In this document: positions 1 to 64,000 of the stretch, one piece after another
Position numbering within the stretch: the stretch's first letter is position 1
How the letters are laid out: each line of letters begins with the position of its first letter
NCBI RefSeq assembly: GCF_009389715.1
Contig: NC_052399.1
Coordinates: forward strand, 16,185,646 to 16,249,645
DNA length: 64,000 nt
Source of the DNA: Phoenix dactylifera
Lineage: Eukaryota > Streptophyta > Magnoliopsida > Arecales > Arecaceae
Reading direction: 5' to 3'
Made by a program: the position numbers and the translations under genes
Notes under the pieces: model-generated
Database searches by the model: none
What the model saw: only the letters and a program-made list of their open reading frames with translations
Told to the model about the DNA's origin: nothing

Positions 1-1286
1 TTTTTTTTGCAGTAAATGTTATTATGATGGGAAATTGTGATGCGTGCAGGCAGAAGCGATATGTGTAGTTTATTATTTTTGCTTTACATGTTGTAGTTTA
101 TTTAGAAGGAACAAGAAGAAAAAGAAATAAAGATTATTTCATCATGATGTGAAGACCAGTTAATGCTGCATGTGTTCAGGGTTAAGATCGAATAACATCA
201 CCTTAACTTGGTTGTTCCAGCCATTCTTGCCAAGCACCTTTTTAACAAACCATTTTTCCTGAGGGTGGTAAGAGTCGGCATTTTATAAAGTTGACAGCAC
301 TACCTTTATTAAACCCTCAGTAAACTATTCCACCTTGTAGGGTGAAATAGTGTACTTTGATTGAAGTGGATTAAAGATATCTGAATCCATTCATTTTGGG
401 CTAACTCATTCAGCAATCAAACATTGTCTAATTGTGGGAATTTTTTTTAAAAAAAATCACTTACCTACGAACACTTTTATTTCTTAACAACCTACGAACA
501 ATTTATGAAGAATTTACATTAAAATGTCCAACCCTTGATAGTTCTATAAATTCATCATTTGGGCAAAAATAATATTCTGGAATATTTGAACTAGAGTTTT
601 TAGCCAATGAACAGTGACATGAGATTAATGTGAAAGAATAGCTTATAATACTATTCCTCCGTTTTGGCCCATACTTACGAGTTTCTAGTAGGAGTACTTG
701 CATGCAGACGTTTATGATTGTGTATAATGTGGACTGTTGATTGAGCATCAAAGGTGGGATGTCTACTGTAAGGTGTGAATCTGTAGAGATGGAGCAGGTA
801 AAATAAAGGTTCACCGTTTTTAAGTTTGGAGTTGGTTGGATACATGATGTGCACATAAACCCAAAGAACGAGCTATGACGTATGCATCACTTGGTGACAT
901 AGGAATTCAATCCAACAACTGGACTATTCCTATAATTTTCCTAGTGGGCTTGTTTTTCTGTCTCCTTAATAATTGTGGGATGCATCTCCCTTGCATACTC
1001 ATTTTTGCATTGGCATCTTCTGTTTGCTTGCCCCGATGCATCCTCATTTTTGCATTGGTATCTTCTGTTTACTTTCCCCTCCACAGCTGACAATTCTAAA
1101 TCTATGTTCTGGATTTTCCATGTTAATCTTTGTAATAATTTCTTTAAGCAAGCTTTTTTTTTTTTCCTTTTTTCTGTATGAACTTTTTCTGCTCATTATT
1201 AATTTGGAATATTATTTGCTTTTAGTTTGATCCACAAAATGCCACAGACATATGTTTGTAATAATTTCTCTTCAACTATCGTGCAG
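1..1286 (+). other. Intron (5' part) of the GMI1-like gene; no exon found
   Basis: No coding exon could be placed here. The first recognisable exon downstream already encodes the second ATP-binding motif of the GHKL fold, so the exon carrying the N-box (E-x-x-D-N-x-x-D-A type) must lie upstream of the window. I looked for such a motif here and did not find it. The region is AT-rich with poly-T runs. A short imperfect tandem duplication (about 45 bp period, 981-1080) is the only structure noted. Confidence 0.6.
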
Positions 1287-4200
1287 TGTAATGATCAATG
1301 AACAGAAGATTGTAATTTTTGATAGTGGCCCTGGAATGGATGGTAGTGAGGAGAACTCTATATCAAAGTGGTATGTTGTTGCAGTAATTTTTGACTTGAT
1401 GCCTTTTTGATTGTGAACATTAAAGTTAGGTGTGCAAAAGTTACTTGGTGTAGTTTATCTATTCTAGAATAAAAGAGTTACTCATATTCTAACTGAATCA
1501 AAAATTTGTCTGATATTCCTTTCCCTGTAGGACCAGGAATCTGGGTCTGACTTGATTTCTGTTTCTGATGCAAAGGTTGTTGAGCCTGAAAGATCTGACA
1601 TGGTCAACTTGCAATTGGATTCTGATTTTAATGTCAACTTGAATGAGGAGCGAGAATCCTAATACTTAAACTCGAGAGAAGCAATCTAGGGGTTTAATAC
1701 TTGGTGTTAATGTTTTTTTTCCTTAAAATAACCTCACTTTTCTCTCTCCTGCTTTCCTTTTTTTTTTTTTGTTAATTTGAGAACTAAACTGCACTTTCGG
1801 GGAGGTTCACATACTGATGAAACAATTTGTGGCAGTAGAGTAAGATTTTTGTCATTGTCTAGGACTAACTTTTTTGTTACTATGTCTGCAGCATTCCTAA
1901 TGTCTCTCATCTTTGATTGCGATGAATTCCTATGACCGCAGTTATTTTTTGATGCCTACAAACTCTGTTCTATTACAAGAATAATAAAATATGGCCTCAA
2001 GTTTATACCTGATGCATGCAGGCCTTGTGCATTTTCGTTCTTGCTACTTAATTTGAATGCCTGATTATGTCTATATTCAGGTTAATATATGGAAATATCT
2101 TGTTTTTGATTTTCTTTTGATTTGTTTCTCGATGTTGGCTACTTACAGTTTGACCTTGTGTATATTTGTGCTGTGTCTTAACTGTTAATTGTTTGCAGTT
2201 CCCAAGATTCAGAGAAAATCTGTAAAAGAACTAAATATGGTCTCAACATAATAATTTTTGGCTTTTCTAAGAGACATCTTTTAAACATCATTTAATTCTT
2301 AGTGTTGGTTAGACTGCATAATAATGTTTATTGGTTAGTCAAGTTAGTTACTGTCATCTTTTGATAACTAACGAAATGTTGTACTCTTTATTTTATTTTA
2401 TTTTATTACTTTGGTTTTTTAAATATTTTGGAGTTCAGCACCATTTTCTTATTAATTTTTGACCCTAATGTAGGGGAAGGATGGGTTCATCCAATCACAG
2501 GCCGTCTAGGCAAATGGCTATTGGTGGGAAAGCCCCATATTTGATGGTAACCCTTGAATGCTCAAGAGTAGTGACATATTTTTAGTTTATCTATCGAGAT
2601 GTTTCATATTTTCTAAAACAATTCTGTTGCAGTATCCCCCTACACCATGCCTGATGTTCTTGACTTTTTCTACAATTTGGTTTCATAAATAGAGAGATAT
2701 ATAAACTTTAATTTCATGTTAGTATATTCTTTTAAAGGGTACTTAGAGAGGTAAAATTTATACTCTTGCCTTTTAGTAGACAAATCATGATATGTGACTG
2801 TTATATTTTTTCGAACTCAATGGTAATTTCATTTTGACCCAGCTGTTAGACGATATAGCAAACATATTTTGGGGACAGGCAATCTATGTTGTTATTGTGT
2901 TACCAACATCATGCCCTTCCTTTTATTTATTTTTAGAGACGAAATCAAGGAACTGTTTTGTGCACTATTAGGATCAATCTCTAGGGGCTCGTTGCATTAG
3001 AGACAATTAAAGTAATGTTTTTCACTTTGTCTGTGGTTCATCAAGTGGTCTTTCTGTAATTTTATTTGTTTTTTTTCTTCTGGATTTTGCATATCTTTAT
3101 ATAATTTAACAAAGCTTTGGATTATGGAGGATAAACCTTAAAAGTTCTAGAATGGAAAATATATCTTGTGAGAATGCTTGATCCTACATCTTTGTCTATG
3201 TGCAGCCTTTTTTTGGGATGTTTGGTTATGGTGGGCCAATTGCTTCAATGCATTTGGGAAGGTATAGGATTTGGTAGTTATTTCAAATCATGCACATTTC
3301 GAGTGTTATGTCTCAGATTCATTTTCTTGGTACATCCATATGGTGACTAAATTCACAGGCACGCTGTGGTTTCTTCAAAGACCAAAGAGTCAAAGAAAGT
3401 GTATACTCTTCACCTTTCAAGAGATGCTTTGTTAAACAAATCGACTCGTAAATGCGTTTGGAGGGTAAAACGTTATTCTAAGAGCGTAAATGATTATTCA
3501 ATCACTTATTTGTTTGTTTTTTCTGCATCTTAATTGCATGATTGTATACAGACCGATGGCGGTATCAGGGATCCCTTGGAAGAGGAAATCCAAATATCAC
3601 CTCATGGAAGCTTTACTCAGGTATCCTTATAGAAATGATTCTCCTTTATTTAGTTTTTACCTTGACTTTCGATTAAAGTAGTATGAACATGTTCACAGAT
3701 AAATACACTGCAGGTAGTATATAAGCCACTTAGGTTATGGTTCTTTGGAATTAGAATTTGTTTGTGAAGTGTCTTTTTTTTTCTAGTGTGCTTTTGACTG
3801 GTCATATCAAGAGTACATAAAGTTAAAAATCATGGAGAAAGTATCTATGCACACGGTAGGTAACTTTATAAAATTTTAGTCTGTCATTAACATTCACTTT
3901 TAGAGATTGATGCCTGGTCACTCTTCTGGGTTTCTTTTTTCTACTTCCAATTTTTATGGTAAAATTGGAATTTTATTAAGGGGTCGATAAATTTAGTAAA
4001 TTATTCTGCAAAATTAATGAAAACTACAACCAGCCAAAATTTACCTCTTAAAAACTGCATACCAACCTATCGAAGTCTCTGGTATATATGATTTTATTAA
4101 ATTTCGAAAGTTGAAACACATTTAGTCATTTTTGTCTTTGAATATTCTTGAATTGCTATGCTGCTTGTTTTCGTAACATGACTTTTATGTGGTGGTTCTT

Positions 4201-7200
4201 TTTTTTTATAAAAAAAAAACATTTACCGTTCAGCTGATTTTTTGAAGGAGATTGTAGAGAATATGGTGTTGTTATCAGAAGGACCAAACTAGAGTAAACT
4301 GAATACAACTCTGATGTTATTTTTTTTTGGATGATAGAGGGTTTACTGGGCGGCAGATTTTTATCTTTCTTGGTTCTGAAAGTTAAATCTGATAAGGCAA
4401 TTGCGGTTTTCTCATGCGATCTAAAACCTGGGTTAATCAAGTGAAGATATGCATATGGAGTGCTATTTGGTTAATTAACACTGTTGTGGCAGTTTGGATA
4501 TTTCATGGAGCAGTTACGTTGGTTGCTTGATTTGTGTGGCTTCGAAATTTGTGCAGTAAGAACTAATGATCTGTCATGTGCATGGCAGATGCTTGGCATT
4601 TTCATTGTCCATTAAAGTCTGGTAGGATGGATTTAAAAAGGAAAAATATAATATGATGCTTGGGATTATGTGTATACAATGGAGAACAAGTCAAGGAAAA
4701 ACTGTTTGTGATGGTTTATTAATAAAAGTTGACAGATTATAGGATAATCTGTGAAGATTTCATGGTAATTGGACCAAAACTGAATACTTTGTTGCTAGTT
4801 TAGTTCATTTAATTTTGGAGCTGAGGGCAATTAAAATTAGACTACAAGATATGCAAAACAATTTGTGTTGACGAAGCCTTAAATAAGTGGAAACAGAATT
4901 GGTGGACTAGAGAAGTTTTTATGGATTTTTATGCAGTCATCTGAAATCATTTTAGAATGAAGAGAAATTTTTTTGACTTAAGCATATGATTTAGTTGGAT
5001 AATTAATGTAATAGTGAAACTTTTATGAGCATATGTTGATTGTAAGCTCCAATCTGACAGGAGTCTGTTAAGGTGGACACGTGAAAAAACAAAAAAAGTT
5101 TGTATAATAACTGAAGAAAGTTTAGAAGTTGCAGAAACAGAGATTTAGACAATGGAAACCCATCTGATAAGGTTTGGACATGTTAGGCATGAGTGTAGAT
5201 GATTATGTTGAAGCAAGATTTTTTGGAGCTATGGTTAGAGTGTCTGATAATAGAGTGTGGTGGTTGAATGAGATTTTTTTTCCTTTTTTCCCTTGATGAA
5301 AAGAGCAAGAAAATAAAAAAGGTGAAATTGAAAAATAACAAATCACTAAATATTATCCGTTAAAAACATAAGCATAAATTTAAATGGTGCATCTGAAGAA
5401 GGTTAAAGAGATTGAATAATTTAAATATGGAGAGAAAGAACATTTCAGATATAAATTATGTGAACCTATAAAAGATTGGAGAAGTGGACTTAATTGAACA
5501 AAAAATTGATGAATTGGGTGAAATTTGACCAAAACAAAGTCCCAATTTGTAAAATACATAGGGCTAAGATTACTCTTTGAAGCAGAAATATAAAAAGCCT
5601 GCAACTTATAAATAATTGAACAAAGACATATCAAACTAGAAAAAGTTTAAACAGAAAATGCTATTGAGTGCAAAATTCATAAAATCTGAATGATTCTTAT
5701 GACATTCATAATACACTCATACATCGTATACTCGTACAGCCGCATTCAACTTGCACGACAATTAGATTGTGGAAAGATGAAAGGCTTACTTTCAAATACC
5801 GGTGCCCGACGTCATCCCAGTTTATCACCAGAATGGTCTGGTATCGTGTACCAACACATGGCATGAGACTGCATCCTGTATTGTCACACAGTATGGGACT
5901 GCATCCTGTATCGATAGATTGTGTACCGATGCCGGGAACCTGCTGGAATGATGGACCTCATGTCGTCCCATTCTGGCGGTATTTGAAATCTTGCATAAAA
6001 CTAAAAAAAATTAGCTGTTATTTATAGGCTTTATCAGAATTATCTGAGATTAGCTTTTCCAATCCCTCCCAAGTCACCTGGTATGGGCTATGTTTGCTAT
6101 CAATATTCAATTTGGTGAGTCCTTTTATATAAAATTAGCGTAATGGAGATAACATAACACATGATGTGATTTTGCTGTAGTAGTGATTAAAAGATGCTTG
6201 CTATGAGTCCTCATCTTTTTCATGCTCGTGTTTTATTTGTCCCCTCTTTTGGCAAAAAAAATCACTGTAGGGAGGTTGCAATGGGAAGAAGTGTAGGTTG
6301 TAGAGAATAGAAGAGACTAAACAGATACTGAAATAGGAGTATGAGATGTGGAAAAGGAAAGTATTGCTACGATATTTCTGGGATATGAGGTTAATATGTG
6401 TAATTTCTATTCCTGAAGTGACATGATACAGTTGAACAGGTTTTGATGTATTGGTTGGGTTCCTTCAAAGATGTGTGTGGGGCCTATATGTTCTTAGGTT
6501 AACATAATTATATGACAATTATGGTCAATAATGTTATGGAAATTAAATTGTAGATGGTATAGGTGAACTAGTTGCGCAAGAGTGGGATGAGGGTGCTTTG
6601 GAAAGACATGTTAAAGGAATCATATCGTGAAATGGTTAAGAAAGCGGAATTAAATGATCAAAACTAGGAGATGAAGACTTCAGGTTGTCTAGATGATAGC
6701 TATGGGAAGATTGTAACAAGGTATGTCGTACCGTTTGGTACGAGGCGTACTGTACCGTACTGACAAAAAACTGATATGAAACAAACCTTCAAGTTGGTAC
6801 AAGCCCCACACCGTCTGTACCGAGGCGTACCAAGGTGCGCATTGGTCTGTACTGAGATGGAGATTCAGAAAAATGGTTGGAGAGTTATTTTGGTACAAAG
6901 GTGTACTGTACCATACCAATAAGGTACTGATACGGTATCCAGTATCAAGAATGCAGACCTTGATTATAGAAGCAAGCATTGACAAATAATGTGCCATATA
7001 AAAACAATTTGAATGCAATTATTAATTCATGAAGATGACACCATATAAACAGGAGGGGGATGGGTGGTTGTCATTATGGTTGTTCATGATATTCTTTCAA
7101 TTTATGATACATTTTTATATTTGTTATTTATTTGTGATGTATGATGTAGTAGATGCAAGAGTGCAAGAATATTTGTTATAGGGATAGAGACAATATTTAT

Positions 7201-9832
7201 AATTACAATAGAGATGAGCTGACATATTATGCGTCTATTGGGCAGATTACTTATTTCTTATGTGCTATCTTATATTTTTTTAGATTAAATATAAAATATC
7301 TATGGCATAGAAGGTTTATGATGCTGTATGAGTTAGAATGTCAAATGGTAAGTTTTTCTATTGAACCTTGTAAAGTTCCACTTGAATATTAGGGCATTCA
7401 ATTTAATTAACTGTATAGAACATATATTGTTGTTGATCTGAAAACTGTGACCTATATATTTTTCAAAAAATTAGGGTTAATTATGCTTTTGGTTCTCCAA
7501 GTTTAGGTCAGATTTTTAATAGGTCCCTTAACTTCAAAAAGCTGAAATTTAGTCCCTATTTTTTCTCAACCGTTTTAATCTGGCAACTTTCTCTCACAAG
7601 AAGTTCTTGCGGCATTAATTGGTGATTACGTGGTAGAAACCGCTTAGTTAGGTTATTACAGGCCGATTATTTGATGATGTGGCGTATGGGTGATGATGTG
7701 GTAGAACAGATGAAATTTTTTATTTTTATGATGCGGCATATGGGCGATGATGTGGCACATCCTACGGAATTTTCTGCCCAAAATTGTCCAATCAGCGAGT
7801 GCCACGTCATCACCCATGTGCAACATCATCAGCTATATGCGGCATCATCACCTGTATGCTGCATCACCACTCACGTACCACAACTTATGCTTTTGGTCCT
7901 CTAAGTTTCACAAATGTTTTTACATGGTCCTTATAGTTTAAAAATTTCTAATTAGGTCCTTTGATTTTCAAGTGTGATTTATGCAAAACTAATATGAAGA
8001 GGACAGTTAAAACTAATTTGAAGAAGTAATATATATATAATTTTGAAAAAGGAAAATTGCATTTATAATATATTATGACACTGCTGATTGTACTCCATCT
8101 TCAATCATACCCTTAACCCCATCCTCCTTTTCCTCCTACCTTCCACCAGAACAGACATAAATATACACGAGAAAAAAAATTACATGATTTTGTATATAAT
8201 TAAGTGGTGAGTTTTCTATGTTTTGAGCAGTTTAAGACAAAGCTTATTTTTGTTAGATGGCTTTACTTGTTGGCCTCATCCATTTGGTTTGTAGACTTCA
8301 ATCACGGATTATTTTGACAGGTTGAAATCCAGGATCTAAAGATGAGGTTCTCAGAGACATTTAAACTTCAATGTTTCCTGAAGGATGTCTACTTTCCATA
8401 CATCCAGGTCTTTCCCTTGAGGCTAGTTTCCAGCTACATGTTATTTCTGAAGGCAAATAAATCACAAGACATACAGATATTGTTCGTTTTCCTAAATGTT
8501 TCTTGTTTCTCACTGTGATTTATTGTCGTATTTTTTTGGACCTCTACTTCAAAGTTAAAGTCAATCGGCAGACCAATCAGATGTCAATTGCTCTTTTGAT
8601 CTTTTAGTTAAATTTTTGTCTTGAATGAGCATCACATGGATAGTTGTGTAAGAAGTGACAATCTCTAAAATTCTAAAAGCTGTCGGTGGGTGCAGGTTTG
8701 CTGTCAATCTTGCACGGACTCCAAGTTCGTTATAATCTTGACTTAGACTTTTCTTTTGAACTTCTACCATCTACTAAAGCTTTATGAACGTAATGCAACC
8801 TAATTTCTTGAAATAATATTCACTAGAACATTTCTGAAAAATTTGCCTATCTATTTGTTGTTGTTTGTATGGATGTGTTATTGCATTGCATCTTTTCTGT
8901 GTTTATTGGTCTATTTAGCACGCGTTGTATATGCTCTGCAGGTTTTTACATATTTTCGATCAATTTCTGAAGTACATTTGGTATGGATGCCATTAACCAC
9001 TATAGTTGGCCATTATGATCTGTTTTAATATTGACATGGAGTGGATGCTCTGTGCTAGGAGGGTGTTGCGTGCATACTTGTCATATCATATCTGAGAGGG
9101 TCTGAGTGGAGAATATGATCATCAAATGTGAGAGAGATTTTGTCACACTAATCATTGAATATGATCAACCTGCAATATATATTCTTGGATATGCATGTTT
9201 GGGCCTTCATTCTCTATATTCGCTGGTACTGTGAATTTTGGTTACCTCTAATATCTGGACAGGATTTATAAAGCCTGTTTCCTTGCTCTGCAACAGAATG
9301 TCTATGATAATAGGGATGATTATGTGTCAGTAAATCTTTTCTCCCTCTTTTTTGGTCAGAAAATGAAAGAAATAAAAAGAACAAAAATCATTCTCCGCTG
9401 CTTACGTCATTTCGGTGATCTCTGGTTCTCTATATCATGGATAGGAGTTTTCATGGTGCACCTGTAGAGTTTTTCTAATTATGAGCTTGTGCAACATGAT
9501 GGATTCTGTGCTGATCACTTGCATAGGCATATGACAGAGAAGATGTGTCATTACTAACATGGATAAGTATGAACGACGTAGAAGTACTCAACTCTTTACC
9601 ATGGCGGTACCTGTTTGACACATAGCAGCCAGAAACTTATACTTAGGGTGGTGTGCCTGCTTTGGAGCCTTCTTCCTAAGCATTTCCTTTTTCTTCCTAT
9701 TTTATTTTATTTTATTTTCTCAAGTAGATTTGTTTCCCCTTACCTACTGCTTCCATCAAGGTAGACATTATATGGTGTATGATACCTTCAATTATTCTGT
9801 TGTACTTAATAAGAAAAAGTATAGGGTCCCTC

Positions 9833-9864
<32 letters not shown>

Positions 9865-12800
9865 CTATCTGCCTGTTGCCCCTTTCTTGGTGTGTGTGTG
9901 TGTGTGTGTGTCTATCTGCCTGTTGCCCCTTTCTTGCTAAGAGCAAGAGTTGAGTGTGGCTGGGTTGAGTTTCAGCTTTGGGTTTGTGGTGGAAGCCCAA
10001 ACCCAATGAAGCTGATATTCAGCCTATACTTTCTGATTGCACATCTCTGTGTTCGTAAATTTTGTATATCGCCCATTGCAGTGGTCTTACTTTGAAGCTT
10101 GTTGAAATTGGAATACCAGCTTCTAGACTTTCACTCCGATCATATCTCTCGACATTCGCTTTTTCTCGGCATTTTTCATTCTTCTTTAAATTGTGTTTTT
10201 CATCTTCTTAATCTATAGAATGCTTGTTTTTCCCGAAATAGATGCAACTTATTATCTCTTTATTTGCAACTTCTATACTCAAATTAAGTTGTGTAGAAAT
10301 GTGTCAACAACATGTGATTGGCACTGACTCTCATCAAGCTTCTGACTTTTCAATATAAAAAACATGGACTAATATGCACTTTTAGTACGGACAACATTCA
10401 TCCTACTTTTGGTTTGTTCAGAAAGCTATTTTAAAAGATTTTGTCCAATAGTTTTAAGAATTTCCATATGTCATCTTTGTATTTGGAAGCATGGGTCAAC
10501 AGAACCAAGCATGGATCCATCCTTCTTTCTATTCAAGCTAGGCATGGTTTTAATTTTTCTAGCAGGTGGAACTTGCTAGGGTTCATTTTTGTAGTAGATG
10601 TAACTTAGAAATGTATCGTGCTCTTGTTAATATAAAATGATATAAATCTTACATGGCTGAAGGATGAATAGGCTAACTGTGTATATTTTTTAGTTTCATC
10701 CAGCCAAAACATATATTGCTTCTCAATCTCATGCTCGAATTAGATCATCTCTTATATACCATGTTAGTAAATTGCTTATTTAATGACTTGTTATTTATGC
10801 TGTGAGAAATTGTATTTTCTGTTTTTCCATTAGATTAACTTGAATGATGTTTTCTATTTTCGTTTTATTGTTAATGAGCTATATTTTATGATTTGATTAC
10901 CCATCATGTAAACTGCATATATTTATTTTGGCACAGTGTGATGAAGAGCACGCCTCAAAAAAAACAAGCATGCCTGTTGAGTTCCAGGTTTGGTGGTCTA
11001 TTCTTAGTATCAAATGTTCTTTATATTTAATACCAGTTTTTGTTCTTTTATAAATAATGTTGGTGCCTTTTAATCTCGTTCTTCTGTTGGTGGTCCCATA
11101 GTCATTCATTTCAAAATTCAAATTGTTGAGGCAACTCCATTTCAAAATGCAAATTGTTGATGCGACTCCATTTATTAATGTGACGCTTGCATGGCGTATT
11201 AAAACTTTTAGAGAATGCCTCCAAAAATTTTCGACTAATCCTGATTGAAGGATTCTTAAGATCAACACATTGAAGTATAAAAATCAATTATTAGAGTGAA
11301 TGATGTATTCTTATTTGGACATAAAGCTAGATGAATATGCTTATAGATTTGCATGCAATAAGCTAGACACTGCACTGGGATGTGCTTACAGTTTACACGT
11401 GCTCATTAGCTACCATGCTATCTCTTGCCAACGTAGCTGAATTGAGAAATGCCGCGGAACTCAGTTGGATAGGTTTCTAGAGATGAGGCAATGGACAGGC
11501 ATAGGAGAGATTATGGTGTGGATAGGAGAAGAGGGCTTCTTAAGTTCGAGGATTTATTTGACAGTCTACAGGAGGAAATACCTTATACTATTCTTTTACA
11601 GAAAAACATATAGATATTGAAATATAGCCATTCAAGTGTTTTGTGAATAGGCCTCATCAACCAGTTGTTTGGCACTGGCTTTTTCATTTATGTATGTTAT
11701 AAACCTTATAACATGACAGTCCATTATGTTGATTTCAAATTGATGGAATGTGGATGTTTTGGCCCCCTTACTTTTGAGAGAAATAACTAAGACTGGTTGA
11801 TTTGTTAAATTTCACTGCATGAAAAGCTTCCAGTTCCGGATCCCACGCTGATCCGGTACCGGTTCCTGCCCGAACCGGTTCGTACCGGCTGGTACGGGCC
11901 AGTATGACATATCCTGTTGTTAAGCATGGTATGCTGAATCGGCCCGTACCGGCCGGTTCAGCGCAGAACCGGTACGGTACGAAAGTGAAAAATAGTTCTG
12001 GCACTTATGGGGCCGGAATTGAGCGGAATGGAGGCGTACCGGTGCGAACCAGTCCGGTACCGCTGTGGGCAACGTGCCCACGCGCGCTATCTTATGGAGA
12101 ATGGTTTGGCACCGGTACAAACCGGTCTTAACCGGTCTTGAACCGGTCCGGTAGGCGACCGGTATGCCTACCAGTACCGGTTCAACATACCTTGCTCTTA
12201 AGTCTTAACAATAATCGTTAAGTTCTTTAAAGCATTTTGAAAACAACTTATTACTTTCATTGCTAATGTTTTTGCCCTCATTCTTGATGCCAGTCCTATT
12301 AATTGTGATTAAAAATATTAAACAAACAGTTTAATATATTTGAATTTATACTTGTCACCACTTTTTAAGGTCTATGGAAGCATCATCAATTTACTACTGT
12401 TTTCATCAAGCAAGTTGCAATTCTTCAGAATTTCAGATGTTTGAAATTGTTTGACATCATGAATCAATCCTCATTAAGATACTAGGACTTAATGGTGTTG
12501 AAGAACTATTCAAAATTTCAAATAATAAAAACTATGAAAAACCTTAAAAATATTTTTAGTATTTTCTATTCTACTGTATTGAAAAATCAGAATATGTAGT
12601 TTAATTAAAATAATTTTTCATTGTTTATCTGCGTAACTCCTTTTCTCTTTGTTAGTATCTGACTCTGGTGTCCATGCCCATGCAACACTTTCTAAAGCAT
12701 TTGGTAGGAAATAATATTTTGCTTTGTCTAGGTGAATGACATTGATTTAGCTGAAGTTCAAGGAGGGGAGGTTGCAGTCACTAATCTGCATTCATGTCAT

Positions 12801-15800
12801 GGTCCTGATTTTGTTTTACGATTGCATTTTGTGCTTAATCAAGAAAACATAACATCCAAGAGCCCGGGTATGTTTATTGTCCTGTTATACTGCAGTTACC
12901 ACTGTAACTTGATGATCTGTTTAGGTGTCATCTGTGACATTTTTATGTTCTGATTTTTTGTAGGGTCGGTTGTTTGTCGAGAAGCCAATGCGCGGTTGAA
13001 ATGTGTTTACTTTCCAATTGTTGAGGTATGTCATACATTTAATAACAGTTGAGATCATTTTTTATGATTATACATAATTTGTGGTGCTTCCACAGGGAAA
13101 AGAAAGCATTGAAAGAATTCTTGAAAAGCTTGAGGAAGATGGATATGGGATAAAAGAAAACTTTGAAAACTTTTGTCGTGTGTCTATACGTAGACTTGGT
13201 CGTCTTCTTCCTGATGCTAGATGGGTGAGATGCTGTTCTTTTTTTTATATTAATTTTTCACATCAAAAGTTTTATGAATATGAAATCTTCTATGAAGCAG
13301 ATACTGAATAAAAATTCCCAGAATCTGCCTAACTTTTAGCATTTCTTTGAAGTATAATTTCTGTATGAAATCCCGTCACATTCTTATATATTACCCTTTT
13401 CTGAGTTAGTAAGCATTTTTTTTTCATTATTTCAAATATTAGGATATTTAGTTGGAGCTTTCCTGAACTTAGTTGGAGCTTATGTATTACTATTTTCTGT
13501 ATTTGTTGTTGTGGCCAAATGTTTTGAAGTTTGTCTTGATAATTTCAACTTTAAGTTAAAAACCAGAAACCTTTCAGCTGATAATATTACACAGTTTATT
13601 ATAACTGAATTCCTGAACTTTGTTCTAATTGCTAGACACGATACATTGATTTCTATTTCTCTTTTGTACTTAGCAACAGTGACATTCTTCTTGTCTTTTA
13701 TCAAGGTGGAATTACTGAGTATTAGTAAAACGGGCACTACTACATTACCCCTAGGAGTCTTTTTTTGGAAGATGAAAGCGGTTGAAAGAGACTGTAGTCT
13801 TTCTAAGTCTGATTCTTGAAGACTTTCGGTCATGAATGGCTGTTTTATTGTAAATGATAAATTACAAGGAGCGAGGGCACCAGACATGCTTGGGACCCAC
13901 TTTCTTTTCTTTCTTTTTTTTAAATGCTAAGATGTTTGGTAGGGGGTTACTTACGTTGGCTTCCTAAATGTTTATTACTTACATGAATGGCAGTTTTTTT
14001 GTAAATGTTAAATTATTTGTTGGCCTATGATTATCAGTTGTTTACTTGTGTGTGGCCTAAGAACTGCATCTGCCTATTCTGCAGCAACCGCTTCCTTTAA
14101 TGGAAGCTAAACAAAGAAGGGGAGATAAAGCACAGCTGTTGAAGAGATGCTGCAGGAGGGTCAAATGCTTTGTTGGTAATGTGATTTTATTGACTGATAA
14201 GTCATCAGATTGATGCCTTCTGGTGGTAGCTTCTTCATGCGTGCTTGTTGATATCAATGTTCGCCTAATTAGTTCCTTTTTTTGTGTTATGGTTGCAGAG
14301 ACTGATGCTGGTTTTTCTCCAACACCTTCTAAGGTATTCATCTACATGTTAATGATAAATGGTTTCCTTTATGAATTCTTTATGATTTGTTTTATTGCTA
14401 GTTTAAAATTTTGGTTATTATTGCATTTATCCTAGACTATCAATTTTTTGTATTATTTCCTTAAATGTAATTGTAATCTCTATTGTAGTTAGCAATTTAC
14501 ATTAAATTTGTCTTTCTTCTTATCATATTCATGAATATTCTCTGCAAAATGGTGCTGCATCCTTGTGAGGTTAGTTGTAGCTGGCAATTTACAGTAAATC
14601 ATCTTCTTTCCTTTTTTCATGGATATTATTTAGAAAATCATGGAGTTCCATTTCATAGAGTTTACATGGTTTTTTTTTTGTATTTTGTTCTTTATTTTGT
14701 TGATTTATTGAATTTACTTGTGTCGGGTAAGAAATATTTCAATTTTCAATCGTCACAAGTTATTTGTTGTTGAAAATAGTAGCTATTACCATTTGTGTTT
14801 GATGTGAAAGTTGTCTTCTATTTCTAGCCATATTTTTAGAGGCCCTTTTGACCTCTGAATGTTGTATGAGTAGTGGTGGTTTCATATGTTGTCTCATAGG
14901 TTTTTGAATTATTGCATCATTATCGAATATTTTAGGGTTTGCTTGGTTCTCACTATTAATTGGTAAGAATAATTAATTGGTAATTTCTCTTTTTGAACTT
15001 TTTCAATGATTTTATGTCTAATTAGATGTTTTTTTGGTATTTTCTTCATGTTTTTCGATGTTTCTGTGATCCCGGTTGGAATTATCAACATAGTTAGGAG
15101 CAAGGAATGCCGTACCGGTCCGTACCGGCCGGTACGGGCCGGTACGTACCGGTCCGGTCCCTGACCGGTACCGGACACAGATGAAAACCGGTATTTCCGG
15201 TTTTCTTCTGTGAACCGGCCGGTACGGAGACCGTACCGGCCGGTACCGCTTGGTACCGGCCTCGTACCGGTGCGAACCGGCCGGTTCGCACCGGTACGGT
15301 GTTTTTTTTTTTGGGGGGGGAACCACAGCGCCTCGCTGTGGGTTTTTTTTTTTTTTTTGATGGGAAAGAAAGTGGTCCGGACCGGTACGGTACCGGTCCG
15401 GCCGGCCACCGGTACGCCGATCCGGACCGGTACGGCGGACCTTGGTTAGGAGGCACATCAACTCACCTTTCTAACCAAGCGGTGTTGTAGTCTTGTATGG
15501 TTATCTCATAAGGAACGCGCGCCGTGCTATATGCATCTCGGATTTCTCGCTGAAGCTTGGCTCTGAGAGGTATCCTCTGGTTGATAATACGGTTGTGGAG
15601 AGGTATCATCTGAGATACTCTTGGATGCATAGGGTAGTAGCCACATGAAGATGCATTAGACTCACCATATCCATATCAGTATGGGTCATTGGCTATCTGT
15701 GGCTGCGGATAATAGGATCTATTATACGATTTGAAAACTGATACATCTATAGATCCTACCACACGTGCGAGGTTATCTGTAGTTGCATCGTGTCCTTCTG

Positions 15801-18800
15801 AATGGCCTCGAGAAGCTCGTCTTTAATATGCAATCGTATCCTTACGGGCTTTATCAGATCGTTCACCGTGGTACCTATCCTGTGCAACATGTGTAAACTA
15901 GGACTTATCGGTGAGTTGAAGACCACCCTGCATCTGTGTCTCATAAACGGTGGTCTTCTGTCCTCCGCTCCCTTTCTAGCCAGCAGATTTATGGCCACTA
16001 AAACTGCTGTTTCTAGTCTTTGAATCTGAGTAAACTGATTCTTCCTCGACACTCTCCATTAGGACTGTAGATGCTTCTTGTTTCTTTTTTAGTGTGTTGG
16101 GAGAATGTATGTTGCCCTCTTGACCGAGTCAATTGAGTAACGTAGTGGCCTCGTTCTAAGCATCTCTCGATCATATCTCTGAGAGGATGTCTTGGACAAG
16201 AAGTCGTATGGTGATCGACTCCCTTATGGTTGTGGCTAATCAGCTGGAAGGATTCATAGAATATTACACTTAGCCCATTGCTCTACATCGACCCTAGCCT
16301 CGTTGGCTACGAAACTGGCTGGTCGTGGAGGCGATCTTTGCTTATCAAGCTCCAGCTTTTGCTGCTGGCCGGTCGTGGAGGCGATCCTTCCTCCCGAATG
16401 CACTTCAGCATCAACCTCAGATTGTAGTAAACATACATAAGTTTGTTGAGGCGCTTCTGTGTTAAACAGTTCCTTTGCTTGCTGTTGATGAGGGCGAAGA
16501 TGGACCAGTTGCGCTCACAGCCACTCAAGGAGACTATCTGGGAGAGGATCCATATAGCTAGCCATATCATCCTACTATAATTGATCATCCAGGCTCGCCT
16601 GCATAGCAGCCTTAATCTGTGCCTAGTCATTTGGAGCAGATGTCTCTTTTGACTTTCTGGAGTGATAGGAAGGTGGCTCTGCCGCTCGACTGTTCACCTC
16701 CTCCTTTTTGGCAACCCTTTCCTTCGATGCTCTGAAATCAGCGAAGTGCTTTTTCATCAACTGCCGAACCTCCTGTAGGCATTTTCGGCATATAGATACG
16801 GCTGGATAACCACCAGCTAAGTGCTGCTTCAATCTAATTATCCCTTCTTCCTTAAACTGTGTTGCACCGGTTGCACTTCTAATGGTGGTGACTCGAGAGC
16901 ATTTACCTATAATCCTAACCAATGTCACGCTCTGACTCTTTTTTCCTTGATGTCTCCGTTGCTGCAAGTTTATCAAGTACGTCAGTTTATCAATTATTTA
17001 AAAATAGCAATTTTTTTTATGATAATGATGTTTATTACTTCAAAAAATACATCTAATTTATCAAATACAAAATACTAATTTTTTATTTTTTTATTTATAT
17101 ATTTTAAATAACTTTTAAATTTAAAAATATATTTAAATATGATAAATTCAGAAAAATATGATTTCTATCTAAGAAATTACTTCTGAATTATGTAATACGT
17201 ACTAATTTTTTATAATTCTTGGTTCTATTTATATATTTTTTATTATTTTTTGAATTTAAAAATAAATATTTAAATATTAATATTTTAAAAAATTAATTTC
17301 ATCTCAGAAAAATATATGTAAAACCCAATAATGGATGCTGCATATATTTTTTCTAGGCTCTTAGGCATGCTTTAAAGGCTAGTTATTTCTCAATTTTTTT
17401 AAATTTAGGCTTGGCCATTGTGCGCATGATCGTATCGAAACTTGAATGAATGGATACCAAATTTTATAGAGAGTAGTTTGCATGCTCCTAAATATGTTTC
17501 TGATTTTATATATTTTTCTAAATTTATTTATTTTATTATTTTTATTTTTAATTCAAAAATATATTTTTAATTTTTAAAAATTATATATAATTTGAAAATC
17601 AAAAAGTTTTATGTCATCTTGTAAATTGCCCATAGATCTACAACATATAATAAAATCAAGCCAAAATCAAAAATTTTGGCATGATCTTTCTTTATTTTGC
17701 AATTTTTAAGCTATTTTTTCAAGCCTCCAAAAATAAGAGAATGAGAATGGGGGAGGGTAGTATCCTTTATTTAGGCTTGGATCTTCTTTTTGAGCTGCTG
17801 AATCGACGAGTTTTTTGAGTGGTTGGGAATGGGAAGCGGCGGAAATTAGGACTTCCCAACTTTAATCCGATTCTTTAAAGCATCACACAATTGCACAGTG
17901 AGGCGCCCGGTTCGGAACTGAGTTGACTCAGTGCGTACCGGCCGGTTCCCATGGAGTTTGAACTGAACTGGCCAGTTCGGATCCTTTCCAGCCTGTTTCA
18001 ATCGGTTCGGGACCGGTTCTGGCTAGTTTGGTACGAGTTTCGGCTGGTGTGGTGCTGGAATCGAAAATAATAAACGAACCGATCTGGTTTCGCACCGGGT
18101 CGGCTCGGCAGTGCCTGAATCAGGCTGTTCGGTAGACATTGGTTGGTAGAATTGCATCCGCTTAGAGTTTTAAGTTGCAACAATTGGAGTTTACATGTGA
18201 TCATCATTTGCACTTTGTGTCTGTGTTTGTGATCTTGCCATTGAACCAGTCAAGGTAAAATCATAGTGATCGCAAGCTTAGGTTGTGTTTGTTGTCACAT
18301 TTATTTTTCTTGTTTTTAAAAATGGAAATTTGAAATTTTCTTGATACCTATTCCCTCATTTTTTCAAAAAACAAAGATAATATGTTTTGTGTGGTAAGGT
18401 ATCTTTTAGCTTTGGAAGCAGAGAAAAGTACAAAATTACTAGAAAATTAGCCCCTCCTTCAGCCTCTGGCAAGCCTTGCAAGTTCTGTGGCCCTAGTCTG
18501 CCAGTTTGTTTGTCTTCTTTTTTAGCAGCAATCCCCATTTCGCAGCGGCAATAGAGGTCCCCCACTCCACCTCCATCAGCCCTTCGCTGCACAATAGCTA
18601 GCCTAGTGCTGCACCCATCGGTTATCTCAGTGTCATGCCCAAAGGGCATAACCCTCTCTGTTCTCTTGCTTGTGGCAGCAATGTTAGTAGTGAAGGTGAG
18701 AGGAGCTTAGGACGGGCCCTCTTGGTGTGATTGAGCTGTACATTGCTTATGATGAGGCAGTGGTGGTGGCATTAGTGGAGGATGGTGGAGGTATTGATGG

Positions 18801-21800
18801 GGGTTGTCTGTCTGGCAGTGAAGTGAAGGTTGAGGGAGATGGGTAAAGCTTTGGGAGTATACCCGCCCTTCTCAAAATTCTTTCATAAATTCCAACAATG
18901 GTTTTTGAAGTGGAAAAACAGATGTGGTGGTACGAAACAAAATTTCTACCTCACCTTTTGTGTTCTTTTTTTTAGGGAAAAAAGAAAGATAAAAGGGAAA
19001 ATGACACCTAACATGGCTCTAGGTTAGTTTTCCTGATTATTATTCTTACTAAGGAATACCTTTATATGATTATTTTGCATTTTTTGGATACAAAATCTTT
19101 CAGTAATTTGTCTTTTATTTAAGTCCATTAGAGTTATTAAAAGTCATCTTGCTATTTCAAATCCGTAATATATGATAACTTTTAGGTGGTTTGGGCTAGT
19201 TAAAACGTGTCAGGCTAGGCAAGCGAATTTTCTTTCATATGCATAATATTTGTTGATATGTTGTAGGCCTGTCCTTGCTTTTCTTTCTTAACCATGTACT
19301 TGACCATACCAAACAACCATGTTCTGATCAGGGTGATTCACAATTTTTTCTGATGAACCTTTTTGGCCTTGTTTTGATGATATGAAGGTCAGATTTAGAA
19401 ATAAATTTAGATGAAGGCAGAATCGTCCTTTTTACATAGTAACAAAGGCTTGAAATCATGGTTCTCATAAGATACGAGCCTCTATCTGTATTTCCTTTGT
19501 ACAAGCTTCTCATGAAATTGACAACATGTTCCCAACTTCCTAGCAAAGAAAAAAGGGAAAAAGGCTCTATTGACTGCTGTAACATCTTTTTAATTTGAAA
19601 GCATATTTGTATGACCTCTAATAATTTGCATTGTGAAACTTAAGCTCATTCTATTTGTTAGGCACAAGTATGTAATATCAAGCCTTGGCATGCTCTCATG
19701 CAGAGATATATCTAGTTGGTAGTCATCCACCATATTCAGCATAAGATGACCTTGGAATTTTTTGGACATGTTCTGACATTCTCTTGCTTACTCGGATCTC
19801 TAAATTATGTGAAGATTTTATCTTCCCAATCCTAGGGTCCACCAGAAGTTTCTGTGTCAGTTGCAATGAGCTCTGCATCATGTGTTTCCTCCTGGAACTG
19901 TCAATGCCTAATCTCTTGGAACTTGTTTGTCACCAAGCTTTTTATTTCCTTTTTTTTCCAGACTGACTTGGCTCATCACGACCCCTTAACTCTGGCATTG
20001 AGGAATTTTGGTTATAAGTCTTCTGGAAAAGAATCAGGTGTTCTGATGTTTGTTGTTCATTTTATCTCTATTATATTTTTCGTGCAGCTTTAGTTTAATT
20101 TTTTCTTTGTCTTGTATGGAATTTCTAGAGGTAATTATTGAAATGCAAAAAGATGGAAAACCATTGAATTTGTCACAACTGGAGAAGGAGTATCAAGATT
20201 GGATAATACAGATGCATGATAGATATGATGAAGAATTGGATGGTGGTGAGGATGAGCCTGTTCTTGTGATTAATCCTTCCAATAAAAAAAAACTTGGCAT
20301 AACAGCTGATGGTATGGACTTGCATAGTTTTTATTGTGTTATAAATTCATTTATATTTGGTGTCTTTCTCTTATCATAGATAGATGATTTATATCGTTTC
20401 CCCCTAATATCTTGTTCTTAACTTTCATGCAATTTTGGTGACATAATATGGAACTTCTTCCCAAATTTGTAGTTGTAAGAGTGCATCAAGCTATAAGAAG
20501 AAAGGGGTTATCATGGAAATCGGGCCAGAAGGTTAAAATTCTTAAAGGAGCAATTGGATGTACAAAAAACAATCTCTATGCAACATTAGAGTATGTCTTG
20601 GTTGAAGGATTTCAAGGAGATGTGGGTGGTAAGTGCTTTGTGTTGCAGGGATATGTGTCATATTTATGTTGATTCTGGATATGATATATTGCAATCAGGA
20701 AACTGCCACATGAATAGTCTATGATTTTTAGAGGCTCAACAATTTATGTCTGCTATTTTTACAAAGGACTTGTAGAGGGTTAATGTGTTCAATGGTTTGT
20801 TGCTTCTGTGGTTTTAATGTAATCTTTGTTTTCTCATCTTCAATAGGGGAAGCACGCCTGATTTGCAGGTCTGTTTTTCTCTTATTTTTAATGTTGTTTT
20901 GGAACTATGGTTTTTCAAGATATTCTGTGTGTTTTCTTAAAAAATTTGTTGTCAATTTCTGTAGGCCGTTGGGATTCTCAGAAGAACTAGGATGCTCTCT
21001 TGTTTTCGCTGATGGAAATGCAAGTTTAGACGTACATAATTCTCTATCCTTTCCTATAAGTGTAATAGATTCTGGGAAGGTTGGTGCTTTTTGATGCCAC
21101 TCTTTATTTTTATTATCCATACTGGATTCATCTTTGAATTGTTATGGTCATTTATTCATGATTGCCAGTTTCAAGCCATTGATCTTACTTCATGGAATTG
21201 CCAACTAGCAAAGAAGGAGGAGAAGGTTCCTTCTGCAATTGATGTATTGACTGGTAATGAATGTTGCCTGCTTCAGATTGATGGGGTTAGTTAACAATCC
21301 TTTCATTATGTGGACAGACTTTCAAAATTTCTGACCATATTTAGTTTCAAGATCTTGTATGCTTCTGTGGTCTTGTTTCTGTTATAAGTTCATGCATTTA
21401 TGTTTATTGTTTATCTCAGGAACTACCTATTGAAGCTCCAGTAATTGCTGGTTATGTTCCTCCTGCTGAAATCGTAGCAGTTATTAGACCAGCAAGTTTT
21501 ATTCATTCTAGTTCCCCTAATAGCTTAGATCAGAAATATATTTTGAAGGATGAACTGGAGATGTCCATGGAAGTTAGTCATATGCATGAAAATAAAGGTT
21601 CTCACAATGTCGAATTTGTTTATGCTGAACGTGTGAAACCTTCCTCGCGCAATGGGGTTCATGGATTATATATATATTCTCTGCGGCAAAGATATCCTGA
21701 GCTCTTCTGTAAAGCTGGTGTCTATATATTTTTGTTCTCAGTTGTAAGTACTTTCTAGGAGTTTTTATGATACAGGGCTTTTGAATTTTGCTGGTTAAGT

Positions 21801-24800
21801 TTTAAATATATACATGTTTGGCTGTCAGGTTTGTAAGGATTCAAGCTGCAAACGAAAAGAAGTAAAGGTGACTGTTAAGCCTGATTTAAGGGTACAAAAG
21901 TGGAGAGTTATGCAGGATGACCACAGTCCTCTTGCTGTTAATTCATCTCTTGTCATTCGGTAAAGTTTGTCATGTTTCCAAGAGTATCAGATGTGTTACG
22001 CATATAAGTGCGTTGTGCGTTTTAAGCTATAGGATTACCTTATCTCCTTGTGGAAATGTTGAACATATTCTGTTAGACTGGATGGTTATGTGCCATATAG
22101 TATGTGATATCCTTTTTTAAGCTTTTAAACTTCAAAGTTTATAGCTAATTTATTTTATAAAATCATGTTGTTATTACCAATTCTGGTCAATTACTTGTTT
22201 AATTCATTTTGGAATTTTTGTAGTTCTAGAATAAATATATAAATAATAGCTATCGTGATGGCCACGGCCCTCTTGCTGATAATTCATCTGTTATCGTTCA
22301 TTTAAGTTTTTCATGTTTCCAAGAGTATCAGATGTGTTAAGCATGTAAGTGCATTGTGGCCTTTTAGCTATAGGATTACCTTGTCTCCTTGGGGAAATGT
22401 TGAACGTAATCTGTTAGACTGGGTGGTTATGTGTTGTGATAACCCTTTTTAAGCTTTTAAACTTCAAAGTTTATAGCTAATTTATTTTATAAAATCATGT
22501 TGTTATGGCCAATTCTGGTCAATTACTTGTTTAATTCGTTTTGATATTTTCGTAGTTCTAGAATAGGTATATAAATAATAGTTCTGAAACCTTTCCATCT
22601 TAACTACTTGTTAGTGTTATATGAATTTTCATAGAAAAAGTAACCATATAAACTTCCAATATCTGAACTAACTGTGCCACGTCACCCTTTGCTGTGGCAC
22701 ATTTAAGTATGCTGTACTAGGTACCACCAATATCATCTTTAGTATGCTTGTCCTGGTAATGTCTACTGTTTTACACTTTTACTAGTTTTAGTTTTAGGCA
22801 AGTTACATGGGCACAAAATTGTTGCTCAGCAATCAAAGACAATTTCAGTTCATCACCACAGTAATTTTCCAAAAAAAATATTGGTTTTCAAGGCACACCT
22901 TTTTCCTTGACATCTTTTCAAATTTGAACCTCATGGCCATGTCCTTGCACAACATTGCGTAGATTTATGCTATTCAGTTTGAATAGTTTGTTCCTCTTTC
23001 CTCTTATGGAATAAATTAAGCAATTTATTCTTTCAGCCGTTTAACTCGAGTTGCCTGAAAACTCATTTTTAGATGCTTTCAGCCATCATGATGTGTCCAT
23101 AGTATTTTGAGGATGAATGCTGATGCTACCAAAGACTATTTAGTTACCATAATTGTGATAAAATAATGATTTTATAATGATATTATCATTCCCCGAATAG
23201 TTTATGTTTCTGCATATGTGGATTGGGCCCAACCAGTAGGTCGACAATAAGTTCTTGTCTCCCCGATCTGAGAACGATGGCAAAAATTGAATTGGTAAAA
23301 TCCTCTTCAATCAGTCTCCTCTTTATGCCACTTAACTTGGGCAAACTTTGTGCCACTTTAGAGGTGCATACTTCGTGCATTTTCTGACCCCATGGATCTT
23401 CTCTTTGCCTTCTAAATGCTATTGTACTTTTTGTATTTATAAGCCACTGATGATCCATGAAAGGATATAATTCTTAATGAAATGTTTTCTAGTATTGCTA
23501 AATTGAATCACAAAAAAAAGAGAAAAAAACATGTGGAACAACATTCTGCTGATATAATTGAACTAGATTTTCCATTGAGGATCTGAACCATAGAGTGTCA
23601 TTTGGTATAGCATAGGACATGCGGTCATTTGGAATTTGAACTGCAATGATGCTACTCCTTCTCAACTGGAATTCTAAGTGAAGTCCAAGCAACTGTGTGT
23701 TTGTAACATTTGCAACCTAAAAAATAGAGAGAACCTAGAACAATATATTCTCACTTCTTCTTTATTTTTGCTGATTAAGCCTTTTTAGCTTTGCAGCTTC
23801 ACTGTATGCAAATATTTCCCCTATGATACATTTCAGTTTATTTTCTTTTCTCTTTGTTTTTAATAACTCTATCACCAGTGCTTTCCTATACTTTCCAGGT
23901 CCTGCTTTCTTGATTTCTTTTTCTTGTAATATTTAGATCCTTTTCTGATTGTAACTGTAAACATCAATCCGTGTAACAGATCGGTTCACTTAATTTATAC
24001 CTGTGTATTAATATCTTATAACTTAATTGAATAATCCTAAATAATATTCATCTTACAGGGTTGGTTCTTATATTTCATACCTTTCCATTGCTTGTTTTGA
24101 TCTATACTCAAATCAAATTCCATTCTCAAGTCTTCCTGAAGCTGTAGTTAAAATATATGCAAATAAGCTCGAACTTGTCCATGTTGACAAAATGAAGATG
24201 GCGCTATCATCTAATCAGTTGTTACTGGAAATCACAGTAAGATATATGCTTCTATAGTTTTAGTTAAATTCTTCCATGTTCTTAGGGTTAGTGCCACTAT
24301 AGGTGATAGTGCTGTCATTTGTCCAACAAATTATTTAGGATATGCTGATCGAATGCCATAATTTGGATATGATTCGACCTAGTAATGAAGCTATGTTGGA
24401 GGTATCTTCCCAAGTTGGAGTTCTGTCTGCTCTAGTTGCTTGCAAAGGTTGGTTCGCTTTCTCAATTGTATGCTCTCCATTTACGGAATCGTAGATTTGA
24501 TCATAAATTTTGGTATTCTTTCGATTAGTTTGTTTAAGATATATGTTTTAACATCTTTTTTTATCCATTTTGGATCTATGGACGATAATTGCACCAGTCA
24601 TGCCGGGTCCTCTATCCTCTGTTAAGATGCAAAGTACTCCTGGATTGGAAAAAAATTTAGCTCCTGGCAAAGTTATTGACAAGCTTGTGTTGGAGGTATT
24701 CTTAAAGTTGACAACATTGGTTGTGAGATTTTTTATTTTCTGTACTTTATAGATGCTGGTTTTATAATTTGATCATAGCAATTATCTTGTTTACACATGT

Positions 24801-25671
24801 GCAGCACATAATTTTGTGATGTTAGCTTAATATCTTGCTTATGCTACTTGGTGCTCATGAGTTCTTTATATAATGATCGTTAGGCGTTGTCTGATATGAT
24901 GCTAATACAATCTTAAGCACAAGATATTTGTTGTTTGTGAGGTTACTCTCATCCAAGGTATGCTGAACCAGTACCGGTTGTCTATCGGACCGGTTAGGAC
25001 CGATGCCGAACTGGTATGCATAGCCCAGCACGCCGCGCGCGCTGCCCTCAGGGCATGCGGGCGCGCTATGGTGAACCCGTCCGAACTGACCGGTTCGCAC
25101 CAGTTCCTATCCACATCTAGTTTCGGCCTGTTCCGGCCCGATACTGCTTGGTTCCAGCCTCATAAGGGTCGGATCTATTTTTTAAGGTCGAACCGGACTA
25201 GTCAGAGACCGGACTAGTTCGGTACGGGCTGAACCGGCCGATACGGACCGGTTCAGCATGCGTTGCTTGGTCCCATCAATGTTGTCTTGAAAGAAATTTA
25301 CAAGGCGGTGCTAGTTTCAATTTTTGTTGTTTGTAGCAGATTTTCCAGAAGCTTGATGTTGAAAAATATGACCAGTAGTTGATTTGTAAGAGTTGTCTAA
25401 TTGATGTAAGATAGTAATACTCATATAAAGTGTGGGTATTAGTTTGAACTGTCACAGACATACCAATAACTAGCAGCCTTTTTTGAAACACTAAGTATCT
25501 TAATGTGAGAGGGTTTCTGTAAAATATTTTTCACGATCATGAGAATCAGAAGTCTGTCAATACAGTTTGACTTAAAATGACATGAAATACTGTGTCTAAG
25601 CTTTTCTCGTTGAAGGGGTGAACAGAACTATGTTTTGGATGATGCAATATAGTGAAACTACGGTTCATTTG

Positions 25672-25748
<77 letters not shown>

Positions 25749-28700
25749 TTATGATGCATGCGATGCATGAATGGCGCTTTAGTCGCTGGAATTAAACTTC
25801 AGAGATCAACACGTAAGTTGAAGGCAAACTGGGTTGGAGGATCCTTTGTTCTATGAAGTTAGTTCTTGCTAAGAATTTTATTAATATGACAAAATTAATC
25901 CTTCATACAATGCATTAGAAGCATGTATAGGACATGACTACTAATTTGACCATTAAACCCAGTATAAAATCATACTAGAAGTAGGACCCAATAATAAGGA
26001 AAATTGATAGAATTATTACAATTCTTATGTTGGTTATAAGTTGGGCAACTCACATGACTGAATAGCTAAGAACTGTCCATAGTGTAGATTGAAAAAGAAG
26101 TGGTAGAATTTTTTGGTTATTGCTGTGGTTATGGTCGTAGTTAATTGTCTGAGTTTCTATGTTCATGTAATTGCCTTATACATCATTTCACTTCAATCTC
26201 TTCTTCCACATTGGATCATATGTTGTCTATCTGTGCCAGATGTTCGATGCTTATGGTAATCATATTGAAGCAGGAGTAGAAGTTTCCATCCATCTTGATG
26301 GACTTTGTTTTCAAGACCACATGGGTTCAATTCGGAAGGTAAAATTATTTTAGTATGTTTGACTAATTCCGTGTGAACTAATGGGCATACAGAAAATACT
26401 TTTCATAGTGTTGTTTTCTGTGTATTTCTTTAAGAAAAAATACTAATAAACATTTAGTTGCCCTTCTTCCAACTGACTGAATTTTTGAATACCATAATAT
26501 GTAGATGAAAATGGAAAAAAGGGAAAATGTATGCCCTATATTCCTCTATGTTTGTCATCATTTACATATTATATAACAAATTTCTTTATGGTTTCTAATT
26601 TTTTCGTGTTTTTATTCTGTTTGCATCATTTGTATTCTGGAGAAAGTTGTTATAAATAGCACCAGCAGCTAATTGATATGACTAATATACTCTCACTAAA
26701 AAAGAATTTCTTAATTGTAGGTGAACAGTGATGGTTGTGTGACCCTTTGTGGCCTATTGAAAGTTGTTGCTGGCTATGGCTCAAAGGGTATGTGCTTTTC
26801 TCCTCTCTTCCTTTTTTGCAACGAATTCCAATCGAAAAATAAAATTTGAGAGGATTTTGTATTGTATAAGGTGAAAATCTTCTTTTTAGAGGCAATAGCC
26901 TCTAAAAAGATACAATAGCCTGCATGTAGTCTATCATTGCAAAGATATGGCGGTCAACATTTGTTAGAGGCAACATCAGAGATATGCTTTCCTGTTGTCT
27001 ATTCAATGGACATCTTCATAGTTGTGTTAACTATTGCACAATAACCTTATTATATTAGGTTTTAATATCTCATCCTTTTGGTTCGATTAGGGTCCAAAAA
27101 CTTATAGCACTGGTACACCTCCACCAATACTTTATTCTGATGTTCTTATTCTCCAATGTCTATCATGTTGAAGGAAATATTTTCATTTATTCTGATCTTG
27201 ATAAAATCTGTTATGGTTGTGAAGATCCCAGCGAGTGTTACTGCATCATATACTGCAGCTGTGATTTTCAACTGCCATCATGACATATATATGGGGATGT
27301 TGTCATGGATGTGTCGGAAAAGATGGACAGACAGTTTTAGAATTCAGTAAATCAAAGTAGCTCAAGGATGCACAGTGTGAGGAGAAACTGGTTGAGGTTG
27401 TTTGGCAGTGGATGCTGTATGCTGTTAGAAAAGATAAGCTTTCCAGATTATTGGTTCAAAAAAGGGAGGGTTTAAATAGTTAGAAGGGATTTGATGGAAT
27501 TTCCCATTCCTGAAAAATGGGTTTGTATAAGAACTAATGGCAAAATAGTATGCATGAAGTACATTTAATAATGGAGATAAACTTCCTTGTTTATATTTGC
27601 TCTGTAGTTTTGTGCAATTCTTTAGCAACCAAATCATTTGCAACTTTACCCACCAATAATCCGTCATCCTGGCGAGTGGCAAACAAATGACCACCTTTAA
27701 TTGGTGGGCATAATTATTCTCATAAGCTGTTAGATATAGAATTTTCTTTTGATTTCCGTATTGCATGCTCTTAGCTTATCTAGGTCATTCTATGTTGAGA
27801 GTTGAGATATTTTGTATACAGACCCATCATGGGAAGAATATCTGATTTTTGAAAGTTGATATTCAAAATGACATTACAGAATTAGCATTTTATGAGTCTA
27901 TATGTGAAATGCAAAAATGATTAAACATTATTAGCTGTATTAATTGTGATCTTTAGTTTTTTTTTTCTTTCTAAGTGTTTGCTGGACTGTGCAGTATGTC
28001 TTTCTGTTTTTGTTGATGACAAATTGGTTGTTGAGAATATACTCCAAGTAGCAAAGAGGGAGTTGAGAGCAGTGTCAGGGGTGAGTTTGACTTTTCTTCT
28101 TGCATGACTTTCTTCTGCAGACCTGGGGCAGGTCATGCATTGAGACACTTTAGAGCTCAAGTAGTCCTTGGAATTTGATATGTTGCAGGTACCTGGCTAC
28201 TGTACAGCAGGTTCCCATTTGGAGAATGTTGTCTTTGAAATTTTCGATTCTGATGGTGTAGTTGATGAAGCCATACATGGTCAACATCACACACTTACAA
28301 TAAAATCAGAACCACTGAAATTGGATGGCACAATTCAGTACACTTTCCAGCATGGCCGGTGCATTGTGCCTGTTATTCCAGTCCCTCAAGAATCAGGGAC
28401 ATTCCGCATTATGGCTTTTCATACACATTTCCCTGATCTGCGAATCAGCATTGAGGTTCTGACCTGTGAGAACCCATTGATTTTCAGTTGTCAAGTCTTC
28501 ACTTCTGATTGGATGTTTTACTGTGCAGATTTGTGTTGGGCTAGCTCCTAAATTAGAGTTGGTCACTGTGACGGATCTGGGTGCTAGCATTTATCAATCT
28601 CAGTTTTCGGATGATAGGATCCCACTATTACTGGAATCATCACAATGCCACTCCAGTCAGATGATCCCTAGTCCGACAAGCCTCTATGTCACGTCGATAA

Positions 28701-31700
28701 TTGATGATGCCAAGGTGAAGTGAAGGATAATGCATTAAATTACTGAATTCTGCAATTTGATTGCTATATTTGAAATGATGTCAGCTTTTGTTTTGTTTTG
28801 TTTTGTTTTTTCCTCCGGTAAGTGAACTTTTGAGTTCATTTATTTATCCAAGCTCAGACCAAGCAAAAAAGTTGCCTAGTATGAACTCTTAGACCATTCA
28901 TGAAATTGGATTATGTTAAAGACGTTGTCAGGCAAACTTACATGTTCATGATTGTTCTATTAAGTTTCTTCTTTATATAGACTGTATAATTAATTATTAT
29001 TTGTTAAATCAATCATATGAAAACTTCTGAATCTTGTATAAAGTATAGAACTGAGTGACTAGTGCTTGAAGTCTTTATGCACCCGTGACCTTGGAACAGA
29101 TCTACTCAATGTAATCTGCCCAAATCCACTGAAACCAGGACTGGCCTGAACCACTCAAAATGACCATCCTTTTAGAGAACCAAGTCGTATTCAAAACAAA
29201 CTAGCTAGTAGATTTTCAACTTGTAATGTGGATCTCTATCAGATGAAATAACTGATAATGTCTTTTTGTCTGTTTTGAGAACGTGTTCCTTACCTTTAGG
29301 TAATGTGTTTGATATGATATGCTTCAGAAATTATCCAATTCTCCAAATTCTTTTCTTGGATATCATTATAATAATATGATCATTGGACATGCAACAATTT
29401 CTACCAAACTCCACTTTCTAGTTGCATGAGTTTGCTCAGTTCCATTTGCTAAATTTTGGTGGCTATAACTTTTTTCTACCTAAACCAAGGGTGCATCGTC
29501 TTTTTTCACTAAATATTGGTGGCTATAACTTTTTTCTCCAGTGGGAAGTTTGGATTAAGTTGCATGTCACAACTGTTTATCCTTCATGCAGGTGTTTGCT
29601 GGGGTAAGAATGCAGTAAGATAGTTAAATTGCTCCGACATAATTCAATAACATTATATTTTTGTTTAGTTAATTTATGCTCATACTATTCTCATTTTCTT
29701 CTGTTTAGTTTAATATATACGTTGTTGTACCAGCTTTAATCTATCTGCAGCAGTTCCTACAATATTTTTGTGATAAGAGCAGTCCATGTTTTATGAATGT
29801 CTTTCTCAGAAACTTGATGATGCTATGGCTGAATTGGGGCTGCGGATAAGAGAACATGAGGGCAAAATAAAAATGCTCGATGATCAAAAGACGCAGATTG
29901 GAAAAGAAATTTATGATCTGAAAGGTTCTAAAATCTAAACTCTTCTCCATCACTCCTTTCAGCAACGACTTTCTTTCTGATTTGAGCTAGAATGCAAAGA
30001 TTAGAACATTGATTATTGATGATCTATCAATACGATGAGCATATTTTCCATATCATCAAGTTCCATTTTATTAAAATAGGATCTGAGACTTATTTTATTT
30101 TAGTGATGAATACGCGGAGGAAATCTTCATATTGACGGCTTTAGTTGTGTAGTTACCTCAAGGATAAGATATGTATTATGTGAAGTCATTGGTGTATCTT
30201 TCTACCATGTGTGCCAACTGGTATCAATGCATATCACTTTTGTATACATCAGTATAGGCTGATGCCTTGAGGTTTGAAGCTATACTTCTCTTTCCCACTT
30301 TAAACATGTATCTGACCATCCAGAGTACTATTTGTTTCTACTCTAGATGACCTTGAAGGCTTGAACTCTTGTTGCTGATCACTTTTGTTTTTGGGGTTTG
30401 AAGCAAGAATTAGATGCCTCTACCAACCAGGGACTAGCATAGGGTACCTGTGATACAAGCCTGGATTGCTTACTCACCCCATGAAGACCCATACTGCGCT
30501 GTATCACTCACTACTCCTATTTGTAATTTAACTTTTTCCTGCTAATTGGAAGTGGACCAATACCAGCCTGTGCTAACCACACGTCACCCCCTATTGCAGG
30601 ATGTATGGTACAGGCTGGTGACTGATTCTGGTTCATACCTTGTTTTTTACATCCTTGATTTGATTTTAATTGGATCAAAGGTTAGAAATAAAGTATTCAT
30701 AATGTATAATCTTTGTGCAATACCGAGTAGAGTATAATTGGCAATGTATAGATAACATCTGTACGACAGTTGAAATGTGTTGATGATCTGTAGGCAAAAT
30801 CACATGTCCCTTTTAGTTTCATCATGGATTTTGAGCTTGTTTGTATTGTTAACTTGTAAGATAGTGGGATAATGTATTGGTTTTTCTCCACCATTTGAAA
30901 CCAAAGCAAAGCATATGTTGAACTGCAATCAACGTAGATGTTTGAGTTATGATCTGGAAATTTTCTGTAGATTAATGCAAAGCTGTGCCTATTTGTTTGT
31001 TGTCTATGTACTTGTATAAAATAATTAAAATTGTTCTGTGTTCAAAAGTATTGAATAAGCAATGCAGTTTAGCATGCAAGATGCATGATTCCTTTTCACA
31101 AGCGCATGTTGGCTGTAGAAAACAATTGGCATCCTGTGTGAACCCTTAACTGGCATGAGCACAATAGACAGTACTTCAATCTGTGATGGGACTTGATGAG
31201 AAGTTGTTAAGAGTGAAGAAGGACCATCAGTAGCATCATCTCCTCAAGATAATCTGGGTTTTCCTATACCTTAGAGAAGTTAATGACATAATGATGGAAG
31301 AAAGAGTTGATTTATGTTGAGTTGGTTGAGGTTGTTAGGCTTGCTTTAGTCACAATTCCTTTTTTTAAGGGTCACCATTCTAAAAGAAACCACCTTTGCT
31401 TAAGCGGTTCCTGATTCTCCATTTTGGAGTCCAACCACTTAAGCAACTGCTGTATGCCAGCTTTCTGCCTACACATGTCCAAGCATCCACATAGGCCTAG
31501 GTGAGTCAGGCTTGGACTAACTTTTGAGGCGAGTCAGGTTTTAGGCAGAGAAAATTTGGCTATTAAGGGTGTCAAGCAGGTAGATTATAACCCCCGTGAT
31601 TTGGTATAGCTTATAGCTTATAGGTTTCACTAATTCTTATTTATGGGTTATAGCTTATAGGCTTCACTAATTCTTGATTTGGTACTTATTTTCTACTTGA

Positions 31701-34700
31701 TTGATTGTTCATCTAGTAGAGGTGCTTGCATTAGTTAAATATAACGATCATTACTTTGGAATGGTCATTTTTCCTATATTTTATAGAGAAATTTGTAATT
31801 TTATTTGTAAACATGCATTAACAAAAAGAAATCATCAAATAAATGTGAAACATTTTCAATTAATTTTTAATATTTTTTTAAGTGTCCATACTTGAGTGTC
31901 AAACATTTTCGGACTACAGAAGTGATGATAAGATTCACAAGAAGCAGTTAATCATCTAGCTGCAAAATAAACCTGTGTTGTGTTGTGACTTCAAATCTGT
32001 TCAATAGGATGGAACCTGTTCTTGATTAAGACCATTGACTGTAGTTCTGTTTCACCAATTTTGTAGGGAAACATGTGAGGCACTGGATCTTTTGGTGCGT
32101 GTTGGCAGAAAAACATAAAAATGTGCTTTTATAGGTATGGAAAAACAGTGAAACAACTCTTTAGGCAGAATCGTAAAAAATCCCTATGAGTAAAACCATT
32201 TATACATTTCTCTAGTTGTCAGATCAAGCTTTCGGTTGTGGTGGATACATTCTTTATGCATGCCATAGGAAAAATATCTAGGAAAATGGAGTTTGTGGTG
32301 ACCAAATTAGTTTTGGTTTCTTCTATTTCTTTTTCTTGCGAACCAACAGTGATTCAATTTGATTTACTGGTGAAGTAGATATTAAGGGTTATGCATACCC
32401 GTAAGATAGTTTGCATTGTAATTTTAGATTTTGACTGTAGCGCCAAAGTTAGCAAATTGTCTTATCCACATCTTTGAGTTCTTTATCTAGCTCTAGAAAA
32501 AAATATATTTAACAGGAAACCAAATCATAAACTACTTACAATACACAAAGGATGTTGCTCACCTCCAATCCCCCACTCCCTATGTGCATTGTAGAGGAAA
32601 AGATTCCAACATGCTTTGATGAGACCAAGGAAATATGCACTGTAGCTTTTGTTCCACAAAATTATGTAATTGACTAGAACAAGAAAGTTTATAAGAGAAT
32701 GAATATGGTGAAACCGAGCAATAACATGAGTAAGCATAAAAATTCTACGTGAATGAGTAAGCATAAGAAAGTTATCCGACCGTTCAACCTGTACCATACC
32801 GGTACCGGCCTCCACCGGTATGGTACAACGGTGGAATCCGGTTCCGACCCCTTTGCGGTTCCTTGCCCGTAACGGTACCGGTCGAACTGCACCGGTTCGG
32901 GCCTGTACTTGCGGGGAAGAAGGGGAAAAGTGAGGAGAAGGGAGGAGGAGAGAGGGAAAGAAGACTTGTCGCGCTACCTAGCCTCTTTCTTCCTTCTGAG
33001 CACCTCGCGGGGAAGAAGAGCTCGTTTGCTCGCAGAAGAAGAGAGGAGAGAGGGAAGAACAGAGGAGGAGCTCGAGAAGAAGAAGAGAAGGAAGAAAAAG
33101 AAAAGAAAAAGAGAGAGAGAGAGGCCGGCGGGAGCGCGCCCGCGCGAGGGAATGCGTGCGCGAGTGGGGAAACGTGTTTCCGACTCGTGCCTGCGCGCGT
33201 TAGTTGCAGTAGGAATCACGAACGACGCGCAGGGAATCGCGCGTGAACGTTTACCCACGCAGGCTCGCCCGGCGGGGCAGCGAGCCGCAAGCGTTCTCGC
33301 ATTTTTTTTCAGAACCGGTTCGATACTGGTTCCGAATCGGTACCAGTCTTCACCGGTACGTCGGTTCGGTCGGTTTAGAAAACTTTACAATGGGCATATT
33401 TATCTCATTGTTGCAGAGCATGGCAGTACTTTGGAATTTGGCGTTTTGCTAGAATTATCCTATCGTAGAATAAAATGCCCACAGCTACCCCATACCCACA
33501 CCTTGTCATGTTTGACATATCTCTAGTTTATCGGTCAAAGAATTGCTCTATTTAGGAATGATCTTCATATGTATATCTTTTGAAAGCAGATCAAAGGATA
33601 GCAAAGGTAGAAGCCAAAAAAGAATTGACAAGTGATAATGGCATATATTAGGATTGTTACGAGAGCCAGAAAAGAATTAACAAGTGATAAATTGTTCTAG
33701 TTCCTTCTCTTTCCCTTCCTCCTCTTCATCTCCTTTTATCTTTACTTCCAATTAATTTGTATGCTTATCAAGAAAAACCTATATGGGAAATGCATGGATA
33801 ATGGAGAGCTGACTAAGTTCTCTCTTTTTCTTAAGACATTTTTCAGAAATACTTTGATAGCTTTTGTTTGTGCTATGATTTTTTTTCTACCATTTTCTTG
33901 TATCAGTATTGACTTTCTTTAGATCGTCCATGTTATTGGTTATCACGGTTTACCATCTTGGTATTGGACCCTATACCGGTATCATACCGATACAGTGTTG
34001 GTATACCTGGTATGGGGGTTGGTTTAGCATACCGAGAATTGATACGCGTTGCTTCTGGAATTCCAAGTTTCTGTTTGGTACGGTATGGTATGCTCGGTAT
34101 GGGGCTATATACATTGGTATAGTGAACCTTGCTTGTTATAATTCTTGATATATTGTCAGTATGCTTTGTTATACTTAGTGTGAGGTACAAGCATGGTATG
34201 TTGTACCGAACAGGACGGTATCAGGCATACCGTACCATACCACTTTGGTACCGGTACTGGTAGTGGAGGCGTGCCAAGTGGTTTGCCAAAAAAATCGCGT
34301 ACTGTACCGTACCGATGCTATGCTAGTGTATCACTGGTACGGGATCCGGTACCGAGGTGGCGAATCTTAGGTACAAGTCTATAAGATATTCCCATACATT
34401 TCTAGTCATTGAGTTTATTTAAAGAACAATGATAACTTTGTAGAATGGTAGCCTGTCTTTTTTCTGTTGAACTTCTGATTTTGTCTTTATGCATTATGAA
34501 ACTGTTCATATTTGTCAGGGAAAATATAATTTCTTGACTATAGTGAATATTAGTCTAACAATGTGATGTAATTTACAGTTCTGATGGGACCTCAGCACTT
34601 GAGCCAAATCAACTTATTGATTAATGCCAAAGAAAAAATCACGAAACAAATTGAAGGGAAAAGTGATACTGCTGCTGCTGTTTTCTGCAATCTCCGTAAG

Positions 34701-37700
34701 GCCATTCAAATTCTAGAACCTCAAGAACACTTTATGGAAGATGTTGTTGGCCTTGCTTCCCTTCTTGGAACAGTTAGCGACAGTAAACTCAGTAGGTAAA
34801 CTTTGTGTGCTTGTATAACCAAGGCCATAAAATTTTCTATTTCATATTATAATGCATACTTCTTGCATATGATATTCACATTTTTCAGTTGTTTTTTTAA
34901 AAAAATTGTTGGCAGGATATTTGCTGAGTATTTGGGTGAAAATTACATGCTTGCAATTGTCTGCAAGTCATATGAAGCTGCAACTGCTTTGGAAAGGTAT
35001 GGTGCGGATGGAAAAATTAATCGCCATTCTGCTCTTCATGAAGCAGCAGCTACACTTGGAATCACAATAAATAGGCGATTCCCTGTGATTTGCCTTGAAG
35101 AGATAAGGTGGAGACTCTTCAACTTATTCAATGAAATTATCTTGATTGATATGAAATTTTTTTATGTAGTCCACAATGATGTTGATATGAACACACTTGC
35201 CTACCCAAAGAATATCGAAGGCTTGTTAAGTAGCATTATTAAAGCTGACTAGCCTGAATTGATGAGATATGGCTTTTTGTTTCAGTTGCATGCCAGCGAA
35301 CACAGAACCTACTTAATTTAATTTTATTCTAGTAATAATTACTGTATCTAAATTAAAATTTCATTTTACAAATAAATACATTCATTGTTTTCAAGTTTTC
35401 ATATCTATATAATAATGGTATAATAGTAATTGCTCTTTAGAAGCTCAACATCTTGCAGTAGTAAATTTTATTTTACAACTAAGCATTCATTGTTTTGAAG
35501 TTATCATATCTTTCTAATACTGGAATGATAGTGGTTGCCCTTTAGAAGCTCTATATCTTGCAATAGTTGGCATAATATCTTACAATAGTTGGCATACTGA
35601 TTCTATGTTGGCAGTCCATACAAAGGTGAAATCATAAATAATGATCCTCAAAGGTGGCTTGCATTGCCTGATCCACTTTTACAATCGGGTGAGACCCCTG
35701 CTGGATTTAAAGGATATGCAGTCAATATGATCAACCTTGACATCGATCACCTGAATACAAGAACAGCTGCTGGTTATGGTCTTCGGGAGACCTTATTTTA
35801 TCGGTTATTTGGAAAGCTGCAGGTATACCAAACCAGGGAACATATGAAAGTGGCCAAAACCTGTATAAAGCATGGTGCAATTTCTCTGGATGGTGGGATT
35901 ATGAGAGAGAATGGTATTATTTTGCTTGGAGACTGGTAAGCATAATATTTTTATATTGAGGCAGTGTGTTTATTCTTTTGTTGCTCTATTTCATTCATAT
36001 TAGATGGAATTTTTAGTCTCCTCTGTCTAATTCATTTAAGAATTGTCTATATTCATTGAAACATGCCTGATAAGATTTCAGTTGTTACAATTGTTTGAAT
36101 AGTCCTTTCTAAACACATCAAATCACAAATGTTGGTTGTGTACAGAAAGGTAAAACTGATGGTTATGTTGGTGTTATTCTGTATTGGACAATATCCACTA
36201 TATATAAATATTATTATGCCTTTATGTGGGTGCACAATTATCATAATATGGTTTCGTCTGCTAGTTTATTTCATATTATGTTGATTGATTGCCTTAATGA
36301 CAATAGAATGATATAGCAGTTTGTGCTTGTGACCTGCCAGCCTTTTTCTGTTGCAACTTTCATATCATGCATATTTACAATTTCAAACCATTTGGATCTG
36401 TGTTCTATTGTGTAGCTCTTTAAGGTCCAATACATAAATATTTACATGGCATATGTACACAAAACACATACAGAATACATATTCCATGAGGTTTTGAATC
36501 CATTTTCCCAATGCTAAATGCATGTAAGAAATTTAAATAGAGTATCTGTGTAATTAATAATGACCTACAACATATAAAATGCCTGAGAATGAAAATAAAC
36601 TGTTGTATAAGCTTATTTTGCACCAACTGGTCATGACTACAAAAATAAGAGTCTCCACTAGTATTTATCTTGATCTCTAAAAACTAATCTACCAATAGGC
36701 AGTAAATTAAATCAAGTCATCATGTCTTGCCACTTAAAAATGCTCATTGTTCGATCATAACCAGCATAATTTTTTTATCCACAACAAATGGTAGATGAGC
36801 TAAGTTAGAATCATCAGCTTATAGTTAGAACCTACCATCTTCATGCGGCAACCACTTCGAAATCTCTAGGGTCTTGCTCTCACAACCACTATGGCAGCAT
36901 TTCCTTGCATTTTTGAGAGCTTTGCCTCCCCCTCCAACAGCAAAATCTATCACTTGAGATCAAGAATCGCCGAACCGGTATCGGTAGGCGTACTGGTCGG
37001 CCACCGGACCAGTTCGAACTGGTACCAAACCGGTACGGCCTCCGAACTGCGTAGGATAATATCCATCAGAAGATGACTCCAACGCACTATATGCATAGGC
37101 TGTCTGAGGCCGTGGATAATAGGATCTAGGATACAACTCTGCATCCTATCCTCCTGAACGACCTCGAGGAGCCCGTTTTTTATATGCAATGGTATCCTTG
37201 CGGGCTCTATCAGATGGCCTATCATGGTTTTTATCCTGTGTAGCAAACGTAAACTAGGACTTACTGGTGTATCGAAGACCAGCCTCCGGCTGTGTCTCAT
37301 AAGCAGTACTATACTATCCACTCCCTCCATGGCTAGTAGATCCGTCACCACCAGAACCTTTATCACTGTTGCAACAGGTCTCCTCGACACTCTCCATTGG
37401 GGCCATTTGTTTCTTTTTTTTGGTTTGCTGGGCAGCTGCCTTCTTATCCTTCGTGCCCCTCTCCGCTTGGCTATGTCGCCCTCTTGATCGAGTCGACTGG
37501 GTACCGTAGTGTCCTCGTCCGAGCATCTCTCGATCATTTATCATGAAAGGGTGTCTCGTATCAGCCATGCAATGACTGGCTCCCTTGTGGCCGCGGCTGA
37601 TCAGCTGTTGGAGTGCGTGGAATATTGCTCTACAATAAAATTTGCCTCGTTGGCTATGAATCTGGCGGTCGTGGAGGTGATCCTGGCTCATCATCGTCAT

Positions 37701-40700
37701 CATCGTCGAAAGCCCTATATATCGGATCTGCATACTTGAGCTCCACTTTCTTCTGAATATACTTTTGCCTCAACCGCAGATTGTAGTGAACATATACAAG
37801 GTCGTTGAGGCACTTCCGTGTCAAACGGTTCCTCTGCTTGCTGTGGATGAGGGCGAAGGTGGACTAGTTGTGCTCACAGCCACTCGAGGAGATCGTCTAA
37901 GAGAGAATCTGGATAACCATCCGCTTAAGATTTTTTGCGGACGCCCTAAAATGAATCCACCATTCAGCTACAAAAATATTGAAAAAAATAGATTAGTACC
38001 ATATTAGCTGCAAAAACATGAATCCACCCTCTAACGCCGGGTGAATGTCCTTCTGATGTGTAGCGTACCTGGATTCATAGTTGTCTTACTCACGATAAAT
38101 GCTCACTGTCCAAAGCTGTTGTTGCCCTCTAAATAATTTGGTGTATGAACAAGAAGCGTGTTGTATTATATTAATAAAAGAAGATACCGGTAAACTTATA
38201 CATGTTACGAAAGTTAAGTTACCTCTTCTAGATATAAGGTCACGTCTTCTAGCTCAGTCTTCATCTTGTAAATGACATTACGCAGAGCCGCCAGAAGTCC
38301 ATCATCCATACCAATTCCAAGTCCGTTGTACTGAAATCGAGGATTTAGGTAGTATGATGCATATGGACGACCATGTCTTAGTAAACTTGTCCAAGTACAA
38401 CCATCAATATAATTATCAATGTTCTTCTTGCTTATCTGTTCGGCTAGATGCAATTCTTTACCCATTTGGGCATCCCACCGCTGCTCAGTGATGTTGATGT
38501 ACTTCTGGGCATAGGCTGGATCTGCCTCCATAATTTGAACCTTTGCCCTCTCCATCATGTGATACAGGAAACCTATCTGGCGATACCTCTCGCTATCCAC
38601 GGCCCGCAGCACTTCATATATGGTTTGATAGTTTAACTGTCGCAGTGACCCGCTGACAGAATGTGTGCCTCGTCACCAAGTCTTCCATCTTGCTTCCTTC
38701 AGTGCCGGCCTGGGCATATCTACTTTTCTACCACTCGGGACTGACAAACATCTGACGTAGAGCTTCTTTCTTCTCGAGAAGGCTATCAAGTGCAATTTAG
38801 TTGGTAGCAAACCGTGTGACTCCTGGTCTTAGAATCTGTCTCTCTGCAAACTTCTTCATTAGTGAAAGGACTCAAGTATGGTTTTAAATATACCTGGTGA
38901 TGCGTTGGGCTGTCTCCTTCGTATGCTGCACTCTACGGATCTTCCTAATATCCATCAGCATGATATCGATGCAATGTGCAACGCATAGAATCTACAAAAT
39001 ATATAGCTGCTTCTCCATCAAGATCTCTTCGGCAGTCTTATATTGCGACCCATTATCAGTGATGACCTGCACGAAATTATCCTCTCCTACCTGATCAATC
39101 ATCTCCTTCATAAGTTTTGAGGACATACGTGGAGTCGTGCATTTGATTCGAAGCATCTATCGACTTGTGAAAGTTTCGTATCATAATATGTTACAAAGTT
39201 GATGATGCTCCGCTTGGTGAGACCGGTGCAACCATCACACATCACAGTCACTCTATATGTGGGCCACTTGTTCTTGTAGGAGGCAATCCATTTCTCTAGC
39301 TTCTTATTGTTGTCAAAAAGCTCACCATAAATGTCCTTCAGGCCTGGAGGATCTACACTGGGACCAGCAACCTGTATGGCAGAAATGGCAGACCTGTATT
39401 GTCTTCCACATTCGCTGGGACGTGGCTGAAGTGGAATAGATCCAATAGCTCGACATATATTCTTCTTTCTATCCTTCTTCAACATTGAGTCAACCCTCTG
39501 CTGCTTCGCTTCTCTGCTGGAGAAGGCATGCAGATCTAATCATGGATTGACGCTTCTTGTAGAATCTCTCTAGATAACTTTTTTTTGGCCACCGAAAGAA
39601 CTCAGGATAGATGCAATCTGGCCATTGCCTCTGCGGACGCCCTCCCTGCCTGAGGATGTTTTCATGAACTTTGGATCTTGCCTGCTGCTCGCGGAATTGG
39701 TACTCAACTTGTAGAACAAGGGCCCAAATCGAGCCCTATGTCTGGCCACCTCCTGCTGCCACTGATCATCCAGGCTCGTCTGTATGGCAGCCACAATCTG
39801 TTCCTCTTCATCTAGACCCTCGACTTCCTCTGACTCTCTTGAGTGATAGAAAGGTGGCTTTGCCGTTCGGCGTTCCACCTCCGCCTTCTTAGCAGTCCTC
39901 TCATTCGCTCCTTTGATTTCAGCAAGGTTCTTCCTCATCAGCAGCCGGACCTCCAGTGGGCATGTAGGGCGTAGCTACCTCATGGAAATTACCAGCTAAG
40001 TATTGCTTCAGCCCAGTTATCCCTAAAATTGGTGCCGAGCCTCGAGCATTCGCCCATGCACCCAGCCAATATCGGGTTGTGAGGGGTTGGTTTTCCTTAA
40101 TGGCTTCATTCCTGTGAGAATGATAATTTATTTATTTATTATTTTTTATAGTATCTGTTTTTAAAAAAATTATTTGTTATAAATTCAGAAAAAGAAGATT
40201 CCCGTGAGAATGACGTACTACTATTTTTTCAATTTTTTTCCATTTTAATATTTTTTATTATATTTTATATTTAAAAAATAATTTTGAAATAATAATATTC
40301 TAAAAAATAAAAATATTTATGTCAACATGCACATCCTCCATAGATCTACAACATATAAAAAAATCATGCGCAAATCGAAAAATTTGGCATGTTCTCCTCT
40401 TATTTTGCAATTTTTGAGCTATTTTTTCTAAGTCTATTAAAAAAATATTAAAGAAAAAAAAAGGAAAAAAAATATATCTTAATTAGCTTTCACTGGATTT
40501 TTTGAAAAAGAAACACTCTCTCACCTCCTCAATTTTTTTCCTTCTGAATCTATTTTGGAAAGGCCTTCTTCGGCCTTCCCTTGCCTCGACCGTTTAGCTT
40601 TTATAGCCAAACGGGCGAGGTGTCGAGAAACTGTGGCCAACATGGCCACAATGATGACAGCGCGCCCGCTGTCGGCCACTTTGGGCCACAGCGCTGCACT

Positions 40701-42296
40701 AAGGGTGTACCGGTGCGAGCCGTACGCGGCAGTATCGGGCTTGTACCAGTGCGAACCAGTCTAATTCGCACTGGCACGCTTCCGTACCACTCGGTTTCGG
40801 CCCCTCTATGGGGCCGAGACCGTTTTTCACTATCGTACCGTACCGGTATGGGACCGGACCAATCCAGTATAGGCTGAACCTGACACTATTTTACAAATTC
40901 ATTGTCCTTCAACAATTTAATGGTTCATTGTTCTCGAGGATTTCAGCTCAGAAAGATCAAAACCATAATTCAAAGATTGCAAACAATGTGATATAGTTCA
41001 ATGTACATACTATCTGTTTGCTTTCCAGATTTTATTTCTTTTGTTTTTCTTTCTTTTTTCACAATCATTTTGTATTTTATCCTTTTTCTTTGTTCATCAG
41101 AAACTCTAAACTTTGAGGTGAAACTGCCCGAACTGCCTATATTAAAATTCACCATGCCAAACTGAAACCCTGGTTTTTGAACCTCGGCACGTGCTGTGAT
41201 GGTGGGTCACTTCCGTGATTAATATAACCCAACAAATGATGGCTAAGGAATAATTTTGAGAGTTCACACAAAGTACAAATAAGATGTATAATTCTTCAAT
41301 TACAGATTTAACATTTACCATTTATATTTATCTGTCTGATGTTTTTACTTCACTTGGACTTAAAGTAATCTGCGTCAAATATCAGTTGCTGTGTTAACTG
41401 TTTCTTCTCCCACCTCTATATCCTTGTAATGGGCAATTAAACAATTTAGAAGACTGAATCTCGGGTTCTCTCGTTGACCATTAAAGGTCATTGAAGTGTA
41501 TCACCTTGTACAACTAAAAAAAAATGGAGACCCAAATTTTAAAGCTAATAAGGGTAATGTCATTTGAAAATGACCAGATGGCCTCCTAGACTTACAATTC
41601 AAAATATATTTATTGATATAGTAGACAGAGAACTTGTATCTTGAGTTTTGCAGTGCCTTGTGCAGTGTCACAACATTGTAGCAAGATGTTGTTAAGATTT
41701 TGTACAAGATCCATTGCAAGATTTTCCTGTATGAAGATCGTCATTTTCTGTTGCAATTTATCAAATATTATTAATACTTTGTGCCAATGCTTGAGAATTT
41801 CTGTATATTGGGTTTTTATGCGTTTAAAATCTAGTTCTCCAATATTGTTGCCTGATATTGTTTTTGTAAAAGCTGCTGACTACAATTTTGATGGGATGAT
41901 CCATATTAGAATGCTCTCAGTTTTTTCCCTATTAAGAGATAATCAATGTTAATGAATTGTTCGTATGATTTGAATGGGTTAACAAAAGTATTACATTATC
42001 AGATTGTGGCAGTAGAGATATTTGTGGCTTTATTAATTTATTTTGCTTTCTATAGTGAACCAGAGATAGTATTTCCTGTAATTACTTTCGAAAATCAAAT
42101 GGAACTCTCGAGGAACATGATTGATGTCCTCAAGCAGATGGAGGAGAAACGGTGTCTTTTAAAAGTAATTGATGAAGAAATGTCAAAGGTAGCAGAAGCC
42201 CGTGTAAATGACTTGGCCAGGTTCAGAAAGAAAAGTAAACAGTTACGTGCAGTTTTGGCAAGGAAAAATTCCTTGGAAAATAGCTTCCCCAGTTAA
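1287..42296 (+). CDS. GMI1: GMI1-like SMC-hinge/GHKL ATPase protein (5' partial, 33 exons)
   Basis: Exons: 1287-1370, 2474-2546, 3206-3261, 3359-3464, 3552-3620, 8321-8407, 10937-10987, 12732-12867, 12964-13025, 13096-13224, 14085-14175, 14299-14333, 19962-20037, 20129-20311, 20473-20628, 20847-20868, 20965-21079, 21169-21285, 21420-21743, 21829-21959, 24059-24236, 24339-24447, 24598-24695, 26240-26338, 26721-26787, 27995-28080, 28189-28455, 28529-28714, 29810-29924, 34579-34795, 34916-35107, 35615-35935, 42056-42296 (stop TAA). All junctions are GT-AG and one frame runs through all 33 exons, giving 1425 residues. The order is GHKL ATPase motifs, a long beta-rich SMCHD1-like middle, coiled coil, SMC hinge, coiled coil. 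In Arabidopsis GMI1 is a nuclear protein induced by DNA damage and needed for somatic homologous recombination; that role is taken from the family. The length fits GMI1 (about 1600 residues) minus its N terminus. Exon edges come from splice consensus plus protein similarity and need transcript support. Confidence 0.9.
1531..1662 (+). other. Orphan acidic 43-codon open stretch inside an ATPase intron
   Basis: After a pyrimidine-rich acceptor (TTCCCTGTAG) an open frame of 43 codons rich in D, E, S and N runs to TAA. It contains VSDAKVVEPERSD and ends FNVNLNEERES. It lies between two exons whose phases join correctly without it, and including it would stop translation. It could be a cryptic terminal exon giving a truncated isoform, a fragment of another gene, or chance. 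No family recognised. Confidence 0.3.
5785..5993. mobile_element. Short MITE-like element with inverted ends, ACCGGT-related
   Basis: The left end holds TTTCAAATACCGG and the right end, read on the minus strand, holds ATTTCAAATACCGC, giving an inverted match of about 12-15 bp. The interior has GTACC and CCGG words and a direct repeat of GACTGCATCCTGTAT. I found no clear target duplication. It lies in the intron 3621-8320. Confidence 0.5.
6717..6962. mobile_element. Non-autonomous hAT-like element, CAAGG/GTACC family (degenerate)
   Basis: The left end begins CAAGGTATGTCGTACCG and the right end read in reverse begins CAAGGTCTGCATTC. The interior repeats GTACCG/CGGTAC words such as TACGAGGCGTAC. 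Flanks GATTGTAA and GATTATAG agree at 6 of 8 positions only if one terminal base is shared, so the target duplication is weak. It is an older copy of the family seen intact at 15101-15444. Confidence 0.5.
7480..7960. repeat. Repeat with internal inverted GATGATGTGGCA arms
   Basis: The outer parts carry the same direct phrase (ATGCTTTTGGT, at about 7485 and 7890) followed by AGGTCC-containing sequence. The centre has arms in opposite orientation: GATGATGTGGCACATCC near 7749 and GTGCCACGTCATCACCC near 7800, each arm holding several 17-24 bp variants of the unit. This resembles plant foldback or Mutator-like non-autonomous DNA. No transposase and no target duplication were identified. Confidence 0.45.
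9836..9936. repeat. Compound (GT)n minisatellite
   Basis: A (GT)n tract of about 29 bp is followed by a 25-26 bp unit beginning CTATCTGCCTGTTGCCCC. Both the tract and the unit then occur a second time. The whole repeat lies in the intron 8408-10936. Confidence 0.85.
11925..12194. mobile_element. Non-autonomous hAT-like MITE with ACCGGT array
   Basis: The left end is CATGGTATGCTGAATCGG and the right end read in reverse is CAAGGTATGTTGAACCGG. Flanks TTGTTAAG and CTCTTAAG agree at 6 of 8 bases, fitting an aged 8-bp target duplication. The interior is packed with ACCGGT, CCGGTACC and GGTACGG words in both orientations around a GC-rich centre (CGCGCGC). More of the same words at 11828-11905 suggest a second broken copy directly upstream. 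It lies in the intron 10988-12731. Confidence 0.7.
15101..15444. mobile_element. Intact 344-bp hAT-type MITE with perfect 8-bp TSD
   Basis: GTTAGGAG occurs immediately before (15093-15100) and after (15445-15452) the element. The left end starts CAAGGAATGCCGTACCGG and the right end read in reverse starts CAAGGTCCGCCGTACCGG, an inverted pair of about 22 bp. Inside, ACCGGTACC, GGCCGGTAC and TCCGGACC words are repeated over nearly the whole length. They are interrupted by two poly-T/poly-G runs around a short GCCTCGCTGTG stem. It has no coding capacity; open frames crossing it are composition artefacts. The exact target duplication indicates a recent insertion. Confidence 0.9.
15453..17880 (-). 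mobile_element. hAT transposon relic A (internally deleted)
   Basis: On the minus strand this carries a BED-type N-terminal piece and the hAT C-terminal dimerisation piece with the middle missing. Its right-hand AT-rich part (about 17600-17740) matches that of relic B (about 40330-40440), for example around CATAGATCTACAACATATAA, so the two are one family. The ends are not resolved; the MITE 15101-15444 sits at or inside its left end. Confidence 0.75.
16307..16976 (-). pseudogene. Deleted hAT transposase (BED end fused to dimerisation end)
   Basis: The 5' part (16976-16623) reads IIRLKQHLAGGYPAVSICRK and KRKS-type linker sequence, as in the BED zinc-finger end of plant hAT transposases. After stops, the reading SLDDQ near 16570 passes directly into ILSQIVSLSGCERNWSIFAL near 16530 and on to RLNKLMYVYYNLRL, the C-terminal dimerisation region. 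The DUF659 and catalytic core, present in relic B at 37.8-39.5 kb, are absent, so this is an internal deletion derivative with stop codons and cannot make transposase. Confidence 0.8.
17896..18148. mobile_element. Degenerate ACCGGT-family MITE
   Basis: Flanks CAATTGCA (17888-17895) and GAATTGCA (18149-18156) agree at 7 of 8 bases. The interior is a run of diverged GTACCGGCCGGTTC, ACTGGCCAGTTCGG and CGGTTCGGGACCGG words. The ends pair only weakly. It lies just outside hAT relic A. Confidence 0.6.
21916..22585 (+). repeat. Tandem duplication of an exon 3' end plus intron
   Basis: Copy 1 (about 21916-22250) contains the last 44 bp of exon 21829-21959 and its donor. Copy 2 (about 22258-22585) repeats it at roughly 90 percent identity, including GTTTCCAAGAGTATCAGATG and AGCTTTTAAACTTCAAAGTT. 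The second copy has lost the splice donor (CATTCGGTAAAG became GTTCATTTAAG), leaving a dead exon fragment. Confidence 0.85.
22586..24058. other. Intron remainder without recognised content
   Basis: This is the rest of the intron 21960-24058 of the GMI1-like gene. Minus-strand open frames at 23186-23458 and 23498-23692 have no recognisable domain. Nothing else is supported. Confidence 0.5.
24954..25265. mobile_element. ACCGGT-family MITE with clear terminal inverted repeats
   Basis: The left end CAAGGTATGCTGAACC and the right end read in reverse, CAACGCATGCTGAACC, differ at 2 of 16 bases. ACCGGTT, GGACCGG and AACCGGCC words fill both flanks of a GC-rich core with CGCGCGCGC near 25032. The 8-bp flanks do not match, so the insertion is old or the end is misplaced by a few bases. 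It lies in the intron 24696-26239. Confidence 0.75.
25674..25744. repeat. (TA)n microsatellite, about 35 units
   Basis: An uninterrupted alternating AT tract of about 70 bp lies in the intron 24696-26239 of the GMI1-like gene. Tracts like this are highly length-polymorphic and prone to assembly error. Confidence 0.97.
32776..33385. mobile_element. Composite ACCGGT-family element with a GC-rich interior
   Basis: The left flank (32800-32905) and right flank (33313-33380) carry the family words (CATACCGGTACCGG, AACGGTACCGGTCG, GAACCGGTTCG). About 400 bp of unrelated sequence lies between: first GA-rich (GAAGAAGAGAGGAGAG type), then strongly CpG-rich with GCGCGC words. No target duplication was found, so the outer limits are approximate. 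The interior open frames on both strands are low-complexity and I do not treat them as genes. Confidence 0.6.
33937..34131. mobile_element. Short diverged GTACCG-family MITE
   Basis: Flanks CATGTTAT (33929-33936) and CTTGTTAT (34132-34139) agree at 7 of 8 bases. The right end read in reverse starts CAAGGTTCACTATACC, as in other family members; the left end (GGTTATCACGGTTTACC) is only partly complementary. The interior has TATACCGGTATCATACCG and GGTACGGTATGGTATG. Confidence 0.55.
34192..34369. mobile_element. 178-bp GTACCG-family MITE with perfect 8-bp TSD
   Basis: GGTACAAG lies directly before (34184-34191) and after (34370-34377). The left end is CATGGTATGTTGTACCG. The right end read in reverse is TAAGATTCGCCACCTCGG, continuing into TACCGG. 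Repeated TACCGTACC, GGTACCGG and GGTACGGG words fill the element. It sits about 200 bp before the hinge exon 34579-34795. Confidence 0.85.
35362..35567. repeat. Tandem duplication of about 107 bp in a hinge intron
   Basis: Copy 1 (about 35362-35462) and copy 2 (about 35469-35567) share ATTTTACAA, CATTCATTGTTTT, CATATCT and CTTTAGAAGCTC in order, at roughly 80 percent identity. The pair ends about 45 bp before the acceptor of exon 35615-35935. Confidence 0.75.
36961..40880 (-). mobile_element. hAT transposon relic B, about 3.9 kb, ACCGGT-array ends
   Basis: Arrays of CCGGTA-type words at 36971-37055 and 40700-40870 flank a decayed transposase read on the minus strand, inside the last intron (35936-42055) of the GMI1-like gene. 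These arrays match the ends of the short MITEs in this window, which makes this element the likely parent type. Exact ends and target duplication were not found. Confidence 0.75.
37780..39990 (-). pseudogene. Decayed hAT transposase (BED - DUF659 - dimerisation)
   Basis: Read on the minus strand: the N-terminal linker (39938-39570; PPFYHSRESEE, AAIQTSLDDQW), the DUF659 region (39485-39108; KWPTYRVTVMCDGCTGLTKR then SIINFVTYY), a central part (38612-38214; DGCTWTSLLRHGRPYASYYL and NPRFQYNG) and the C-terminal dimerisation part (37900-37780; ISSSGCEHN, a stop, STFALIHSKQRNRL, LVYVHYNLRLR). Stops and frameshifts separate these blocks. One amber codon (37864-37866) replaces the conserved Trp after CEHN. 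The block order is complete, unlike relic A, but the gene is not functional. Confidence 0.85.
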
Positions 42297-43220
42297 TGTC
42301 AAGAATTTTTCATGTATAGAGCCCTTTATTTTTCTCCTCAAAAATGTAACGGGTCTCTTTTTTGGCTATATATTTGGTTTTTGTTAAATAAGCATGTTAT
42401 GGCTGGTCTTTTGTGGGAGTGGCGTCCCAAATGTGGGATTTTCTGGCAGGTGTTAACCATTTTGTGGTTTGGAGTGGGAGAGAATAGTCTACATGAATGT
42501 AAGAACTAGAATAGCTTGTAAATAATTTATCTAGTATTGCTATTTTTGCATACAAGGATCATCTGGGCCATCCAGTTTGGACAATAGAGTTAATGAGATT
42601 ATCATGGTTTTAAAGCCTCATTTTTCATTTGATGCCACTTCAATCCAGGCTTCTCTTGGGCAGTGCTTTTATCTAGTTAATGGCTTGGGCAGGGCTTTTA
42701 TCTAACTAATGGATATGGTGAAGGGAATGTCCAAAAATTGATGACTTAGTTCCTACGCCACTCTGCTACTGTTACCAAATGGAAATAGTTCGTTCACCAA
42801 CTGTTGTGACATCTGCATTGAATCCAGTCATTCTCCGGAAAAAAAAAAGAATTGCATTTGAGAAAGTGATACAGTGATAACTCATTGATGACAGATCAGT
42901 GCACTTTACATTATTGGACATACAATGCATGTGATGGAAGCATGACTAGATGTCATATATGAGATACGCACCTTGAGATATATATGATGGTTGTGCCCAC
43001 GGCATCATATAGAATACCTGATCAGCATGATACATAATTAAACAGGTATTTCTCCTCGATTTTGTCTATAATAGGAAAAAGAAAAAGAGAAAAGGGAAGC
43101 TTGAACATTTTTATTTTCAGAATTACTTGTACAAGTTTTATTTATGTATCATCGTTGGCATTTAAAAGCTATATTTTCAGGACCGTATGTTCTCAAATGA
43201 AATTTTGTGGATACTATGAC

Positions 43221-44098
43221 TAAGGCTATAAATTGGTCAGGTTGACCCGACCCGACCCGCTTAGATCCAATCGAACCCATTTTAAAAGACTTGTGGGGCC
43301 GGATAGGATTCTAAAATAAAAACTCGTAGGGTTTTAAAATTAGACATGTTCTATTTTTATGGTTGGGTCTAGGTTTTCTGAATTCTGACTTGATTTGCTT
43401 CGACCCGATCCGTTTGAAATTTGGGCAATTTTGGGTTTCCAACCTTATGGCCCGACCCGTGTCGTTTGAAATTTTGAAAATTTGGTGGTGGTTGCTAGTT
43501 TGCAAGATAGACATTAGAACTCACTCAAAAAGCAGCATGTTACTTCGATATCCTGAGTGCACTGAACATGGCAGGTGCTAGTGTTGTTAAACTTATTACA
43601 CAGTAACAAGGTCCACATCATATGCTCATATATGCGTGCATATTCAGTTTTCCTCTACATTTTAAGTTTGGGAAGCTGATAATGTCTTATATGCATGTGT
43701 TGAAGTGCATCTAAATTTAAGCTTGCAATGACATACAAATTCTTCTTTTTTGAAAAAAAGAAAAGGCAAAGGTGTTCGGTCCTTTTTGTTTTCTCCGTCA
43801 GAACTCAAAGAAACCAACAAGGAGCACCAAAATATAGATAAATTCTACCCTAGCACCCAACTCATGTTATACTTCTACAATGTAGTTTTATACATGGATC
43901 CGATCTGAACCCGTCTCGAATCCAAATTTTTTGGGTTAGGATCAGGTTATACATGGATTCGATCCGACCCGAATGACTTGTTGGGTCAAAAATTATAGCC
44001 ATGGATTTGACCTGATCCGACATTAGGTCCTGAACAAGAAACCGAGTTGGGTTAGGATCAGTCATGATCCGGTCCGATTAGACCTATTTACATGCCTA
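43221..44098. mobile_element. 878-bp hAT-like MITE with GACCCG subterminal repeats
   Basis: ACTATGAC flanks the element exactly on both sides (43213-43220 and 44099-44106). The left end is TAAGGCTATAAATTGGTC and the right end read in reverse is TAGGCATGTAAATAGGTC. Both ends are followed by repeated GACCCG/GATCCGA words (43240-43470 and 43895-44085). This is the known plant pattern of a TAG-G-TGTAAAT-GGTC terminus. There is no coding sequence. Confidence 0.85.
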
Positions 44099-45429
44099 AC
44101 TATGACAAAGAAAAAAAAGACCCTTCAATGGGTACATGGAGAGATATATCAATGACGTAAGGTCTCTTAAAAAAAAAAGAATATGCAAGAGAGAATTGCT
44201 AGGTGAGTAGGCGTATACAAGTGTATAGGCATGTAATAACTAGGAGCGTTGTGTTATGCCTTATATTAATGGCTTTTAAAAGTCAATTACTTCGTTGACA
44301 AGGTGGAAGCAGTGAAGTGAAACTAACTGCCATGCATTGATCACGAGAAATAGATTTAGGCATGTTATTATCTACTTTTAAAAACACAATGGTAACTAGT
44401 AGCGTCTTGGTTAAGAGTTAGAGTGAGATTTATACATAACACGGATAGCATTATCACAATATTGCCTTTAATATGTTACACTAGTTTTGAAATGAAGTGA
44501 CTTCAATAGATGGCACATCTCTCATATATTATTGAATATCATCTATTGATTAAAATTTATATTTCTGCGCACATCTCATTAATCAAGTTGCAGAACTTTT
44601 AGAAGGGTAATAGTGTCTAATCATTTTTATATTTTTCGTACATAATTTATTACCGGAATTAGAGCCTATTCCTAATGCATGTATTGATGAGAATGAAGCC
44701 AACTAAATGAATCTTGTCCTGCTGGCAAAAGACATAACATTATTGATCTTCTTATTCATAGTCCAATCTTATTTCATCTTTTAGTTATTATGGAGCACTT
44801 GCTTGCCTTTACCGCAGAGGATACTTGAGAGCACAAGGCTCTTAGTGCAATATAGATCAGAGAAATAGCACTATCAAATCGTACCATCTTTGTCGTAAAC
44901 AATGTCATGACCGTAGAATCAAACCTCTTCTTAATGCATGCATCAAGGAGAGGCATGCAACTTCAAAAAAACTTTATCCCATTGGCTAGGTACTTGATAG
45001 TATCGGTCTCTTTTTTAATACTCTACGCCAGCCGCACTTCATTCTATTACAACACTAGATTTGTTCATAAACACAATAATCCATACAAAATTGCATGAAC
45101 ATATGGCATTATTTAATAAAAAAATAATAAAACAATAATACAATCCATGTCTTTATTGATATTTTATTCCCTTCTTTTTTTAGGGATTTAGTTTTCAACA
45201 ACCTGCGAATCCAGTTGGCATGCAGCCCCAGATTATAGCTAACTATATTGCCATACCAATCAGTTATTGATAGAAGTCGGGGGAGTGGAGCATTGGCGTT
45301 GCAAAATGTTTAGGATCTACAAATGATATTATGATTTTTTTTGTTTCAAAAAAATCCCAATTATCCATTTGAATTAATTTTCTGAACTTAGAAAAGTTGA
45401 ATATAATTCAAATTTCACGCCTTCAGCTC

Positions 45430-45643
45430 GTGGCGCCGCTACACCCCAATGGTCGCGCGGAGTGAGGAGTGCTCGCTTTAATAAGGTCCTCACGTGACCC
45501 CCACTTGGCCTGCAGAGAAATTAGAGTCGGGGGAGGGAGGGAGGGGGGGAGAGAGAGAGAGAGCGCCCCGGAGGGGGGAATTTAAACCCCGCTCCCGAAG
45601 CTAAAGCCGACGTTCGAGCCCTCCTCGGGACATCGGCCGGCGG
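45430..45643 (+). promoter_or_regulatory. Probable promoter and 5' UTR of the DMS3-like gene
   Basis: Composition changes abruptly from AT-rich to GC-rich. A CACGTG G-box core is at 45491-45496, a GA-repeat tract at about 45549-45563 and TTTAAA at 45581-45586, followed by a CpG-rich leader up to the proposed ATG. The GA tract and CpG density are common in plant 5' UTRs. The transcription start is not determined. Confidence 0.5.
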
Positions 45644-48600
45644 ATGCGCCCGAAGATTCTCTCGTATGAGGTTCGTTTTCCGACTCCTACAACTCCTTTG
45701 CCCCCAATAATCCCTAATTTTCTTTTTCTTCTTCCTTTTTCTTTTCTTTTCTTTTTCTGTTCTATTTTTACAAGAGTCATGATATCATTGTTCAAGATTT
45801 CTAGATTACAATGTCATAATCATAATCATTTTTTTTCCAAAATCGTGTTTTGGAGTCGAGTTTTTTTTTCCTCTTTTTTTTTTTATTTTTTTATGGTCGT
45901 TGATCGAGAAAAAGGAGGTAGAATTTGTAGACCGTCAGGTCCAGTTTTTAAATTGCTTTATCCATCCACCAAGAAATCGAGCGATCATGAGTTTTGTTCT
46001 CGAGACCACGAGTCCAACTGCAAGATAGGAGATTTTTGGGCATCGACATGGACTGGTTTCGAGGTGATTACTTTGATTGGCTTTGCTTGGTGATGCGTAG
46101 AGAATTAACCTACGTCTGGATGGTCGCGACGCTCCACGATGATCGAGGTAAGGTGGAATTGTGGAAGAGAACGGGTTTTGAAATCACTAAACTACAAGCT
46201 ACAAACTGACAAAACTTATCTCGATCACAAGAGGAGCCATGACATTGCGGTAATGTTAGTCATGTAGCCTTTCTTCTTCAAATAAAATGTAGCTCAGAAT
46301 TTGAGCTCATTTTGAACATTTAAAATGACTGTAATCTTTATCACACTTGGCTGGCAGCTCATTCCTAACGGCTTGCCTTTCGGGAGGTCCGGGGTTCAAA
46401 TTGTGGGCATTGCTCAAACGAAAAAAAAGAAAAAAATCATACTTAATCTGGGAGCTATTTACAACTGACATTCCATTGGCAAGTTTAATACTTAATCTTC
46501 ATATTAAATCTTCTTCTTCTTACCTTCAAAGATCTTAAAAAACAAAATAGTTAGAAAAGAAATCCACCAAATCTTGAAAAATTTTACATTTCTCTTGAGT
46601 TTTTTGAAACCAAACGACCAAATGCTTCCAAGTTCCTCAAAATTTCTAACAGACGAACTTAATATTAATGAATTGCATCCTATAATTCTTATAAAAATGA
46701 GGTCAAAAACTTGCTCAGTTTGCTTTTTTATACACTATATGTGGACTTGATACATGAGCTTCAACCAGATCTCTGAAACCTGTCCCTTTTTGAGTTTCTT
46801 CAATACCCTAACCTTCCAGCCTTGCCCCAGTGATTTGTGGTCGGTTTTATGGATCCTCATTCACCAAGCACTGTCAAATTTGGGTCCACTGCATATTTTG
46901 ACATGCTTTAATTGGCTATCAAGCTAATGTCAACCCTTCGTTTTGTCATCCAGGCTTGGGACTGGCATTTTTAGTATTTTTTAATAAGTTCCGTCAAAAC
47001 CATAATTTCCATAAGAGCTCTTCAGTCTTTCCTATACAACCAAGAAAAGTCTCTACTGCTTTATATGTATATGATGTGTCAGGCATTCCTATATTTTGAT
47101 GAGAACTGCAACATGCTCTTGTTGGTGAAATTAGTTTGTTTTAGCATCGGTGTTAAGTTTGTGCACCATCATCTGTAAGAATTCTTGATTCACTTGTTAT
47201 TTTTATTTAAAGACCATCTTTTTTTTTATTGGTATTCTTTTGCAAATAGTGAAGTACGTTCCCTGCATTCTGCATATATTTCCAAAGCATTGATACAGGC
47301 CATTCTTTTCTAAATCAGTTGCTCAAAGCTGTTAACTCTAGTATGATGTTGATCAGTCATGCCATGTCACCACGTTCAGATAGCAGTAAGAGGTGCTAAT
47401 TCTTTTGTAAATCAATGCATATCAAAGGGTAAGGCAGAGAGAACTATCTCTCTGTGCCCTCCTCTCATTAAAAAAAGAATAAATAAAAAGGAAACTGCAC
47501 ACAAGCACATGTACACAGTAAAACTTTAATCACTGTCATGCCCTACTTTGCCTTTCTACCTTTTGCTATCATGGCCCCTCTGCCGCCCATCATTTCTGTG
47601 GCTCCCCATTTGTCGTGCCTTCTTGTCTGCTTCACTTGGCCGTGTTTCTTTCTCTCATATTTGCCATGTCGCTTTCCAGAGCCTTGTGCTAGGGCTTTGT
47701 CACACTTGTTGCTCCTTTCAGGTCCCTCCCTACCTTAAAATCCTACCAGGTAAGTAGACATAATTGCATCTAACCTCTCTACTTAGAGGACGGATGAGAT
47801 TAAATTCTATGCCAAATAAGTTGTAATATATATGTATTATAGCATTTCCTTGTTTCTAAGTGCTTTTTTTTCTATTATTTTTTTTTCTCCTGCATCCAAG
47901 TGTTTGAATGACAGAATATGTAGATTTAACCAAAAATAGAGTATGATGTGTTGTCAGCTACCAATTTAATAGCCAAAACCAATTCAGGAATATCTGTGCA
48001 TACTTTTTATAAACATTTTTAACCCATTGGCTGAGATCTTTGGCTAAATGTAGTGCAGCTTATGTTCTATGACAAGTCTCAATTAAGGGACCTGATACCT
48101 TCAGTATGTTGTTTCAAAACTGCTGATGTAACTTTGCCCGCCAATTGGTTTAAACCTATCTTAGTGGCCTGTGCTTTGACTTGTGAAGCCCATCTCAATG
48201 GTTCGAGACTGATATTCCTTCTCTAGCCATCAAAACTTTGCCCACCAGTTATCTGCAAAACTTGCATAATACAAAAACATATGCAGTGTATGTGTTCTAC
48301 TTGTAGCCAGGATCTTGCCATTTACATGATAACATGCTAAAATTTATATGCATTTTCTGCTTACTCTTGTCAGTCAGTTTTTTTTTTTTGTGTGTGTGTG
48401 TGTGCTGGAACGGGCATTTCATACATCACGGGTACGAATACACCCAAGAAAATCAGAAAGCAAAAGGTCCCAAAGTGCTCCGGACATCTCTCTCTCCAGG
48501 CCATAGGGTACCTCCTGAGTGGCTCGCTACATAAGCTGCCACCCAGTCGGCCGCTCCATTGGCCTCACGATATACATGCATAGCCTGGAATGTGACACCC

Positions 48601-51600
48601 TCCCTCCCCATCTCCCAAATGTCGCGGAGCAGGAGATGATCTCCTCCATAACTGCTCTTGTCAGTCAGTTTTCATGGAATCATATTCTTTTCTGAAATCT
48701 TTTTTTTTCCTAGAATTTTCTGCTTTAGAGCCTGTGCACCCAAGTGATCTCTCTGCAATGCTAGACGGTGAAATGCGTGATGGAGAACACCATAATCTGG
48801 AAATAGTGAAGAACCATACTCAGGTTTGTATGATCATAGTTTTCAGCATCCCTTAGAAGATATGTGCTTTAAATGGAAATCATCATCTGTTGTCATATCT
48901 TTGATAATCCATCACATAGATTATTCAATTATGTTCTGTTTTGGCATTTTATTGCCAAATATTCCATCTGTTTAAACATGTGACAGCAAAGCCGGGAATT
49001 TTCTCATCCCTGGCTTGTTATTTTTAATCTGACAGTGCTGCTTAATTTTGTGCAGAAACTACAAGATGAATTACAAAAACTGGCATTGAAAGTCAAACAT
49101 CACGAAGACAACATGAAATTTCTCAAAACTCAGATGGATAACATTGATGAATCAATTCTTGATATGCAAGGTTAGCTCAATTCTTTGTGTATCTAATATT
49201 TCTCCTTGATGCCAAATGCACTATGTGATTCATCTCATATAGGACATTAGAGACTGAAGGTGGCGTAAGTATCTGCTTCATTATAATCTAAATGCACCAA
49301 CCTGAATGATGGATCTGGAAAATCAGAATTATAGTTCCAGTTTAGAAAAAAATTACATTCCTTGTAATTTGAGCAATAATTTCTTGTCTTTTCTTACCCC
49401 CTTTTTAATCTTGCATATATATGAAACCCAACTCTTCATTCTACTAACAAGAAGAATTTTCTTAGTCAATCTTGGAAAGTACCATTCATCAAGTGCAGCT
49501 TTGGAGCAAAACAATGATGTTTCTGCCATGCAAAGTGAGCAGCAGACAGTGGGAAAGATTTTGCAGCAGGAGAAAGCAGCAGCTGGCATAATATGCCAGA
49601 TGAAAATTCGTCATGGGTTACAAGCATCAAAGTTACAATTGACAAAGGATGTGCTTGGTATTGTAGCTACACTTGGAAAAGTAAATGATGATAACCTTAG
49701 TAGGTTAGTTCGTTGCAGCGGTTCAATTTCTTCAGTTGATGGAGTAGTAGGACAACAGTAAACCTATATGCAAGTTTAGTTCTATACTGTTCAGTTCTAT
49801 GATGTGACTTTCTTCTGAACTTGATCTTCAGGCTTTTCTCGGAGTACTTGGGATTGGAAACTATGCTGGCTATTGTTTGCAAGACATATGAGGGCATTAA
49901 AGCCCTTGAAAAGTATGATAAAGAAGGCATGATTGACCAGAATGCTGGTCTCCATGGACTTGGGCCGTCTATAGGGAGACTTCTGAATGGAAGATTTCTT
50001 GTCTTTTGTCTTGAAAACTTAAGGTGCGTATCCAGAAAAAAAAATTTCAGTTGTGGACAAATTTGTGCTAGACATTCATATTGTCCTTCTCATACAATTG
50101 TGGATAGTTTCAAAGATTTTATGCATGATACATCAAGATAGGTGCATTTAATTCATATGATGAAGCTGTAAGCAAGGACTTGATATGTCTCCATCTTTCA
50201 GAAAGTGGGGTTCTAAACAGTGGAATGGAGTAAAAGGATTCATATGGTTGATCCCGACTAATTTAGGATTAAGGCTTAGTTGAGTTGAGTTTATTCTCAT
50301 GTGGAATAAATGTTACTAAGGCATTATGATTTTTAACCCTTTTGCAGACCATATATTGGTGAATTTGTACCTGAAGATCCACAAAAGAAACTTGCTCTTT
50401 TGAAGCCAAGGCTACCTAATGGGGAGATTCCACGTGGCTTTATAGGATTTGCTGTAAACATGATAAATGTGGACCATATGCACTTATCTTGCCTCACACC
50501 CAATGGGCATGGCCTGAGGGAGACCCTATTTTATACCTTATTTTCCCGCTTGCAAGTATATAAAACAAGAGCTGATATGCAAAGTGCTCTGCCTTGTGTA
50601 AGCGATGGTGCCATATCTCTAGATGGGGGAATGATCAAAAGCAGTGGTCTTTTTAACCTTGGTGATAGGTGAGCACCTTATGTTTCAAAGTTTGCCGATA
50701 AATTTGTTGTAATATTTTAAATTATGCTTGTTATTTTCCAATTTCATATAATGAAAGTAAATTTGTTATTTTCATGTAAATATGCTATTTGCAAGTTTTA
50801 CCCAAACATCAGCAGTGGAGAACTGTCAACTTATTTTGATATGTTTTGGGCTCATGTTCTTGTTCACATCTTTTCAGTTTACATGTCATAACACATTCTT
50901 TAGCATATTTACTTCCTATAATAAATTTTTCCAGGCCTTGTATGTGACCTATTCTGCAATGATACAAAGAACATTAGAAAGCTGATCTTGTTCAATTTGT
51001 AATATTAAATATTACATAAAATCTTCATGTTTCAAGAAGTTTTAATACCTTAATGTTCTAAAACAAGTTGATAATTAGATATGTTCATGAGTTGGGCCGG
51101 GCTTTGCCCAAAGGTCAACACAATTTAGTTAGGCTTAGGCTCAGGCTCGACTCAGCCTTGCCCGCCCTTCAGGCTTACCTTCCAAGCCTCGAGCTCGGCA
51201 CTTTCTTGGGCCTCAAGCTTGGAGCCGGACCTTAGGCTTCATGACCATTTTTTATTTTTTTAAATGCTAAAAAATACTTAAAATATTTAAAAAATGCTAA
51301 TGTGAATGGTTAATTATTGCCAGCAACTTACAATATCTATTATCCATTAAGTTTGCATACTAACAACAATTATCAATTACTACAAATATATTGAATATAA
51401 ATAAAAAAAATTCAGTCCAGGCCGGCTTTAATCCCAAGCTAGATCCCAGCCTGTTTATTAGACGGCGTATTTTCCATGCTCGGCCCGGCCCTTCAAGTCG
51501 AAAACCTTTGGACCAAACCTGCTCTAAAGAATTCAGGCTAAAGCGGGTGTGGTGGATTGCCCAGCCTATGAATAGGTCTTTTGATAATCTAGTCCCCTTT

Positions 51601-54557
51601 TTTTAGCCCCTAAGTTAATTCAATACATGCAAACAAAAACATAGCATATACATAAACTAATTTTAAGAGGCTCATTTAAATGTTGATTAAAGCTCTTTTC
51701 CTATGGTATGTAATAATAAGATTATGTATGATTTACTATGCATCAATAATATTCTATATTTTTATAAATATCGATAATGAATTCTTTATGATTCAGGAAG
51801 GATGTTGAGGTTAAATTTCCAATAAGTCCTGGGATTTCAAAACCTGCAGATGTCATTGAAATTGAGGAGAAACTCAAACTTATGAACTGGCAAAAAGAAA
51901 GGCTTGAAGAAGATGTCCAAAGAGAAGAAGCATTACTAAACAATGCAAAAAATTTATTCAACATTCAAAAGCAAGAGCTTGTGAAGTACCTCGGCGAGAC
52001 TGCATCTCATATCAAACAGGTACCACCGTAAACTGATCTTTGCTTTCTTTACTTAGGAACCATATCAGGTTTGAGTAGAGGAATACTAACACTATAACAG
52101 AGGATCTAATGTCACTCAGTGCCTTATAAATTTTTGGCATTTGGACTGCGGATACAATGCTATTGCATGCCAAAGAAATAATGGTTATTATTTTATAGAG
52201 TGGTGATAGGATTTCAATTTCATGTTGAATATGCTTTTGGATTTCTTTTCCATGGAAATCACTTCTCATAGCATCTTATCAAAGCAAAAGCCAAATCTTA
52301 TTGTTCACAAGATGCCTAAAGAAGGACAAGAAAGATTCTCAGTGGTAGTTTTGGTTTCGTTGCATATCACAGATGAAGTTTAGGTTGTTGATTATTATCA
52401 TTCATAAACTTCCTTTCTTCTTCTTTCTTTTTTTTGGTTTTTTTTCCCTGATAGCATGCTTACTTAAAGGCATTCAGTGGTTAATAGATTAAGACAGCAT
52501 ATTGAACCACTGCAAATATCCAAATGTATGTCTTTCTTTTCCCCCTTTTCTGTATGTGGCTGTGTGGGTGGGTTTGTGTGTGTGTGTGTGTGTGTGTGTG
52601 TTTTTCAGGGGTTGGGGGGAGGGGCGTTAAGCTATAGCTGTCGAACCGTATGACAAAACCCTGGTTTAGGGGATGGAGAACATAAAGAGTTCATTTGAGA
52701 TTGTAGGATATGTAAATTCTCGAAGACTTGAGGAATGAAAGCTGAGATCATATGCATAATGAAGACCATGACGCAATTATAGGATTTCAATGATGTTCTA
52801 AGGGCCAATTATTTGCAGATTGAGAGTGTGCTGCTGAAGGCGAGTTGTGGTTGTGTTGAATGAAGACGCAAGTTTTGTGCAGTCAAGGAGGTTGGTTTAA
52901 TTTGCTCGAATTCCAATGGATGGGAGAAGACTAAGAGAGTGACCCTTGGACCACCAAAGATGGTCAAAAAGGATATAGCAAACTAGTTGCTTGGTAGATT
53001 TTTTGATCCCCTTTCTAGGATTGTTTGGAATGGAGTTTTTTATAAGAGAAGAGTATCAGAGTATTTCAATAGATTATGGTATTTAGGGAGGCTCGAAGCC
53101 TTATTATTTGTTAGCTTGGATCAGTGTTGTTAGGTGACTATTATGGATGCCTAGGCATTTGTTTAATAAGATTATGCAACAACATACACTTCACGAGCAC
53201 ATGCATTCTGCAATTATGTAAATGCAGTTTGGGGCTTTCATGCTTACATGATCCCTTTGAATAGGTTTTGCCATTGGTTTCTTCAAAATTTGGGGGGAAA
53301 AAAATCCAAGCAGATGGTTGAGCTTTTTGTATCCGGTAACTTACAACTGACTTTCCTGCTATTCTCATCCTTCTTAAATTAATTTATGGGCAGCCTCTTG
53401 ATTATCTGTACAATAATTACCTTAGAAGCTATCTCTTGAGGAATCAAATATACATGTTGACAAAGAGGTTCAATTTGTTAACAATCTACCCACTGTACTT
53501 ACAATGCCTTGTTTATTTTAAACCATTAAATTTCCAAGTGGATCTTGTTGCCTCTAAAGGAGGTAGTATTTGGCAAGATGTCTACCCCATACATCCTGGC
53601 ATAACAAATCTCACCTGAGGCCTATTCCCTATCTTCAGCAATAATCTCCTCCCAGCAAAAAAAAAAATTATGCCACCTAGGAAGTAACCCACTTTTTAGG
53701 GGACATGCCAGAACAAAAGGCACAATAAGGATGCCTCTACAGAAATCCTAGATAAAAGATCACATTAATAAACAGAAGAAAAAATAAGAAGGCGCACCCT
53801 GCACTTTTTCTTGAGTCATGCAGTTTTTTGAAGGATATTCTTAGACATACTAAACATATACTCAAAGATTTCTGACTTGCATGTGACCCTCCTCAAAAGG
53901 GCACTTTACTCTTCCCTCATGCATTTGCAGCATAATTAAAGGATATTGTTAGAATCCAATCATTTTCTCAAGACTAATGTTAATCGGACATCGAGATACG
54001 GGATTTATATGTTACCCTCCTGAAATGGCAGTGCTTTGATCTCATGATGATGACTGTTCTAACAATTAGAGTAGTACAGCTGAGGTCATTCGTAAGTATC
54101 TTGGAATCCAATCATTTTGATTCCTGAAAATGGGCATGAGTTAACCTAAAACTGGATTCTCCTAACATGCAGCATCATCTTCTCACTGGAACATAGGAGC
54201 TCAACAAGGGATATGTGTCTCCTTGCCTTTGATTTTGTTCTGCAGTTGCATCTTAGAAGACCTTGTTTTTCTAACACAGCATCTATGGCAAAATAAAAAT
54301 GAAATTCCACATAAAGCTCCATCCCTGTTTTTCAGAGTACAGGATTTGAGAAATCACAGAAAAAAAGCACTCTAGCACCCACTGCAATTAAACTGCAGCA
54401 AAGGACCAATTTTTTTGTTTACAGATGCATAGAACCATGTGGTGGATTAAAATTCTAGTAGTGCACATTTGGACTTTCGTTTTTTGATGGGCAGGCACAA
54501 TCGATGGCTGGCAGAACGGGGACATTCCGACTTGAGCTCCTTCCCAACATGACTTGA
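45644..54557 (+). CDS. DMS3: DMS3-like SMC-hinge protein (RNA-directed DNA methylation)
   Basis: Proposed exons: 45644-45670, 47722-47749, 48714-48823, 49056-49170, 49466-49703, 49832-50023, 50348-50668, 51797-52019, 54495-54557. All phases fit and give 438 residues, close to Arabidopsis DMS3 (about 420). Exons from 48714 to 52019 are strongly supported: a coiled coil with [15 protein letters not shown], then the hinge with [67 protein letters not shown] and DGAISLDGG, then a closing coil. The first two small exons rest only on splice signals (CAG before GTAAGT at 47750 is ideal) and frame. There is no ATPase domain. In Arabidopsis DMS3 joins DRD1 and RDM1 in the DDR complex that supports Pol V transcription at silenced loci. 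Reading through the donor at 52020 gives stop TAA 52029-52031 and a 421-residue form. Confidence 0.85.
46349..46435 (+). mobile_element. Short tRNA-like retroposon (SINE-like)
   Basis: The body has an A-box-like TGGCAGCTCATTCCTAACGG and a B-box-like GGTTCAAAT, and ends in an A-rich tail. Flanks ATCACACTT (46340-46348) and ATCATACTT (46436-46444) agree at 8 of 9 bases. The small size fits a tRNA-derived retroposon rather than a full SINE. It sits in the first intron of the DMS3-like gene. Confidence 0.55.
48382..48654 (-). mobile_element. LINE 3' fragment (RNase H end) with 18-bp TSD
   Basis: CTCTTGTCAGTCAGTTTT occurs at 48364-48381 and again at 48655-48672. Read on the minus strand, the insert encodes [20 protein letters not shown] and SGGTLWP, the C-terminal RNase H-like part common at the end of plant LINEs. 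It ends in a (CA)n and poly-A tail, which appears as poly-T and (GT)n at 48378-48404. This is a 5'-truncated LINE insertion, 41 bp from the splice acceptor of exon 48714-48823. Confidence 0.8.
51076..51580. mobile_element. 505-bp hAT-like MITE with GGGC/GGCTC subterminal words
   Basis: TTGATAAT flanks exactly on both sides (51068-51075 and 51581-51588). The left end is TAGATATGTTCATGAGTTGG and the right end read in reverse is AAGACCTATTCATAGGCTGG. Repeated words of the TTAGGCTCAGGCTCG and GGCCCGG kind lie inside each end, around an AT-rich centre. This is the known plant TAG-G-TGTTCATG-GC terminus. It lies in the intron 50669-51796 of the DMS3-like gene. Confidence 0.85.
52020..54494. other. 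Last intron of the DMS3-like gene (or 3' UTR of the short form)
   Basis: This 2.5 kb stretch separates the last coil exon from the proposed terminal exon. It contains a (GT)n tract at about 52577-52601 and no recognisable coding sequence. Confidence 0.55.
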
Positions 54558-57500
54558 AGTTTGAGGCATGTGGAGCATCCTGAGCTGATTCAGAATTTCA
54601 CATGTTGGATGGTGGTTGCTGGGTAGGGTGCTTCACATGTCCTTATTTGATGCTTGTTGCAACAAGAAAGAACTGTTCTTTCATAGGGTGCGAATGAGTG
54701 TAACAGTGGGTATGAATGGAGAAGCTAGGTCCACTTTCTTCTAACAAACCTGGAAAATGTTTATGTAGCTTACGAAACCTTGGACTAATCTGAGAAGTAG
54801 CAGATAGGTCATTTCTTGGCAAAAAAAGCCTATGCCAGCTTCATCGTCCATAATTTTACCAACCTACGGCTGGCAAGTTGATTACTGCAATTCTTCTGAA
54901 AATGTTCTCTAGTGAATACAATATGTCTGCTGCACCCTTTGTAAAGGAGGATATTCCACCCCTTGATGAATGTCTACCTGGTAACAAATACACTTTGACA
55001 GGAGGTTTAAGTTCTGGTCTGAATGGTTTTGCTTAGCTCAGGATTTAGTTTTTCCCCCCTTTACATGTATTTGCAAATATTGGTTCTTGTTAGGCTTGTT
55101 TTGGTATGCCTTCATCCCCAAATTATAATAGCTTTTATTTTAGTGCAGTTGTTTGAATTTTGGTTTCATCACGTATAGCAAGTAGATACCAGGGAAGAAT
55201 GTTGTATATTTTCATGCAGTCAAGGTTCCACCATTTATCTGAATATATTATCTTCAGACTTCTTCGAAATAATTATCTTTATGTATCTCATCAAGGGTGC
55301 CCTGAAGTTTTAAAAAATTTGGTGCTAATTAGGTTGGGCTATTTTAAGTTCGATCTGCAACCGAGGCAAGCCGCTCATGAACAGCTCAGACTTGGCTTGA
55401 TGATGGGCGCAAGAGTCATGTCAAGGCTTTGTCTAAGTGAGACAAGTCAGATAGCCCTGGGTCGCAGAAATGGAAGGTTGCTCAGCTTGTGGTTCTCTAC
55501 TTGCTCCCTTTCCTTGAAAGCAGAATTTTCCAAATGAACTACTACAGAAATTTTTGGTGTGCATCTATAAGATGATAACTCGAGACTAATCATTCTACAA
55601 AGCATGATGGAAGTTTGTATCCTCTTTGTTGTATCATCATTGGTCATAATCACAATTTTTTGTTTTATGGACTGGTGTAGGGCTTATATTTCTGTTTGAG
55701 AAACTTGGTTCTTTTCTCTCTTTAGGACAAGGAGGCGATCTTTTTCTTAACAGAGCAGCATTTGTATTTTGTAAAGGCAGTCCGGATGGATCATTTTACA
55801 TCATAAGCATAGAAAAAAAGAAAATCAGATCCCAGTCCAGTCCAAATTTATATCATCATATACTTTTCTTAGCCACCTCGATTTCCCCAGTTCAGGGCTA
55901 TTTTTCAGATGATCTCAAGTTTCATCTCCATTTCTACAACGCTAGCTTGGACTCATCAGCCATCCTCTCATATGCAACCTGGCCTCAGTTTAGATTGAAC
56001 TGGCTGAGATACCAGGTTAGAGAAATGCTCCTGCATTCATGCCAGCTAAAATTTGAGGCCGAGCTCAACCTAGCATAAGACACCATTCTAGGGCAAACTG
56101 CAGACCAGCTAAAATTGTGGGACGGTTTAAGCACAATTAGACCTCGAGTTGGCAGATGGATCCCAGCAATATTTGCTCAAGCCTGTATAGAGGTGGACCA
56201 GCCTGACAGAACCAAGTTGGACATAGCAAATTAGATCTTCTAGCCATTTTCGGCAGTTGTTTTTAGTTGAAATGCAAATTTGTTGCTGAAAAAATCTATA
56301 CAAGGTACTCCTGTCCGTAGAGAAAAGGGGGGAAAAATAAAGAAGGGATTTGCCCAAAGTTGATCAATCTCCAAAACAATACTCCTATACAGCCAGAACA
56401 ATATTCCTATACAGCAAGTGTATATATCTTGAAACCATCATATCGTGTACGCTCCTTAACAGGGAAAAGAAGACGAGGAAAAGAAAAAGGAAAAACTGCG
56501 ATGTTGCACTCTTCCATAACAAGTGCAGCAAGGCTCATGCTGAGAGCACAACTAGCTCAAGCTCATAGGCATGTGGAAATAGAAACAATAAATAAAATAA
56601 AAGACAGTATAATTGGTAGCTTGCAACTAAAGTCAGGATGGTACTGTTTCTTCACCCAGCCCTTTGAATTGTTTGCCTGCAATAAACTAAGAGATATAAT
56701 TAAAGAAATAAAACTATTACTCACTGTCCACTTACAAATAATCAGTGTTGTGGAACACGACTTACTCTGCTTTCACCCCTTTAATCTCTTCGAGCCTTGC
56801 CTTCTTTTACTGCATAAAGTTAATTTAGTTAGAATGATTTTTCTAAGCATAATAAAAATATAAATCATATACACAAATCTTTCTTTCCTTCTTTGTCTAA
56901 TGGCAAGCAATGAAGTATAAAAATTTACTAGTGTCCCATAGCAAACACCAATACATCCTGCAGTACAATATTCTGCAGAATTCCAGTGTCTCAAAAATAT
57001 CCATTCCCTTGTGATCAAGCTTTCCCAATTTAATTCAGATAGCAAACCTACTTGTTGATTACTAATCCATTAACCATGTTTGCATTGACAGGATCCAAAT
57101 CTCTTCATTATATTCCATACTCCCTGCAAGTCTGCTAAATATATGAAAGAATATCCTTTTATCCAGTTATGATATTGGAGGCACCACTAGAACTCCCAAT
57201 GATGAAATTGAAATCAACTACTTGTAACTTTCCATGTTGCCTCTCTAATGGCCAACATCTGTCCACCAGGGTATCCATGTTTTTACAACTCCAGCCTAAG
57301 CCCATGATTCTGTTCCTGCATTACTATAAGCTGTGGTTCCACAACCCATTTTTTGGCTTCTCTTGTGAATGTAGTATTAATTTTAATCTTGAATTCACAC
57401 TCCTCTAGTCAAAACAACTAGACCAATTAAATGCAAGTAGTTTGATCAAGTAGTGAGTTAAATCAACCAAATTATCAACCAGTTTTATAGAGTCTCACTT

Positions 57501-58919
57501 AAGATCAAGTGCAAAGCACCAAATATTCTGTGTTTAATAGAAAAACAACCTTTATACACACACACACACACACACATATCTTATAGCTTTGCAAGCAACT
57601 TTCTTCTAGGCTTGAGCTTTGTGTGCCATGGATAACTGCAGATTAAAGGAGGCCCTATTAGATAATTGATTTTGTCTGTGAAACTTAACACAGTTCTTCA
57701 TTTTGGGAAGTTTGCTTAGCTGACAAATGGGATTGGAGTTGTCGATGTGGATAGGGAATTACAGTTCTAAAGAAAGAGAGAGAGTATGAGAACATAGGTC
57801 TCAATGTAGAGAGTGGAACAATCTTCAAGATCGAGGAGAGTTTTTTATGAGTCGAGAACATATTTGAAAGAATATGAATGGCGAGGATAGAATCAACATG
57901 ATCTAAAAAAAGTTATAACTAGCTCTGGACATAAATTGTTGGCACTTTTATATATCGTGTAGATAATATTCAACTATTGAATAAGATGAGACAAAGGTAT
58001 TTAAAAAAAAAAATTTCTTCCTTGATTATTGATGTAATATATGTAAAGGGATACTCCTAGGAATACAAAAGACCCATAAAGTCAAGGAAGATTCAGTATG
58101 TTGACCTAGATGGATGGTAGGAAGTTGCAAAGTGATACATTGACAATATATCTAGGAAAGTTTGTCTTGGAGAACTAAGATATTATCTTTATGGATTACA
58201 GGCATATCTCTGTAATTATTGGAAAACAGAACTTATTCTATATCAACTAGGCCCTGGATGCACCTCAACAATGTCCTTCCTCTCTCCACTATTTCACTCA
58301 TGGTTCGCAAGCAGTAAGCAATCAAAGAACAGATACTGGACAGTGAAATGGTAAAGGCAGAAGAAGAGAACAGAAGGGAATGGCTTGCAATTTCAACTTT
58401 CAACAATCCTATGGTTGTTTTTTTCTTTTAGAAAACTGAGGTTATAAAACTTCATGGCCCAGACAGAAGGTTTTTTATAAAACTGTCGATGCTTCAATTT
58501 GCATGCATTCATGCATGTTAGCTCATGAGAATACGATATTCAGATAACAGACATATATACTCTCATACATGCGTAAATAGAGAACATAGTTAGATAGTCT
58601 TATACATAAATAAATAGATATATTGTGCTTCTTATTTTAAGGAAAATAATTAGTGTTAAAGAATAAAGAGTCTCCCTGTTATTAAGGACATTATCAATCA
58701 ATCAATCAAAGGTATTTGCTAACTTGGGAAGTACATCTCAGGTAGCCATAAACATCTAACAAAACTAAATGACAAGAAAAGTAAGAAGCCAAACTATACT
58801 ATTTTATTTGGGATCTGTTCATCACAACCTGTAGTACAATGGAAACTGTGATTGCGGATTAAAGACAAAGTATCAAAAAGCAGATAAAAACATAAATGTG
58901 TAAGTGCGACCCAGGATAC
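54558..58919. other. 3' flank of the DMS3-like gene and unresolved 3' part of the minus-strand gene
   Basis: No exon could be placed with confidence on either strand. The stretch should contain the DMS3 3' UTR and the terminal exon or exons of the plastid-type gene read on the minus strand. An (AC)n microsatellite is at about 57555-57576. Near 55340-55470 there are AGCTCAGACTTGGCTTGA-like words that may be a decayed MITE. Confidence 0.5.
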
Positions 58920-60525
58920 CTTGATTTAGCCTTAGCCATGCCTTCTGTGGGCATCTCTCTTTCTCCCCTCCCGAATGCAACCTCATCCATGTTCTGTCCA
59001 CGCCGCCTATATCTCCCACCAGATGCCACAAATCCAGGGCAGGGCCTGAAGGCCTTTATGGGCCACCAACCAAAACCAGGGACAGTAGCTATGCCACCTT
59101 GAATCCTCCCATCACCATTGCAACCCCTTTCAATTTCCTCTCTTCCACAGGTCTTACACCCCCTTAAAAAATAAAACTTTACACCATAAATACTTCACAA
59201 TATTAATCCCATACTCTCACTAGGTTTGCAGGTTCAATGCATCAACCAGTCTAATAGCACATTGAAATATCACAGGCTGATTTTTCTAATATTCTTTTGA
59301 GAAAAAAATGTTTCATATTATTCAAGCATGGTTAAATAATTGGAATGAGTAACAAGGAAATGAAACATTTGGATTCATAACCACTACAAACTAAGTTTTA
59401 ATGTTTTATGATATTGAAAAATGGCACTGTACTACCACATGCTAATGATTCGGGATACCAGCTGCCTTTATTGTGATGGACGTAGCCAATGCAAGGACCA
59501 TAAGCACTCCAATACTGACAGCAGGCCACGAAGCTCTTAATACTCTGCCCTTTTCTTACAGCCGTTCAGTACCCACTCAGTAATCGATCATACTTGATGG
59601 CTTAGAGAAGCTCAAAAGTGATATATAATGATAGGCTTGCTGTTAAATCATTACGAGTGTTAAATAACAACTACCCTAGAAAACCAGCTATGCAAATAAA
59701 CCAAAAGAACCAATCCCAGAAGCTGTACTGTCTTCAACATAAATAAATTATCAAAATTACTTGGCGGGAGGGAGGAATGGAGGGAGAGATGCTTCCAATA
59801 ATCCAATATTGGCTTTAGAACAAATGGAAATTTACAGAACAAATCAATTGTTTTATGAAGAAGATGCACAAGTTGCTTTAACAATCGAACAAATCTGTAG
59901 AAATGAAAGAAGCTTAAATCAAGGGCTGTTAGAATATACAAAAATTGGAACTTCCATGAGATCGAAGTGAAAAAAATACAGCTCCCAATTTCCAAACAAG
60001 CACCATTTCAGTAAGACTTAAGCTACTAGCATGAAGCTAAAGATAACATCAATCAAACAAGACAGAGATAAATATTTTAATAGTGGTAAAACAAGAAAAA
60101 AAAATCATAGGTTGGAATCGAAACAAAACCCCGAAAAGAAGTAGAGGACGACTCAACTTTCCGAAATATATCTGCATTCTCATGAACGAAATCAGTTGAA
60201 ATCCGTTGCAAGATTTAACCTTTACCCAACACCACAAAGATTTAACCGTTAATTTATGGAGGCACCTGAATTGAAGGGCCTCTGTGGCGTCGACGGCCGG
60301 TTGGGCTTCGGCAGAGGAGACCCCATCAGGTGGAGAAGGAGGGAGAGCGGAGGAGGTCTCTTCTTCTTCCTCGGCGACGATAGGAGACGAAGAGGAGGAG
60401 GAGCAGATAGTGGATGTGTGGAGTGGTTTTATCAGGATGGGATGAGCGCGGGAAGGTGGAGTGGGGAGGCGAGGGAGGAGAAGAGGCTGGGGAGGCGGGA
60501 GGGAGAGAAACGTAGCCATAGCCAT
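58920..60525 (-). CDS. Putative plastid-targeted Cys-motif protein (3' end unresolved)
   Basis: Exon 1 is 60525-60266 (260 nt) and exon 2 is 59162-58920 (243 nt). The junction (TTCAG/GTGCC donor, TTTTTAAG acceptor) restores frame, giving at least 167 residues. The first 50 residues (MAMATFLSLPPPQPLLLPRL, then Ser-rich) look like a chloroplast transit peptide, followed by an acidic Ala/Pro stretch. Exon 2 starts GCKTCGREEIERGCNGDGR, a CxxC plus Cys motif, then GFGWWPIKAFRPCPGFVASG and RRRGQNMDEVAFGR. Such sequence looks conserved, but I do not recognise a characterised family. After exon 2 either a further exon exists below 58920 or intron retention adds 19 residues to TAA. The start is the first ATG after a GC-rich leader; the next Met is two codons on. 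Confidence 0.7.
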
Positions 60526-60602
60526 TAAAAAGAAGGAGAGTGGAGAGGAGTTGGAGATATTATAGGATTAGGATGTGTGATCGGAGAAACCTGAGGGGAA
60601 AA

Positions 60603-60612
60603 AAGATTAAAA
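60603..60612 (-). terminator. Pol III terminator of tRNA-Gln
   Basis: The minus-strand sequence after the tRNA reads TTAAAATTTTAATCTTTTTT. The first T4 run and the following T6 run are typical Pol III stop signals. Confidence 0.7.
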
Positions 60613-60617
60613 TTTTA

Positions 60618-60689
60618 AGGTTCCACCGAGATTTGAACTCGGGTTACTGGATTCAGAGTCCAATGTCCTAACCACTAGACCATGGAACC
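60618..60689 (-). tRNA. tRNA-Gln (anticodon CTG)
   Basis: The 72-nt minus-strand gene folds into a full cloverleaf. The acceptor stem pairs GGTTCCA with TGGAACC, the D arm contains TAGTGGTTAGGA, the anticodon stem-loop is GGACTCTGAATCC with CTG at 60654-60656, and the T arm is CGAGTTCAAATCTCG. No intron. The discriminator base is T. Just downstream on the minus strand lies TTTTTT, a Pol III terminator. It is a nuclear cytosolic-type tRNA between two protein genes on the same strand. Confidence 0.97.
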
Positions 60690-62249
60690 GTCGATGATCT
60701 TTGGTTCGAGCGAAACATTAATGTGCTGTCCTATTTCTTGTGGTTGCCTGCTTCCCGCTTCGTGCCTCCCATGAGGCCGTGAGGCTTGGAATCAAAGAAT
60801 TTTAAAACCTCCGTTGTTTATAAAGTTGCGAAAAATAAATGAAAAGAGATAACGAACGAAATTTCTCACACTTATACTGCTCGTGAAATTCCTGGTCAAG
60901 CAAGAATTTTTTTCGAACTTCAAAACTGGTAGGTCTTTGAACTTAATGTTTCAATGTCAAGTCAAATGATGATTTACCTTGCAGCAAGCAATCAAAAAAC
61001 ATTTCATGTTGGTTTTCAAACTATTAGTCTGATCTTGTTCTGATGTCTTCAAATTGTAGGCTAATGAAAAGCATCATGTATTACACTATTACTATTAATG
61101 ACGTGATGCTATTATTCATGACATGAATCAAAGAATAAGACGAATCAGGTCATGAAACTATTGTGGTTGCTGAAAGACCATAAGCATCATAAGTGCAATT
61201 GCCCATGACTAATATACTGCACATTTTCTTCTCCAGGAACAAAAGTGACTGGAAGATTTGATGAATTGGTAATCATGTTCTGGATTATACAGCGCCAATG
61301 GCTACTTCCCATGCCTACCCATCTGAGCTGAGGCTAAAAATTTGCATCAATCTGGAAAGTAAGGAGTGACTACATGAAGCTATACATTTTGCTCTGTAAA
61401 AGAGTTTAAACTTCAATTACTATTGGACGTACCACACATTGAGTAGTATTTGAAATTTAGAAGAAGCCAATCTTCTCTTGCTTTACCTTGCGAACACCAT
61501 CTATAAACATCTCGTGAAAGTTGTCACCATCCTCGCGAAGTAGGATTAGCTTACCTTATGATTTCATTTGATTTGATCTGATTTCCATGTGTAGCACTTA
61601 AATTGATTTGATCTGATTTCCATGCGATCGAACAAAAAAGCAATTGGCTTGAATGTATTCATACCTACTCATGAAGGGGATTGTTTCTTGCAAACAAGAA
61701 ATGGTCGATCTCAAATTTATGGACTCTTCTCTGGAGCCGGTTGTCCATGTATTTTTTATCACAGTCTCATCAAAGATATCCAACATATTTTCCCAACTTC
61801 ATGTCAGAAGAGACATGATTAATCTAGCATTGCTTCCAAAAATGTCATCCTCAACAAATCAATGGATAAATCAACGACAAAGAACCAGAAACAAAGTTTG
61901 GACTTTGAAAATAACATTTAGGCAGCACAACAAAATAGGATACATCGATAATTATGGAAAATTGGAATCACATGCCCAAAGGCATCTAAAATCCACCCAA
62001 TACAAAATCACCAAGAGATACAAATTAGTTTCTAGGCAAATTATTTGTATACAGTATGATCTAATGTTCATCATATTACATGTATTACCACAAAATAGCC
62101 GGGGAATTCTCTACATGGAAGGTACCCAAACTGTCTACATGAGTCCATGCTAAAAGAATCCTCATCCATATACCATATTCCCTTCCCAATCCAGATTCAG
62201 AAACAAAGTGTCAAAAGACCACAAAACATGATGTTGTAACCAAATCAAA
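60690..62249. other. Intergenic region upstream of tRNA-Gln and downstream of the ELC-like gene
   Basis: No gene was recognised. A direct repeat with TTGATTTGATCTGATTTCCA occurs twice near 61567-61624. Open frames of 60-166 codons on both strands around 61600-62150 have no recognisable domain and overlap each other. Confidence 0.5.
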
Positions 62250-63242
62250 TCACAAGCTTCCTACTTGATTTCTCTCACCCTCTCTATGAAGCATCATGCG
62301 GACTCTGGCTGCCATGCTCCGGTGGAAGAACTGCTCTCTCGACAGCGCCCTCACGTGTTTTAAGTACGCATGAAAAGGCATGCATCCCTCAGTCGCCGCC
62401 CGATCCAACGCATAAATGGTGTCCTCCAACGCCAGGTCCATCGCTGCGCATTCCATCATCTTCCTCGAAGACACATCAGACGGCTCGAATACATCATCAA
62501 TGCTCACTTCCCTTTCCTTCCATCTCCTTCTGATGTTCCCCTTGGTCTCCCGTACCCAACTCTCCATCACATCCGTGTTCATCTGAGTCACCTGAAGCTC
62601 CTGCTCCAAGTTGTCCCTCGCTTCCTCCAATTCCCTCGTTCCACGCGCGATCGCCTGTTCTCTTCGCTTCAACTCCGCCTGGACTCGAAGAAACCCCTCC
62701 ATCTCCGCCTCCCGGCCGGCGAGGTCCCGCTGCACCATCTCCAAGATCCATTTCACCTCCACCGGATCATTCCTGGGCTTGGGCTTAGTGTAGAGGGGTG
62801 GATCGAGGCTAAAGAGGAGGGAGAGGGAGGGGACGAGGTCGGCGAGGTTGGAGGCGGGGTAGCGCCAGGAGCGGAGGTAGGCGGCGTCGACGGCACCGGA
62901 GGGGTCGACGTGGGCGTGGCCGGGCCTTATGAGCGTCCCCCGGACGGGACAGAGGAAGACGGCGGGGGGAACGTGGGGGTAGGCCTCCAGGAGCCAGATG
63001 GAGGCCGGAAGGTGGCCGCCGGAGGTGGGGATGGTGCCCTCGGCGCGGAGGAGGATGGTGGTGCGGCCGTCGTTATAGGTGAAGGCGGCTGCGGAGGGGC
63101 GGAAGGAAGGGAAGGCATCGACCAGAGAGACCAGGTGGTGGCGGATCAGCCACCTGTCGTCCGCCGCATAGGGCAGCGCCCCCCCGCCGCGGTGTGAGAG
63201 GGCGGCGCCCAGGTACCGTTGCAGCTCCCGCGCGTCCGCCAT
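62250..63242 (-). CDS. ELC: ELC/VPS23-like ESCRT-I subunit (TSG101 family), intronless
   Basis: 330 residues. An N-terminal UEV domain (about 30-152) has FTYNDGRTTILLRAEGTIP, IWLLEAYPHVPPAVFL, GHAHVDPSGAVDAAYLRSW and LSLLFSLDPPLY. The catalytic Cys of true E2 enzymes is absent, as in TSG101, so it binds ubiquitin without conjugating it. A coiled coil spans about 165-245. The C-terminal steadiness box (about 250-318) has DLALEDTIYALDRAATEG and YLKHVRALSREQFFHR. The family sorts ubiquitinated cargo at endosomes; Arabidopsis ELC mutants show multinucleate cells. The usual long Pro-rich linker between UEV and coil is nearly absent, which explains a length below that of ELC (about 400) and close to short VPS23 paralogues. 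The 5' half is GC-rich, so long open frames on the plus strand here are shadows. Confidence 0.93.
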   Translation of the reverse strand: MADARELQRYLGAALSHRGGGALPYAADDRWLIRHHLVSLVDAFPSFRPSAAAFTYNDGRTTILLRAEGTIPTSGGHLPASIWLLEAYPHVPPAVFLCPVRGTLIRPGHAHVDPSGAVDAAYLRSWRYPASNLADLVPSLSLLFSLDPPLYTKPKPRNDPVEVKWILEMVQRDLAGREAEMEGFLRVQAELKRREQAIARGTRELEEARDNLEQELQVTQMNTDVMESWVRETKGNIRRRWKEREVSIDDVFEPSDVSSRKMMECAAMDLALEDTIYALDRAATEGCMPFHAYLKHVRALSREQFFHRSMAARVRMMLHREGERNQVGSL

Positions 63243-64000
63243 GGCCGGGCCTCACGGCGGTGTAGCCGTTGGTGCCTTGGTGGTGGGGGGATTCATACTT
63301 CGTTTTATTTCGGTCGTCTTCTGGAACTCTCATCATTCAGTTGCCGGCTTCCTCAAAAGTCAATAACAACCTAACGTTCATTCCTCCTGCTGCCATCTGT
63401 ACATCGCCGTGGAAAGGGAAGGCATCGTTTTGTTTTGTTACATGGCGCAAGCAAAAGCGACCGGCAAATATCAGGCTCGAACTGAGGCTATAAAAAATCT
63501 GAGAGACTTTGAAAACACTCACCTCTCCATTGCTATCCTCATAATGATGTTCGCATAGTATTTCTACCTGTCAACATAGCAAAAAGGAAGAGTCGCACTG
63601 CTATTGATGTTGAGCAATCGTAATGCAATGTACACGCAAGGATGATGGTGGATTCGAATCGTAATTTAAATGTCTCTTATTGTTAATTGAAATATGAGAA
63701 ATCACTTTTTTTTTAATAGTTGTTGGCATAGCAAAAGTCTCGGGATCATTGATTAGTGATCTCCCTATGTTTGACACACTTCGATCTTCACGATGGAGAC
63801 GAGCTCACACGATGCAGGCCGTTCGCAAGCTTTGGTCATGTCGTAATCCAGACGGGACAAATCTATTTGGAAAAAAAAACAGAGCTGCTCGTGATAAGGA
63901 TTCGTATGAGCTTGGAATGCTTCATGGATTTCACAAATATACTTGTAAAAAAGCGTCATTCTCAGATTCAACGTAGTAGTTAAGTTTTATATTCTTTATC
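63243..64000. other. 5' flank of the ELC-like gene
   Basis: The first 100 bp continue the GC-rich leader on the minus strand. The rest is AT-rich. Short open frames on both strands at 63749-63983 have no recognisable domain. No promoter element could be assigned with confidence. Confidence 0.45.

What the first reader, a model, noticed from the sequence alone, without database searches (positions are those of the whole stretch)
1287..54557. GMI1-like and DMS3-like hinge genes sit head to tail and look like a partial tandem duplication
Two SMC-hinge genes lie on the same strand 3.3 kb apart. Their hinge exons correspond one to one in order and phase: 115/115 nt (phase 0 to 1), 217/238 (1 to 2), 192/192 (2 to 2), 321/321 (2 to 2), then a closing coil exon. 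Shared words include [19 protein letters not shown] and LAIVCK. DMS3 has no ATPase part. The simplest reading is that DMS3 arose by duplication of the 3' (hinge) half of a GMI1-type gene, and that this locus keeps the ancestral arrangement. To my knowledge the two genes are unlinked in Arabidopsis.
Basis: partly seen in the sequence, partly recalled or inferred. Interest (0 to 1): 0.8.

Follow-up and report, generated by a model that had tools for sequence, protein, structure and literature searches.

The report
DMS3 born beside its parent GMI1
In date palm a key DNA-silencing gene (DMS3) sits right behind the larger repair gene (GMI1) whose tail half it copies, and the same neighbourhood recurs in other flowering plants as distant as pipevines and walnut, so this silencing part was probably made by an ancient partial gene duplication.

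Summary
Confirmed and extended. The window is date palm: the DMS3 model equals the deposited Phoenix dactylifera protein letter for letter, and the GMI1 tail is an exact suffix of P0121. GMI1 (GHKL ATPase, then hinge) comes first, DMS3 (hinge only) next, same strand. Five consecutive exons correspond in order and phase. The proteins align at 41% over 304 aa, E 5e-75, but fourfold sites are saturated (13 of 39 identical): an old duplication. The pair is not a palm peculiarity: 25 contigs carry both genes; among the 10 linked pairs with tags in one series, 8 are 1-3 genes apart; five database proteins fuse GMI1 and DMS3 parts in that order. Neighbours are seen in magnoliids, rosids and asterids besides the palm. 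Many assemblies lack the linkage. DMS3 and GMI1 form two fully supported groups, and one Ginkgo-type protein with GMI1's Ig-like domain joins the branch between them. Best reading: DMS3 arose by partial tandem duplication of a GMI1-type gene, most likely on the angiosperm stem; rooting and timing rest on one gymnosperm-type sequence. The hinge kinship was known; I saw no statement of the linkage in the papers my searches turned up.

The parts
1285..1371 (+). GMI1 exon (GHKL ATPase part), codons 172-200 of P0121; the first GMI1 match in the window
   Evidence: tblastn of P0121, 100% identity
2475..28714 (+). Further GMI1 exons (rest of ATPase part and the middle up to the Ig-like region), scattered over long introns; not every exon was placed
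   Evidence: matches of P0121 and of a recalled Arabidopsis GMI1 used only as a lead
29810..29924 (+). GMI1 coil exon, 115 nt, phase 0 to 1
   Evidence: AG/GT; exact in P0121
34579..34795 (+). GMI1 hinge exon, 217 nt, phase 1 to 2
   Evidence: AG/GT; exact in P0121
34916..35107 (+). GMI1 hinge exon, 192 nt, phase 2 to 2
   Evidence: AG/GT; exact in P0121
35615..35935 (+). GMI1 hinge exon, 321 nt, phase 2 to 2, holds [19 protein letters not shown]
   Evidence: AG/GT; exact in P0121
42056..42296 (+). GMI1 closing coil exon, up to and with the stop codon
   Evidence: AG acceptor; exact in P0121
42297..48757 (+). 6461 bases between the GMI1 stop and the DMS3 start codon; no relic of the GMI1 ATPase part found here or on to 64000
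   Evidence: tblastn of P0121 against 42297-64000 at E up to 1 gave only two DMS3 hinge exons
48758..48823 (+). DMS3 first coding exon (start codon as in P0001)
   Evidence: the frame stays open upstream to an AG at 48713 (sequence), so an earlier start is possible
49056..49170 (+). DMS3 coil exon, 115 nt, phase 0 to 1
   Evidence: AG/GT
49466..49703 (+). DMS3 hinge exon, 238 nt, phase 1 to 2
   Evidence: AG/GT
49832..50023 (+). DMS3 hinge exon, 192 nt, phase 2 to 2
   Evidence: AG/GT
50348..50668 (+). DMS3 hinge exon, 321 nt, phase 2 to 2
   Evidence: AG/GT
51797..52019 (+). DMS3 closing coil exon; the frame reads on to a stop at 52031 if the last intron is kept
54495..54557 (+). DMS3 last exon of isoform X1, with stop

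Best explanation
DMS3 is a 5'-truncated tandem copy of a GMI1/SMCHD1-type gene. A head-to-tail duplication of the 3' part (a coil exon, three hinge exons, a closing coil exon), or of the whole gene with loss of the 5' part, put a hinge-only gene downstream of its parent. The copy gained its own start and kept the hinge with its two coils, but no ATPase. In Arabidopsis such a hinge dimer is the DMS3 core that RDM1 and DRD1 bind to form the DDR complex for RNA polymerase V, and MORC6 is proposed to lend ATPase activity in trans (papers); GMI1 is linked to double-strand break repair. The neighbourhood dates at least to the ancestor of magnoliids, monocots and eudicots; the duplication most likely happened on the angiosperm stem, after the split from gymnosperms. 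Shown here: exon correspondence, saturation, two groups in the tree, linkage in several lineages, an intermediate gymnosperm-type protein. Inferred: direction (GMI1-type parent), timing, and that date palm DMS3 works as in Arabidopsis.
For: Five exons correspond in order and phase. 41% identity over 304 aa, E 5e-75, while neither protein met any SMC hinge model of Pfam at E up to 1, so this is closer than general hinge kinship. Saturated fourfold sites, 13 of 39. DMS3 and GMI1 two fully supported groups. 25 contigs hold both types; tags 1-3 genes apart in Aristolochia, Reevesia, Rhamnella, Shorea, Xanthoceras, Asimina, Ulmus, Juglans; fused models P0138, P0140, P0178, P0171 and P0006, in which the first hinge part scores as GMI1 and the second as DMS3. 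P0304 (Ginkgo-style id) has GMI1's Ig-like domain plus hinge, scores 379 bits for DMS3 and 353 for GMI1, and at 13 diagnostic sites agrees with DMS3 at 5, GMI1 at 4, neither at 4. PMC4607528 (passages) finds DMS3 with confidence only in angiosperms, with Arabidopsis GMI1 separating it from the gymnosperm relatives.
Against: The root is not fixed: P0304 would also fit a duplication older than seed plants with P0304 on the DMS3 side (mean identity 39.4% to DMS3, 36.2% to GMI1). Many assemblies show the two genes on different contigs: of species named in full on both sides, 16 of 29, among them Acorus, Tasmannia and Asparagus. Protea and Liquidambar have them on one contig but 584 and 1355 tags apart. 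No DMS3 of Amborella or Nymphaeales came up in the capped lists, so linkage at the crown of angiosperms is not shown.
Confidence: 0.82

Rival explanations
1. The duplication predates seed plants: gymnosperms have both a GMI1 and a DMS3-side copy, and the Ginkgo-type protein is the DMS3-side copy that still carries the Ig-like domain; angiosperm DMS3 later lost it.
For: P0304 is slightly nearer DMS3 in mean identity and HMM score, and its stretch after the hinge resembles that of DMS3; on the full region its nearest rows by path are five DMS3 rows. Pinus tabuliformis is listed with three DMS3 genes (PMC10082083, passage).
Against: The core-hinge tree puts P0304 nearer the GMI1 crown (0.29 against 0.40); diagnostic sites are split 5 to 4; it needs a second Ginkgo copy that I did not see in capped lists; PMC4607528 could not tell gymnosperm sequences from GMI1.
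Confidence: 0.3
2. Internal duplication and fission: the hinge block was first doubled inside one GMI1 gene and the gene then split, so that read-through fused transcripts would be a memory of the ancestral state.
For: Four database proteins read a GMI1 with its hinge and a DMS3 as one protein (P0138, P0140, P0178, P0171); P0138 stands for 29 sequences.
Against: Fused models can be prediction errors; P0171 swallows a third gene in between; P0304 has a single hinge block.
Confidence: 0.12
3. The adjacency in date palm is a recent rearrangement that brought two old relatives together.
For: The genes are unlinked in Arabidopsis and lie on different contigs in 16 of the 29 species named in full on both sides.
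Against: Neighbouring tags or fused models in magnoliids, rosids and asterids. Same contig in 13 of 29, against 1 in 10 by chance: 1.4e-6 (0.002 at 1 in 5).
Confidence: 0.02
4. DMS3 and GMI1 hinges are independent recruits from other SMC hinges.
For: Both belong to the SMC hinge fold (6ois for DMS3; SMC hinges follow it).
Against: Same intron positions and phases, E 5e-75, shared motifs; other SMC chains appear at the fold level with 10-15% identity.
Confidence: 0.01

Closest known systems
DMS3 / IDN1 of Arabidopsis (PDB 6ois, 6oit)
   Same: Hinge flanked by two coils, no ATPase; phmmer E 4e-122 to 6ois_C.
   Different: In Arabidopsis it stands on chromosome 3, away from GMI1 on chromosome 5 (locus names); in date palm it follows GMI1.
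GMI1 of Arabidopsis and SMCHD1 of mammals
   Same: GHKL ATPase (PF13589, E 9e-11; SMCHD1 6mw7 E 1e-9 with a GMI1 profile) and a C-terminal hinge.
   Different: The SMCHD1 hinge was not reached by sequence at E up to 1; no hinge-only neighbour of SMCHD1 is known to me (recalled, not searched).
Partial tandem gene duplication that leaves a truncated paralogue next to its parent
   Same: Head to tail, same strand, exon phases kept, 5' domain missing.
   Different: The truncated copy is a core factor of a pathway (RdDM), and the pair has stayed linked in several angiosperm lineages.

Membership tests
DMS3 | SMC-type hinge flanked by coils, about 400 aa | tested here: met
   window exons give P0001 (405 aa) exactly; aligns to 6ois_C over residues 14-380
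DMS3 | no GHKL ATPase in the gene | tested here: met
   no HATPase hit in P0001; no ATPase relic from 42297 to 64000 at E up to 1
DMS3 | groups with other DMS3 rather than GMI1 | tested here: met
   100/100 with 24 DMS3 rows
DMS3 | binds RDM1 and DRD1, acts in RdDM | not testable with these tools
   known for Arabidopsis (PMC6718625, passages)
GMI1 / SMCHD1-like | GHKL ATPase and C-terminal hinge in one protein | tested here: met
   PF13589 at 143-269 of P0121; its tail aligns with DMS3. Codons before 172 were not found in the window, so part of the ATPase is seen only in the deposited protein
GMI1 / SMCHD1-like | induced by DNA damage, role in recombination | not testable with these tools
   reported for Arabidopsis (PMC5651269, passages)
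Partial tandem duplicate pair | adjacent, same strand, homologous with kept exon phases | tested here: met
   no other coding gene was found in the 6461-base gap, where only GMI1 and DMS3 proteins were searched
Partial tandem duplicate pair | linkage shared by lineages that split after the duplication | tested here: met
   not in every species, and not seen for Amborella or Nymphaeales
Angiosperm-stem duplication | rooted tree with gymnosperm homologues outside DMS3 plus GMI1 | tested here: inconclusive
   one gymnosperm-type row, root not inferred

The most novel reading that the evidence does not exclude
One partial tandem duplication of a GMI1/SMCHD1-type repair gene on the angiosperm stem supplied the hinge core of the Pol V recruitment complex, in the same interval in which RDM1 appeared, so that flowering-plant RdDM was partly built from a neighbour of a DNA-repair gene; the two genes have stayed neighbours in many lineages since then and in some species may still be transcribed through.
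Probability: 0.5. Interest if true: 0.75.

Novelty: new member of a known kind. Interest (0 to 1): 0.62.

Why it matters
DMS3 is one of six RdDM proteins reported as restricted to angiosperms, and that study could not tell gymnosperm hinge proteins from GMI1 (PMC4607528, passages). A shared GMI1-DMS3 neighbourhood gives the gene a place of origin and a parent, and makes the timing testable by reading one locus in Amborella, water lilies, cycads, Ginkgo and conifers. It also ties the plant SMCHD1 relative to RdDM by descent, and warns annotators: some GMI1 proteins are filed as DMS3, and some models fuse the two.

Tried and rejected
Pfam gave no SMC hinge model in either protein at E up to 1, so domain hits could not be used. 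A GMI1 profile against the PDB reached DMS3 and the SMCHD1 ATPase but not the SMCHD1 hinge, so no animal outgroup was added. The search of the window's own genome did not complete. The collection scans (viral and prokaryote contigs) were not used, as no plants are held there. The three large protein searches list only the best 120 of 654, 335 and 290 hits, and two of them scored only part of the candidates, so absence from my lists means little, Amborella DMS3 included.

Rows dropped: 20 of 240 proteins with incomplete or doubled hinge before the wide tree; the careful tree used 49 chosen of 309 proteins; five long GMI1 rows were left out of the core tree and four of them out of the diagnostic-site count. 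In the wide tree seven GMI1 rows (Tarenaya, three named grasses, three without a readable name) fell next to the DMS3 stem under a midpoint root; they are long branches and not in the careful trees. P0154 and P0002 also have two hinge blocks, but both of one kind, and were not counted as pairs.

The first tally of linkage (26 same contig, 17 different) is biased: a shared contig length reveals a pair even if the name is cut off in the listing, but two different contigs do not. Restricted to species named in full on both sides it is 13 of 29, Xanthoceras counted by its tags and Camellia sinensis and Gossypium hirsutum, whose records come from different assemblies, counted as unlinked. Assemblies without names (source lgn) were left out.

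The Arabidopsis dimer residue G339 could not be placed, because the chain numbering did not fit. The fold model has pTM 0.39 and the TM-scores to DMS3 chains are low (0.19), so only the ranking by E-value is used.

Full report
What is there. The window is from date palm. A seven-exon DMS3 model equals P0001, named DMS3 isoform X1 of Phoenix dactylifera, letter for letter. Five GMI1 tail exons give the last 361 residues of P0121, 1597 aa, exactly; P0121 lies on a contig of the same length as P0001, 31,698,078 bases. The first GMI1 match is codon 172 at 1285; no match to codons 1-171 was listed. The GMI1 stop codon ends at 42296, the DMS3 start codon is at 48758, 6461 bases on, and the last DMS3 exon ends at 54557. 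Both are on the + strand, GMI1 first.

Exon correspondence. Coil 115/115, hinge 217/238, 192/192, 321/321 and a closing coil exon, with phases 0-1, 1-2, 2-2, 2-2 in both, and AG/GT at each shared boundary. The 21-nt difference is a single 7-aa gap. For four internal introns in 846 nt the chance of coincidence is about 5e-11. The proteins align at 41% over 304 aa, E 5e-75. Exon DNA identity is 46-60%, and 13 of 39 fourfold-degenerate sites in two exons are identical, near what unrelated third positions would give. The copy is old. Of the GMI1 ATPase part nothing was found between 42297 and 64000 at E up to 1.

Is the pair shared by other plants? The protein listings give, for many hits, the length of the contig and a locus tag. 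A contig length that agrees to the base marks one record. Among 261 named proteins with contig data (142 scoring best as DMS3, 119 as GMI1; the four full fusions score best as DMS3), 25 contigs hold both types: Phoenix, Musa, Magnolia, Aristolochia, Asimina, Nelumbo, Macadamia, Telopea, Protea, Malania, Liquidambar, Rhamnella, Ziziphus, Rosa, Argentina, Humulus, Ulmus, Juglans, Mangifera, Acer, Melia, Theobroma, Reevesia, Shorea and Lycium. For nine of these the GMI1 name is cut off before the species, which is taken from the DMS3 partner. Xanthoceras adds one by tag (ACOSP7_031351 and 031352), though the cluster's longest contigs differ.

Results against. My first hand tally set 26 linked against 17 unlinked cases (Tasmannia, Acorus, Asparagus, Aquilegia, Stephania, three Papaver species, Hevea, Quillaja, Corylus, Eucalyptus, Pterospermum, two Hibiscus species, Lonicera, Solanum dulcamara). 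That tally favours linkage, because an unlinked case is seen only if both names can be read. Among species named in full on both sides, 13 of 29 are linked; by chance at 1 in 10 the probability is 1.4e-6, at 1 in 5 it is 0.002. Assemblies are related, and whole-genome duplicates may hide or mimic linkage, so these figures are rough. Some unlinked contigs are short (Papaver, Aquilegia, Hibiscus).

Neighbours, not only linked. Of the 10 linked pairs with tags in one series, 8 are 1-3 genes apart: Aristolochia H6P81_014368/014369, Reevesia 0152300/0152200 (steps of 100), Rhamnella 23914/23915, Xanthoceras 031352/031351, Shorea 362030/362020 (steps of 10, as I read them), Asimina 009874/009876, Ulmus 024338/024340, Juglans 035352/035355; Protea (584 tags) and Liquidambar (1355) are far apart. 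Five database proteins contain GMI1 and DMS3 parts in that order: P0138 (species cut off), P0140 (Neltuma), P0178 (Centaurea), P0171 (Buddleja) and P0006 (Fragaria, only the tail of a GMI1 hinge). In each the first part scores higher as GMI1 and the second as DMS3, for example 446 against 265 and then 552 against 361 bits in P0138. The order inside one model implies the same strand with GMI1 upstream. In Buddleja a nucleotidyl-transferase-like stretch lies between (PF01467 in the listing). Buddleja and Neltuma also have a separate DMS3 on another contig. Aristolochia is in Piperales and Asimina in Magnoliales, Shorea in rosids, Centaurea in asterids. By parsimony the neighbourhood goes back at least to the common ancestor of magnoliids, monocots and eudicots. 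In Arabidopsis it is broken (At5G24280, At3G49250; PMC7541909, passages).

Trees. In a FastTree of 220 rows the 118 DMS3 rows form one side of a branch. In a careful tree of 49 rows, DMS3 (24) and GMI1 (24) are each one side of a branch with 100/100 and 100/99 support; on 192 hinge-core columns without five long rows (24 and 19 rows), 100/99 and 100/99. Amborella and Victoria GMI1 fall on the GMI1 side in the 49-row tree; they were among the long rows left out of the core tree. If the root lies on the Ginkgo branch, the DMS3 lineage split off before the crown of angiosperms.

The intermediate. The third search returned P0304, 512 aa, source label Gb_24289, an id style I recognise as Ginkgo. 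Its first 80 or so residues align with the Ig-like region of GMI1 (from 1096 of P0121), which DMS3 lacks, and the alignment runs on through the hinge, 37% over 518 columns; to DMS3 it is 40% over 368 columns, hinge and coils only. Its hinge scores 379 bits for the DMS3 profile and 353 for GMI1. At 13 sites that tell DMS3 from GMI1 it agrees with DMS3 at 5, with GMI1 at 4, with neither at 4; it keeps 78 of 92 sites conserved in both. It attaches to the branch between the two groups, 0.57 from the DMS3 crown and 0.50 from GMI1, or 0.40 and 0.29 on the core. An AlphaFold model (mean pLDDT 74, pTM 0.39) shows strands at 2-80, then coil, hinge region and coil; Foldseek ranks the seven DMS3 chains of 6ois and 6oit first, then SMC chains. 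GMI1 architecture with an undecided hinge is what a gene from before the duplication should look like. It could also be a DMS3-side copy from an older duplication; one sequence, perhaps an incomplete model, cannot decide.

Literature. I saw passages, not whole texts. PMC4607528 reports DMS3 with confidence only in angiosperms, RDM1 likewise, and gymnosperm sequences separated from angiosperm DMS3 by Arabidopsis GMI1; a single-gene intermediate would explain this. PMC5651269 states that DMS3 lacks the ATPase of GMI1 and SMCHD1 and that MORC6 was proposed to supply it. PMC6718625 shows the DMS3 hinge dimer with RDM1 and a DRD1 peptide. [quoted passage not shown] the listing counts no mention of GMI1. 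PMC10082083 lists three DMS3 genes for a pine. Searches for DMS3 with GMI1 (2 papers), with SMCHD1 as well (1 paper), with tandem duplication and hinge (0 papers), with Amborella and for the two Arabidopsis locus names (1 paper) brought no statement of the tandem arrangement in what I saw. The founding papers on DMS3 (2008) and GMI1 (2011) did not come up and were not read; the hinge kinship is known, and the linkage may be mentioned there.

Verdict. Observation confirmed; interpretation supported and widened. Not shown: a root with non-seed plants, the state in Amborella, exon phases in other species, and any function in date palm.

Noticed in passing
window 14900-17720 and 37090-40430: Two related transposon remnants inside the GMI1 gene, 77-83% alike in pieces; a Dimer_Tnp_hAT match at 16307-16693 minus and a sub-threshold DUF659 match at 39108-39536 minus suggest hAT elements.
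   Followed up: partly
window 62253-63251 (-): Open frame of 333 codons without an intron, with UEV and Vps23 core domains: an ELC/TSG101-like ESCRT-I gene.
   Followed up: partly
window 60618-60689 (-): tRNA-Gln(CTG) gene.
   Followed up: yes
window 21916-22581: Tandem repeat with a spacing of about 335 bases, copies 87-93% alike, inside the GMI1 gene.
   Followed up: no
P0143, P0243, P0250: Proteins filed as DMS3 that score as GMI1 by HMM (names; scores): database names mix the two.
   Followed up: yes
P0138, P0140, P0178, P0171, P0006: Gene models that fuse GMI1 and DMS3; P0138 stands for 29 sequences, so real read-through transcripts are possible.
   Followed up: partly
P0154 (Thlaspi), P0002 (Dichanthelium): Second hinge blocks of the same kind: GMI1-like in Thlaspi, DMS3-like in Dichanthelium.
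   Followed up: partly
P0127 (Ensete): Model with a bHLH gene in front of GMI1, which may be the upstream neighbour in bananas.
   Followed up: no
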